From contig BCKL01000004.1 of NCBI GenBank assembly GCA_001600635.1, positions 724,044-788,043 on the forward strand: a stretch of 64,000 nt of DNA. The letters are read 5' to 3'. The notes below the pieces were generated by a model. That model was not told the origin of the DNA. It saw only the letters and a list, made by a program, of their open reading frames with translations, and did not search any database. Positions 1 through 64,000 of this stretch are shown here, one piece after another (the first letter of the stretch is position 1; each line of letters starts with the position of its first letter). The stretch is from Leucosporidium creatinivorum. Its lineage: Eukaryota; Basidiomycota; Microbotryomycetes; Leucosporidiales; Leucosporidiaceae. The position numbers and the translations under genes are program-made.

Positions 1-1363
1 TGAGGTGAGCTTACACCTCGCTCTGCTCCGAAGTACGCTGCGAGCAGAGCTGACCCTCCCTTCCCCCCCGCGCCTTTCGTCACCCTCGCCCGTCTCAGCT
101 CGCCCGAACAGACACCATCGCCTCCATCTCACTACAATACGGCATCACCGTTCGTTCACGTCTCTCTTTCTCTCACTGCTGTTAGCTGAACCCCCCTCAC
201 AACAGCCACAAGCCCTGCGCTCCTCCAACCGCCTCTGGCCCTCCGACTCGATCCACCTCCGCAAAACGCTCAACATCCCATTAGACCAATGTCACCTTCC
301 TTCCGCATCCGCTGGATTCGAGAGGATAGTGCGGGAGGATGATGGGAATCTGGTCGTTTGGCAGCGGGGTTCGAACTCGGTCGGCGCCGAGGATGACAAG
401 AAGGAGGAGGCCATCATCTTGAGCCCCAAGGCGAGGAGGCTGGCTAGTGCTAGTGCGTTGGAATTGGGTGTTGAGGGGAGGGATCCGAGTACGGCGGATT
501 TGTTGGGCATTTGGGGCAACGGAGCGGGAGGGGGAGGGCTGAGTGGAGGGAGGAACTCGTTCGACTTGCCTGATGAGCCGAGTCGGTCGCCTGGGCTGGG
601 ACATGGTCGATACGCTACAACAAACGGAGGGTACCACGATATCAAAGGCAAGGGACGGTCCCTCGACTCCCCTGCACTTCCGCCAGCACCAGCAGACGAC
701 GCCGTAGCCAATTACCTCCCCACCACCCACAATCCCTACGCCTCTCCCGGTCCCTCTTCTCCTGCCCCTCTCCTCTCCCTCTCCCCCGCCCCTCCATTAT
801 CAGCACCCCCACCGCTCGACCCCCCACCGGCCGACCTCCAAAAACGCACCCTCACCATCTCCCGCGTGCCCTCCTCCTCTCTCTCCTTTTTCCCCCCCTC
901 TGCCTCTACCTCACACTCCAACCCCTCCTCCGCGAGATCAAGCATCTCAGAAGACGATTACCGCCCCCCGAACAGCAGCAGGAAAGGATCCTTCTTCGGC
1001 CCGCTGGCCAACTCCCTTGCTCGGCTCAACCTGCCGCTCGGTCCAGGGTCGGGGGCGGAGGGACGGCAGAAGGGAGGGTTAGGGAGTTGGAGCACGCAGG
1101 GGAGTACGAGGAACTCCAGCTCGAGCTCGTTGGAGGTGCCGTGGAGTAGGAGGTGGGATTTGAGCTACTTTGGAGGGGAGGAGGAGGAGGCGGCGGGTGC
1201 GGCTGCTGGTGGGGGGATGGGGATGCAGGGGGTGGAGAGCTGGAGGGGACTTGATGGGGGAAGTACGTCGGGAGGGGTGAGTAGGAAGAGTAGTGCGAGT
1301 GGGAGGAGTGGGGGGAGGACACCGAAACAGGGTTCGGGCTCGGCGATGGGGAAGGAGGCATAA
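1..1363 (+). CDS. LysM-domain protein, 3' part
   Basis: The gene is cut by the left window edge; position 1 appears to lie in an intron. Exons read: 112..149, 206..1363 (stop 1361-1363). Splicing 149 to 206 joins TIASISLQYGIT to PQALRSSNRLW and then DSIHLRKTLNIPL. This is a clear LysM fold signature of the intracellular LYSMD1/2 type, with the usual order of an aliphatic helix, a SNRLW turn and an SIHLRKTL strand. About 350 residues follow that are rich in Ser, Pro and Gly and look disordered. No enzyme domain is visible. LysM modules bind N-acetylglucosamine polymers; in this eukaryotic subfamily the ligand is not settled. The 201-base 5' stretch that also reads open is non-coding under this model. 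The domain is solid; the function is not assigned. Confidence 0.75.
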   Translation, partial: EVSLHLALLRSTLRAELTLPSPPRLSSPSPVSARPNRHHRLHLTTIRHHRSFTSLFLSLLLAEPPSQQPQALRSSNRLWPSDSIHLRKTLNIPLDQCHLPSASAGFERIVREDDGNLVVWQRGSNSVGAEDDKKEEAIILSPKARRLASASALELGVEGRDPSTADLLGIWGNGAGGGGLSGGRNSFDLPDEPSRSPGLGHGRYATTNGGYHDIKGKGRSLDSPALPPAPADDAVANYLPTTHNPYASPGPSSPAPLLSLSPAPPLSAPPPLDPPPADLQKRTLTISRVPSSSLSFFPPSASTSHSNPSSARSSISEDDYRPPNSSRKGSFFGPLANSLARLNLPLGPGSGAEGRQKGGLGSWSTQGSTRNSSSSSLEVPWSRRWDLSYFGGEEEEAAGAAAGGGMGMQGVESWRGLDGGSTSGGVSRKSSASGRSGGRTPKQGSGSAMGKEA

Positions 1364-1729
1364 CTCAGTCGGTGAAGTTGGGAGCAGTGAGCAGTCAGAT
1401 AGAAAGGGAAAATTGCAGTGCATCCCTTGTTGTATAGCATCTCAGCTAGACTCTTCGACAGCAGGAGCGGATTGAGGGGATCAGTCGACTTGAGCTCGTC
1501 GTTCGAGATGGGTTGCCCTCTTCCCCTTCCCTCCACTCGTCGCTCGCTCGCTCGTCTCTGGCAGACTCGGCTCATCCCTTTGTTCACTCGCTAGTCGCCC
1601 CCTCTCCTCAGCTACAGCACACCCTACCAGCCCCGGCGGCTGCACCTCACTCGCTCGCTCAGCGCCCTCCTCATCTTACAGCGCCTCACTCGCTCTCGGC
1701 CCTCGCCTCAGCGCTCAGCGCCAGCAGCG
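1364..1729. other. intergenic, pyrimidine-rich leader
   Basis: No gene is seen. The second half is CT-rich with repeated CTCGCTCG words and probably forms the promoter and 5' leader of the small secreted-protein gene starting at 1730. Confidence 0.5.
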
Positions 1730-2223
1730 ATGACCCGCCTCTTCACTACCTTCACTACTCTCTTCACTCTCCTCCTCCTCCTCCTCTGCTGCACCATCTC
1801 GACGGCCGCTCCTCTCCCCCTCATCGCCCGCTCGCCCGTCAACGCCAACGCCAACGGAGGAGATCAGGGAGTGAAGAGAGGAAGCATGTGGAAGCGCGCT
1901 GAGTGCTGGTACGTGGGCACGTTCTTCAAGGTGTACGTTTCTACCCCTGCTCTGCTCTCTCTGCTGTTCTCCCCCGCTAACCCTGTCCTCGCCGCCTCTC
2001 CTCTCCTCTCCTCTCCTGCTTCTCGCTCCCTTGTGGACACCCGTAACGACCCCAAAGTATCAACTGCAACGCCCCCGCCAACTCCACCGTCATCCCCTAC
2101 GCTCCCATCGTCACCTCCTCCTCCTCCTCCGTTCCCTCGAGCTCGGCGACAATTCAGGCGACTCAGACGGCGAGCACGGTCGTCGCTTCTGGAGGTGCTG
2201 GAGCTGGAGCGGGAGGGAAGTGA
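1730..2223 (+). CDS. small secreted protein, unknown function
   Basis: Model: join(1730..1932,2058..2223), 122 residues. The start is followed by a hydrophobic stretch (about residues 5-25, LFTLLLLLLCC) ending in a Ser-Thr-Ala-Ala region, which is a convincing signal peptide. The donor GTACGT at 1933 and the acceptor after CCCAAAG at 2057 give the phase that joins CWYVGTFFK to VINCNAPANSTV. The other two frames downstream are low-complexity and were rejected. The mature chain has a few Cys residues, one N-glycosylation site (NST) and a Ser/Thr-rich tail ending in Gly-Ala repeats. No hydrophobic GPI tail follows, so it is probably secreted rather than anchored. The family is not recognised. 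Confidence 0.6.
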
Positions 2224-2936
2224 GCTATGAAATAGTGAGTAGGAGGAGCAGGGAGTAAGAGGAAGGAAGGAGGGCGAGCTGGACTCGCTCTCGCCGAGGA
2301 GGAAGGGAGGGAGGGAGGAAGCTGCTGGGCGGTTCGACGGGAAGGGAGCTGGACTCCCTCAGTGAGTGCATGCTATGCTATGGACGCTTTGCTTGACTTA
2401 TGGGCGTCGTAGACTAGCTGAGAGAGAGCGACATGGGAGAAAGTGAGCTGCGAAGACGGGCGCCGGGCGCCGAGCGCCGAGCGCCGGGGGCTGGGCTTGC
2501 TCGTTTCGGAGGCTTCCTTGGTAGTGAGAGCCAAGGAAAGAGCGCAGACGGTCTCAGAGAATGGTTAAGACGAGGGTACAGGTCGAGATGGAGCATCTCG
2601 AGCGTTGCTGACGGAGCTCTCGCTCGTCGCCTGCGAAGCGCTATCGCCGAGCTCGACCTTTAGTCGTCTGCGAGAGCTCCAGATGGGTTAGTAGGGCTTC
2701 AGAGGACGTCTAGATTCCCTCTGTACCGCATTACTCGCTCGCCTTGAATGACAACCCGACACCCTCTCCGAGGACAAGGGGGCGACGGCTTGTTTCGCCT
2801 CTTGCTCTCCTCCCGCATCTTGCTCTCGCTTCGCTTCTCGTCGCCTACCGCCACCGACAGCTCTCGAGGAATTACAGGAAAGCTCAGCACACGCTCTACA
2901 CTCCTACTACACCTCGTTCACCTCCCCGAACTTGAG
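2224..2936. repeat. 5' flank of MYND unit A (duplicated)
   Basis: No gene is seen. From about 2630 to 2900 the sequence is clearly homologous to the reverse complement of about 35.35-35.05 kb, the 5' flank of MYND gene C. Shared landmarks are the segment around CATCGCCGAGCTCGACCTT, the block ACACCCTCTCCGAGGACAAG and the run GCACACGCTCTACAC just before the start codon. The duplication therefore carried the promoter/leader as well as the gene. Confidence 0.7.
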
Positions 2937-4206
2937 ATGGACCCCGAGATCGCTGCTCGCCTGCCCACGGACGGCAACTACGCTCTCTGTCATGGATGCC
3001 TCAAAGGGGTCGGACCAGGGACACCATTACATGTCAAGGTGTGCTCGGGCTGTCGCCATGCTACCTAGTCAGTCGACGCTGGCGCTTCTCGCGAGGAGCT
3101 GATCGCTGAACGCCGCCTCGTCACATCTGCACAGCTGCTCGTCCGAGTGTCAGCACGCCCACTGGCGCACTCATCGGTCGATGTGTAACACGGCGAAGAA
3201 GCTTGCGGAAGCTGATCAGCTTTCCGCCATGTCCAACCCCACCGCCTCGGCGATGATGGGCGAGGTCGATATCTACTGGAACGCCATCATGGACGAAGCT
3301 TGCATTCTCGCCATGCGCTCAGCTTTCCGCGTGGGCAAGCCTGACGACCTCACCAGGACTCGCATGCTCATGGGACTCTCGCCCCGAAACGATCCGCCAA
3401 CGCTTCACCATCGACACAGCCTACGTCGCGCCCTTCAATCACTTGGACAACATCAACATGGGCGACATGCCGACCCCCAACAACCCCAAGTTCGCCTCGC
3501 TCTTCGAGGCGCAGCGCAAGGGCAACTCGGCGATGGGCTTTGTGAGGATTGTGGCTGGTGATGTCAAGACCGGGGAGGTCTACATGCCTCGTGAGCTGTC
3601 TCCCTTTCCATCGAGGCGTCTGCATGGTGTCGTGTCGAGGTGCAGACACAGCTCGCTGACGGCTCACGTCTCGGGGCTCGGCGCTCTCGGCAGCGGTCGG
3701 GAGGATGCAGGGCCTGCAGCTCGCTCTGTTCGAGTTCATGCACCCATCAGAGATGAAGCTCAACGCGCCATGGGAGGCCACGCTCAGACAGGCCGTCAAG
3801 ATGCCGAAGCCCTACACGCAGAAAGGGCTCGCCATCATGGACTTGGTGAGGAGCGAGTCGAAGGAGCAACTCCGCAATGTCATCGCCAAGGATGTCAAGC
3901 CCAGATTGACACCCATGGGACTTGACCTGTTGACGGAGATCGTAAGCTTTCGCGACGAGTCGAGGAACTCGGCGATTGGCTGACCAAGCCCGAGCCGCTC
4001 ACTCCTCGCAGCAACTCGAAGCATACTCGTTCGACCCAGCGCAGAAATCAGCTGCTCACGCCGCGACTCTACGGATCGTTCAGGTATCGCAGCTCGCAGA
4101 CTCGACGTCGTTGCTATCGCTGACCTTCTTGAGTCTCCAGCAACTCACTCCTGCCCTGCGTACCATGCTGCTCGAGTCTGTGTGCGTCAATCAGGCCTAT
4201 TTCTGA
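2937..4206 (+). pseudogene. MYND zinc-finger protein, copy A (frame disrupted)
   Basis: Exons by comparison with copy C: 2937..3067, 3135..3590, 3694..3941, 4012..4083, 4141..4206. The N-terminus holds a complete zf-MYND: CHGC, CSGC, then YC-SSEC across the first intron, HAHWRTH and a final C. Downstream are the family blocks ILAMRSAFR, PETIRQRFTID and IMDLVRSES. Near 3370 the frame changes. Copy C has LILGVSW between the matching blocks, whereas copy A goes from CTC-A directly to TGG. This fits a deletion of about 14 bases. Everything after it continues open in the shifted frame and splices in phase to a stop at 4204-4206, so the lesion may be recent. MYND fingers bind proline-rich peptides; the role of this family is unknown. 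It could still make a truncated protein. Confidence 0.65.
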
Positions 4207-4895
4207 TGTAGATACGCTGACTCGCGCTCGTCTCCAGTGGTGAAGCAGCCCACAAAAGCGGGTAGTAGGGCACCGAGCTTTCGCGACGTCAGCTCCTCAC
4301 CGCTCGGCGTGGTTCGTGATGGCGCGTGTAGTTTTCATGGAACGCAGCCTCGTACATGTAGAGATTTCTTGGCGTGGACACGACTCTAGGCGCTGGCGGG
4401 AGCGCCGCTGGAGCTGGACGTCAAGCAAGCCTTTCGCCGAGCCCCGAGCGCCGAACACCTCGCTTTACTTTCGCTTGGTCGCCGTCTCGTTAGGTTGACG
4501 AGGTGCTCGCGAGTCGACTTCATTCTCATCGCTCGGATGCAGGAGCTGAGAGCCGCGGGAGAGCGTCGGGCTTCCACAAACGCTCTTCCTGAACGCCTCA
4601 GGGGCATCGCCGAGCCGGACCTCTCCTGGCGTCTGCGAGCTACAGGGAATTCAAACAGGCGATAGGTACACCATTGAGCAAGTTTTGTGCTTATTGAACC
4701 ACTCTGATGTAGCAACGAGAACAACTCGAAAGCTCGCTTCGTTTCTTGCTGTCCATCCTCAGCCTCGCTCGTCTCGCTCCTCGACCTTACCGCCAGCTGC
4801 AAGGGAGCATAGGACAGCGCCTACAGCTTCCAATCGACTACACCACATCAGCCCGTTACCTCCAGCCTTTCTCTCGCGCCTCTCTCAGCTCAACC
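4207..4895. other. spacer between MYND copies A and B
   Basis: No gene is seen. The last 150 bases are weakly similar to the 5' flank of copy D (41.15-41.32 kb), so they probably hold the promoter and leader of copy B. Confidence 0.4.
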
Positions 4896-6034
4896 ATGAC
4901 GGATTCGAGATTCGACTCCCAAGTCGTTGACCGGTGCTCGACATGCCAGAAGGACCTGGAGAAGGGTGCCCAGCTGCTCTGCAGTCGCTGCAAGACGAGC
5001 TTCTACTGAGTCGCATTTCTTTGCTCGCGACTGAGGACGTGACCTCATCGTCTCGCTCTTCACACAGCTGTTCGAAGGAGTGCCAGGTAGATCTCGTCGA
5101 AGTCCTGGGGGCAGAATGTTAGGACTCACGCGCCACTTCACCCACAGGTGCAAGACTGGCCTCAGCACAAGGGCCCTTGCCGGACCCTTCAAGCGCGAGC
5201 TCAGCATATCGAAGAGCACAGTCTCAAGGGTCCCGAGACGACCAACATGCTTCGGGATCTCGATACGTACCGAGCAACCTACTTCCTCAACTACCTCGTG
5301 GGAGTCGCCTTCCGCTCCGCCTTCCGCCTCGGTCGAAATCCCGACCTCCTCAACACCCACTTTTTGCGCTCGGGCTTTCTCTATGACCCCGAGCCTACCG
5401 ACGTCAACAAGCGATTCCGATTTATGGACGCTGGGGTAGTGTCATTTGAGGAGGCCATCGCGAGGAGCAACGACCCGCGCGCTCGCGCCGAGTTGGAGCA
5501 AGGGTTCGAGACGGCCAAGAATCGGGATCTGAAAGCTCACCCCGAGTATCAGAAGGGCTACACGTTTGGCGCTTGTCAGTTCACGGCTCGCCATGTCCGC
5601 ACGGGCAAGGCGTGCTACATCTGTGAGCCGTTTCGCTCGGCTCAGCCGAAGCGTTCGAGAGCTGACCTTCCTTCGCATACTCAGTCACTTCCAACTTTGC
5701 CGTCGAGACCGGCAACGACCCTGTACCCTTCGCCGACGTGCCCATCAACAACAATTGGCTCGCAACTCTCAAGCAGGCCCTCTCGGACCCGCCTCGGACA
5801 TCTCAACAGCTAATGATCCTCGACTGGGAAGCTAGTATGGGGAAAGTGAGAGCGCATGCGATTGTTCGGGAGCTAGCAGCTAAGCAGCAACAAGAGTGGG
5901 CCGACAATTCTGATGCGGTGAGTTGCTACAAATCGAGCGTACTGCTCGGCGATGAGCTTGGCTGAGACCTCCCTCCGCAGCCTCGTCCTGCTCGTACACC
6001 GCAGCAGCTATACAGGGATCGACGCTTGTACTGA
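4896..6034 (+). pseudogene. MYND zinc-finger protein, copy B (abnormal first splice donor)
   Basis: Exons that match copy D one to one: 4896..5005, 5068..5086, 5148..5622, 5685..5917, 5981..6034 (296 codons). The finger reads CSTC, CSRC, Y-CSKEC, H, C. The downstream blocks VAFRSAFRLGR, RHVRTGK and NNNWLATLKQAL match copy D. Every phase is preserved, and exons 2, 4 and 5 have the same lengths as in D. The exception is the first donor: copy D has TTCTA/GTGAGT, while copy B has TTCTA/CTGAGT, so the invariant GT is CT. Reading through gives Tyr then stop inside the zinc finger. Either this copy is not spliced normally or it is a young pseudogene. It has the same unknown role as its paralogues. 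Confidence 0.6.
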
Positions 6035-8320
6035 AGTGAGTACTTCGTTCGATTGTATCGCAGTAACGAGCTCACTCTTCCCTCGTCGATAGGGCGTCGG
6101 CTTCCTTCCCTCCAACTTGGCTCCCGCTTTCTCACACCTCGGACTGAGCAAACATAGACATCACACTCTTCTAGAACTTTCTTATCACCTGCACTCAAGC
6201 TGCAGCTGGAAACAAGCTTGCCTCGTTGTAGACTTGGCCGAACGAGAGACGACTTCGCGAGCGGCTCGAGAGCGGGGAGGAAGAGAAGAGAGCTGAGAAG
6301 AGTAGGCGGCAGAGCTGTGAAGATCCGAGCGAAAAAGGCTCGTTTCCCCCCCTCACTCGACGGGCGCGGACAGGCAAGCAGCAAGCTCACGCGAGAGCAT
6401 CGCCGAACCTTTCCCTCCTCTCCCGCCTCTCTCGCTCTTCGACCATTGCCTCACCCACCACACACGTACATCTTCTCCTACTCGACCCACTCCTACCGCT
6501 GCACGTTCGAACCCACTCTTCACGCTCAACACAAAGTTGACCTCCGGCGTTAAGGAAGCGAGCGGCTAAGGCCTGGCCCAGCAGCTCGGTCGAGATGGGC
6601 AGCTGGGTGGGTTCGTAGGTTGCAGATCGTCCTGTGGCCGTTTGGGCGTGGTGCGGCTGTAGGGTGGTAGGTGTACAGAAGTTGAGCGCAGCTGTGTGCT
6701 AGTGGTCTCGCTGCAGGAGGCAGGCGAGACGAAAGCCATCGCCGAAAGCTCGTCGAGAGGCGGGAGATGAACACGCGGTGCTGCCAGCGCAAGCGAAGCC
6801 TGAACTCGAGCTGGAGAAAGAGAAAGTCGCGCTGTACAGCTGCCGAGCATTCACGCCCTCCCAGCCCGCCTGCAGACCCGTCCAGCCCGCTTCTCGGCGG
6901 TGGAGCAATTTCTTCGTCGACAGTCAAGAAAGCAGATGGGGAAACAAAGGGGGACCGGGAGAGTTGACCAGGACTCTTCCGCTAATTTGTGATATGTGAC
7001 AAGCCCGATTGTGCCCTCCGACTCCAGGCGAAGGGTGTGGCAAAAGGCCAATCGCCGTTCGGGACCTGCTCGGCGCAGTTCTACGAGGCTCCCAGATCCT
7101 CAAGAGCAGGTGCATGGACGCTGCACCACGTCAGCTGTGTTTTCTGCACCGCATGGTGTCCCCTTCTGTCGTCGCACATCTGCGAAGGAGCCGTAGGCCG
7201 CTCGACCCACCTCCTTCCTTCGCGAGCGCCGAGCAGGTCGTGAAAACTCGAGATCGTCGACTGTGCAACCTCGCTCGGAAGGTGACGACCATCCACCTGA
7301 CTTCGACATACCGATCTCGCTCCCTGGCAACGCGAAACAGTCGGCTTCAGCCACCCGTTCAGCGCTCGGTGCGCCGACTGCCTCGAAAAAAAAGGCGGGC
7401 GAAAGGATTTGAGGGAAGGCTCCGGAGACACGGAAGCGAGGAGGGAAGATGTCCTTGCACCCTTGGGTTTCGAACGTTCCGCCAGCAGTGAGAACCTCCT
7501 GGGACGGGACGGAGAGCGTCGGCTGCAGGTTCTCGGTGCAGGAGCGGTCGCCCGGTGAAGCTGGCGAGCAACTTCCTTTTGCAAGGTACGTTTCGAGAGC
7601 CACCTTCGGGCTTGCCCTACCGCCGAGTAAGCTCTCGCGTGGATGCTCGATTGGTAGCTTAACTAGGCGGGATATAAAAGTAGGCGAGGCAGTTGGCTCG
7701 GCGCTGGCTTTCAGTCTACGGCGCTGGCACTGGAGCGAGCAAGGGTTATTGCACTACATGAAAACCATGTTGAAGGAACTCGCACGAGTCTAGGTTGTGA
7801 GCTGCAGGGTGTGCTCCAGGTGTGGCCTCGACTCGACAGGGCGGGCAGAGCGAGCAAAGGTCTCGACCGAATCGCCGACCGCCCCCGCCTTCGCTCTCGC
7901 CTCACTTGCTCTGGGACAGCCTGTCAGATCCTTCTTGCTCCGACCACATCGCATCGTCTGCAGCATTTTTGGCGCCCGCTCGCCTGCCTGCCTGTAGCTT
8001 AACAGCCTCAGCGCCCGCCTTTCTTGGCTCGATCTCCGACCTCCCACGGCCGCAAGCTCCACCTTCCGGTCGCATCGAAAGCCATCGTTCTTGTGATTCT
8101 GCACCTCAAGGCTCGCTTTGACTGGCTGTACATCGACAGTTTTACACGCTACTGCACCCCCGCCAGCAGCCCTCAGCCCTTCAGCCTCAGCCTCACGCAG
8201 CTGCCTTTCCTCCCCTCCCACTCCCCACTTCGCTTCGCTCCCTTTATCGACGGCGCCCGTCCTCTCTGAGCCATCTCCGTCGACGCCGCTCGCTCCAGCG
8301 CAGCTTCGCTACAACCAGGG
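6035..8320. other. 2.3-kb gene-poor region
   Basis: From 6195 to about 6460 the DNA is homologous to 42.63-42.90 kb, the 3' flank of MYND copy D; a shared landmark is GAGACGACTTCGCGAGCGGC. From 6.5 to 7.7 kb many short overlapping open frames occur on both strands. None shows a known domain or convincing splicing, so I call no gene. A TATA-like GGGATATAAAAGT lies near 7670, followed by CT-rich leader-like DNA that runs up to the homeobox gene. Confidence 0.5.
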
Positions 8321-10698
8321 ATGAACCAGGTGTCCCCCAGCCAACGTGAGTGCCCTTGCACCGAGATGAAACGGCAGACGAGGTAGCAGCGACCGACGGC
8401 GCGGCCCTGTCAACAGCGAGCGGTTCGCCTCGGGAACGGCTTCGAGCACGAGCTGACCAGGTTGAACTGCTGCAGACTACGACATGTCACCAACAAGATT
8501 ACAAGGCAACTCGCTACATGCTTCGCCTCACCTCCTACCCCTTCCTCCACCCGCTTTCTCTCGTCACTCGTCGCAGTCGGACGCCTCGGATGCCTCCGAG
8601 TCGAACCCGGCGCACCACAACGCTCGGGCGGGCTTGGGAGAGCTCTCAAATCAGCCCAACATGCTCGCCTTCCAGGTGCAGCCCGCAGGGACCTACGGCG
8701 TGCAGCAGCCATCGCCGAGCGCCGCAAGCGACGGTTCGCGCCAGTCTCGAGGTTCGCTCGTGCAGAGCAATGAGGACGGACAGAACTCGGGCTCGGGAGG
8801 CGATGGCGACAACAGTGCAGATTTCACCCAGACCTTCTACGATCCCTTCCGGTGAGTTTCTGCGCCTCAGCTTCCCCTTTAACCCCCCGGTTCCGAGCTC
8901 ACGCGCTTCTCCCTTCGCCAGGATCAAGCACCGTCGCAGGACGTCGCCCAACCAGCTCAAGATCCTCGAGTACCACTTTGAGCACAATCCCAAGCCCGAC
9001 GTGACTTTAAGGAAGGCGCTGTCAGAGCAACTCGACATGACGCCGCGAGAGGTGCAGGTCTGGGTGAGTTGCCGCTTTGCGATAATTCGCCTTGCGCGCG
9101 ACGACTGGGAGGAGAGCATTCGCTGACCTTCTCACCCTTCTCTGCGTCCACTACAGTTTCAGAACCGCCGAGCCAAGACCAAGAAACTGCGCGAGAAGGC
9201 GGAGAAGGAGGCGGGCTTCCTCAACGCCGAAGACTCGAACCTCGGCGGACGCCCATTGCTCGACAATGGCTTCGGCGGGGCTCCTCGATCCTCGCTCGGC
9301 GGTATGGACCCACACCAGCAATATGGCGGCCGCACCGATGCTCCCCTTCCCGCTCTGCCAGCCCTCCCGCCGAATCTGCAAGGGCCCGGCGCCGACTACC
9401 TCGCTTTGCGCCGTGGAAGCTCGCCTGCCGTCCTCAGCTCGGGTCTCGTAAGACCAAACGGTAGCGCATACTACGAACCACCACCAATGCACCGCGGCCA
9501 CAACGTCTACGCTCCTCCACACCAGCCTCAGCAGCCCTCCTTCTACGCCGCTCACCCCAACCTCCCTTCCGCTCCTCCCGCTCCCACCAATGTCTACCCT
9601 AGTCCCATGTCCGTCTCGGCATCGGGTCTTTCGACTCCTTCGCCCAACGAGCTACAGCAGTCGCCATTCGAGTACCTCCACCAGTCGCCCACGAGTCGAA
9701 ACGGCGAGGACAACCGAGGAGGCAGGCGCTTCAGTCTTCCCGCCTACAACAGCAACTACGCGGTCGTACCAGCAGGAGACTCGTCCATGATGCACCAGCA
9801 GCCACCCCAGCAGCAGCAGCAGCAGTTCCCCCTTCCCCAGCAGAACTTCGGAACCACCTCCTACGCCTCGCCGCCTCTCGACGTCCAGTCTCTCCTCACC
9901 GAGATGAACTTTGCGCCCATCGAGGGCTACGATGCACCTCGTGAGGAGGGCTACTCTCCTCCCTCGAGCGGCGAGGAGCTGCCTGCCGACTACGGCGCTT
10001 CCTCCTTCCCCGGCTCGGCTCTCCCTCCCACCACCAACGGCCAGCAAGCCTTCCCCCTCAGCCAATACACGTTTGGCGGTCCCTCCTCCACCTCCTTCGG
10101 GCCTACTCCTCCCTTCGAGAACCTCGCGCAAGGTGGACCTCCCCCCATCTCAGCACAAGGCATGTACAACCTCAACGAACGGCGAGCGAGCTGTCCCGCG
10201 GGCTTCATTCCCACGTTCGACCACCTCGCCCTCTCTTCGCCTACTACCTCTGCAGCTCAATACCCTCCAGTCTACGACGCCTCGCCTCTCGCTCTACCCC
10301 AGCAACTCCCCCTCCAGCAGCCGCCACCCATGAACCTCCAGCGCCGACACTCGCTCGCCCCGACCTCTCCTTCCTACATCTCCACCTCGCCTTCCTCGGG
10401 CGGCTTCTTCCACCCTCAGATGCACAACAATAACGCTCGACGAGGATCCACGTCTTCCGCTCTGGGCACCATCAACGAGTCGCTCGGAGGAGGCGGCCAG
10501 CTGAACGACCCCAGTCGCTCGGCGAGAAGGGTTCGGAGCCAGAGGGAGTTGGTCGGCCCTTACGCCAACCCCAGGCGGTCTCCTCAGCCCAATCCGGAGC
10601 GGCGAGATAGCTTCACGGCTCCTGGACCTGGACAGGCAGAGTGGGAGGGGCAGCAGAACCAGCAGGGGCAGATGGTCGACCCCTTCGTGATGGCTTGA
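8321..10698 (+). CDS. homeodomain transcription factor
   Basis: Model: join(8321..8345,8476..8851,8922..9063,9157..10698), 694 residues. The homeodomain lies at about residues 134-195. It runs from RIKHRRRTSPNQ through LKILEYHFEHNPKP and ends in VQVWFQNRRAKTKK. The last intron falls exactly between the W and FQNRR of recognition helix 3. The NPKP/TPR spacing resembles fungal Pho2/Hoy1-type homeodomains rather than TALE or mating-type HD1 proteins. The remaining 500 residues are low-complexity: Ser/Pro-rich, a QQ-rich tract near residues 355-375, and repeated RRxS basic patches (RRGS, RRFS, RRAS, RRHS) that look like PKA-type sites. It should act in the nucleus as a DNA-binding regulator; targets cannot be read from the sequence. 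All introns contain GCTGACC-type branch sites. The start is the first in-frame ATG of exon 1. Confidence 0.85.
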
Positions 10699-11101
10699 GA
10701 CGACGTAGCGTAGCAGCTTATATCCCCCCCTTCCACTCCCTTTCGCATGGTCTTCATTCTCGCATCTCTTCCTCCCACTCGTTTTACATACGTATCTGTT
10801 GTAGTGCTCCCCTTCGCAATGAGGTCCTTCATCGTTCGCTTCGAGTTGCGCCGAGAGTCGAGGACCGGAAATCGAGAGCAAGTGGCCAGACTCCTGAGCA
10901 CAGCGAGACAGACCAGTCCCGTATCACAGGAGCCGCAGAGACTCGCGCCTCGCCCTTCAGCTCTCTCCCTAGCAGACTCAATGGACCTCAGCCGTAGCTA
11001 GCTCCCCCCTTCTCTCATCTCAGGCGAATCGGGACGACGAATGACGGTAGATGAGTCCATGGGCTTGCACTGCATTTTGTTACAGACGGGTATAGATGTT
11101 T
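10699..11101. other. convergent intergenic region
   Basis: This lies between the 3' ends of the homeobox gene and ARPC4 and should hold both polyadenylation regions. No further gene is seen. Confidence 0.5.
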
Positions 11102-12059
11102 TCAGGCGAACTGTGGGAGTCGAGAAGGGTCAGCGATCATCTTCAGAAGGAGCTCGGCGGGCGGCAGGGTGATGAGGCGACTTGCAGAGGAAAGGAAGGA
11201 CTCTGCGACTATACGTGCGCGGGCGTTGAGGGAGAGCTTGGCCTCGGAGATCTCCTTGTCGACGGCTGTAGGTGATTGCAATGTCAGCGATGCTCGGTCT
11301 GGCCTCGAGGCGAGCGGAGGCTGATTGTCAGGCTTAAACTCACCCTCCATGAACCTGAGAGCAGCGGGGGGAAGCGAGGGGTAACGTTAGCTTTCTGCGA
11401 ATCTCCTGAGTCCTCGCATAGACCACTCACTCGATGACAAAGTCGACGAGCTTGTGCTTCATCATGTCCTCGACATTGCGGTTCGTGACGAGGAAGGAGA
11501 TGTCGTATCCCTTGACGGGCACCCTCCTCAACACAACGAAAGCCTCTGCTCGCATCATGAGGAAGCGGGTGAACTTGTGGGCGAGGATGCGTTCAATGTC
11601 GTCGGCTTGCTTGATGCGGATCGACAGGCGGACCGAGTTGATGGAGGGCTCGATGAGGACTTGTTCGGAGGAGTTGCGCGAGATGAGTAGAGGAGTGAGG
11701 AGCACTTCCGGGGTGGATCTGTAGGGAGGCAGCAACGCCGAGTCAGCTCTCAGTGGGGGCGAGGAGAGCGTTGACGTGCGCGTGGGTGCGGGGAGTGGGA
11801 GATGGTGATGATGAGGAGTGCTGAGAGAGCAGCAGGGAGACGCCGAGAGGCACATCGAGGTGCAGAGCGAGAAGAGCGACTCACTGAGCCTCAATCTCTG
11901 CTACATTGTGCCGCTCGGCGACCTGGGAAGGGAAGCTCTCGAGTGTGAGGGCGGCGGTGAGGGTGGACCTGACGCAGGCGAGGTACGGCCGGAGAGTGTT
12001 GCTCTGTAGAAGGTCAGATCAGCTGCCGTCGACGACTCTGCCGGGGAGCAGCTCACCAT
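11102..12059 (-). CDS. ARPC4: Arp2/3 complex subunit 4 (p20/Arc19)
   Basis: Exons 5' to 3': 12057..12059 (ATG only), 11885..12003, 11431..11718, 11344..11354 (11 bases), 11102..11265; 194 residues. The protein matches ARPC4 almost throughout: [81 protein letters not shown]. With ARPC2 this subunit forms the core of the complex that nucleates branched actin at endocytic patches. Two oddities stand out. The initiator codon is an exon by itself next to a GTGAGC donor. The C-terminus runs about 25 residues beyond the usual end near RIVAEEFL (about 168 residues in most species). The gene is divergent from RPC9, with about 270 bases between the start codons. Confidence 0.93.
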
Positions 12060-12330
12060 TGCGAGAGAGACGCGGGGCGCGAGCGAAAGGCGAACAAGGG
12101 CGAGAGAAGGGCGATTCGAGTGCTGATGAGGTGCTCCGAGCTGCCACTAGTAGATATCCTGTACGGGAGCGAGCGAGAGGGCGAGACGAAGCAGCAGTGA
12201 ATGGGCAGAGGAAGAGCGACGAGGGCGAGCTCGCAGCTCTGTTTCCTACCTCGTTCGTCGCTTCTGCTGCTTCTTCTCCCTCTGTTCGCCTACAGCTCTA
12301 CGACTAAGCCTAGAGCAGCTGTAGCACATT

Positions 12331-13171
12331 ATGGAGGTGAGCTCTCTCCGCTACTCACTCCCCTTTGCATCTTGCTCAAGTCTCGCTTGGCGCTCTCTGC
12401 ACCAGACCATCAACGTCCGCGCCGGTTTCCTCTGCAACCACGAGGTGCTGGCCATTCTCCGTCAGCAGCGCGATGCTCGGTCCAAGGAGATCAAGACCCT
12501 CGGCGAGGCCAAGGCAAAGCGAGTAGCAAAGCTCGGCCGGAAGCCCTTCAACAAGGAGCAGGAGGACGATGAAGTCGAGCGCATTCAACCCCAGGATCTG
12601 CACACGGTCACCTTTGAGGTACGCCTGTCTGTTGCGCTACAGCTGAGGCCTCCAGTTGACATTCAAGGCCCTTCGCAGTGCATCAAGTACCTCGAGGAGC
12701 CGGTGCACCCTCTGCGGCGACAGACCAACGCCTCCATCAAGAAGTTACTCGACGAGCTGGAGAAGCTCGACCTCACCAAGGCCGAGAGGCTCCAGATCTT
12801 GAACCTCGCGCCGACCACCCTCGTCGCTCTCGTCGTGGTGAGTCTCTCTGCTCCCAGCTGGCTTGCGGAAGTCTATGCTGACCTCTCACTCTACCCTGCA
12901 GTGCGTCGACGATTTTGAGGAGCGCTTCCAGACCCCCGAGGAGCAGGAGCACATCCTGACGCTGGTCAAGGAGCACCTCGGCGCCGAGGATGCTGCGACG
13001 GCGCTCGCTCACGCTATCGCTGTCGGCAAGAAGACGGCGGATGGCGAGGATGTGATTGAGGCGGACGAGGACGAGTACGATGCCATGGAGGACGAGGGCT
13101 TGGTCGATGAGGGAACTGGCCAGGGAGCGATGGAAGCCGAAGCGAGGGACATTGATGAGGTGGATGCTTGA
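12331..13171 (+). CDS. RPC9: RNA polymerase III subunit RPC9 (Rpc17/CRCP)
   Basis: Model: join(12331..12336,12406..12618,12679..12837,12902..13171), 215 residues. The first exon is only ATGGAG. The joined product begins METINVRAGFLCNHEVLAIL, the typical Rpc9/CRCP N-terminus. It continues with YLEEPVHPLRRQ, the helix ILNLAPTTLVAL and VDDFEERF, which form the HRDC-like fold that pairs with RPC8 in the polymerase stalk. The C-terminal 60 residues are very acidic (repeated DE/EE), a common fungal extension. Stalk subunits bind TFIIIB and initiate tRNA and 5S transcription. The longer open frame that reads through the first intron lacks the family match and was rejected. The promoter is shared with ARPC4 on the other strand. 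Confidence 0.88.
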
Positions 13172-13328
13172 GAGGTGATAGTTTCGTTACGGGGACGCGC
13201 GACGTGTTGTAAAGATAGTGACTTTCAGCTGGCTGTACTTGCTACCATGTACCCTCTCAGCTCGAATGACTCCGCGCAAGTCGGTCAACACCTCTCTCCC
13301 TTCCGCCTCTTCCTGCTTGACTTTCGAC

Positions 13329-14457
13329 ATGGCACCACGCGCTTCAACAGCAGGAGCTGCGGCGTCTGCACTCGATAATTTGACACCAGCAGAGCTCAAA
13401 GCAGTCAAAGCCAACCTCTTTACAGCTCAGTTCAAATGGGCGCCCGAAACCTTCGCCAAGGGAGGGATGGACCTCGCCAACACGACCATGTACGCTGCCA
13501 CGCGCATTGTCGATGAATCACTACAGCAGCTCGCTTCCCCTCCTGCTGAGGGCGAGGAACGGCCATTCACGCTCGAGGAGGACCACATCCAGAAGGTGAG
13601 CGGGGTCGCGCGTTGTTTGATGATGGCTTGTAGGCTGACAGCGCGCTTCTGTAGGGCATCTACCGACTGGAGACCTTACTCGAGACATCTATCGACAAGC
13701 ACTTTGATCTGTTCGAAATCTTTGTGCTGAGGAACACCTTCACCGTCCAAACCGACTTGATCCCGTACATTGCTCTGCCGCATCAGGTCAGTCGCGCGCT
13801 TCACTCTCCAGCTCGCTAGCGCTGACCCTTGCATGCCACAGGAGCACATCGACGAGAGCTTGAAGGGCAAGGACGAGGAGGCGATCAACGAATACGAGGA
13901 GGAGCTCCGACTGTACGAGGAAGAGCTGCAGAAGGCGAGGGAGTTGGCTTGCGCCGAGGAGTTTGTCAAGAGGAAGGTGGAGACTGTACAGGAGAAGGCG
14001 CAGGAGGTCGGCTACATGGGCGGAGCCGGTGAGGCCTTCTCGGTCCTCTCGCTTCGCTTTCGCTGACTCCGCTCTTATCCTCAGACCCGCTCTCCTCACG
14101 TACTCAAGGACTCGTTCTCCAACTTACTCTCCTCCAAGAAAGACTCGCCACCCTCCTCGAAACCCCATCACCACCAACGCAGGGCGCACCGCCGACCGAA
14201 GCCGAGCCATGGACCTCACGGGCGGCCTTCGTCAACTGGGCAGCATCAGCCAAAGTGGATGCTCTGCCTGCTGTACCGAGGGAGAGTGGGAGTGGGACGG
14301 CGACCGAGGATGTCGTTATAACGCAGCTGCAGGAGAATATGGAGAGGACGGGCAGGCAGGAGGATGCTACGGTGAGTGCGGAGGAGGCGTGTAGAGCATC
14401 GTTGAACGCGGAGCTGACCTTCTGTACGCTTCGCAGAGTCTACTGGATTCGCTCTGA
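13329..14457 (+). CDS. MIS12: kinetochore protein Mis12/Mtw1
   Basis: Model: join(13329..13595,13655..13786,13842..14028,14085..14371,14437..14457), 297 residues. The diagnostic block is LLETSIDKHFDLFEIFVLRN followed by TFTVQTDLIPYIALPHQ, which matches the Mis12/Mtw1 head. A long acidic coiled coil follows (EEELRLYEEELQKAREL, about residues 135-185). The last exon is seven codons, SLLDSL and stop. Mis12 is the founding subunit of the four-protein Mis12 complex that links CENP-C/Cnn1 to Ndc80 at the kinetochore. In-frame ATGs upstream (from 13218) add a low-complexity stretch; the start chosen gives MAPRAST and is followed by normal sequence. It is immediately followed on the same strand by MAD1 (248 bases). 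Confidence 0.82.
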
Positions 14458-14705
14458 AGTATCCTGGGGGTGCAGAGCCGCTTTTGAGCAGCTCGAGGAG
14501 CGGGAAGGAGCAGCGCCGAGAGTCGAGTTTCGCAGGCCATGTTGTCATATATCAGTTTTGTGTCCATTTGAAGGTCTTTCAGCTACATCCGCGAGTCGCT
14601 GTAGCGCTTCACGAGGCGCCACAAGACCCACCTTGCTCATGACCTCTCGCTCAACTCGACCTCCGCTCCTTCGCCTCGAATCATATCTCGCCTCTCGTTG
14701 CTGGG

Positions 14706-17700
14706 ATGGCCGACCCGCGCAGATCGGTTCAGTACGAGGCTATTACTCCTCTTGTCTCCTCACGCACCCTCCAATCGGCAGCAGCAGCAGCAGCCGGCTC
14801 ACAAACTGTTGGCTCATCGCGACTCCCTCTCCGCCGCGGCTCCATTTCGTCTAGTGAGTCCGCTGCAGCTAAGGCAGGGATGCAGAACTGACCATCCCTG
14901 CTGCAGACGACCCGCATGCTGCCCCTGGCGTTACTATGACTGCAGGACGACTGCCCATGCTCAGGCGGCCTTCGTCGGGCGATTTGAGCAGGACAGCCGG
15001 CTCAGGAAGTGAGTGCGAAAAGCTCACGCTGCAGTGCAGATACTGATCACTCTGTCCACAGTCCCCCCTGCACCAGCAACCGTCTCCCGCCTTCCTACTC
15101 GTCGACCATCCGTTTCCGGTGGTGCGTCGCGGGCTCCTGCACCTTGTGGTAGCCGTAAGCTAACCGGGTTGAACTATAGGGTCAGAGCTCGGCTCTTCGC
15201 TCACCGCTCCAGGTACCGCATATCGCATCGGCACCCTCAAACGTACCAGCAGCGCAGCGGGGCTTCAACAAGGTGAGCTGCTCTCACCTCTTACCGCCCC
15301 GTGACCCAGCTGACCATCTCGACAACAGAATCCGAGCTCACCACCACCAAACGCCAACTTTCGCGCGCCCTCCACGAGATCGAAGAGCTCAAACACACCC
15401 ACGAGCGCCAGTCCCTCGAGACCACCTCCTCTACCAACGCCCTCCAAGCACAGCTCAAGGAATACGTCGCTCGAATGGAGCGACTAGAACGTCATCGAGC
15501 GCTGCTGATGGGCAAGGAGCGAGACGGGGAGGAGAGGGAGAAAGCTCGGCGAGCGGAGGAGGAGTCGAGGAGCTCGGAACTGCAGGGGCAGGTCAGGGGG
15601 CTGAGGGCTGAGCTGTCGGCGCTAAGGGATAAGCATTCGGAACTCGGAGCTTCGTACCGCGATCTGGAGCACTCGTCGAAGCAGGCGACGAGCTCGGAGG
15701 GCAGCGCGAGGAGTAGGGTCGAGGGGCTGGAGAGGGAGTTGGAATTGGCAAGGAGGGAGGCTGCGGAAGCGAGCAATGAGGTGCAGCAGGAGAGGGAAAG
15801 AAGGAGAAAGGTCGAGGCTGAGCTGGAGCAGGAGAAGGTGCATGGAGCGGACGCTGCCAATTCGGAGGTCGTGAGGGAGGAGCTTCATCGTCAGTACCGC
15901 TCTCACGTCTTCACTCGAGCTAGAACTGACCTTCTGAACCTCTCATAGGTCAAGTCAGCCATCTTCGCAGCCTCGAGAAGGAGAACGGCAGGCTCGTCCG
16001 CAAGCTCGACACCTACGAGCGCCAGCACGCCAACATCGAGGTCCTCAAGGAGAGCAACAAGGCCCTCGAGAAGAAGATCCGCACCATGGACGAGCTTCGA
16101 AGTCAGATGACGACGCAGGAGGTCGAGCTCGATGCCCTCCGACGCGAGAAGAAGGACTGGTGAGGCTCTCTCTCCTACCCTCGGTGCTCGGCGGCCGCTC
16201 ATCTTACACACCCTTCACCGCACAGGTCCGCTTTCCTCGGCCCCTCGGACGTCTCCGAGTTCTCCTCCCCTCGCAAAGTCACCAAAACCCTCGCCGCCAC
16301 CCGCATCGAGAACGCCACCTTCCGCGAGAAGCTCGATTCGCACCACCTCGAGCTGCACAAGCGTGATCGCATCATCGGCGAGTTGGAGGCGCAGGTCGCC
16401 AACTTGCAGGCTGAGCTCGAGGATTCGGATAAGGCGCTGAGTGCGGCGGAGGGAAGGGCAAGGCAGGATGAGAACCGAGGGAAGCTGCTGAAGCAGGAGG
16501 TTGAGATGCTCAAGAGGCATCTGGTGAGTCCTTTTACTCAGGTCGTTCGAAAGCATCGCTGACCTTCTTTCGCGCCGCAGGAGAGCTACACGACCGAGGA
16601 AGCCGTCAACCAAGCCGGCAACTTTGACGAGCAGAAGACCGCCCGCCTCGCCGAGCTGGAAACTCTCCTCGAGGCGCACAAGCACGAAGTTGCGGAGCTG
16701 TCGAAGCAGGTCGGACACTGGCGAGGACTGGTCGAGCGATATGGAGGGAGCACGACCGAGATTGTCGACTTGGAGGAGCGCGAGTCGAGGAAGAAGGGCG
16801 AGGACGAGACGGGCGTGATTGTGTCCAAGAGCCTGGAGGAGCAGCTGAGGCTGAACGAGGAGATGCGCGAGGGTGAGCTTGGATCACACTGTATGATCGC
16901 GCCTCGCTGACTCCTTGACTCCCTCGCAGAACTTGACGAGCTTCGCAACGCCAACGAGCTGATGGAGCAGGACATCGACGCCCTCGAGCAGCAGGTCGCC
17001 TCCCTCGAGGAAGACCACGGCATCCGAGGCACCTACAATCCCGAAACGACCAAGGTTCTCGAGTTCCGCGACAGCCCCGACCGAGTCGAGCATGCGATTC
17101 GGACGAGTACGCTCGAGCGGCTGAGGGATGAGAACAGGGCGCTTATGGGGAGGATCGCAGAGTTGGAGGGAAGGGCTGGAGAGGCGGGAGCGGTCGAGCT
17201 CGTGCCGAGGGCTTCGCTCGTAACGCTGCAGGCGGACTTGCAAGCGGCCAAGGCGGCCGTGCAGCAGAAGGAGACGATGCTCAAGAGGATCTCGCAGGTG
17301 GGCTCTTCGCTGTCACTCTTCCTCGCCTATGCGCTAACGCTCCTTTCTCACCAACAGGCCGTCGCCGAAAAGACGGAAGCCATGCGCATGGCCATCGCCA
17401 AGCTGCTCGGCTACCAACTCTCCTTCCTCGACTCTGGCCGCATCCGCGTCACCTCGGTCTACGCCCCTTCCAAGGACCGTTCCCTCGCCTTCGACCCATG
17501 GCCAGGAGGACCGACGCCCTATAAACTCGTCAGCGCGGCGGATGAGAAGGTCATGAGGAGCGGGGATGTGAGGCAGAGTATCAACTTTTGGTTGGAGAAT
17601 CGCTCGTCGTTGCCAGGGTTCATGGCGAGCTTGACGAGTGAGCTTGACATCTCTGTTCTCTACTTGAAGGCTCGCTGACCTCCTTCTCACTCTCAGTGAC

Positions 17701-17752
17701 CCTCTACGAGGAGACGACTCGAGGCGCGGCGGGAGGGGTAGTCATCGGTTGA
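14706..17752 (+). CDS. MAD1: spindle assembly checkpoint protein Mad1
   Basis: Exons: 14706..14853, 14907..15008, 15062..15121, 15180..15272, 15329..15889, 15949..16159, 16226..16523, 16581..16872, 16930..17297, 17358..17637, 17697..17752; 822 residues. After about 110 low-complexity residues the protein is an almost unbroken coiled coil to about residue 710. The C-terminal domain carries the Mad1 signature LLGYQLSFLDSGRIRVTSVY and then the RWD-like fold with QSINFWLENRSSLPGFMASL and LYEET. Mad1 recruits Mad2 to unattached kinetochores and nuclear pores; the C-terminal domain binds Bub1. The Mad2-interaction motif must lie in the coiled coil but cannot be placed with certainty. All ten introns show CTGAC- or CTAAC-like branch sites. 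The donor of exon 3 has two in-phase options (15119 or 15122); GTGCGT at 15122 was preferred. Confidence 0.88.
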
Positions 17753-17879
17753 GCTCGCCTGGGTCCACTCCTCTCGCTTCGCTGTACCTAGTAATAGCTG
17801 TGATGCAACGCTTTCGTTTTGTGTGCACAACTCCAAGCAAAAAGAAGTCGCGAACAGCGAGCGCCGAGAAGCGAGGGAA

Positions 17880-17895
17880 GGGGGGGATATAAAAC
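17880..17895 (+). promoter_or_regulatory. TATA-like box
   Basis: GGGGATATAAAACTAC lies in the convergent spacer between MAD1 and DBF4. It does not sit upstream of either gene, so it may be fortuitous or drive a non-coding transcript. Confidence 0.2.
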
Positions 17896-18044
17896 TACGA
17901 GAGGGAAGGGATGATGAGGGAGGGGGAATAGCCATCAGCCGCGCCATGTAGGCTGCAGGCGAGGCGGTATGCGAGGAGAAAAGAGAAAAGAAAAAGACTA
18001 CCAGAGACACACTGCTGAACTCGTACAAACCCACAAGCGACCGA

Positions 18045-20402
18045 TTACTCCATCTCCTCCTCATCCGACTCGTCCTCCTCCTCACTCACATCCTCCTCAC
18101 TCAACTCCTCCTCCTCCTCCTCCTCGCTCTCACTCTCCTCTTCGCACCCATCAAACGTGCCCTCAAAGAAGCCCGAATCCCCCTCGATGATGCCCTCCGA
18201 GTTGGGCGAGGAGAAGAAGGCGAGTGGAGGCGCCGCGGCGATGCGTTCCGAGAGGAGCGGTCGACGGATCTTGGAGAGGAGTTCGTCGAGGTCGAGCCAA
18301 TTTTTGGGGTTTTGGGCGAAACGGCGGTGCTTGGAGGCGAGGACGTGCTGTTGGTTTGTGTTCGGTAGGGGGAGCGGGGTCAGCTCGGCGCTCGAGAAAG
18401 GAGAGGAAGCAGCAGAAGGAACTCACCTCCTTGAAGTCGTCGTACTTGACCCTGCAGTTCTCGCAATACCCGGGCTTCTTCGGCTCATCCCTCGGCGGCG
18501 GCGCCTTGGTGTTCAACCCGGCGTCAACGCTCGCACTCCTCTTGAGCTTGCCGGGCATCAACCTCCTTCCTCCCTTCCCACTAGACCCGGCCATAGAGGG
18601 CACCGTCCTCTGACTCAACACCGCCAACCTCTTATCGACAATCGGCCCCGCTCCTCCCAACCTACTCGGCGCGCCCGACCGAGTCGACGTAGCCATTGTC
18701 GAGGTGATGGTCTGCGAGTTGCCCGAGGCGGCGATGTAGGTATCCTTGCCCTTGCCTCCTCCCGAGATGACGGTGTTCTCGATCCCTCGCTTGGCCGTCT
18801 TGTTGTTGATGACTTGCAGCGACAGTGCTCGGCGAAGGTTGGGCGCTCCATCCACTGCTCGAGCGGCGGCGAGGGCGTGTCCTCCGTTGGTGGTGGCCTT
18901 GGGAGCGGGAGCAGGAGGAGGGGGTACCCTCCGTTCGTAGGTAATCTGCCCGTTGTAGTGGTAGAACCCACCCCTCCCCTCGATCCCACCCCACAGCACC
19001 GGCCAACTCGGGTCCTCATGCTTCCTCGGTCGTTCGTACTCCTTGGTCACGATGGGCCGATGCTCCCCCGTCGAGTCCTCGACGAGGATATGACAGGTTT
19101 TGCGGTCAAAGTAGTGCATGTCGGGACGGAGGACGAAGGGGTCGCGCTCGCGGGTGCCGTAGACTTGTTCGTCGCGGAGGAGGGAGGGGAGGGAGAGGTT
19201 GCGTTGGGTGGTGGGGTCGGCCTTCTTCGGTGAGTGGGCGTTGATGCGGGTGAGCATAGCTTGGATCTCTGTTGACAAGAGGATCAGCGGGAGCTAGAGC
19301 GAGCGAGCGAGCGACCTACTCTCGAGGTGCCAGATCTTGAGCTTGAACTCGACGGCTTTGGAGAGGATGTCCTGCGAGTCGATGAAGGGGTTCTTGTCGA
19401 GTCCCTCGCCGAACCTGTCGAGTCGAGAACACAGATCAGCGACCATCGCTCGCAGCGCCGAGGTCGTCGCCGAGCGCCCTCCAACTCACGGTCGCAGCTT
19501 CTGTCCGTTCAAGAGCGAGTAGGTCGTAGGACTGCGCGTCGACTGCTTCTTTGTCCGTGATGGACCTGCTGCCGAGTCGAGCATCCCTCCTGCTGCTCCC
19601 ATCGAAGTGGAAGCGGATGAGGCCGACACCGTCGCCGAAACCGAAGGCGAGTGCTGGTTCTCCTTGCCGCTGGCGGCTGACGGAAGCTGTCGAGTCGTGA
19701 CGACGTGGGTGACCTTTTTGCTGAAGAAGTTGTCGACGGACTGTAGGGCAACAGAGGGTCAATCTGAAGCTCCATCACGCGCGCCGAACCAACAACAAAA
19801 GTTGAACGAGGGCTACTCACGGCTCCCAGGCGTTCTACCGACTTTGAGAGGGACGCCTCGGTTACAGGATCGAGAGCATCAAAGTAGAAGGTGAAGGAGG
19901 GGAAGGCCTTCTTGTACTTTGTCCTCCATTGCGCCGACTCTGCGACGAGCTTGTCGTGCTTCTCGGCGCGATGGTCTGCCCGCTTGACCGACTTGCGCTT
20001 GGGCTCGCCTGCTACAGTACGCGATCGCTTCTGGGAAGGAGCGCCTCCATCATCCGAGTCCGAATCGTCGACGTCGGCGGTTGTGGTGTGGGTGAGGTCG
20101 AGGATGTCGCCTGGAGCTGGAGGAGCGACGCGTTTGCGGGTGTTTGTGGTGGTAGCCATCGGTTGCTGAGGTACGAGGGTGCGGGGGTTGGCTGTAGCTG
20201 TAGTACGATGCAGAGTCTCGCGCGAGATGGTTGGAACTGGAAGCTGAGGGGTGCCGGTGAAGGAGGCGAGTCCAGGCAAGGAGAAGCGAGGGGTGTCACC
20301 TCTTGGGGGCGGTTTCGCTACCTTGTTGATCCTTGTAGGTGGTTTAGGGTTCAAGTTGGTGTGACGAGGGATCGTAGGTGTTCGAGCTGTAGTGGTCGCC
20401 AT
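18045..20402 (-). CDS. DBF4: Dbf4-type regulatory subunit of Cdc7 kinase
   Basis: Exons 5' to 3': 19821..20402, 19490..19740, 19320..19414, 18427..19268, 18045..18347; 690 residues. Three Dbf4 landmarks appear in order. First is an N-terminal BRCT-like motif-N region ending VDNFFSKKVTHVVTTR (about residues 195-210). Second is a central motif-M region around YFDRKTCHILVEDSTGEHRP. Third is the C-terminal Dbf4 zinc finger GYCENCRVKYDDFKE plus HVLASKHRRF, with C578, C581, H591 and H597. The finger is split by the last intron. The extreme C-terminus is highly acidic. Dbf4 activates Cdc7 to phosphorylate MCM and fire replication origins. Dbf4 proteins diverge strongly outside these motifs, so the assignment rests on the finger and the N-terminal block. 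It is divergent from the FAD oxidase. Confidence 0.88.
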
Positions 20403-20818
20403 TCACTGCAGAGAGCGACGAGGGAGGGCGAATCGCTGCTGCCCGCGAGTCGAGAGTGATGGGCGGTAGAAGAGAGAGGACAGTGCCGAGCTGTAGGGGA
20501 TGAGTACAGCCGTACTTGGTCGTCGAACGTGTAGGCGAGTAAAGAAACGAGGTGAGTCTCGGGCAGCGGAACGAGGAGAGGGAACCAGAGGTCCAAGTAG
20601 TTGGGCGAGAGCGCGAGAGCTCAGAGCAAACAGTCCTCGACCTAGGCAATAGCATGTACCGACTCGCTTGCACCTCACAGCTGTAGTGCACAGTACTCCG
20701 AGTATCCCAAAGCTGTTTCCAAGTCATCACAATCGCCTACTAACTCACAGCCCCTAAGCCGAGCTCAGCTTCGCCTTCCCCGCCTTTTTCCTGCTTTCCC
20801 TTCGCTTCGTTCGCCGAG
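20403..20818. promoter_or_regulatory. divergent promoter, DBF4 / FAD oxidase
   Basis: This is 416 bases between two divergent start codons. No gene is seen; it must hold both promoters. Confidence 0.5.
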
Positions 20819-23065
20819 ATGAGTGTAGTTCAACAAGTGCTCGCCCCGCTCTTCTCCAAAGGATCCCCCTACTGCTTGCCTACACAACCCTGCTATCCCC
20901 CTCCCTCAGCCTTCGCCGCCCTCAACTCGACCCTCGCAGGCCGACTCCTCGTCCCCGAGCCTACACCTTGTCAGGCAGGAGAAGGACCCGGCACTCGCTG
21001 TGAGGATGCAGAATGGAGGGTACGACAACCTGGGGCCCTCATGTACACCAATATGGAGTGAGCAGCTCAGACGAGCAAAGTGGGGAAACTTGGGCTGTTG
21101 AAGCTGATCTTGAGCGCTACAGGGTGGGATGGCAGTCGGGCAACACGACAGTACCAGTAGAGGAGGACAACTCGCGCCATCGTCTGCCTGCATACGTCGT
21201 CCAGGCCGCCCACACCGACGATGTTCAGCAGGCAGTCGCTTTCGCCGCTGCCCATCGCCTGCGTTTAAGGATCAAGAACACTGGACATGACTAGTAAGCT
21301 TTTCCTGTATCACTTCATTATGACACGACAGGGCTGACCCTCTCCCTCACAGCCTCGGCCGCTCCTCGGCGCACGGCAGCTTCACTCTCTGGACCACCGG
21401 GCTCAATTCGACGGCCTTTCACTCCGCTTTCGTCCCCGAGGGAGCACCACCAGGCTACGACGAGGGAGAAGCGGCATTAGTCGTCGGAGCGGGAGTGCGC
21501 GTCAAGCAGCTGTACGAGGCAGCGGATCAGGCGGGAGTGATTGTCGCTGGGGGAGTCTCGGCGAGCGTGGGAGCGGCTGGCGGGTTCGTGCTGGGTGGTG
21601 GGCATGGTGAGTGTGGTCTGGTGTGTCTGTTATTGCTCTTCGCTGACCCTCAGTCATCTACAGGACCCCTAGCGCCTCTTCTCGGCCTCGCCGCCGACCG
21701 TAAGTCCTCTCCCCTCTCCGCCCTCCTCCCTCGCTTCCATATAACGCTCTCCTCTCCCTTCAATAGACGTCCTCGAGTTCACCGTCGTCACCGCCAACTC
21801 CAGCGTCGTCAAAGCCTCTCCCTTCCAAAACCCTTCCCTCTTCAAAGCCCTTCGCGGCGGAGGCGCAGCGTTCGGCGTTGTGACTGAGGTGGCTTTCAGG
21901 GTCCACACGCCTCCAAAAGGATTCGTGGGCATCTTTGGGACGTTCAGGATCAAGGAGGGGGTGGAGAAGAGTACGGCGGATGAGGCGTGGAAAGAGTTGA
22001 TTAGGGAATGGGTGGGATTGCAGCCGAAGCTGTCGGATCTGGGTCCCTTCGCGGGCTACACTTACGTTGTGAGTGCCCTCACATCTCTGGACTATTCCGG
22101 TTTGTTGATCTATCTCCTCGACCAACAGCGCCGACCCCTCGCCGTCCCCTTCGCCTACATCCTCCCCTCCCACGATCTCGCCCTCGCCAAATCCTCCTTC
22201 CAATCTTTCGTCGACTACTGCGAGGCCAACCCTTCCATCGAGCTCAACATCTCCTTCCACGAGGAGAAGACATGGCTTGCCCTCTGGGCTGGTGGTGCGT
22301 CGCGTTCCCCCTCGCCTTCCTTCGCCGAGCTGGGAGCTGACCCCGCACGAGACGAACAGAGTTCCAAGCGGCGTTGATGGCGCTTGATCAAGTGGGGATC
22401 AACCTCCTCCTCGGCGGACGTTTGATCCCCGAGGATGTAGTCAGGCAGAACGGCACGGACTTGGCCGACTTCCTCTCCGCCGCAAAGTCGCCTGCGATCG
22501 TTCATCTCGGTGCGTCTCTCTCTTCTCCCCTCCCCTCTCTTGCAACGGAGCCAAACTGATGCATTGGGGATGATACAGTCGCCGGCCGAGCAGTCAGCTT
22601 TGACCCTTACTACCCCTCCTCCGTGAACCCTCGCTGGCGCACCGCTCTTCTGTTCGTCCATCTCCTTCCTCTCCTTGTCCTCCCCACTCACCTCGCTCCT
22701 CGCACCCACCACAGGCACATCGACCTTCCCATCTCCTGGCCGCGCTCCACGCCCTCCTCCACAATCCACGCCCTCGAATCCTACCTCACCAAGCACACCC
22801 TCGCGCTCGGCAAGATTGCTTCCGCCGGTGGAGTGCCTCAGAGTGCGTATGCTAGTGAGGCGGATTATCATGAGCAGGAGTGGCAGGAGGTCTGGTATGG
22901 GAAAGAGAATTATCAGTGAGTCGCCTTCGGCTGGGAGGGGGAACGGGAGGGCTGACCACGAATCGATCGCCGAGCAGGTTCTTGTTGGAGGCGAAGAGGG
23001 AGTGGGACCCCGAGGGCGTCTTTAGTGGTAGGAAGGTCGTTGGTAGTGAGTTTGTGGGACACTAG
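20819..23065 (+). CDS. FAD-linked (BBE/PCMH-type) oxidoreductase
   Basis: Exons: 20819..21057, 21123..21293, 21353..21606, 21664..21699, 21767..22068, 22129..22294, 22360..22509, 22579..22651, 22715..22915, 22978..23065; 559 residues. The FAD-binding PCMH domain is evident from AYVVQAAHTDDVQQAVAFA, RIKNTGHDYLGRS (about residues 130-140) and GGFVLGGGHGPLAPLLGLAAD (about 210-230). The C-terminus has the berberine-bridge block EWQEVWYGKENYQFLLEAKR with WDPEG. The family oxidises alcohols, sugars or alkaloid-like amines with O2. The substrate cannot be predicted; fungal relatives are called isoamyl-alcohol or 6-hydroxynicotine oxidase. The His that would carry covalent FAD is present in GHDYLGRSSAHG. 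No signal peptide is obvious, unlike many secreted relatives. Confidence 0.83.
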
Positions 23066-23337
23066 GGTGCCGCTTGCGCAGTACTTCGGTCCTCGGGTTC
23101 TCTCCTCTTTCTTTCGGGTTTATAGCTTCTCTCTCCTCTCTTCAGTCTTCTCACCCCTTGCTCTGCAAAACACGCTCGACGGAGGGCGTGGTTCACATCC
23201 CTCTGGAAGCGAGACAGCGATGGAGAGGAGAGCGAGCTGGGCGAACGAGCGCCGAGCCTTCTCATCTTTCATCTCTCAGTCGAGCGAGCTCGAGGCGATG
23301 GATCGAGCTAGATAGCCATGGCACTCCTCGGCCTGCT

Positions 23338-24287
23338 CTACAGGAACTTCCCCAGCCCCTTAACCGAGAATGTCGGCCCCGACTCGTCCAGCTTATACTG
23401 CAACGCCGTCGGCCCCGAGCGATCGACAATGCCGTAATCCTCCACCAGTGCCGGCCCTCGGTAGATGGAGAGCTGTTGGCATCGAAAATGAGTGATCAGC
23501 GCCGATTCGGGGAGAGGGGATGGCGAGGGCGAGAAAGAGAGCCTACCTCGCCCCTCGTCTGCGAAGACAGGCTCGTCGTTTGGAGCCAGAGATCGCTCTG
23601 CTGCAGGACTTTGCGGAAGAGGTGCGAGTCGTCCGAGTCGCCTGCTGTTTGGAGGTCGTCGCCGTGCAATAGGGCGACGAGCGAGCTTGAGGACTGTTTC
23701 ATTCGGTCGAGGTCAGTTGTCGGCCCCGAGCGAGCGAGAGAACAGGGAGTGACATACGCTAGCTACCAGCGCCCGCACGCCCACGAAGAATCGAGCCACC
23801 TCCGTGGATGGATGGCCGGACCATAGTAGGCTCGAAAGATCGTCGATGATGAGTAGCGCCGACCCGAAGCCATGGAGAGCGAGAGCGATGGCGTCGTAGA
23901 GCTTGGCTAGCGAGCCGGCGACGGTGGATCCGTCGATGAAGGCGAAGCGATCGTGTGTCCGTTCGTTGGCGAGTTGGATGCCCTGCACGAGCTCCTCAGG
24001 GTCAGCTCAGCCCTCGCCCTCATCGTCTCGCAGTTCTCCAGCTCCCCAGCGAGCAAGAGAGCACCCACATTCTTCTTCAGCACCGTAGCGTAATGCTCGA
24101 ACGCCAGACCAAGTCCCACAAACAGCACCTTCCTCGGTTCCCTCAGCGCTCGTTGGACGAAATGAGTGAGGAGGAAAGTAGCGGGCGCTTCGAGCGTGTC
24201 GGTCAAGAGGACGGTGAAGTCTATAGGTAGGGAAGCGGTGCGGATACCGGTGGGGGTGGTGAAAGTGAGGAAGTCGTCCCGTGACAT
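23338..24287 (-). CDS. ELP6: Elongator complex protein 6
   Basis: Exons 5' to 3': 24069..24287, 23758..23982, 23547..23693, 23338..23472; 241 residues. The RecA-like core reads TVLLTDTLEAPATFLLTHFV, KVLFVGLGLAFEHYATVLKKN, GIQLANERTHDRFAFIDG and ALLIIDDLSSLLWSG, which fits the ATPase-like fold of the Elp4-5-6 hexamer without a canonical Walker A. Elongator modifies wobble uridines in tRNA (mcm5/ncm5). The first intron (donor GTGGGT, branch GCTGACC) is open in the same strand and would add a plausible but wrong continuation. In-frame sequence upstream of the chosen ATG exists but is Ser/Pro-rich and falls in the likely leader. It is convergent with the FAD oxidase. Confidence 0.75.
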
Positions 24288-24718
24288 TTGAGGAGACGGG
24301 AGAGAGGGGGTTGCTGGAGAGGGAGCGTTAGCGGGCGTGTAGGGCGGTGAGGAAGGAAGGAGGCTTACTGTAGCAGGTAGAGATAGACAGAAGCAGTTAG
24401 AAAACAAGCAGAAAGAGCGGTGCAGAAACGATGCGAAGAAGCGGAGGGAAAGAAGCTCTGAGCGACGCACCTTTCGCTGCGAAGGTCCCGATTCTTTGCA
24501 GACCTCTCCTTCGCCTCGCGCGCTCACTGAGAGCTCTGTACTACTATATGATGTATTGAGCATGAACGACCTCCCGAGCGAGGTCATCAGAGAGTCCAGA
24601 GAACGAGGGAGTGAGGGCTTGCGAGCGTGTGTAGTGAATGAGAAGCTATGGCGACAAGAACTGCGAGAGATATAATCTATGAACACGAACCCAAGATGAC
24701 CGAGACTCCTCCTCCCCC
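24288..24718. other. intergenic, ELP6 upstream region
   Basis: This lies between two minus-strand genes and should hold the ELP6 promoter and the 3' end of the preceding gene. No gene is seen. Confidence 0.4.
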
Positions 24719-26581
24719 TCAAGCCTCACTGCCCATCGAACTCGGCGCAGTAGCCCACGAGCCTTGCGAGATGAAGGAGGCTTCCGAGCTGTAGGTGTCG
24801 CATTGTCAGCACCAGTTCATAGAAGCTTGGACTACCAGAGTCGACTCACATGCTACTAAAGTTCTGCTCCCTCCTTGCCGCGCTCGGGATCCTCTCATCG
24901 CCGAGCACTCCTCCTCCTCCTCCTCCGAACGGGATGACAGGGCTCGGTGCTGCCGAAGCCGTGGGTGTCGCATTCAAGAACACGAGGGCGGGTAAGATCG
25001 GAGGCTTCCCATGTTTGGGTGTATGAGCGACCGACCCGTTGCCCGGCGAAGGGGAGTGAGAGCGGGGCGTCGCGAGGGGGGAGTGTTCGGCGGCGGGGGA
25101 GGAGGAGGGAGGGATGGAGATAGAGAGAGGAGGGGGGAGGGTGAGCGTCATGGTTGGTGGAGGTGGTGAGGGAGCCGAGGCCGGTGAGGAGGGAGGAGAA
25201 GGGGAGGAAGGAGGGTGTAGCTCATCGTAGCTCGGGATGGGAGGGTCGGTCGGCAGAGGCAGACGATGCGCTCCCTCCTCCACATCATCCGCCCCGACAG
25301 GCGAGTTAGGTTCTGGCGCCGATACCGTCCTCGCGAGCGGACTGCTTCCAATAGAAAGCTGCGACGACACGGAGCTGGCGCGAAACCTTGCTCCGCCGGG
25401 GACGGCCATCGACGACGAAGTGGTGGTCGGAGCGGGTTCGCTCGCGGAGGGTGAGGATCCTTCTTCGTACCCCGGGATCTGAGCTACGCCATCGCCGTAC
25501 CCATAGGCGCCGAGCGACTCTCGGGTCGAAATGAAGGCGATTTGCGAGGCCGTGGGTCCGCTCTTGGGGAAGATGAAGGATGAGGAGACTGTGTCGCCGG
25601 TTCAATCTCGATCAGCGCTCATCCTTGGCCTTTGACGCCAAAGCCAAACTCACCCAACGTATGCTGCAGCGGCGCCGAAATGCTCTGCGAGCTAATCACA
25701 CTCGCGTTCGAAGCCGAAGCCAGTCTGCTCGTACTTGCACTCCCCCCTGCTTGACCATAAGGACTCCTCCCCGATCCCGAGACCGCGCCAGGCGAGCTAG
25801 AGAGCATGCTGGAGCTGCTATTCCTCGTAAAAATGCTTCGGAGGGTGGAGGAGCGAGCTCGCCCTGAGGAGCTTGGGTTGATGGGAGGGGAGGGAGGGGA
25901 GAGCGCGGGGGAGGAGTGCGTGGATCGATGGGTGCCCGGTCGGGAGAGGGTGTCGGAGGTAAGGTCGCTGGATTGGCGGGGAGGTGTAGAGGGGTAGGCA
26001 AAGAGGGATTGTCCGCCGAGCGAGCGGGCGTCGCTGGCTGCACGGGAGCGGCCGGGTAGGTCGGTCATAGAAGAGGCGTCCATGCTCGGTCGATAGATCG
26101 AGCTCGCTCCATCGTCGCCGCCGTGTCCTGGGGAACTGTCGCCGTAGCTCAAATCTCGGAGGTCGACTCGCGAGCCCGTGGTCGGACCTTCGTGCTTGAA
26201 CAGGCTCATTTCGTCGTCGTGTGGCTCCTCGGCACTGTACATCGTCGTCGTCAGCTCTATCCACCTGCGCCGAGTGATGAGACCTCACTACAAAGGCAAC
26301 CCTGTCGGACTTGGGTCCGTCCTCCTTCGCCTCCTCCTCCTCGGCTGATCCGCCGGTCGGTCGGCAGTCGTAATCCCACTGACAGGCGGTCTGGTCGAAG
26401 TAGAAGTGCTTGCATCCGTCGCTGCTGCTGCTGCTGTCCCATCTCCTGATGCAGGACTCGTCGCTGGCGGCTGGAACGCGCACCGCTGGGCAGTCAGCTG
26501 CTCGGATCGCATGCAGAGTGGGGGGAGAAGACGGCGCACCTTCTTCCAGGTGAACCATGCCTTTATTCGACGGTTGAACAT
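24719..26581 (-). CDS. Ser/Pro-rich protein of unknown function
   Basis: Exons 5' to 3': 26540..26581, 26289..26485, 25654..26234, 24850..25588, 24719..24788; 542 residues. It starts MFNRRIKAWFTWKK, then runs through a Thr/Arg-rich linker with seven consecutive Arg. A Ser-rich region follows (SIYRPSMDASSMTDLPGRS). Across the third intron comes the best-conserved-looking block, SSSFIFPKSGPTASQIAFIS plus TRESLGAYGYG. The rest is proline-rich with a Gly run and ends PSSMGSEA. No transmembrane segment or catalytic motif is visible. The FPKSGPT...FISTRESLG block looks like a fungus-specific conserved module, but I cannot name it. All four introns keep phase and have branch-like CTGAC or similar, so the gene model is better supported than the function. 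Confidence 0.6.
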
Positions 26582-27143
26582 GATCCGCAAAGCTCAGCAC
26601 GTTCGACGAGAGGGAATCGGTCAGCGAGCGAGCGGGAGTTGGAAGGCGGGGTTACGGGAAGGGAGATGGTTGGCTGCAGAGTTGGGGCTGTAGTAGAGCA
26701 GGCGTCGATATAAGTGGTTGATCCGAAACGAGTTGCTGTAGGTGCAGAGCGATAAAAACGAGTGAGAGGCAGGAGGAAGACCCGCGAGCGAGCTTCGCTC
26801 GGCCATGGGAACGAGGCGGAGGAGGTCAAAGAGCGTGGTGATTTCATGCGGTGGACTTGCATTCACGAGCCAGCGAGATACAGATTCACCTCCTGCTGCC
26901 CTTTCCTGCTTTACAGCCGCCGATTCCTTTGCAGCACATTCGCTCGGCGGTGCACGCCTCAGTTCGGTCGGCTCACTCTGCTCTCTCGGCTCACTCGGTC
27001 ATGAAGTGGGGATGAGAAACGAGCCAACACGTAGATTTTGGGTAGTATAATCTCCCTCCTCTGCCATGCCCGCTCCCTCCTTCAACCAACAACAACAGCC
27101 GGCGCACAAAACGAATCCCAAACGATGAGGTAAGGAAAAACGC
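26582..27143. other. intergenic
   Basis: On the minus strand this is the leader region of the 542-residue protein and the 3' flank of eS17. An 81-codon open frame (26866 to 26621, minus) has no domain and lies in the probable leader; it is not called. Confidence 0.4.
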
Positions 27144-28307
27144 TTATGCGTCGTCGCGGCGCTGGCGGGCAGCACCGGGGACACCACGGCGCTGGGGGCG
27201 CTCGTAGGCGGTCGAGGGGGCGACGACGTTGACGGGGAGGGCGTCGAAGCCGAGGGACTTGAGGAGGTCCTATTTGGTTGTGATTGCAAGAGCGGGTTAG
27301 TAGGCGTGGCGGAGAGGAGGAGAGAGCAAGAACGGACCTTCGTGTCGGGGTCGACGTCGATGGCCTGGCCCTGGGTGTCGAGAGCGGAGACCTCGGGGAC
27401 TGTTCGGCGAAGGCGATGGGGAGGCGGAGGTCAGCTGGGCACGAGGCGGATGTAGAGAAGAAAGAGGTAAAACGCACCGAAGTTGTCCTTGCGCTCACGC
27501 TCCTCCTCCTGAAGCTTGAAGGAGATGCCGCGGACGGGACCCTTCTGAATGCGCTTCATGAGGTGGGTGGTGAATCCGGCAATCTTGTTGCGGAGGCGCT
27601 TCGAGGGGATGATGGCGACCTCATCGCAGATCTTCTTGTTGGTGTGGCTGGTAGACGTAGAGGGTCAAAAGGTCAGCTCGGCGCTCGGCGATAAGAGAGA
27701 GGAGAATGTAACGCACAAGTCGAGAGTAAGACGGGGGTAGTACTTCTCGATGACGACACGGGAAGCGCGCTTGACGGTCTTGGTGCGAACTCGTCCCCTA
27801 CAGAGAGAGTGGAATGAAGAGGTACAGAAGGGGGGGTAGAAGGAATTGAGGGTGCGGAGGTGCTTGTCAGCTTCCTCGTCCAGCTCATCGCGACTAAGCG
27901 CTTTTATGTGTCTAACGACCCCCCCGTGAACGGCGTGCAGCAACTCTAGGTAGCACTGCCGAGATGCACCGAAGTAACATCGTCGACCAGCGCTCCGAAT
28001 GACGTGCACCCGCCCCTCAATCGCCAGCTGCCTGCCCTCGCGCCAAGGTCCAACTGCGTCTCCCGCTGCTGCTGCACCTCATGTCCGCCCTGCTCCCAAT
28101 CGATTCCTCCCTCTTGTACTCCAGCAACCGGTAGCCGCCCTCCCCGCTGCTGCTCCGTTCGGTGCTGAAGCCGTCCCTCAGGGTCGTTCAAGGATGGGAA
28201 AAAATCGAGCGGGTCGGGGCAGAGTGGTGGTGGCAGGAGAGTCGAGGGGAGAAGGGGGTGTAGAGAGGTGTAGTGTCGAGTCAGAAGGGAAGAATGTAGG
28301 CTAACAT
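27144..28307 (-). CDS. RPS17: 40S ribosomal protein eS17
   Basis: Exons 5' to 3': first exon uncertain, then 27717..27797, 27478..27647, 27338..27399, 27144..27269; about 146 residues. The product [74 protein letters not shown] is eS17. Exon 2 begins G-GGA-CGA, so the initiator must be split as AT/G. Two AT/GT sites could supply it: 28306-28307 (context CACAATG, intron about 508 bases) or 27979-27980 (context GACGATG, intron about 181 bases). Both donors (GTTAGC, GTTACT) are weak. The span given assumes the first. The C-terminus is slightly longer than the usual 135 residues. It is divergent from uS8. Confidence 0.9.
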
Positions 28308-28735
28308 TGTGAATAGGCTGTGGTTGAACTTGAGGTGAAGAAGTGGAACGAGTGAGAGCAATGGACTTGGCCAGATTCCTCCAAGTCCTGGCTCAGAACT
28401 TGGCCCGAGCTCGAAACGAGCAAAGTCTTCCCGGCAACTTTCTAGCTTTCCCTCTTTCCCTTCGTGTCACTTTCATCGTTCGTCTCAGCAGGCTAAGTAC
28501 TAGGCTACAGCACACTCAAGCTCACTATACATTACACTACAGAAAGTCCGCCCTCGTCCTCTCCCGACCAGCTCTTTTGCCCCGTCTCTACGGTACGCAC
28601 TGCAGCTTAGCCCTAGTGCTACACCTCTACTACATCCATGGCGCACGGATCCTGACTAGACGGACCACGCCATTTGTGTGTTACATCTCTCTTTTCTCTC
28701 CCTTTCCCTAACCCTCCACAGACTTCTAGCCCAAT
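28308..28735. promoter_or_regulatory. shared promoter region of eS17 and uS8
   Basis: Divergent ribosomal protein genes flank this interval. Close to uS8 there is an intron-like end (CCCTAACCCTCCACAG at about 28706-28721) and a possible donor GTACGC near 28592, so uS8 probably has a 5'-UTR intron. No snoRNA with clear C and D boxes was found there. Confidence 0.45.
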
Positions 28736-29448
28736 ATGCGTGTCTCCGTCCTTGCCGACTGCCTCAACAACATTGTCAACGCTGAGAAGCGTGGAAAGCG
28801 TCAGGTCCTCATCAGGCCTTCCTCCAAGGTCATCATCCGCTTCCTCACCGTCATGCAGAAGCACGGTCAGTCGCTTCTCCCTTTCGCGCTTTTTCGAGCC
28901 CTCGTTCGAGTGGAGAGGAGGTGTACGGAGTCAGACGGAGCACAGGGGACGAAAGCTGACTATTTGCTGTATTCTGTGATATAGGCTACATTGAGGAGTT
29001 CGAGGAGATCGTGAGTTTTGTTGCTGGTCGACCCTCCACGCCGAGCATAAGGCTGACCCTCCGCTTCTCATTCAGGACGACCACCGCTCGGGCAAGATCG
29101 TTGTCCAGCTCAACGGCCGCATCAACAAGACCGGTGTCATCTCGCCCCGCTTCAACATCCAGGTTCGTCCTCCCCTCCCCCTCTTCCTTTCCTCGTCGCC
29201 GAGCATCGCTAACCCTCCCGGCGTGTCGAACAGCTCTCGCAAATCGAGTCCTGGGTCAACCTCCTCCTCCCCGCCCGTTCGTTCGGATACATCATCCTTA
29301 CCACCTCGGCCGGTATCATGGACCACGAGGAGGCTCGCCGCAAGCACGTTGCCGGAAAGATCCTCGGTTCGTCTATCCGCCTCCTCCTCTCCTTCCTGCT
29401 TCCCTCGCTGACCTCTCTCTCCGTGTGTCTTTAGGATTCGTCTACTAA
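28736..29448 (+). CDS. RPS22: 40S ribosomal protein uS8 (S15a/Rps22)
   Basis: Model: join(28736..28865,28985..29010,29076..29162,29234..29366,29435..29448), 129 residues. The sequence [77 protein letters not shown] and ILGFVY is uS8 from end to end. The protein sits in the small-subunit body next to helix 21 of 18S rRNA. It starts MRVSVL, lacking the Val that usually follows Met (MVRxxVL). Exon 2 is only 26 bases and exon 5 is 14. Confidence 0.95.
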
Positions 29449-29922
29449 ACGGCTCGCCCCCGTTTTTGTCGTCGAGGAGCAGGAGCAGGCCCGTTTGTTG
29501 GGATATCGTCGTTTGGGCCGGAGCTCGGAGGAAGGCTAGCAATAGCGCTTCCTTGTGTCACAAAAACAGCGCAATGCGATCCCCCCACATATCGCGGCCT
29601 GAAACCCTATCAGTGTTGTACTTGTTCACAGCATCAGTCGCCGAGAGCACTGCGCGCGAGAGTGAGAGAGAGATGCGAACGGCTTTGGAGCTCGGCGATT
29701 CGGTCAGCGAGACTGCTACCTCTGCTCTCTTGCACCGTCGAAGACGTTTCCTCGGCCATCGCTCTCATCCCTTGCTCGGCCTTCGCCCCCACCAGCGCTT
29801 TCCCATGAGACTTGTGAATCGTTTCGCCGGCTCAGACTGCTCCCGACCGCCAAGTGTCGATTCGCAGCTCTCCCTTTGCCCATATCCTTGCTTCGTCTCT
29901 ACCGCACTACAGCACACCGACA
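29449..29922. other. intergenic
   Basis: This is the uS8 3' region followed by a CT-rich leader for the reductase gene. No gene is seen. Confidence 0.4.
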
Positions 29923-31670
29923 ATGTCCAGCTTCAAACCCGACATCTTCGCCGGCAAGGTCGCCTTCGTCGTAAGTCCTCTCTCCCTGCTCCCGAGCAGC
30001 AACGCAACGTCGCTCATCTCCCTCCCTCCCCCTCCTCTTCCTCTCTTCGCTCTGGCTGAGCTGCTGAGCACAGACAGGCGGCGGCTCCGGCATCTGCTAC
30101 GGCATGACTCAAGCCTTGCTCGCTCGTACGCCCTTGCGCCTGCCTCCCCTCTCCCCTCACTCACTCACCGACCCCACCTCAACCTCGCAGACGGCGCAAA
30201 CGCCACGATCCTCGGTCGTCGAGAGGCTAACATCCGCGAAGCCGCCGCTCGGTTGACCAAGGAGACGGGCAAGGAGTGTCTCGGGATTGCGGGGGATGTG
30301 AGGAAGCCCGAGAGCTTGAAGGCGGCGGTCGAGGCGACGGTCAAGAAGTTTGGGAGGATTGATTTCGTGAGTCGTCTTGGTGTTGGGGCTGTATGACAAG
30401 GGATGAGTGCTGATTGAGTCATGTTGCAGGTGATCTGTGTGAGTTCAGAGGAGGATGGGAGGGAAGGAAAGGGAAGGAGACTGACCTTTGCCGAGCATGC
30501 AGGGAGCGGCGGGCAACTTCCTTAGTCCGTGAGTCGTCATTCGGCAGGTCAGAGCAAGGGATAGCTTCCTGACTCTCCTCTGCACCCTCGCAGCATCTCC
30601 GGCCTCTCTGAGAACGCCTTCAAGACGGTCCTGGAGAGTGAGTAGCTCGAGCTCCGAGCCCGGCGGGCGCTAGCGACGGGAGCTCACTCATCCCCTGCTC
30701 TCTCGTCCTCCTCTGTCTGTCATATTTCCCGCGCGGCTCGGCATCTCGCAGTTGACACCATGGGTACCTACAACACCATCAAAGCGACCATCGCCGAAGT
30801 GAAGAAGGCCAAGGGCTCTTGTACGCCTCTCTTTCCTCTCCTCACCCTGCCTAACCCCCTCCCCTTCCTCCTTCCTTTACTGACCGCCTTTGTCCCCCCT
30901 CCCGCACGACCAACAGACATCGCCATCTCCGCCACCCTACACTACCGCGGCTCGGTCATGCAAGCTCACGTCTCGGCCGCCAAGGCCGGTATCGACGCGC
31001 TGATGAACGTCGTGGCTGTCGAGTATGGGCCTGCGGGAGTGAGGGCGAATGTGAGTTTTCTCCCTGCTCCGTCAGCGAGGAGAACAGAGGGCCGCCGCCC
31101 AAAGCTGACAGCGGCTGTGGATTGGGCGAGCAGGTCATCGCGCCGGGACCTATTGAGGGCACAGAAGGAGTCGCTCGGTTGATCCTCAAGGTTTGTCCCC
31201 CTCTTCCCCGCCCGAAGCTGACGCTGAAGCGCGAGCTCACCCACTCGCCGTCGCCGACGCGCGCAGGATGTCATCGCCGAGACGACCAAAGCCATCCCCT
31301 CGCAGCGCTACGGCACGATCGAGGATATCGGCAACGCGGGAGTCTTCCTCTTCTCCCCCGCTGCTTCTTATGTAAACGGAGCGGTGCTGGTGGTCGATGG
31401 AGCGCAGGTGAGTTCGGACTTGACGTCCCCTCTGCATCTGCCTCGCCGGTTGCGGTGGGGAGAATCGAGGCAGCCGAGGCTGATGGTCGCTTCTCTCTAC
31501 AGTGGCACAACTCTAGCACGAGCAGGAGTATGCCTTACCCCGAGGTGAGCTCTCTCTCTCGCTCGGCTGACTCCCCCATTTCGCCGAAGCAGCCCCGCTG
31601 ACCCTCTCGCAACATACAGATGTTCCTCGAGGAGGGAGACACTCGTTCCAAGATTGCTGCAAAGTTGTAG
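29923..31670 (+). CDS. SPS19: peroxisomal 2,4-dienoyl-CoA reductase
   Basis: Exons: 29923..29970, 30074..30125, 30191..30366, 30430..30438 (9 bases), 30503..30528, 30594..30637, 30752..30820, 30917..31050, 31134..31190, 31267..31407, 31503..31544, 31620..31670; 282 residues. This is an SDR fold: TGGGSGI cofactor loop at residues 17-23, GRR after strand 2, GNFLSP, AHVSAAKAGIDAL with the catalytic Lys, then IAPGPIEGTEG, which is typical of the DECR2/Sps19 branch. It ends IAAKL; AKL is a PTS1 peroxisomal import signal, agreeing with Sps19, which reduces 2,4-dienoyl-CoA with NADPH so that unsaturated fatty acids can be beta-oxidised. Eleven introns interrupt 849 coding bases, and the 9-base exon encodes VIC. 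Confidence 0.92.
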
Positions 31671-31942
31671 ATAGCTTAGCTGTTGGGATAACGGCTGTTC
31701 TGTACCCATCTCGCTGTTCTCAGAGCGAGGCTCGGCGAAGAGGAAGCGGTTTGGCGCTGTGAGGGGGGGTTCTGAGGGCCTCTCGTTGTGCTGAGGTAAG
31801 AGAAAGCTATACAGAATCGCTACAGAACTTGGCTGCACCCTGCACGACCTTCCCTCGATCGACAAACCTCGGCCGCGGTTGGTCAAGTTGTCAGCTTCAG
31901 GCTCAGCCAGGCTTGCCCTCCTCCACAACTCGTCGTCTCAGC

Positions 31943-33267
31943 ATGTTCAACTCTGTCCTCGATGGCAGCAGTCAGCCGCTCCTAGCGACAGTACACCAAG
32001 CGCACTCCTACCTCGCTTCCACCATCCCTTCGCCCTACTTGTACGTCTACAGCAGCCCACGCTTGCTTCGTCATTGCCGCCCGCTGAGCTGACCTCCGAC
32101 GACGAACCGAACGCGGGCTACAGCCCCTTCTCCATCTTCTCTATCATCCATGCTACTCGGATTGCTTGCGCCTACCGTGGTGGAGCTAGGGCAGGAGGGT
32201 TCGACGACCGTATTGGGTGTGAGTGGGCTCAGCTCAAGGCGCTAAGTTGACCCGTCGAGTCGGAGCGTGAGAGCTGATGTTGGTCTGGCGCCCGGTTTCT
32301 GCAGTGTTCCAAGCTGCTCTTGTACCCTTGGTGCTCATCTTTGGAGGAACGACCATCACGGGAGCGCTCCTAGGCATTGTGCCCGGTTGGCTCATCTCGC
32401 CTATCCCCGTGGCGACCTACGGGTGAGACTGAAGCGCTGTAGCCTTCTCCGTATCGTCTCACTAACACTCTGCATCTCGACAGCATCCTCCCCCTCCTCG
32501 CGGCCAAGACGGGCGTCGTCTCGGCCCTCCTCTCCCTCCCCTACTACCCTCGCGAGCTCGGCTTCTGCCTCATCGACGGCTTCTCCCGCATCGTCGGCAT
32601 CACGACCTTCGGCGTCGACACGGTCCTCGCCCACCCTAACACCGCCCTCCGCTCCTCGCCTTGGGCCATGATTGCCGTCGCAACCATTGCCGGAGGAGGA
32701 GGAGGAATGATTGTGCCCGCGTTCAAGGGGTTCCATGCCGATTGGAGCTTCTCGAACACGCCTGGATGGGTCAAGGATGGACCGGGGATTGATATCTGGG
32801 GAGCTACTGTCATTGGTTACGTTTACTCGTAAGTTTGGGTTCGCCTTCGCCGAGCCGAGGAGTGAGAGCTGACCTTCGGCCCCCTCAACAGCACTCTCAT
32901 CGACGCCCACCCCTTCTTCCGCCTCCTGCCCAACGCCCTCTTCGGCCACCTACCCTTCCTCTCCTCCTTCTTCCCTAAGGGCTACGCTACCAACGCCGCG
33001 TCGACCCCACTCCTCCAACCTCACGAGGCCAAGATGTACGCTGTCTCTCCACTTCTTCCCTCATACTCTCCACTGAACCTCTCTATGCGACTTTACAGCG
33101 CCTGCTCCCTCCTCCTCGCGGGCATGCTCGCCCTCCGAATCCTCAACCCTCTCCTCTCCAACGCCTTCAAGCCCTCCAAGGCGAGCAAGAAGGCGCTCAA
33201 GGCAAAGTCGAGCTCCACCGCCGTCGCTTCGAGCAAGAAGAGCATCAAGGAGAAGAAGACCCAGTAG
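31943..33267 (+). CDS. TRIC-like ER membrane channel protein
   Basis: Model: join(31943..32040,32124..32218,32305..32422,32484..32828,32892..33035,33099..33267), 322 residues. Several hydrophobic helices are visible, including LVPLVLIFGGTTITGALLGI, AMIAVATIAGGGGGMIVPAF, ATVIGYVYSTLI and SLLLAGMLAL. The pattern FGG...GALL, then WAMIAVATIAGGGGGMI, then GYVYS-LIDAH resembles the GGG-containing helices of trimeric intracellular cation (TRIC) channels, which balance charge during Ca2+ release from the ER. The resemblance was judged by eye. The C-terminus is Lys-rich and ends KKTQ, which fits the KKXX di-lysine ER-retrieval signal. An alternative is another fungal multi-pass ER protein of unknown function. 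Confidence 0.6.
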
Positions 33268-33749
33268 ATCGCTTGTCCCTCCTCTATCCTCTATCCCTAT
33301 TCGCCCCTCCCACTTCAACCGACCCGAACGACCCCTCCTCACCCGCCGTACCTCCCCACCCGCCGTACCTCCCCACCCGCCTACTAACGAAGTAGAAACG
33401 CCTCCCCGACAAAGATCAAGAACGCCGCTGTTGCAAAGGACCCATTTTGTTGCGGTACCAACTGGTCCAGAGGCGAGGGAGAGGAAGCTCGGCGAAGGAG
33501 GTCGGGTCGCTTCGCTTCGCTTGCGTCTCGGCTTGGAGCTTGCAGTCTGCTGTGCCCTTCCGTCGTTCTTTCCTGGTTACTACTGTACTTCGAGAGGCTT
33601 GCTATAACGATGGGCTACGAGGACGACTACGCGCGCGCGCTCGGCTGTTGGGAGGCAAGCTCGGCGCTCTACCAGCCGGTTCCACGGACCGCTTCGGATC
33701 TGTGCACAACGAGGATTTAGGCTTTAGCTTCGGGGATGAGCGATAGGAC
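33268..33749. other. intergenic with short tandem repeat
   Basis: This lies between the 3' ends of two convergent genes. It contains a 17-base tandem repeat (listed separately) and nothing else recognisable. Confidence 0.4.
33334..33384. repeat. 17-bp tandem repeat, 3 copies
   Basis: Units of CCTCCCCACCCGCCGTA at 33334-33350 (one mismatch), 33351-33367 and 33368-33384 (last bases diverged). Confidence 0.85.
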
Positions 33750-35018
33750 TTACACAGCGGCACTCTGTGCTTGCCAAGCGACAGGACCGGCGCGCTGGAG
33801 ACGGAAGTGAGAGTTATCAGCGAGGCTACGACCGTGTGGCCGTGGTCTGGAGCCATACCCTAACCCTTTCGATCATCTTGAACTCCAGAGCTCGTCGCTC
33901 AGCGACATCGGAGGAGAATTGGAGAAGTTGCTGAGAGCGAAGTCCGAGGGTCAGCCTCGGCTCGGGACGCGTAGTCGGTTCTGCTGATCATGTAGAGACA
34001 GCTCACAATGTCTAGTATGTCGTCGATAAGCTTGGGAGGCGTCCCAGCCTTCAAGTCGTGGACGAGAATCTCGCGCACTCGCGCCTTCGGCTCGCTCCTG
34101 ACCAAGTCCATCACGGCCAGCGCATCCTTGCCAAGCGGCGTGGCCATCTTGGAGCCCTCCTTGAGCGTTTCTAACCATCGGAATTGAGCTGCGCCTCCGC
34201 CAGTGGGAGAAAGGGGAAGCAGCCGAGGGCTACAGACTGGAGCCTGATCGAGGCTGCCGAAAGCCGAACACCGAGGTCGCGAGTCGCGAGTCAGCCGCCT
34301 GTGCCCGCCAGCGTGAGAGAGACATACATATCGAAAGCAAACCGGCTCACGAGGTGCATAGATCTCTCCCGTCTTGAGGTCCCGGGCAATTAGCCTGACC
34401 AAGCCCAACGCAGAGTCAGTTCGCCTAGCTCCTTCAAAGGCCCTTGCGAAGTCGGGATTGACGTGAGTAGGCAGTTTGTCTGATTGGGCGTCCTTGGCGT
34501 GACCGAAGGGAACTACGTGAGCGTCGTCAATGGTGAAGCGCTCTCGTATCGTCTCGGGGCGAGGATCCCAAGACACGCCCAGGATGAGCAGGTGTGTGCC
34601 GGTAAGTTGGTCGGGTTTGCCTAGCCGGAAGGCGGAGCGCATGGCGAGAATGCAGTACTCGCTCGTCACCTCGTTCCACCGTACGTCCAGCGTATCCTTC
34701 ATCGCCGAGGCCGAAGGATTGGACATGGCGAGCGTTTCGTCGACCTCGGCTTGACGCTGCGCCGCTTTACACGCCTTGCCGTGCTTCTTGCGCCAGGCGG
34801 CGTGCTGACATTCAGTCGAGCAGCTGAGAGCACCAGCGATTAGCTCGGCGCGTCCTCCGCCGCATTCCGCTCTCGCCTACTCACTAGGTGACAGTTCGAC
34901 AACCCGAGCAGAGCTTCGCCGGGAGTGTCGTTCCTTCTCCGACATCCTTTGAGCATCCTCCGCACTTTGCGACGTTGCCACGCACAGGCTTTCGGCTAAG
35001 GATTTCGGCGCGGTTAAT
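33750..35018 (-). pseudogene. MYND zinc-finger protein, copy C (start codon apparently lost)
   Basis: Exons 5' to 3': 34885..35018, 34343..34823, 34007..34243, 33865..33930, 33750..33794; about 320 codons, all in phase. The finger reads CGGC, CSGC, Y-CSTEC, HAAWRKKH and C. Shared family blocks are ILAMRSAFRLGK, SWDPRPETIRERFTID, LARAF-like helices and VMDLVRSEP. The position equivalent to the ATG of copy A is ATT here (35016-35018). In-frame ATGs exist only further upstream, near 35257 and 35354, within leader-like sequence. The second donor is ambiguous: GTGAGC after 34351 would shift frame, whereas GTTTGC after 34343 keeps it. The copy may use an upstream ATG, and otherwise looks whole. Confidence 0.6.
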
Positions 35019-35360
35019 TCCAGGAGGGGGAGGGGGTTGGCCGGGGAGGGGGATTGGAGGTGTGTAGAGCGTGTGCCGAGCTTTCCTGCGCTTCCCCGAG
35101 AGCTGTCGGCGGCGGTCGAGACGAGAAGCAAGTTGTGGGAGGAAAGAAAGAGGCGAAACGAGCCGTCGCCCCCTTGTCCTCGGAGAGGGTGTCGAGTCGG
35201 AACACAAGTGCGACCCAGTGAATAGGTACAGAGTGAATCTAGAAGCCTTCTGGAGCATTTCTGACCCACCTGGAGCTCTTGCAGACGACACAAGGTCGAG
35301 CTCGGCGATGGCGCTTCGCAGTTGGCGGAGTTTTAAGCGCCGACGAAGAAACATCGAGGA
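35019..35360 (-). repeat. 5' flank of MYND unit C (duplicated)
   Basis: Homologous to about 2630-2936 on the plus strand (5' flank of copy A); see that entry. It remains open in frame with the first exon, so a longer N-terminus cannot be excluded. Confidence 0.65.
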
Positions 35361-35519
35361 CTAGCAATACACCTCGGCAGCTCTTGAGGACTGTAGGGCA
35401 GCATTCTCGACGCACGGGAGGTAACAGATACAACAAGCTCTGCCATCGCTAGCCCTTCGCCGCGACCGCTCTCTCGCGCCAAGCTGTCGAGGAAAGTCCA
35501 GAACTGCGACTCTACCAAT

Positions 35520-36924
35520 TCACCACTGCTTGTCTACACTGCCGTCTACTCCTCCCAACAGCTTCGCCAACTTCTCCACTACGGCCTTGCACTCCTCCTC
35601 CGTCCCGACCGTAATCCTCAAGCAAGCCTCACACCCGACCTCATTCCCCCTGAATCTCACAACGACCTTATCCTCCCTCGCCATCTTCTCATACACTCGT
35701 TGCGCCTTGGCGTTATCCGGCTTTCCCTCTTTATCACCCACTTGGGCGAGAAGGAAGTTGGCGTGAGGGGCGCCGAGGATTTGGAGGATGGAGGGGAGGG
35801 CGAGGAGGGCGGTGGTGAGGGTGGTGCGGTTGGTGAGGAGGGTGGAGATGTTCTTGTTGAAAAGGGTTAGGCCGGAGGTGGAGAGAGCGCGCTTGGCGAG
35901 AGTGGCGGTCGGAGTGGAGATGTTGTAGGGGGCTTTGATATTGTTGAGGACTTGGATAATCTCGGGGGAGGAGAAGGCGAGACCGAGACTGTGAAGAGAG
36001 AGGAGAGGTCAGCCTTGACATGAAGAGCAATAACAGGCAAGACAACTCACCGAATCGCAGCGAGACCGAATCCCTTGCTGAGCGTCTGCAGCACGACCAA
36101 GTTACTCCATCCCTCCTCGACCAGCAGCTTGATCGCCGATGACCCCTCGGGTCCGAAATCAATGTAAGCCTCGTCAACGATGACCAGTCCCGTGTAGTCG
36201 GGGTTGGCGAGGACAGCTCGGATGTCGTCGAGGGGGATGAGTGTGCCGGTAGGGTTGCCGGGAGAGCAGAGGAAGGTGAGCTTGATGGGATTGGGAGTGG
36301 CAGCAGCGGCAGAGAGGGTCGCGTTGATCTGTTCGATGGCGGCCATTAGCTGAAAGCCAGCCGGGAGGGCGCTCGGCGCTGACTCACCTCGTCAACCTTT
36401 GGCCTGAAAGCACCTCCCTCGACGTCCAAGTTCAACTTGACGACCTCTACATCATTGATCTGAGCGCAAACGCTGTACATGCCGTATGTAGGAGGGCAGA
36501 CGAGCACTCGATCCTTGCCGGGGATGCACGAGATGCGGAAGAGCAAGTCGATGGCCTCGTCTGATCCTACGCCGAGGAAGATGTTGTCGGGTGAGGGTAC
36601 GTTGCGGAAGGTGCAGATTTGCTGCTTGAGATCGAGGTGGAGTGGGGAGGGGTAGCGGTGAAGTGAGAGGTCGTCGAAGGCGCCTGTTGCCGCGAGAGCA
36701 TGGGAATCAGCGAGCTGTACCCGAGTAGAAGCAGCAGGAGATTCACCTTCATCTAAATTAGCTCCTGGCGATGGGAGCGAGTGACCGAGAGCGTTCTCGT
36801 TGGCGTCCAAGAGGATGCCCTCATCGTAATCGTCTCGGGCGCAACGGTAAGGCTGCAGGGCCAAAATGTTCTTGCGAATCGCCTTGTCCAGCCTGAATTG
36901 AGCGGGTTTCGGTGTAACAGTCAT
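35520..36924 (-). CDS. HIS5: histidinol-phosphate aminotransferase
   Basis: Exons 5' to 3': 36388..36924, 36051..36349, 35520..35988; 434 residues. This is a class I/II PLP aminotransferase of the HisC type: ILLDANENALG near the N-terminus, FLGVGSDEAIDLLFR, PPTYGMYSVCAQ, LCSPGNPTGTLIP, IVDEAYIDFGPEG and TLSKGFGLAAIRLG, with the PLP-binding Lys at about residue 271. It converts imidazole-acetol phosphate plus glutamate to L-histidinol phosphate, step 7 of histidine biosynthesis. The length is usual for fungi, with a Ser/Ala-rich insertion near residue 55. It is divergent from CIA1, with only 121 bases between start codons. Confidence 0.95.
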
Positions 36925-37045
36925 TTTGTCGAATTAGAAGCAGCGAGAAGTAGGAGGGAAAGAGGTGCAAGTTGACTCGTCGGCAGCTCTCCCTCCGCGA
37001 TTACGGGCGACTTTCTTGACTCTTCAAATCGACCTACAGAAGGGC
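36925..37045. promoter_or_regulatory. very short divergent promoter HIS5 / CIA1
   Basis: 121 bases separate the two start codons. A TGACTC word, the core of the Gcn4-type site (TGASTCA), lies at 36974-36979 as TTGACTCGTC, and a CTTGACTCTTC lies at 37015-37025. Control of HIS5 by a Gcn4-like factor is plausible but inferred. Confidence 0.35.
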
Positions 37046-38644
37046 ATGACTCGGATCCAAGAGATTGTTACGCTAACAGGGCACACAGATAGGGGTGAGC
37101 TACAGCTCCCACTGCTAGGCTACAGAGCTCAGCAGCTAATCGCGCTCTCCTCGAACAGCCTGGCACGTCTCATGGTCCCCTGCAGCTCCCATCCTAGCCT
37201 CGTGCTCCTCCGACAAATCTGTACGATTATACTCGTACACCCCACTCCCCTCTCCTCGCTTCCAGCTCCAATCGACGATTCCCACCTCGCATCAACGCAC
37301 CGTTCGCTCCCTCTCCTTCTCTCCCACCGGCGCGACCCTCTCGACCGCTTCGTTCGATTCAACTGTAGGCATCTGGCAGCAAGCGGATGAGGCGGGCATT
37401 GATGATGGAGCGACTGGGACTGCAGCGGATGGAGAGTGGGAAGCAGTGGATCCGCTGGAAGGGCATGAGAGCGAGTGCAAGAGTGTAGAGTGGAGTGCGG
37501 ATGGCAGGCTGTTGGCTTCGTGTAGTAGGGACAAGAGCGTATGGGTCTGGGAAGGTGAGTTCCAGCTTCGGTGTTGAGATTCGAGGCGCGTCGGCGAGAG
37601 GAAAGCTGACCTTCGCTCTCTGCACCTCGATAGCTGTCGGTCCAGCAGAGTTCGAATGTCTAGCAGTACTCATGGAGCACACTCAAGACGTCAAGTCGGT
37701 GACCTGGCACCCTTCCGAGGAGGTGGGTCGGTCGTCTCGGCTTCCCTCCAGCTCGGTTTCGCTGACCTCCATCTCCTTCCAACAGCTGCTCGCCTCAGCC
37801 TCCTACGACGACACCATAAAGCTCTTCTCCGCCGACCCCTACGACGACGAATGGGCCTGTCACACGACCCTAACCTCGCACACCGCGACCGTCTGGTCCA
37901 TCTCCTTCTCCCCCTGCGGCAACTACCTCGCCTCCGCAGGCGACGACCTCGTCATCAAGATCTGGGGGCGCGATTCCCTCGTCACTCCTTCCTCGGAGGA
38001 ATTGGGAGAATTGGGAGAAGCGAAGAGGGAGGAGGGAGGCAGGATGGGGCCTTGGAGTAGTGGGGGTGTGAGGATCGGAGACAAGGAGAGGTGGAAGTGG
38101 AGTTATAAGGGCGAGATTGAGGGGGCGCATGAGAGGACGATTTATGCGGTCGATTGGGGGAAAGGAGGGGTCAGCGCCGAGGAAGGGGGGCTAGGAAGGA
38201 TCGTCTCGTGTGGTGGGGATGGCAAGATTAATGTCTTCCAGCTCGTGAGTCTTCTCCCATATTTGAGCTTCTTTCTATAGGAGCGCAGCTGACTCGCCCG
38301 TCGACCCACAGAGCAAGCCCTCCACCGCCGGCGAGATGCCCTCCCACTCCCTCCTCTCCACAATCGAATCAGCTCACGGCGTCTCGGACGTCAACCACGT
38401 CTCCTGGTGCAAACTTTCGCCCGCCAAAGCTGCTGATACCCTGCGGCGATTGGAGGGAGGCGAGGGCGAGGATGAGGGAGAGAAGATGGACACTGAGGCC
38501 GAGACGGAGCAGCAGGAGGAGGACCCGCGGTGGAAGGGAGTGGAGAATATGTTCGCCAGTGCGGGAGATGATGGGGAGGTCAAGGTGTGGGTCGTTGGAG
38601 AGGAGGGCGTGGAGCCAACATCGACGGCCGAGACGAAGGAATAG
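37046..38644 (+). CDS. CIA1: cytosolic iron-sulfur assembly WD40 protein Cia1
   Basis: Model: join(37046..37094,37159..37554,37634..37722,37786..38244,38312..38644), 441 residues. Seven WD-like repeats can be followed: AWHVSWSP...KSVRLY, HQRTVRSLSFSP...STVGIW, HESECKSVEWSADGR...KSVWVW, HTQDVKSVTWHP...DTIKLF, HTATVWSISFSP...LVIKIW, AHERTIYAVDW...KINVF and VNHVSWCK...GEVKVW. The pairing of SECKSVEWS with DVKSVTWHP is typical of CIAO1/Cia1. Cia1 is the propeller of the CIA targeting complex that hands Fe-S clusters to nuclear and cytosolic apoproteins. It is longer than the usual 330-350 residues because of Glu/Asp-rich insertions in repeat 5-6 and repeat 7 loops. It is convergent with the kinase. 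Confidence 0.88.
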
Positions 38645-38761
38645 AACATCTCGCCTTCCGCTCGCTCTTCTTGGTTGAGACCTGCGAATATGCTACAAGA
38701 GAGGCGAGTGACTTGTACAACAGTATCACGACTACCGCTTCCTCTTTCAACGACATCCCAC

Positions 38762-40292
38762 TCAAACAGCCACCCTCGTATCCTTCCCCTCGCCGATGAA
38801 CGTCGGCCTCCTCTCCAACGCCGAAGGGGTCGTCGGATCGTCCTCCTCCTCCCCATCCCCGGCTGCAGTACTAGGGTCCAAAAAAGTCTCTTGCGGTGGT
38901 AGTGGCACGGGATCCTCGTGTTCGACAGGACTCGCGGGGCGGGATTTGGCGGCTAGGAGCCACGGGTGGTGTAGCGCTTCGGCGGCGGTCATGCGCTTGT
39001 CGGGGTCCACTACGAGGAGCTTGCGGATGAAGTCTTTGGCTGTGGGTTTGAGGGCTAGGTCAGCGATGCGCTTCAGAGGGGTGGGAGAGGTGCAAGACGA
39101 ACCCTCCTCCGAGATGTTCTCCCAGGTGCGAGGAAAGTAGAGCTCCGTCGTCCTTGCTTCCTCGGCGATCTGGGTGGGGATCGTAGCGCGATAAGGGAAC
39201 CTCCCTCCCATCATCGCAAACGTGATGACCCTGCGCCACGAGGCTGGTCAGCTCTCTAATCCCCTTCGCCGAACCTGGCATCCACTCACCCTAAGCTCCA
39301 GCAATCAGCAGGGATCCCATACCCATCGCTCGAGTACATCTCCGGTGCGCTGTAGCCTGCTGAGCCGGCGATGACATGCAGCTTCTGCTCTGGCTTGATC
39401 TCGACGGCGAGGCCAAAGTCCGAGACGACACAATCGTCGTGGCCCATGCCGTTCTGACCTGGTGGGTTGCGGTAGAGGATCTGTGGGTACAGAGAGGTCA
39501 GCTATGGATGGATATCGCGCAGAGCGAGACGACATACGTTCTCGGGCTTGAGATCTCGGTGCACGACGCCGCGAGAAGCGAGGTAGGCCACGGCATCCTG
39601 GTTCGGTCGTCTCATTAGCTTGATTTCCCTGTTCGAGGATGTGGGAGACACTCACTGCCAACGCATAAGTCACCTCCCTCGCCTCCTCCTCTCCAAACCT
39701 CCCCACATCAATCAAATGCTCGTACAGCTCTCCTCCCGCCGCGAGCTCAAAGACGAGGTAGAACTTGTCCCTCGATTCGAACCATTCCCGCAAATGAACG
39801 ATATGAGGGTGAACCAGAGTGGCGAGCGAGTTCTGTCGGACTACTTGCGTGGGGATGTCGCTGATCTTGGCCTGCAGGGAGGGAGCAGAGTGAGCTTCGG
39901 GATCGGCCATGGTGGGAGAGCGGACGGACCTTGGGGATGATCTTGATGGCCACCTGTATCGTAGCAGCGGTTAGCTCTTCTGTCCCTGTCGCTCATAGCT
40001 CCCCGCTGCTTCTTCAACTCACCTCATCTCCAGTCTCTAATGACGTTGCCTGCTTCACCTCGCCGAATCCACCTCTGTAGAGCAGCAGGAGGTCAGCTGA
40101 GGTATTCGAACCCTTCCTAGCCACAGGACCCACGCTCCCAGGTGTCGGCCGATGCGATATTGCCTCTTCCTCTTGCTGTTTGAAGCCGCGCAGAAAGGCG
40201 GGGAAGTCAGCAACTTGCCGCTGGGGGCTGCTGCAGTACAGGAGGATGAACACGTACTGTGAGGAAGGCTGGCCAGTGAAATAGTCGAGCAT
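38762..40292 (-). CDS. Ca2+/calmodulin-dependent-type protein kinase
   Basis: Exons 5' to 3': 40258..40292, 40134..40175, 40023..40074, 39930..39953, 39656..39871, 39538..39597, 39290..39480, 38762..39230; 362 residues. A complete kinase: glycine loop GAGGFGEV (about 25-32), VAIK Lys47, HRDLKPEN 136-143, DFG 164-166, APE, then GLG-like CWSLGVITF. The catalytic domain ends LHHPWL. The CAMK-family features (N-terminal short lead RKRQYRIGRHLG, LVFELAAGGELYEHL, ISEEGSSC insertion) favour a CMK1/CaMKI relative. The C-terminal tail of about 55 residues is acidic and Pro-rich and lacks an obvious basic amphipathic calmodulin-binding helix, so calcium control is unproven. Six of the eight exons are shorter than 200 bases. 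Confidence 0.85.
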
Positions 40293-41325
40293 CGTGTGCT
40301 CGGGCGTTGGGAGGCGAAGTCGATGAGATGAGGCGGGAGGGAGAGAGCGGTCGGCGGCAAGCTCCGAAGGGCAACTTCGCTGGTGGCTTTCACAGGCCGA
40401 AACTGTGTTCGGTTGAGGCTAAGTTGGTACTTTGTGATGAGAGGAAGGAGAAGAGTGAGTGAAGCGGAACACGGAAAGCTCGCTTGTTCGACTCTTGGCG
40501 ATCCAAGTCCGCCTTCACCGAGCCTCCGAGTCAGGCCACCAAGCTGCTCGCTGTGGGCCAAGCTTTCGACTTGTTCTGGTGAAGGATTTGCCGAGCAGGA
40601 AGCAAGACCTGACTTTGGCAACATCCTCTACACCACGACCTGCGCCTCTCATCGCAGCAGGCCGGAATCATCTCTCTCGGCCCTCGCCAGCTCAGGTTTT
40701 TGCTGCCTGCACCAGCTTCGAGGGTTCTCAACAATCCCTATACGGATAGAAGATGTATTATGATGCTCTTGAGGTCATCGGGAAGTTTTCGAGAGTCGAG
40801 GCAGGCCACCAAGGCCGCCTGAGAGCGAGAGTGCCCTTCACCGAGCGCCGAACTCCATTCCTGCTCTTCCTGAGGCGTCTTGCTGCACTGTGAAGGCAGC
40901 AACAGCTTGAGCAAGATTCGAAGGACTACTTGAGCCGCTGCTCGGCTGGTATAAAACGGTACAACTATCTGCCCACTCTACCCCAAGGTCCCCTGCGAAA
41001 CTTCATCGCCGAGCTTGCCCTGACGCTGCCTGTTGGATCTGTAGGGAGATTGATCGGGCTCGCGAGGGGCTTGAACCGAGCTTTGATTGCCAGCACGAAG
41101 CACGGAGCCGAGTAGAAAGCGACTCGGCCGCTCGCTTCGAAGCGCTTCGTCTCTTGCTCTCCTCCCATCCTCTCGCTCGCCTCACTTCTCGACGCTACCG
41201 CCTACGACCACCTTCGAGCGAGCTCGGGACACATTTTGCAACTTCAGAACGACTACGGCACTACAGCCCTATCCGGCCAGCCCTTGTCGCCCTCCTAACG
41301 GACTCGCCTCAGCTCAGCTCAGCTC
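40293..41325. other. intergenic, upstream of MYND copy D
   Basis: No gene is seen. GGTATAAAACGG at about 40949-40960 is a good TATA-like sequence, 370 bases before copy D. The last 180 bases resemble the copy B leader. Confidence 0.4.
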
Positions 41326-42463
41326 ATGGCGGAGCCAGCCTTCGAATCGCGGGTTGTCGATTGGTGCGCAACTTGCCGAAAGGATCTGGAGAAAAGTGCA
41401 CAGCTGCTTTGTAGTCGCTGTAAGACGTGCTTCTAGTGAGTCGCGTTTCTTTGCCCGCGACTGAGGACGTGACCTCATCGTCTCGCTCTTCACAAAGCTG
41501 CTCCAAGGAGTGCCAGGTAGGTCTCGTCGAGTCCCTGGGAGCAGAATAGAAGGATGAACGCGTCCTTTCACCCGCAGGTGCAAGACTGGCCTCAGCATAA
41601 GCGCGTTTGCCGGACTCTCCAAGCGCGAGCTCAGCATGTCGAGGAGCAAAGCCTCAAGCGACCCGAGACGACCTACATGCTTCGGGATTTGGACACAGCA
41701 ACTCCTCACTACCTGCACTACGTCACTTCAGTCGCCTTTCGCTCTGCTTTCCGCCTCGGTCGAACTCCCGACCGAACTGCCTCCCATTACCTCCGCGTCG
41801 ACTTCCTCTACGACCCAGAGCCTGCCGACATTCCGAAGCGGTTCAAATTCCTGGAGGCTCGGTCGGTATCGTTCGTCGAGGCGCTCGCAAAAACGACGGA
41901 TCCTCGCGCTCGCTCCGAGCTGCAGCATGCGCTCGATACTGCACGGGCTCGAGATCAAGTGCCTCGTCCCGAGCATCAGAAGTCCTACGTTTTTGGCGCT
42001 CTGCAGCTCATGGCTCGCCATGTCCGGACTCATCAGTCCCGTGGCATCAGTGAGCGACCTCTCTCGATCCAGCCGACCGCCGACCGAGCGCCGAGAGCTG
42101 ACCTTCTTTCGCCCATGCAGTGAGGTCTAACTTCTGCATCGACGCGAGCGACGAGGATCTCCCCTTCCACGAAGTTCCGACCAACGAGAACTGGGCTGCG
42201 ACGCTCAAGCAAGCCCTCACGGGTCCGCCGCTGAGCAATCAGCAGCTTACGATCCTCGACTGGTCCGAAAGCTTCGGAGTCGAGAAGACCAACGTGATTG
42301 TTCGCGGACTAGCTATTGAGCAGCAGAGGATGCTGGCGGCCAATCCTTCGATGGTGAGCAGCCAGAGATGAGCTTCGGACCCGAGCTTCTCGCTGATGCC
42401 CTCTTTCAGCCGATTCCAACAGCCACGCCAAATACTTTCTACAGAGATCGAGTGCTGTACTGA
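41326..42463 (+). CDS. MYND zinc-finger protein, copy D (intact)
   Basis: Model: join(41326..41435,41498..41516,41578..42049,42121..42353,42410..42463), 295 residues. An N-terminal zf-MYND begins almost at once: CATC, CSRC, then Y-CSKEC over intron 1, H and C (Cys/His spacing C-x2-C-x9-C-x2-C). The second exon has just 19 bases. The rest (VAFRSAFRLGRTPDR, YDPEPADIPKRFKF, ARHVRTH, NENWAATLKQAL, TILDW, FYRDRVLY at the end) is shared with copies B, A and C but matches no family I can name. MYND fingers are protein-protein contacts, often in chromatin regulators, but no SET or other catalytic domain is present. This is the reference member: all splice sites are canonical and all phases agree. Confidence 0.75.
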
Positions 42464-43289
42464 GGTGAGCCTTCCTCTCCTCGCCTGGTTGACTGTCGAG
42501 CTGACCTCTCTCGCGTCGACAGGTCGTCGGCTTCCTTCCCTCCAACTTGCCTCGCGCTATCTCACAATCCCCACTGAGCAAACCTAGCCATCACACCCTT
42601 CTAGACCTTTCTTTCGCTTGCAGTCAGCTGTAGCCGGAAACGAGCTTGCCTCGTTGTAGACTTGGCCGAGCGAGAGACGACTTCGCGAGCGGCTCGAGAG
42701 CGGGGAGGAAGAGAGGTGCGCCGAGGCCAGTAGAGAGCAGAGCTACGAGGACTCGAGCAGAGACGCTCTGCTTGCACCCTCACTCGACGAGCGCGTACAG
42801 GCAAGCAGCAGGGTTGTTCGACAGCGTTGCCGAACTTCTCGTTCGGCCTCAGGCTCCTGCCTCTCTCGCTCCTCGACCCATCAGCTCACCTTCAGGCATG
42901 TATATGATCTCCTCACAGCGTTTCGAAAAGCATGTCGTAGTGCTTTGCTGCGATACGCTGTGACTCGGCTGGTCTCTTCAGTGATGGTCATGAGTCTGCA
43001 CATTGCATCGCCGAGCTCGAGTCTCGGGGCGTCTGGAGTGCTGCAGGACGTTCTGCTTCGGCTGGATCCTTAAGAGTCAAGGCGGATGCGTCACTCCGAG
43101 CCATGGAGTCGTGTTGGTGCCAAAGTGTCGCTGAGCTGTCGCGTAGAGCTCTCGCCGAGTCCAATCTCTCGCCGTCTTCTATGGCCGACTCCAGTATGGG
43201 TTCAATGTCCATCGTTCCGTGGTCGCGCAACATATACAGTGAAAGTCTAAACAACCAGAGAACAGAAGAGATGAGAGATGAGATGCAGT
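42464..43289. repeat. 3' flank of MYND unit D (duplicated) and spacer
   Basis: About 42530-42900 matches 6090-6460, the 3' flank of copy B; a landmark is GAGACGACTTCGCGAGCGGC at both sites. The duplicated unit therefore extends about 400 bases past the stop codon. The rest to 43289 has no recognisable feature. Confidence 0.7.
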
Positions 43290-46200
43290 CTACGAGAGGG
43301 CCGTGTAGATGGGGACTGCGCCGAGCTCAAGTCGCTTGCGCATCATCAACCTCCTCGCTGGCTCGGTCGTGTTGATGTTCTCGCCGGGGATGATGTTGCC
43401 CGCGTCGCAGAGCTGTAGGTTGGAGGCAGACGAGTCAGCAGGGAGGCGAGGAGAAGAGCGAAAGAGGAAGAGGGCTCACCGCTTGGGCCTCTTGAGGGAT
43501 GTCGGCGAAGCTGATGCGATGTGGTTGAATGACGAAGGCGCCAAAGAGGCCGACTGCTTGATGCCTGTTGTGAAAGCGGAGGTCAGCGAGGTGCAGATAA
43601 CGGCGGGAAGGGATAGCGAGACTCGCCATGCGATGTGGCTGCGAAAGGGGAAAGGGAGAAGGTCAGCATTGGGAGCGGAGAAGGCGCGGATGAGCGGGAG
43701 CAGAGCTCACCAATGGAAGGCGGCGACACCAGGAATGTCGGTGATGACTCGCACGACGACGTGAGTACCGGGAGAGACGTTGAGGGTGTCTCGGCGCAGC
43801 GGGTTGGTGGTGTTGAAAGTGAGCCCGGCAGCGGCACTGCGGTGAGTGAAGGAGGTCAGTACGCGCAGAGATGGAACGAGACTGAAGAAGACGTACTCGA
43901 GAGTCAAGACTCCTTCGCCTCGGCCGACGATGAACATTTTGAGGAGGTGCAGATGGAAAGGGTGGTCGGCGCCAGCAATGTTGTTGATGATGATGTCGTG
44001 GACTTGCACCGTATCGGCGACAATGTTGGCGATGATGTTGGGGTCGAGCCTCTCGCCGCGAGCGAGTTGGAAGAGGAGCGGGCTGCAGAGCGAAGGATCG
44101 CCGAGGTTAGCTCCGGCGAGGAGAGAGAGCGAGAAGGAAGCCTGAGACGGACTTGTAGGTGAAGGCGTCAAACGAAACGTTATTGAGAGTCCAGCGGAAT
44201 CCAGCGTCGTTAGCTCGGAGGGAAGAGTTGAAGAAGCTGCGCTGGTCGACGTCGACCGGCGCGTCGATGGCGATGCGAGGGATGAGAAGGCCTGTGGGAG
44301 AAGAGGGAGGGAGGTCAGCTCGGTCACAGAGAGGGACGACAGAGAACTCACTGTCGTCAAGATCGATGCAAGGTCCAGTGACCTCGTCTCCCCAGTCAGT
44401 CGAGGTGGGCGTGTCGGTGCTCGGCGACTGTCCCTCGTCGCCGATGCGGATGATGGCGAGGGCTTGAGGGTCCAGCTCGTTCAGGGGAGCTCCGAAGCAT
44501 TGGCTGTAGGGTACAAAGAGGGTCAGCGAAGCAAGAAGGCAGCAAACAACGAGCAACTCACGTGTTCATCTGAGCTCGCAGGAAGAACGAGTCGCCCGAG
44601 ACGTCGTTGCTCGTGTTGAAGACGGCGCTGTAGCGTTGAGCGATGTTCTGCGGAGGAAGTTAGAGAGGTCAGTTGTGTTCTTGGACGAGACGAAGGGCAG
44701 AAACGACACCCACGACAAAGACTCGGTGCACGACGGCGGCGTTGGTGGGCGTGTCGTCGGCCTCTGCACGAGGAGGGGGTCGAGATCAGCTAGTGAAGAG
44801 GGACAGAAGGAGTAAAAACAGAGCGCACCGATGATCGAAAGCTCGTGCTCGTCGACGGAGACCTTGAAGAGAGCTGTGGAGCGAAGAGCGAGTTAGCGAG
44901 GATGCTCGGCCCTGAGTCGAGCAGCGAAGAAGACGTACCGTGAGTGCCCATGTTGATGAAGCGAAGTCGAACGCGCTGGTTAGGAGGGAACTCGATCTCC
45001 AGCGGCGTTTGCTGAGTGCAAGTAGTGTTGGCGGGAGCAGCAGAGCAGTTATAAACGCCGTGACCGTTGATGAGGCCCGACTTGGGCGAAGGAGCGGCGA
45101 CGGTCTGCAGTTCGGGAGTCAGCGAGGGGTTCACAGAGAAGCAGGGTAGCAGACGTACCCCATCGAAGCCTTCGGGCGAACGAAGACCGGCGACAATCGT
45201 GTCGGCGAGGGTGTGGAATTGATCTCGGACCATGAGGACCTGCGGGAGATGGAGAAGGGTCAGTGATGGGCGTATGACTAGGCGAGAGAGGTAGAGCGGA
45301 CCTGGTCGATGTCGTAGTCCTGGCCGCGCTTGAGGGGGTCGTTGACCGAGTGGATGATGAGAGGGCCCGTGATGCCGTCGGCGTAAGTCGCTCCTCGGTG
45401 AGCGCTGTAGGATCGAAGAAGGTCAGCGAGATGGTCAGAAATGCAAGATAGGGAGCAAGAAGAGCTCACTGCCACCCTGAAGAGAAAGAAGCGAGCGAAG
45501 GTCAGCCTCGGCGAAGGGCAGTAGACGAGTGCTCGGCGATGAAACTCACAGTAGCTGCCGTATTGGTCTTCGCGGTTGAGGGTGAAGCGGTAGGTAAAGT
45601 CCTTGCCCGAGGGGATGGGGCACTGAGTAGCTCCGTTGGGTCCGTCCGCCCAGACCGAGCCGTTTTGGGCGATTCCCTGTTGAAGGCGAGGGGGAGGGTC
45701 AGCGAGGAAGGGCCGAAAGACGAGCGACGATGCTACTCACATGCCAGTGGATGGCGGTGCCATTCATGAGGTTGTTTTTGACGTGGACATTGATCGTGTC
45801 GCCTGTTGAGTCGGGAGAGAGGGAGTCAGAACGGACGATCGAAGAAGCGAGACATCGCCGAGCAGCGCGGAAGCTCTACTCACCCTGGTTGGCTTCGATG
45901 AGGGGTCCCTCAATCTGACCGTTGACGACCCACATGGCTCGCTCGACTGTAGGCAGAAGCGCGGTAAGGTCAGCGTCGGTAGGAGCGGAGGGAAGAGAGC
46001 GGGAACAAGATCGACTCACAGCCATCAGGCGCGCCAATCATCTCATCGATGGTCCAGTAGAAGTGACGGTCTTGAGGAACGTCCGTGATGTCGAAGCACG
46101 GGTCGAGGCGAAGCTGCTCGGGTCGCGAGGTGGCAGTAGGCTTTGCGGAGGGGTAGCTTGGCGTGGGGTACGAGTGCCAGCCGGTAGCCGAGCTCGGGCT

Positions 46201-47216
46201 GTCGGGGGAGAAAGGAAGATGGTCAGCGCTGACGGTAAAGCTCGAAATGCAACGAGGACTTACTAGTACGTGCTGCAGGAGGTGGGCTTGCCGGTTCTGT
46301 GAGAGAAAGGGTCAGCAACGCTGCTCGGCGATCTCAAGTCGACGGGTAAGAACTCACGCGCAGCTGGTAGTCGTGGTGGTGTAAGAAGTCGAGCAGGAGG
46401 TAGTAGTCGGGTAGTAGGTGGTGGTAGGGCTGTTGGGTGAGAGCCGAAAAGCGGTCAGCGAGGGATGCTCCGAGAGAGATGAGCAGCCGGATTCACTAAG
46501 GCTTGGTCGTGGTTCTGCGAAAGGGGAGACGAGTCAGCGTGATGCAGTACAGTAGAAAATGTAGCAACCGACTTGGTAGGCGAGTAGGTGTGCGAAGACT
46601 TGGTGGTGGTGCTGTGTGTGGCGTAGGAAGGGAGATCAGCTTCCGAGCTCGGCGCCGAGATGAGCGGGGGAGATGAGTACGAGATGAGATGGACGTACGA
46701 GTGGTAGTAAGGGATGCAGTGCTTGTTGTCGTGACTCGGGAAGTAGCCACTCTTGCACTCTGCGAGTCGAGGAGGGGGAGGTCAGCTCGGCGGAGGAAAA
46801 GGAAGGAGCGAAAGAGACGAACCAAAGGAGCAGCCATTCTTGGCGCAGACCGGGTAGGCGTGAGATGGAAGCTTGTCGTAGCAGTCGCGGGGATGACACT
46901 TCTTGACGACGCAGTACTTGTCCTTGAGCTCGTAGCCGTGGTCGCAGTCTGTCGGCGCCGAAGGGGAGGGAAGGGAAAACGGGAGAAGGGTCAGCTTCTC
47001 GCTCTCTGACAGGCTCGCATTGAGACGTGAGAAGAAGTACTCACCATAGGTGCACTCGTTCTCGATGCACTTGGGATACGAGTGAGGCGGACCGTTGGAG
47101 GGGCACTTGGACGGCTCGCAGACGGAGGGGCACTCGCCATGCGAAGGGTAAGGAGGGGGATGCGCGTTGACGGCGAGGGCGAGTAGGCCGATGGTAGCGA
47201 AAGCGAGTGATATCAT
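43290..47216 (-). CDS. multicopper oxidase with N-terminal Cys-rich repeats, 25 exons
   Basis: Exons 5' to 3': 47045..47216, 46823..46948, 46699..46759, 46573..46611, 46497..46514, 46358..46429, 46264..46296, 46020..46198, 45884..45946, 45741..45802, 45550..45676, 45470..45476, 45302..45404, 45159..45239, 44939..45104, 44829..44873, 44717..44763, 44562..44647, 44352..44503, 44153..44291, 43897..44082, 43711..43836, 43627..43638, 43480..43564, 43290..43412; 769 residues, all phases close. It has a signal peptide (LAFATIGLLALAVNA), two Cys-rich repeats (pattern C-x-N-x-C-x2-G-x-C-x2-GY), a Thr/Ser stalk, then three cupredoxin domains. Copper ligands: HWH 273-275, WHAH 320-322, HPFHLH 633-638, HCHIAWH 696-702. 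This is a laccase/ferroxidase-like secreted oxidase; the substrate is unknown. One intron is GC-AG (donor GCGAGT at 43626). Confidence 0.88.
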
Positions 47217-48130
47217 GCTGGAAGGAGCGTGTAGGTGATGAGCGAAGTGGCGAACGACGACGACGACGGCGGAGGTGCGAAAGCTGCGCCGAGCTGAGGG
47301 TGAGGAAGAGGGTATGTGAGGTCAGCTTGGGTGTAGTGCTATAGTGAGGTCCAAGGTGATGCTTACAGGTGGCGTCGACGAAGGAGGGACTTGGGCGGAG
47401 AGGGCGGAGCAGTGAGGTTTAGGAAGTCAAGAGGCGAACCAGCTCTCTCGCTCCTTCTCTTCTCCCTCATTCGCTGCGCATCCCTTCACCAGCTCATCGA
47501 GCAGGAGATCCTCAGCTTTGGCTCAGCGCGGTTTCGGCCTGCTAGCGTTAGGAAGGCAGGAGGAGAGGGGAGAGGGGTGAGGCGGAGGTGGCCATGGCGG
47601 CAAGCGATCGACGGAATTACCGAGGGCGGAGGATGTACTCGACGCAATACTGTAGTGCTGCAGATTCGTCGGCGCAGGAGACCAGGAGTAGGAGCTGAGA
47701 GCTCGCAGCTCGAGCAGGCAGAAGCGAGTGGACCTCGGCGGAGGCGGGAGACGCGTCGAGATGCAGCATGAGGCCAGGGTGTGGTAGTGAGATGGCAGCT
47801 GGCTCGTGATGCACTGCTTAGGGTACGAGATGCTACGAGAGCGCCCGAAGGAGCCGTGATGTAGGCTATTCAAGCCTTTCGGCGTTCGAACGCCCGAGTG
47901 CATGCGCTCGGCGGTCAAAGCTCTCAGGTCAGAGCTGGCTGCTCGGGCTACCAAGCAGCAGCAGAGTAGCATCACTGGCCCAAGCGACAAGTGTGTAGTC
48001 GTACTGCGCCCGATGCGCCAGCTCGCGAAGAGTTTCGGCGAGATTGAGGTCTGCGAAGGCATCGCCGAGTCAGATAACAGAGCTGACAGGTCGAGAAGCA
48101 CAGATGGGCGGAGACGAGAGATAAAGCCAT
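47217..48130. other. intergenic, MCO upstream region
   Basis: This should hold the promoter and leader of the multicopper oxidase. A 229-codon minus-strand open frame (47523-48212) has no domain, no signal peptide and unusual composition; it is not called. Confidence 0.4.
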
Positions 48131-49085
48131 GTATATCGGCAGGGAGGTACACTGCAGCCCATCCAGGCTCGGCTACATGGTCTCTCGACTCGCTGCTTGC
48201 CCTCCGCCGCATCGCTCGCTTCTCTCGTCTCTTCGCCCTCGCCTCGAACCAGATTGCTGGAAGATCTACACGACCAGGAAAGCTACACGGTCACTCCTGT
48301 ACAACTCAGCAGCCTACAACTTTGTCCGCTGCTCCTCGCGCTCAACTCGACTCTCCGCACTCGCCGCGCTCTCTCGCTCCCTTTCGGACTAGGATTGCTC
48401 GCTGCGTGATACTAGGAAGCTCAAGGTGAGCTCATGGTCCTGCTGGAGCCCTCGCGGCTGCTAGTAGGAATGATTTCGGAGACGCGTGAGCTGCCAAGGG
48501 AAGCAGCCTAGCCAGAGCTGGTGAGGGAGGAGGTCGATACAGAGAGGGAGAAGGGCGAGAGGACAATAGTCGACAGGCTTCGAGCTCTTGCTGACCTCGT
48601 GCTGTCTCCCTCATCGCACAGACGCGACCAGCTCGGACGCGCTTCCTCTTCGCTCGCTCGCCCGCTGCTGCTCAGGCGTACCGCTCGTTCGAGACTCGTA
48701 AGTCGACTGTGCTAGCAGCATCTCTCCCCTCCCGTTTCCGTCTCGGCGTCCACGGTGTCGGCTGAGCGGCAGGCGATGTGTCCTCCGACCTTCGCTCGCG
48801 ATCTTTCGACTTTCGCTGATCTTGATCCTCACGCAGGCTGCGCTACAAGCTCCTACACAGGCTCACCTTCGCCATCCTCCTTCTCCTCCCCGCCTACGAC
48901 CGCTTCGTACACCTCTCACCACCTCTTCTCCCTCCGCCGAATCGCCGAGATGGCCCCTCCTCCCTCCCTCCCAGCCGAGATCATCGCCAACATCCTCCAA
49001 TACTTCGTCTGCTGATCGACACGATCCCAACGCCGATCCTCCATGGGGCGACCTCTTGGCGTGCACTCGCGTCTCTAGAGCGGCG
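48130..49085 (+). pseudogene. F-box gene relic (inverted copy of 51.0-52.0 kb)
   Basis: About 0.95 kb is homologous to the reverse complement of roughly 51.05-52.0 kb, which is the 5' flank and first codons of the intact F-box gene. The coding remnant starts at ATG 48951 with APPPSLPAEIIANIL, the first helix of an F-box, against SPPPSLPAEIIARIL in the intact gene. It stops after 21 codons; matching codons resume out of frame as PWGDLLACTRVSRA near 49042-49083, where similarity ends. The LRR-like body is missing. It is a truncated duplicate of a host gene. Confidence 0.7.
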
Positions 49086-49307
49086 GAAGTCAAGTGGGAC
49101 AGGCGCGACTGCAGCTCACTACTCGACCAGACAGCGATGTTCGCCTGTTTGCAAAACCATCGCGCTTTGCCCAGCCTCGCATCTGACCTCCCGACCAAGT
49201 CCCTTGCCCCTTGCCTCGGCGTTGGCCGGTGGACGGCTGGCTCAAATCCGGCGAAGCAAAGGCAAGCAGAATAGGACTGTTAGCAGATTTCGAAAACCAA
49301 AATCAAA

Positions 49308-49396
49308 GCCCGGTTGATCTAGTCGGTTATGATGCAGACCTAATACTTTCTCAAGCGTTTAGTCTGATGTCGGCGGTTCGATCCCGCCACTGGGCA
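49308..49396 (+). tRNA. tRNA-Ile(AAT) with a 15-base intron
   Basis: Acceptor stem GCCCGGT pairs with ACTGGGC (one G-U). T arm GGCGG-TTCGATC-CCGCC with the canonical B box GGTTCGATCCC. D loop AGTCGGTTAT. Anticodon stem CAGAC/GTCTG. The loop plus insert between them is 22 bases; removing the standard intron after position 37 leaves loop C-T-AAT-A-A, hence anticodon AAT. D stem begins with A10-U25 instead of G10-C25, so the A box departs from consensus at one usually fixed base. The assignment of isoleucine depends on the usual intron position. Confidence 0.7.
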
Positions 49397-50013
49397 CTCG
49401 ATCTTTTTGCCTCCACTCGCCTCCCTGCTCAACTACGGGGCCGGGGAGGCTATACTTTGTGCTGTCGACACCTCCGCTACAGCCGAGCACACGCTGGAGC
49501 TTGGCGAGGGCATTGGAAGGGGGAGGAGCCGATGCTCGGCGTTCGTCTCGCCCGGCGGAGGACGGCTCTTAGCTTCAGCGGCCGCCTTCACTGAAAGACC
49601 TCCAACAGCGCGCTATTTTGCTGCTCCCCTTGTAGCTCCGCTCCCTGACGGCCTTTTGCGCGAAACGTTCGCCGAGTGTTCGAGCCTGGCCGCATTCCTT
49701 GCTGCCTAGAGCTGTAAGCCTTCGACGTCCTCCTCTGAAGCTAAGAGGACATCAATCACTGTACAAGCTTCTCCCGAGAGATCCGAGCGGTCGTGTTGAA
49801 CGTTTGCCGAGCCGCTTTGCTTTCGCCGAACTCAAGGAAGCGCAGACAAGTCATCCCACTTCACTGTGCGCAGTCTGCTAGCAGGACGCTTTCCCCCGAG
49901 TCCACCATCTGAGAGCCTGCGAACGGGAACGGAAAAGGTCAGTGCCGAGCTCGGCAACCATTTTGACGAGCGAAGGGGTGCGCCGAGAAGGCGTCGGAGG
50001 GCTCACCTCAGCT
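49397..50013. other. intergenic
   Basis: No gene is seen between the tRNA and the 3' end of the F-box gene. Short overlapping open frames have no domain. Confidence 0.4.
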
Positions 50014-51168
50014 TCAAAACCTCCCAGCCTCGTAACGCCTCCGTCTCCCATCCTTCTCATCAACGAGCCGTCGCATGATGTCCTTCTCCACCCCGCTCCA
50101 ATCATCCTCGGCCCAAGAGATGAAGCATTCCTTCCGCTCCGGCTGCTGAACGAGCTGAAGGACGGGAGCAAAGGGGAGGTAGGCTATCTCGAGCTCCATG
50201 CGGCGAAGCGAGAGGGGGAGAATGAGGAGGCTGTGGTCGCCGAATGGCGCGGCCTTCGCTCGGTTGACGTCGATTTCGTCTGACTCCTCCAAGCAGGCGA
50301 TGGCCAGGCGAAAGCGGATGAGGTGCTGAAGAGGGTGAAGACGGTCTACGAGTGCTTCGAGCACGTCGGGGTGGCTGATGGACACTCGAAACGATTGGAG
50401 GTTGATGAAGGAAGAGATCGGTTCGGATGCGGCGCCATCGGTAGCGTCGGAGAGGTCGAGTTCGAGCGACATGAGAGTGGCCGAGTGATGTGCGAGGAAA
50501 AGAGGAAGGGCCGTCCAGGCGTCGCGCCCCAGCTCGAGTGACGTGAGCGGCCAAGCGGGGGCGTCCAGCTGACTCCGAGCGTCCGACCAATTTCCTGTCA
50601 AGGCCAACCTCCGCAGGCTCAAGAGTTGACCCATGACTTCGAAGAGTCGCCTCACATCGCAGTCTCCTTCACCTCTGAGCACCAGGTACAGCACATCTGG
50701 CCGAAGCGTAAGGACGAGGCCGAGTAGTCGGCGCAGGCTCGTACGCTCGAAGTGAACGAGCTGGATGCCCAAAGCACGTGGACAAGACCTCAGAAGGCTT
50801 CCTAAGCATCGTACCGCCATGCTATGCGCCAGGCGAGTGTCCTCTGACGGTGTTGGGCCCATGGCGGCAATCTTGATCGTCCGAGTGTGAGCTCCGAGTC
50901 GGCTCTGCTCCAGCAGCGTCGCCTCGAGATGGAGCGAGTCGGCTCTGGAGCGCGGAGGGCTGTCCGATGTCGTCTTACAGACCACATGTAGGTCGTCGTA
51001 AAGTCGCTGAGTGGCGAGAGAACCGAACGCCCTGGAGACGAGTGTGCATGCGAGGAGGTCTTTGTATGGGGGCTGAATGGCGGGAGCGAATGGGAAGTGT
51101 CCTACTTGACAAAGCGCGTCGAGAATGCGGGCGATGATCTCGGCTGGGAGGGAAGGGGGAGGGGACAT
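50014..51168 (-). CDS. F-box protein with leucine-rich region
   Basis: A single exon of 384 residues; open frame continues upstream in phase to 51528 but that part is leader-like. The F-box is at the N-terminus: LPAEIIARILDAL, then DLLACTLVSRAFGSLATQRL (about residues 7-55). The body is Leu-rich with irregular LRR-like repeats (LLSLRRLALTGN, PLTSLELGRDAW, TLMSLELDLSDA, LQSFRVSISHPDVL), consistent with an F-box/LRR-type substrate receptor for an SCF ubiquitin ligase through Skp1. The substrate is unknown. The lack of introns in the body is unusual here, where nearly all genes have many. The 5' part is duplicated in inverted orientation at 48.1-49.1 kb. Confidence 0.72.
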   Translation of the reverse strand: MSPPPSLPAEIIARILDALCQVGHFPFAPAIQPPYKDLLACTLVSRAFGSLATQRLYDDLHVVCKTTSDSPPRSRADSLHLEATLLEQSRLGAHTRTIKIAAMGPTPSEDTRLAHSMAVRCLGSLLRSCPRALGIQLVHFERTSLRRLLGLVLTLRPDVLYLVLRGEGDCDVRRLFEVMGQLLSLRRLALTGNWSDARSQLDAPAWPLTSLELGRDAWTALPLFLAHHSATLMSLELDLSDATDGAASEPISSFINLQSFRVSISHPDVLEALVDRLHPLQHLIRFRLAIACLEESDEIDVNRAKAAPFGDHSLLILPLSLRRMELEIAYLPFAPVLQLVQQPERKECFISWAEDDWSGVEKDIMRRLVDEKDGRRRRYEAGRF

Positions 51169-51786
51169 GCCGGCGGTTCGGCGGAGGGGAAGAGCGGCTA
51201 CGAGAGGTGTACGAAGCGGTCCGGGGTGGGGAGGAGGCCGAGGGGGAAGGAGGATGAGGTAAGGTCGTGTAGTCTGTACTGTATGGAGGTTCAGGATCAG
51301 CGAGAGTCGACAGGATGCGAGCGGAGGTCGCAGGAGACCTCTGTGCCTCTCGCTCATTCGACGCCGAGTACGCCGAGACAAGCGGAGGGGGGAAAAGGCT
51401 ATTAGCACAGATGACTCACGAGCTTCGAGCGAGCGATATGCCTGAGCAGCAGCGAGCGAGCGACGAGAGCGAAGCGCGTCCCTTCTACCCGACCCTGCGT
51501 GGAGAGACAGAGAGTGCGAGGTCAGCAAGAGCTCTGAGCCTGTCGAATAGTGTCCACTCCTCCTCTTCCGTTTCTCTCTGCACCGGCCACTCCCTCATCA
51601 GCTCTAGCTCAGCGCTGAACCCTCGCTCGACTCCCGCATCTCCAGTTCATAATGTCTAGCACGAGCGCCCCAGCATAGGCGGAAATGTACCTTGAGCTTC
51701 GTACTATCACGCGAAGAGCTACCGGGGCACGAGAAGCAGCGAAGGAGAGCGACGAGAAGAGCTTCGACTCGGGAGGGTCTGGGAGC

Positions 51787-51850
51787 AGCAGGCAGGGGCT
51801 GTCGCGATGTGGGGTGCAGCAGGCAGGGGCTGTCGCGATGTGGGGTGCAG
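51787..51850. repeat. 31-bp tandem repeat, 2 copies
   Basis: The unit starting AGCAGGCAGGGGCTGTCGCG is repeated exactly at 51787 and 51818. Confidence 0.9.
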
Positions 51851-52153
51851 AGGTGTGGCCGTGTAGCTGTCTTAGTCGTGTGTAGCTTCCAGCGGTTCGA
51901 TTCGAGGGCGGAGGCGACGAGGCGAAAGGAACGAGCGATGCGGACGAGGGCAAGCAGCGAGCGCCCCTCCGCTGATCCATGGAGCTCGAGAGGCGAGCCC
52001 AAGCTACCCTGCTCGCTGCTTACGTTCTTCAATTAGAAGTTTGTACTCACTGCTGGATCCCTCGCAGTCGACCACCTTGTCTCGTTCCGCAAGCACCGAG
52101 ACTCCCGCCGAGCGACGAAGCCTCATTCTTCGCCTGCGTCCCATAGCGCGATG

Positions 52154-52195
52154 AGCGACACAGCACAGTACAAAAGCGACACAGCACAGTACAAA
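52154..52195. repeat. 21-bp tandem repeat, 2 copies
   Basis: The unit starting AGCGACACAGCACAGTACAA (21 bases) is repeated exactly at 52154 and 52175, just beyond the 3' end of the proteasome gene. Confidence 0.9.
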
Positions 52196-52215
52196 ACGCC
52201 TTGCAATTCGAACGT

Positions 52216-53507
52216 CTAATCCATGCGAGCCTTCAACCAGCGCTTAGTGACCTTGTCCTGCGAAAATGGTGAAGCGCCGAGCAGCGAAAGGTCAGCCTCC
52301 GAACCTCGACAACGACCCCGCGGGAGACCGAAACGCACCTTCTCAATCACCCAAACGACGGCACCCCATCCCGAGTAGGCATCACGGTCCACGGCGTTCA
52401 GCAGGGTCTGGGAGATGGTCTCGAACAGGTCCTCGGCTTCAAGGTCGGGCTCCCACAGCGACTCGGCCATTCCGAACAGCTTCTCCGAGGCGGTACCAGA
52501 GACGACGAAGTCCTGCGAGGGATGTCAGGTGGTTAGCAGGAGAGTCGGGACGCAGGGACATGCGCGCAACCGACCTTGGCGAAGTTGAGGCAGCCGATCA
52601 AGTCCATGGCGGCGATGAAGGGCTCATCCTTGACGTTGATACCTATGAGGTTCGTAAGGGTGAGCTCGGAGTACTGCAGAAGATGAAAGCAGCTGCACTC
52701 ACCAGCAATGACCGGCTCGATGAAGTAAGGGCCGAACCTGCGGGCGGAGGAGATGCAGGGTCAGTAGGGGCTCGGTTCGACCTACGGACAATCACTGCTC
52801 AACCCCCTCCTCTCTACGCCGCCCCGGTCCACCACAGCTACGAGAGCTTCAGACGCTCCACCCAGCGCGTCCCCCTCATCCCAACCCCACCCGCTCTTCA
52901 ATGGCTCCCCACGCCGCCCAAAGGACTATACAGCAGCAAGACTCACCTTCGCTCGTACAGCGTACTGCTAACGAGGTGAGCGAACGTCTCTGGCTCAATG
53001 GTGCGCTCCTCCTTCATCGCGTAGAGGTTCACCCTCTGCCTCAGCTTGTCGCGCACGGTGATGGTGTCGGAAGCGAGTCCTGGTAGTCCAAAGTAGGTGC
53101 GCTCTGTTGCTGCGAAGACCTGGAAGCGATCAAGTACAGCGGCGGGTGAGGGGGACTCGTCAGCGGTCCAGCTCGAGCTTGAGGGACAGCAGGACGAGCG
53201 CACCTTTTCAAAGTTGCAGGCGATGGTGAGAGCTTGGTTTCCGAGGCGAAGGTCGCAGGCGATGGCGACGCAGCCCTTGCCGACCATAGCGACACAGCTG
53301 CCCTGCTCGCGAGTAACGCCAGAGAGTCCGGTCAGCGTCGTCATTCCCTTCGTCCTGCAGCTCACGGCTACACTGCAGAGCTGCAGGTAGATACCATCAG
53401 CTCATAACGAGCGACACTTACTCCGTTGAGCTCCATGATCGACTGAAGACGGCGAGCAAAGGGTCAGCTTAGCTGTTTCGAGAGGTGAGAGAGCTGTAGC
53501 TTACCAT
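52216..53507 (-). CDS. PUP3: 20S proteasome subunit beta-3
   Basis: Exons 5' to 3': 53505..53507 (ATG only), 53422..53442, 53204..53302, 52947..53119, 52703..52737, 52575..52642, 52339..52512, 52216..52257; 204 residues. The product [87 protein letters not shown] and [20 protein letters not shown] is beta-3 from end to end. It is a non-catalytic ring subunit, with no propeptide and no N-terminal catalytic Thr, as expected. The ATG is a separate exon followed by GTAAGC. Confidence 0.95.
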
Positions 53508-53999
53508 GGTGGGCAAAAGGTAGACGGGGTGAGGTTCAGAGGTGTGAAAGAGTAGCTGGATCCGAGTTGTAGTGCTGTACGAGTCAAACGTCGAAGTGAA
53601 GCGCGAGCGAAGTGAGGAGGGAGGCAGGGAGACGCGCGGCCTTAGAGAGCGAGGTCGAGCAAGTTGCGAAACGGGCTCGAGGTGCGGGTGAGCTACAGAG
53701 AAGGGTTTATCGACCATTTTCGCTCCATCTAGAGCGCTACGACAGTCTTACAGCTCATACGAAGCCTCAGCTCCGAGCTCACGCGCTTCGCAGTGCGCCG
53801 AAGGACAGCCGAAGCTCAGTCGCTTGTCTTGCTCCCTACTGCTACACATAATCGGTTCGAGCGACTCTGAAGAGTCGGCGTCCGGCGACGAGGCTCGACT
53901 CGGAATCACGGCTCTTCGGAAATGTCTGCCTTCTGGGCTTTCTCGGCGATGACCTACTTGAAGTGAACGGCCGAGCTAGCTACAAATTGACGCTGCCCC
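53508..53999. other. intergenic
   Basis: Upstream region of PUP3 and downstream region of SR140 (both minus strand). No gene is seen. Confidence 0.4.
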
Positions 54000-56996
54000 C
54001 TAGAAAATATCATCATCACTCTGCGCCAGATCCATGGCCTCATCATCCTCAATCACCACCGTCTCGGTCTTACTCTTCTCCTCCACGACGAACGGCGCTC
54101 CATCCACGTCCTCCAACAGCATCTCCCCGTCGAGATCCACAGCCTCGCCATCAACGTCCGCCTCCTCACCATCAACATCCTCCACCGGTGCACCATCGAC
54201 GTCCTCTACCGGCGCACCGTCAACGTCCTCCTCGGCCTCGTCTGGCAGCTCGGCGTCCAGAGCCGAGGGCTGGAAAGTCGTCTTGAAGCCGCCGATCTTG
54301 AAGCCTCGTTTGGCTGGTGGTGCTTCCGGTGTTGTTACTGTTGCTGGTGCTTCTAATACAGTCTCGGCTGGAGCGAAGGATGGGGCGAAGGCGGGGGCGA
54401 AGGCAGGAGCCGAGGCGTCGAGGGTGGAGGAAGGAAGGGAAGCCATCTCGGTATCGAGGGAGTCGTCGAGCTCGGTGGCGGTGGAGACGACTCCAGAGAG
54501 GCGTTGCCGGAAGTCCTCGATGACCGATGGCTCGAAGAGGATCCAGTCCCTCTCCCAGACGTCGACGATCTGCGCAAGTGAAGGATGGTCAGCTCGTAAA
54601 AGGCCGAGGAGCGAGAGTTAAAGCGCTCACATCGACGACCTGATTCCTAAACTGCTCAGCCTTCATCCTACCAGGGAAGGAGAGGTACACGTCTCCGAGA
54701 TGATCAAACACCTCGGGCAGGCGGTTCTCAAAGATGGAGCGGTATACCCAAGCGTTGGGCAGCGAAGCGGACGAATTGTGCAGGATGTCTGAGACGAGGT
54801 GGAGACGAGCAATCTTGCGAGGTACGGGAGTGCCGTCGAGGGTGAGGGAGGCGACAAGGAGGTCGACGATCTGCGAAATGAGGAGGTTTAGCGAGGAGCG
54901 CAGAGAGGTGAGAAGACGACGTACAAATGAAGCAGCATCCGCATGCTCCAGTGCGAAGGCCATGCTTCGCCCTATCCTCTCCCTTGTCGAAGTGAGGCTT
55001 CGCAGCATCGACTCGAAGCGTTTCTGAGCGAACTTGCCGAGTCGTCCTTTCGGGGTGCGCTCCCGCTCCGAGTCCTCCGCCGAGTCGGACGAGTAGATGT
55101 CGGCGTTGCCCTATGTAGTGAGGAAGAGCGAGGTCAGCGAGGTGTCGGCGGTAAGCGGACGGCGGTGAGCGGACGAGCACTGGACGGACCTCGTCGATAA
55201 AGCTGACGGTCGAAGGCGGGCGATACCTCGAGTCGAGCAGCATCTTGAAGTAGTGGTAGGACGGGAGCTGTGGAGTCCGAGGATCAGCATCGCCCTCGAC
55301 AGCACGACCGAGTCTCATCAACTCACCTCCTCATCGTACAGGAAGGAAAACTTGGGGTTCTCCCGCTCCTTCTCTCGGATCATATCCTCGAACCCACTTC
55401 CATGCTCCCTCACCCTCGCGCTAACGCTCCTCAAAAACTTGTCGTCCACCCCGGGTTCCAGCGTAGGCCACTGCCGCCGCGGTGGGGAGCGCGAGCGCGA
55501 ACGAGATGGCGAGGCCGAGGAGTAGCGACGAGAGCGGTCGCGAGAGGAGGAACGACCGTGGTGTGGTCGGCGTTCTCGCTCGCGGTCGGAGCGAGAGGAC
55601 GCGCCTTCGATTTCTGTGGAAGCGAGGAAGAGTTAGCACCTGATCGCAGAGGGTGCCGTGCTGAACTCACCGTAGATCGGTCTCGCTGGCAATGGCACTG
55701 CCTTGCCCCATCCCGTACGCAGAACGCTCCCTCCCCACTCCGCTCCATCTAGCTCCTTCGCCGCTTTCTCAGCATCTGGCCTGCGAAGGAACGCGACGAA
55801 GCCGCCGAGGAGACGACGACCTCCGACAGGGACCGAGTCGGCGCGAGGCCACATGATCTGTGAAGAAACGAGGAGACTCAGCGAAGGAGGAAGGATGTCG
55901 AGAAGACGCCGAACATACCTTGACGCTCCCTACTGGTCCGTACTGTGCGAAAAACATGCCGAGCGACGGCTCGGTGACGTGCTGAGGCAGTCCCGCGACG
56001 TGAATGTTGGTGGTGAGAGGATCTCCGGCGTCGTATGAGCCGGTTAGAACGGGGGCATGCTCTCGAGCTGTGGGCAAGAGTGGAAATGGGTAAGCGAGAG
56101 CTCGGCGCAGGAGGGGAGAGGGCAAGACCGACCTGCGAGCGCCGTGACGGAAGATCCGACTGCAAGGAAGAAACGTCAGCGCGTGGAGAGTTCCGAAGAG
56201 ACTACACGACAGCTCACCTCGACCAGCTTGGAGCTTGAGACGATCCTCGCGGACCTTCTGATCTCTGTTGTGTTCGGCGGCGGCGGAGGAGGAGGATCAC
56301 GAGGGGTAGTGGGAAAGCAGCGAATGATGTAGCGAGAAGGGCAAGAGTTCAGTACGTCTGCTTCTCAAGTCGCCAGGCGGAAGGGAAGTAGGAGGGACCT
56401 CTTGAGCTCTTCGAGGAAGTTGTCCATGTCGCGCTTCTTGCGGCCGAAGGGGACCTTGGCGGCGACCTCCGGCTGTATAGAAGTAGGGGGTAAGCTGGCA
56501 GCTCTCAGAGGACGTCATAACGAGCCACCGAACGCACCTCATCGTCGTCGAGCAAGGCGGCAGGTGCCGGCCTCATCGCTTTGGGTCCTGTAGGGATAGC
56601 CGGCTGCTGAGGAGACGGATGTAGCATCGTCTCCTTCTCCCTCAAGGGGTTGTAGCCCTCCCCTCCCCCAGCCCTCACAAACCCCTTCCCCATCGTCCTC
56701 ACGCTCCTCCCCGCCGCCGCTGGCCCACTTCCTTCCTCCTCTTCTGCACCAAAGCTCTTGACGAAATCCTCATACGCCTTGGCAGCCAACGCCTCCTCCT
56801 CGACCGCTTTAAGCCGCTCGCGCTCCTTCTCCAACTCGCGCTTGCTCTTGCGTTGGTTGCTCGCGCCTTGCTCGAAGGCTGCTACTTTGGCGGCGGCTAC
56901 CGCCTGGGCGGACTGGAGTGCAGAGATATGGTCGTCGTTGGCGAGGAGATGCCGAGGATCCCGCGTGTCGGGCGTGGGCTCGTTGTGTCGTGACAT
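54000..56996 (-). CDS. U2 snRNP-associated SR140 (U2SURP) homologue
   Basis: Exons 5' to 3': 56538..56996, 56399..56472, 56218..56264, 56133..56159, 55919..56067, 55671..55857, 55327..55613, 55190..55267, 54925..55110, 54631..54870, 54000..54569; 767 residues. Domain order matches SR140: N-terminal helix with KERERLKAVEEEALAAKAYE, PFGRKKRDMDNFLEELKR, an RRM (TTNIHVAGLPQHVTE...GGFVAFLRRPDAEKA, about 220-310), an RS/RR stretch, a SURP module (FEDMIREKERENPKFSFLYD...YHYFKMLL, about 365-425) and a CID-like domain (LTSTRERIGRSMAFALEHAD...ARLHLVSDILHNSSASLPNA). The C-terminus ends in repeated EDVDGAPV acidic units. It acts in the spliceosome with U2 snRNP and RBM17/CHERP. Confidence 0.9.
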
Positions 56997-57151
56997 GGCT
57001 TCGAAGCGAGGTGAGCGGAGGAGGGAGAGCCATGAGAGAGTCGATTCGCACTTGAGGTCTCGAGACTTTGTAGCTTGACAAGCTCTATGCTATAGCAGTA
57101 ACAATGGCACACATACAGCAAGCAGAAGTCCAATGGTCTCCTTCAAAGCAA

Positions 57152-60100
57152 TCACCAAGCCCAAGTCCCTGCGAAACGAAAGCCGAACCGAAATGCGGAG
57201 GTCAGTGCTGCTCTTCCTCCCTCCCTGCTCGACCAGGACCCCGTCAGAAGAATCAAAACTCACCAGGTTCCGCGGCCGTCCACTCCTGACTATCCTGCGT
57301 ATTCATCAACGGCCACGCAGGGTTTCCTACTCCCGGCGCTCCTCCCATGCCATGCATCCCCGGTCCACCATACCCAGCATGCATCCCCGTCGGGTCCATC
57401 TTAAACATGTCCCACATCTGATCCTGATGAGGCGGTAGCAGAGGCTGATTGGGGAGGACAGCAGCGGCGGGAGAGGAGGAGTGAGGGGCGTGAGGGAAGT
57501 AGGGGTTTGCTGCGAGGGCGTGTGGGTGCGAGTGGAAGATGGAGGGCATGACGAGAGGGCCTTGGTGGAGTGGTGGAGGGAGGCCGAGCTTGGGGGAGGA
57601 GGCGTCGAGGAGGGAGCGGATGCGAGTCGAGTGGAGCGCCGAAAGGGTTCGGCTTTGAAGGAAGGAGAGGTCAGCGAGGGGTAGACGAGGGAGAGGAGGC
57701 GATGAAGACGTACGTAGTTGGTCGCAAGCTTCCCATACGAGAGAGCAGATCCGCCGCCTTCCTACACAACCCTCGCAGCTCCTTGTCCTGCTCGGTCGGC
57801 GGGGCGCTCGTCGCGCTCGCGATCTGCTCGATGGCACGGGTGAGCTCGTCTCCCCTCTCCGAATTGGACTCGAGACTCACCCTCAGCACCAGAGTAGCAG
57901 CATAAGCGATGTTGACGACGAGCGCATTATTCGCGTAAGCCAGCGAGGCGTCGGGCCAGTTTGCGGCGATCCTGAGCGTCTCAGCAGCCGAGCTCTTGCA
58001 CTCCTCCAAGATCGGTCGAAGAGGTCCCTTGAAGCGAAGCGAGATGGAGAGGAGAATGGTGCAGTTGTGCTGTTTGACGAGTTGGACGTAGCCGTCTGCG
58101 AGTCGGGGCGACAACGTCAGCTCCTGACGCTACGAATGACAGGCAAGGGAGAGACAGGAGAGAGAAAACTCACTAGATCCACCCCACTGCTTCATCCAAT
58201 CCTCCATATCATGACTCCAACTCGCATTGAACGCCTCCCTCAATCCCTCTCCCCCTCCTCCGCCCTGCGCCGCTGCCTCCTCCTTCAACCCCGCTGAAAG
58301 CGCCAGCGCTTTCGCGTACACTCGGTTCAAATCCTCCATCGCGCAGAGGTCGTAGTTGGGCGAACCGCGCTTGACGGGAGGGACGTGGGAGCGGAACCCG
58401 CCGACGAGGTTGAGGCCTTGTACGGCGCCGAGTCGGCCGGTCGAGACGCAGAGGCTGTAAATGAGTGAAGTAGAGTTAGTGCTCGTCCTCACGTAAGCTC
58501 GCACTGTCCGCTCGTCGTCTCCAGCCTCCTGCCGCCCACCGAGCAGCCGAGCTCGGCGCTCCGACTCAGCTCCTCCTCCTGCTCCTCCTCCTTTCGTCGC
58601 CCAAACCTAAATGGAGGGGGAGCTTGAACTCACGCAATCTCCGCAACACTCAACAACGTCCAACTCCTCGCTCGATCGACCGCCAACTCCCTAAACATGG
58701 CCTCCGAGTCCCCCGGCAACTGAGTGACGGAGCGATAGAATTGATAGGTCGAGGCGGTGAGGGTTTTGTCCAGACGGATTTCGGTGGCGATGCGCCTGGT
58801 TGGTGGCGAGTGGGAGGGAGGGAGGGAGTGAGGGGGAGGGAGGTGAGCGGGGATCAGGGAGGGAGCGAAGAAAGAGACGTACAGAGCCTGTCCCAGCCAT
58901 CCCCACCTGCGATCATCTCCCCAGTTGTTCTCAATCGGCGCCCAATGTCTGCAGGCCCTCGACCTCGGTCAGCTTCCCTCTCCCCTTCCTCCTGCTCTCC
59001 CTCGAGATAAGATAAGTGAGCAAACTCACACCAACAAACAATACGCCTGCACAATCTCGACCGTCTTATGTCCCTCGCTAAACACCCTATCACTCAAGAA
59101 CAGCGCATGGGAATGCAGCGGGGCGATGAGATGGTGAGAGAGGGGACAGAAAGAGGCGGCTGTGTACGCGAGAGCGGTTGTGAGGAAGGGGGAGGTATCA
59201 CGCAGGAAACGGGGCGTGTGGATTAAGGGGGACAGGTGCCAGATGAAGGGGTGGAGGGAGGTGAAGTAGCTGTTTAAGAGGGGGGAGGGGGTTCGGCGAA
59301 GGGGAGTTGGGAGAGAGAAAGGAAGAGCACGGCGTCAAGAGGGTCAGCGATCATCTCTCAGCGAGAAAAGGTGAGAGAGGAGCAAGCGAGGCGCACAGGT
59401 TGACCAAGCGCGTCAAGTTCTGTTCGGTGAGCAATCCCAACGCTACAGGATCGAGCATCGGTTCCCTATCCGTTCGAGCTTGATAGAGACCTGTTGCCGC
59501 GCATGGGATAGTTTCCAGTCAGCTTCTACCTTCGAGTACACCATCAACCAGCCTCCCCTTCCTCGACCCCAGCCGAAGAGAAGGAGCGCCAGACGCGAGC
59601 CCGAAGGATGAAAGCGAGCAATAGACCCACCAGTCGAGAAGTATTGATCCGCGGGGGTCGAGTCGTGCTTTGCGGATGGGAGGAGGGAGAGCGTGTTGCC
59701 CGACTCTTCTTCGGTCGATTCGCTGATCTTGAGGGAGGAGATGTGCGCCTGTTGGAGGATGACGGTCGGGAGGGGAATAGGGCAGGGAGGAGAGGTGCGA
59801 GTAAAGAAGATGAGGATGAGGTGAGGAATGCGACGAAGCGCGGAAGCGAAGTCAGCGCCCACTCTCCATCGCCGAACCACCTTCCGCTCGCTCCTCCTCC
59901 CTCTCCCTCAGCAGCAGCACCCAGAGACTCACCAGAATCGCCAATGGACTCTCAATCACGCTCTCCAACCCTCTCGCATCCCCCTCTCCCTCTCCCTCCT
60001 CCTGCTGGTGCCCCCCTTTCGGCGTCCCTCGATTCGCCGGCGGGGAGAGGCTGGACCTCGAAAGCCGAGGGGAAGTGGAGCCTTGTCTTGCTGCTAGAGG

Positions 60101-61006
60101 GTGGCCGGAGGAGGAGGCTTGGAGGGAAGAGAGTTGAGCGAGGGCTTGGTCCACGTCTCGGTGGATCGATTCGAGGAGGATCATGTTGCTGTTTGATAGG
60201 TTGGAGGGAGGTGAAAGGAGAGGTGTGGAGGAGGGTAAGGTATGGAGGTCAGTCGGGTGTGCTGAGGTGTAGCGATAGGCGAGAGAGGGAAACGAACGGG
60301 GTCATGGCCCTCTTTCGGCCTCGTTTGGCGAATACTGCAAAACAAAAATGGTCAGCTGGAGCGTTAGGTCTGTGAGAGCGAGGGCACCATACCTGGGTAC
60401 TCGCACTTTGCTCCCGAGGCCATACACCTCGTACAGATGGGTCCTGAGTTCGGCGCCGGGGCATTAGCTCTTTATCGGACGTTCTAGCGGCGGCGAAGAG
60501 CAGGGCTTACCTTGACTACACTTGGCCTTTGCTTCCCTACATCCCGTGCAACTTCCAACTGTTTCAGACCGGTCCCACTTGATCAGCTCTCTTCCCCAAG
60601 TGCGTTTTCCGCCGCTCGTCGTCGACTCACTCTTCGGAGGTGGCATCCCTTGCCTACTCGGCCTGGAATCGATATTCCCATTGCCCATGAGCTGTTGCAA
60701 TCCCATCCTTGCTCTATCCAGCAGAACATCGGTAGTAGTTGGGGGAGGGGTGAAGTGGTGAGGGAGATGGGGCGAGGCTGAAGGTGTCGCAGAGGTGGAT
60801 GCTACGGCTGAAGTGGGGTAAGAGGGAGGGGAAGGATACTTGATCTGTACTCCTTCAGGGATAGAAGGAGGAGCAGCTGACGAGAGAGGCTGAGGCAGGT
60901 AGGGCGATGAGAGGTAAGGATGCTGAGGCTGAGGCTGCTGCTGCTGTTGAGGTGCATGTTGCTGTTGCTGCTGCTGTAGGTGTGTCTCCATCTTGACCTC
61001 GTCCAT
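57152..61006 (-). CDS. Zn(II)2Cys6 fungal transcription factor
   Basis: Exons 5' to 3': 60511..61006, 60393..60443, 60298..60334, 59933..60188, 59631..59748, 59397..59490, 59030..59269, 58883..58948, 58634..58795, 58174..58454, 57714..58095, 57264..57652, 57152..57168; 862 residues. The cluster C-x2-C-x6-C-x5-C-x2-C-x6-C is complete at C153, C156, C163, C169, C172, C179 and is split by intron 1 between the third and fourth Cys. A basic linker KRGRKR follows. The middle region (MLDPVALGLLTEQNLTRLV, YFTSLHPFIWHLSPLIHTP, HKTVEIVQAYCLLVHWAP, DRRWGWLGQALRIATEI) is the fungal-specific TF domain seen in regulators such as Pdr/Sip4-like factors. The N-terminus has Gln tracts. The last exon encodes only GTWAW and is the least certain. 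Targets are unknown. Confidence 0.85.
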
Positions 61007-61722
61007 GTCCTGTAGCTTGAACACGAGACGACAAGCAGGAAGCGACGAGAACGACCAAGTCAAAGCCCAACCCTCGCCTCAGCTCGAAAGGGCCCCGTGA
61101 TCAGCAACAAAGTCCCCTAAACTCCCCTGTGCGCGGGGAGGATGTTGGCTATCCGTAAGGCGTCAGAGAGGAGGTCACTATGTCTTCTAAGATGCTCTGC
61201 TCGACGAGAGGACTCGAAAAGCGAAAGCTCGGCGAAGGGGTCTGTGCGCTGCCTGCCCGAGCGAGCAGGAGGAAGGTGCTTGACAGGATTTGGGCTGCTC
61301 GCTGGCACCGGCAGAGATCTCATAGAGCGATACAGCTGCAGTGCTCTTTCCCTCTCAACCTACAACTTGACCAGCGGGTCTACAGAATCATCGCCGAGCT
61401 CATCGCCTTTCCTCCCACGCGCCTGCCTCACACTGCTCTGGCGCCGAGCGAGGACGTACAGCTGTATACAGCAGTCGGTTCTATGTATACATACAGCAGT
61501 CGGTTCTATGTATACAGCAGCCAGCTGTATACAGCAGTCGGTTCTATGTATACAGCAGCCGGTTCTATTCTTTACGTGTGTCCATATATAGATCCCAGTC
61601 TATCGCGCCTCTTCTCCTCATTGCCTCAAGCTCGGCGCTCACAGCTTGCTCTCCCTGCCCCTCACCCTCCCCTTCTTCAGCTCCTCCTCCACCGCCTTCT
61701 CCGCCCATCTCATCAGCTCATT
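61007..61722. other. intergenic with minisatellite
   Basis: Upstream of the Zn2Cys6 gene and downstream of the SDR-like gene. Apart from the minisatellite at 61.46-61.57 kb nothing is recognised. An acceptor-like end just before the TF start codon (AAGCTACAG) hints at a leader intron. Confidence 0.4.
61457..61568. repeat. minisatellite, about 4 copies of a 20-27 bp unit
   Basis: Repeats of TATACAGCAGTCGGTTCTATG with variants (CAGCAGCCAGCTG, CAGCAGCCGGTTC). TGTATAC half-palindromes recur between copies. Confidence 0.85.
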
Positions 61723-62640
61723 CTATTCCTCCTCCTCGTTCTCCTCCGCAGTCACCCGGTCATCCTTTGCGTCTCCCTCTCGCCCGCCCCAAGGGCGCGT
61801 CTCCATCGCCGAACCTCCCTTCGAGCCGCCGACCTCGCCGATAGCCTTGAACAGTGGTCCCAGCGTCGAGTTCAGCTCCAGTCCTTCCGGCAAGGTGTGA
61901 GGCGGAGGAGGTACGATGGAGATATAGCTCAAGCCTGACAGTTCCTCGGCCGAGCTCCACGCCAGCGCCGAAGCGGGCTCCCTGCCTATGTTGATTACCC
62001 TGCCGGCTTCTCCATTCAAGCCCTCAATCAGAAGAGGTATTAGACCCTTGGCAAGAGCGGCGCTCAAGCAGAGACTGCTGGTTGCGCCGTCGGCAGGCTG
62101 CTCGGTCGAGGGGGAAGGGTGACTGATCCTGTTAGTGGGCGAGCGGGTGTATAAAGAGCGTGACGGTCAGCTCTGACACGGACCGAGACATAACTGGAGA
62201 AGCTCACAGGATGTTCAAGGTCCCGAACCTGGCCTTGTAGCTCTGCAGGAAGCATTGCACTCCTTCGGCCGAACTCAGGTCGGCTTGCATGACGACGAGC
62301 TCGCCCTCACTGCCCCTGTACAGCAAGATATGTTCAGGACTAGACTATCTGGGGCCCAGATAAGTAGAAGGCTCACCTCGCTCCCTCCATCCGCTCAACG
62401 AAGCTCAAAGCCCTCTCGGCGCCGAGCACAGGCAGGACAACTGTTGCTCCTCGCTGGAGGCAGTGTAGCACTACCAGGCGAGTGAGAGTGGAGCTCAGAG
62501 GCCAGCAGAGGAGGATGGTCTGCTTGGAGGCAAGGGGAGATGACGAGCGAGATTTAGCTTCGGCCGGGGCTGCGAAGGGGGAGAGGAGGGCCGACCTTGT
62601 TCTGTAGGTAAGCGGGAGCATCAGAGGCTGAAGTCGACAT
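61723..62640 (-). CDS. SDR-like Rossmann protein, function unassigned
   Basis: Exons 5' to 3': 62596..62640, 62377..62519, 62208..62315, 61723..62128; 233 residues. It starts MSTSASDAPAYLQNK, then TILLCWPLSSTLTRLVVLHC with RGATVVLPV. This has the rhythm of an SDR nucleotide-binding segment but lacks the TGxxxGxG glycine motif. ELVVMQADLSS is the usual acidic adenine contact. SLCLSAALAKGLIPLLIEGL plus RVINIGRE follows. There is no Tyr-x3-Lys catalytic pair. It may be a degenerate SDR of the fungal DUF1776 type; this is a guess from overall shape. The C-terminus is acidic (ENEEEE). It is divergent from ATG27 with 120 bases between starts. Confidence 0.6.
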
Positions 62641-62760
62641 GCTGTACAGATCTTCAGCAGCGAGTGAGAAGTAAAAGCGAAAGAGGGCTGCCCCTCCCTC
62701 CCCTTCAAGAGCTCGCGAAGCGCGCCGCTAAGCTTGCCTTCCGCCCTTCCACCCCGCTCG

Positions 62761-63961
62761 ATGATGCCTCTGCTTCCTTTGGCGCTCGTCTCTTTACTGG
62801 CAGCAGCACAGTCTACTGCAGCAGCAGCATGGGACTGCAAATCTCCACTACAACTCGGCAAACAGCAGTTTGATCTCAGCTCAGTCAGTCCACAGCCCCG
62901 TGCTCGAGCTCGCGAGACAAGAACTGACGAGCCGATTGTACTACAGCTAGCAGGGGAGCATCATTTCGAGGTATCAACTCCCACTCCACCGACAATCACC
63001 AAAGTAGGCCCTCTCCCTCCTCTGCTCTCCTACAAGCAGCGCTGACGCCTCTCCGCTCTGTAGACCTCCTACCGCCTCTCCCTCTGCTCCCCTCTCCCCA
63101 GCATCCCCTCCGTCCCAACTTCGGACCAATGTCCCCCCGACACCAACTTCTGCATGACGACCATCTCGACACGCGAAGGGCTGGAGGATCGGATCCTCAG
63201 CGTCGTTCCCGTCGTCTCCAAGCTGGGGGAATCGAGCGCGCCGGCATTGGAGTGGGTGGAGAAAGAGGGGGACAACTGGTGGTTCAGTGTTGGTGGAGGG
63301 AGGTATAATACTGTGGATCAGAGGGCTAGGATTGAGATGGTCTGCGAGAAGGGGGCTAAGGAGGTGAGTCTCTGCTGCTCTCTACCTAACATTGCGACGA
63401 CAAGCTAACAGTTGTGATGTACAGACCGTCCCAACATTTACCTCCTACGATCCTCTCGACGGTCTACTCTCGCTGAAATGGACCACCGCCGCCGCTTGCT
63501 CGACCTCGGAGGGCGCTCCTTCTACACCACCACCGAAAGACGACGATAAGGACAAGAACAAGGATGGAGAAGGCGAGGGGGAGAAGAACCCCCGCGCAGA
63601 AGGCGGCATGGGCTTCTTCGGCTGGTTCTTTACTCTGTCCGTCTTCTCTCCCTCTGTCTCCCTCTCTCCTTCGGCGCTCGCTGACCCCTCCTGTATCGTG
63701 GTGGTGGAACAGCATCATCCTCTTCCTCCTCGCCTACCTCATCCTCGGCTCCTGGCACAACTACACCCAGTACGGCGCGACGGGACTGGATGCGATCCCT
63801 CACCGGGATTTGTGGAGGGACCTGCCTTATGTCGTGATGGATCTGTTTAAGGGTGAGCTTTATGCTCTAGGTCTCGGTTTCTCGGAGATCGAATGCTAAT
63901 GCTGTTATCTCGGCGAATAGGACGAGGCGGATCGAGGAGCGGCTATTCGGCGTTGGGCTGA
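62761..63961 (+). CDS. ATG27: autophagy-related protein 27
   Basis: Model: join(62761..63003,63064..63363,63425..63636,63713..63852,63921..63961), 311 residues. Signal peptide (PLLPLALVSLLAAAQSTAAA), a Cys-containing luminal MRH-like domain (WDCKSPLQLGKQQFDL, YRLSLCSPLP, DNWWFSVGGGRYNT), an acidic/Lys linker, one transmembrane helix (LIILFLLAYLILG) and a cytosolic tail beginning SWHNYTQYGATGLDAIPHRD, a hallmark of Atg27. The tail ends GRGGSRSGYSALG; YSAL is a YxxPhi sorting signal, as in yeast Atg27. The protein cycles between Golgi, endosome, vacuole and Atg9 vesicles. Two adjacent ATGs (62761, 62764) and one at 62734 are possible; 62761 gives the best signal peptide. Confidence 0.9.
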
Positions 63962-64000
63962 GGAAGTAGGATGAGGGACGAGGCGGAGTGGTTTGATTGA

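Follow-up and report, generated by a model that had tools for sequence, protein, structure and literature searches.

A large MYND-finger gene family of fast turnover in Leucosporidium creatinivorum

Mub1, a fungal protein to which the genes described here can be compared, is a single conserved protein. Fungal Mub1 is described as a MYND protein that partners the ubiquitin ligase Ubr2 (PMC3567142). For the MYND fingers of animals, PMC3555993 sets out that their ligands are PXLXP-type peptides and corepressors and that specificity varies from one protein to another, so that the partner of a given MYND finger cannot be read from its sequence. Lineages with many such fingers have also been reported. 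In Table 3 of PMC4469406 the zf-MYND domain is counted 26 times in R. glutinis, 11 times in S. roseus and 7 times in M. lychnidis-dioicae, with 41 in the Agaricomycetes column, and a narrower comparison within the Pucciniomycotina given in that paper finds zf-MYND enriched (q=7.82e-5). With the Microbotryomycetes counts of PMC4469406 in print, an expansion of MYND genes is therefore known in kind, and the suggestion of the first-pass annotation that the genes considered below are a candidate for an undescribed system is not supported as it was worded, as the expansion has been published in the form of domain counts. A literature search covering open-licence papers found no paper on the combination of domains seen here or on its mosaic pattern.

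The stretch of DNA analysed (the window; 64,000 bases) comprises bases 724,044-788,043 of contig C4 of L. creatinivorum, a contig that represents 1.50 of the 27.7 Mb of the genome (5.4%), which is assembled in 63 contigs. Its spliced genes and its STE3 and homeodomain mating-type matches are in keeping with a basidiomycete. The MYND copies of the window are flanked by ordinary genes (a Dfp1/Him1 gene, an aminotransferase, a WD40 protein, a kinase, a multicopper oxidase and a homeodomain gene), and the window also holds an ELP6-like match that scores under its cut-off. Linkage of the MYND family to the mating locus was considered and rejected, as the STE3 match lies on C25 and the Homeobox_KN match on C24, although these contigs could still share one chromosome with C4. 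Self-BLAST and alignments bear out the four MYND copies, A to D, recognised in the first-pass annotation, and a 17-row tree agrees with its view that two types were duplicated separately, as A groups with C (support 98/95) and B with D (99/99). The condition given for each copy, namely a 14-base deletion in A, a CT donor in B, an ATT start in C and an intact D, likewise agrees with the alignments and reading frames. Its description of the copies is right, with small corrections: A and C had been ended slightly short with the last exon left out; in C a frameshift leading to TAG had been overlooked; and besides the common intron that splits the finger at a Tyr codon (with the CT donor in B), a second finger intron is present in B and D only.

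Copy D (positions 41326-42463, + strand) encodes 295 amino acids in five exons (41326-41435, 41498-41516, 41578-42049, 42121-42353 and 42410-42463), with a reading frame that is open from end to end. Copy B (4896-6034, + strand; exons 4896-5005, 5068-5086, 5148-5622, 5685-5917 and 5981-6034) has the same exon layout and shares 177 of 295 residues with D; in B, CT replaces the GT donor after the TA of the split Tyr codon, the other exons are open, and no further lesion was found. The two copies are 71% identical over 1,770 columns in the self-BLAST of the window, and the similarity extends into the 3' flank of B (6035-6444, + strand), where 320 of 401 aligned bases are identical to those of D. 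The identity varies by part, being 94% in intron 1, 72% in exon 3, 62% in exon 4, 46% in intron 4 and 80% in the 3' flank, a graded form of the mosaic shape described below for the pair L021 and L025.

Copies A (2937-4265, + strand) and C (33669-35018, - strand) form an inverted pair with 68% identity over 849 columns in the self-BLAST of the window, and both are broken. They were delimited by their alignment with one another, and for A also by its reading frames; a comparison by eye revealed the extra last exon that places the end of A near 4265 and the end of C near 33669. The lesion of A is a 14-base gap relative to C, at which the reading frame changes, and the exon past the gap continues to read in the shifted frame. 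In C the start codon is ATT where A has ATG, and a second lesion, a one-base gap after intron 2, causes the frame to run into a TAG. The pair has one finger intron only, the second finger intron of B and D being missing. Conservation between the two reaches upstream into the 5' flank of A (2631-2936, + strand; 237 of 294 aligned bases identical), and no clear recovery of identity was seen on the 3' side of the pair.

The finger of D scores 46.1 bits with zf-MYND (PF01753; E=4.9e-12), well above the cut-off of 22.7, and all eight zinc ligands of the C4-C2HC pattern are present (C14, C17, C29, C32, C38, C42, H50 and C54). By eye, the eight ligands are complete in 15 of 17 family members, those of L019 and L021 being incomplete. 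The shared Tyr codon is interrupted by a GT..AG intron in 15 of the 17 members read; copy B has the intron with its CT donor, and L019 does not fit. Because this intron splits the finger of the family, an exon-by-exon scan of the genome with PF01753 is blank on C4, with none of the 88 matches listed falling on that contig.

Behind the finger, a remainder absent from the catalogues, as the first-pass annotation had it, is supported, and Pfam recognises the finger only: no significant domain was found behind the finger of D, SET was absent at E<=10, and among 14 finger-less members the best Pfam match (E of 0.051) was confined to one. No NCBIfam model matches D beyond the finger region, and searches of PDB sequences gave the C-terminal domain no match at E<=10. 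A lone match to CAS_CSE1 (E=0.0035, in 1 of 15 members), seen in an earlier Pfam scan and not repeated with the finger-less alignment, is taken as chance. A structure model of D exon 3 (41578-42048, + strand), based on a 5-row alignment of window sequences, includes the end of the finger, a helical stretch, the RSAFRLG motif and an alpha/beta part, and has a pLDDT of 64 and a pTM of 0.60; a fold from the single sequence reached a pLDDT of 43.5 and was discarded. A fold search that placed the C-terminal region in a known family was the second test named in the first-pass annotation; Foldseek with the former model gave no match at E<=0.001, the best being 0.13 in PDB and 0.083 in BFVD, a blank result that leaves room for a known fold since exon 3 is all that this weak model covers.

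The genome was searched with a consensus sequence that spans the end of the finger and the linker, and a match was counted as a locus if it extended past the RSAFRLG motif. This query matched 51 places at E<=0.01, of which 45 extended past the motif, with E<=1e-6 for 40 of the 45; as they rest on exon matches, these counts are lower bounds. The first-pass annotation had named in advance a genome-wide count as the test of a large family of fast turnover, to be given up if only the four copies existed, and with 45 loci, and at least 5 broken among the 17 members read, such a family is supported. Contig C4 carries 25 of the loci and C29 nine, with the remainder on C10, C7, C5, C33 and C1. On C4 there are tandem runs with genes 1-2 kb apart, one of four genes at 587.7-592.9 kb and another of three at 341.7-345.0 kb. 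The broken members are A, B, C, L020 (a TGA within exon 3) and L021 (with a frame-shifted exon 1), a minimum number, since the reading of the L-numbered members covers their C-terminal part incompletely and further ones may be broken. Clades of two partners in the divergent pairs of contig C31 were also considered and rejected, since a right-hand gene is 89% identical to the left-hand gene of a different pair.

One paralog pair shows a mosaic at the DNA level: L021 (at 373 kb of C4, + strand) and L025 (at 409 kb, - strand) share 96% identity across a stretch of 780 bases, which takes in the promoter, the first two exons, each with the intron that follows it, and about 78 codons of exon 3. In 60-base bins (L021 numbering), the identity is 97-100% at positions 1201-1740, 38-80% at 1741-2400 and 75-100% at 2401-3300, and hence 660 bases of C-terminal sequence form a divergent stretch that begins with an abrupt drop inside exon 3. 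Introns 1 and 2 are as similar as the adjoining exons, and in the divergent part the probable introns differ as much as the coding sequence does. The likeliest origin of this mosaic would be ectopic gene conversion between the inverted copies that acted on the parts to either side and spared the C-terminal stretch, which, as the front introns are alike and the probable introns of the back differ, would also be the simplest account. A cassette donor elsewhere in the genome was rejected for both 660-base stretches, none having been found: each matched only itself and 116 bases of its partner at 79%. The 780-base stretch, compared with the genome, gave no third copy beside L021 and L025. Because the probable introns diverge like the coding sequence, the divergence need not be selected, and the sharp form of the mosaic is known from this one pair only.

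For the window pairs, dN is 0.293 and dS 0.952 in B/D (dN/dS of 0.31 over 295 codons), and dN is 0.355 and dS 1.212 in A/C (0.29 over 149 codons on both sides of the gap in A). These values point to purifying selection through most of the history of both pairs, and diversifying selection was rejected as the cause of the divergent coding parts on the grounds of dN/dS near 0.3 over the whole aligned regions. In one stretch of 21 codons of L021/L025, dN is 0.54 and dS 0.51. The 5' flank of A/C (81% identity; JC of 0.224 versus a coding dS of 1.21) and the 3' flank of B/D are less diverged than synonymous sites are, as is intron 1 of B/D.

A pyrimidine-rich element precedes copies A (2799-2827, + strand; 39.8 bits) and C (35124-35152, - strand; 40.8 bits) as a match to a weight matrix trained on 8 rows, A and C among them, so that the match in A is not an independent one. 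Genome-wide, the element is found with up to 2 mismatches at 82 places, 17 of which have a MYND or family match no more than 2 kb downstream, and with up to 3 mismatches at 165 places, compared with 0 for the reversed control. It is enriched before MYND genes and is present as well upstream of an F-box-like gene (L049), a RING gene (L051) and other genes, and for this reason a promoter element private to MYND genes was rejected. A weaker matrix match lies upstream of the aminotransferase gene of the window.

We propose, with confidence that is evenly poised, that A to D are members of a lineage-expanded birth-and-death family of non-enzymatic adaptors in which the finger is joined to a C-terminal domain that varies. 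Several of the same observations would fit ordinary transcription or ubiquitin cofactors whose number drifts neutrally by unequal exchange, with no recognition role and with a mosaic that results from conversion between inverted copies, including the dN/dS values of both window pairs, the many broken copies, the tandem and inverted arrangement and the probable introns of the mosaic pair, which diverge alongside its exons. Such drift is a possible, if tentative, explanation, since 45 loci with the same finger, intron and open frames suggest that many copies are kept, and it also has to contend with 5' flanks that are less diverged than synonymous sites. Constraint acting on the promoter, finger and splicing signals could in turn preserve the flanks and front halves instead of gene conversion, as might be expected from the slow divergence of the A/C 5' flank, the B/D 3' flank and intron 1 of B/D, and from the occurrence of a related 5' element upstream of unrelated genes, but it is an unlikely cause given that in L021/L025 the near identity (97-100% per 60-base bin) includes introns and then falls abruptly in exon 3, to 38-75% within a few bases, a contrast that constraint by itself would not produce.

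An intracellular recognition repertoire, in which gene conversion would keep the finger, linker and promoter alike while variable C-terminal parts act as sensors and the finger serves one shared partner, is distinctly unlikely. A recognition surface would be expected to show diversifying selection, whereas dN/dS near 0.3 speaks against any strong selection of that kind and is the chief argument against such a role, and for the role in recognition or chromatin control that had been put forward for these genes no tie was found. That a mobile element carrying the gene spread the copies is highly improbable: their dispersed and inverted positions and the inclusion of flanks might suggest it, but every copy read has retained introns and so cannot be a retrocopy, the copies are concentrated on one contig with tandem runs, and a domain scan of 19 distinct ORFs of the window found no transposon domain.

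In the reading proposed, the N-terminal C4-C2HC MYND finger of each protein is followed by a linker with the RSAFRLG motif, predicted to be helical, and by a C-terminal domain, predicted to be alpha/beta, that none of the libraries searched recognises. The family would have evolved through duplications, both local and inverted, through ectopic conversion of the outer regions and through the decay of copies. The finger might, by analogy, dock each protein onto a common partner through a short peptide motif, the divergent C-terminal domain might bind differing clients, and the family might thus work as a collection of interchangeable adaptors in recognition or regulation. The peptide binding of MYND fingers and the partnership of Mub1, considered together with the eight zinc ligands of D, would make the adaptor reading the most likely one.

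Expansions of MYND genes in basidiomycetes are presented in PMC4469406 as counts without a mechanism, and the present genome provides a concrete and testable case: one defined subfamily that exon-wise domain scans miss on account of its fixed intron, a domain absent from the catalogues, and, in L021/L025, a boundary between constant and variable parts that can be located to one exon. Should the variable part bind different clients, the family would represent a fungal adaptor repertoire; should it not, it would offer a clear-cut case of a dispensable family whose mosaic evolution is driven by conversion.

Compared with known systems, the family has the MYND finger in common with the SMYD methyltransferases, and among PDB sequences the family profile matches SMYD and other MYND fingers best, but these matches span profile positions 1-25 only, which is the finger, and D is without the SET domain that the finger interrupts in SMYD proteins. 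The finger of D also matches zf-Mss51 (PF13824) weakly, at E=0.049 and 14.3 bits, which is below the cut-off of 27; zf-MYND is far better (E=4.9e-12), and no C-terminal domain of Mss51 is reported for D. By description, there is also a likeness to Mub1 as a non-enzymatic fungal MYND adaptor (PMC3567142). The zf-MYND expansions of the Microbotryomycetes and Agaricomycetes resemble the present case in their many MYND-finger proteins; what PMC4469406 gives for them in its Table 3 is counts, while the C-terminal domain, the clustering and the mosaic are features of the family described here.

A pyrimidine-rich 5' element, defined by a weight matrix, is common to both families of MYND zinc-finger genes in this genome, namely those in which the N-terminal finger is split by an intron and those in which the finger is C-terminal. 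In the window it lies upstream of two split-finger genes, copy A (positions 2799-2827, + strand) and copy C (35124-35152, - strand), both of which are among the eight training rows of the matrix. Within C31:1-200000 all seven matrix matches scoring above 22 bits are positioned 5' of MYND genes, and at this threshold the element precedes 7 of the 10 MYND matches there. Genome-wide it occurs at 165 places with three or fewer mismatches, while the reversed control gave none, and it also precedes genes of other kinds, L049 (F-box-like) and L051 (RING). Two divergent pairs carry the element twice, with the copies back to back and ~50 bases between them.

The second, C-terminal-finger family is located on contigs C31 and C11 (loci L003-L008 and L029-L048). 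Most of its members are long open frames in which the finger, at the extreme C-terminus, is degenerate and lacks the last ligand. Divergent pairs account for 16 of the 21 matches in the genome MYND scan on C31 and for 4/7 on C11, with a finger-to-finger distance of ~2.2-2.4 kb. That the left and right genes of the C31 pairs form separate clades was rejected, as the right gene of one pair resembles the left gene of another (89%). L005 (C31, 203.6 kb) and L006 (233.5 kb) are an inverted pair of C-terminal-finger genes that are nearly identical, at ~90-100% per 100-base bin across ~2.8 kb.

An inverted pair in the window itself involves the leaders of F-box-like genes (48189-48997 and 51121-51961; weak F-box match, E = 0.0084, under the cut-off), which are 70% alike over ~850 columns of 5' sequence and first codons; the window self-comparison detected no likeness in the remaining coding part. 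The finger introns of split-finger copies B (5006-5067) and D (41436-41497) are identical at 58 of 62 bases, more so than the surrounding coding sequence, which points to local conversion of this tract or, alternatively, to a signal that is conserved.

On contig C6, six divergent pairs at ~957-1209 kb comprise 12 of the 20 MYND matches, and their finger exons are only ~240-280 bases apart; these match positions suggest that the pairs are putative N-terminal finger genes with common short two-way promoters.
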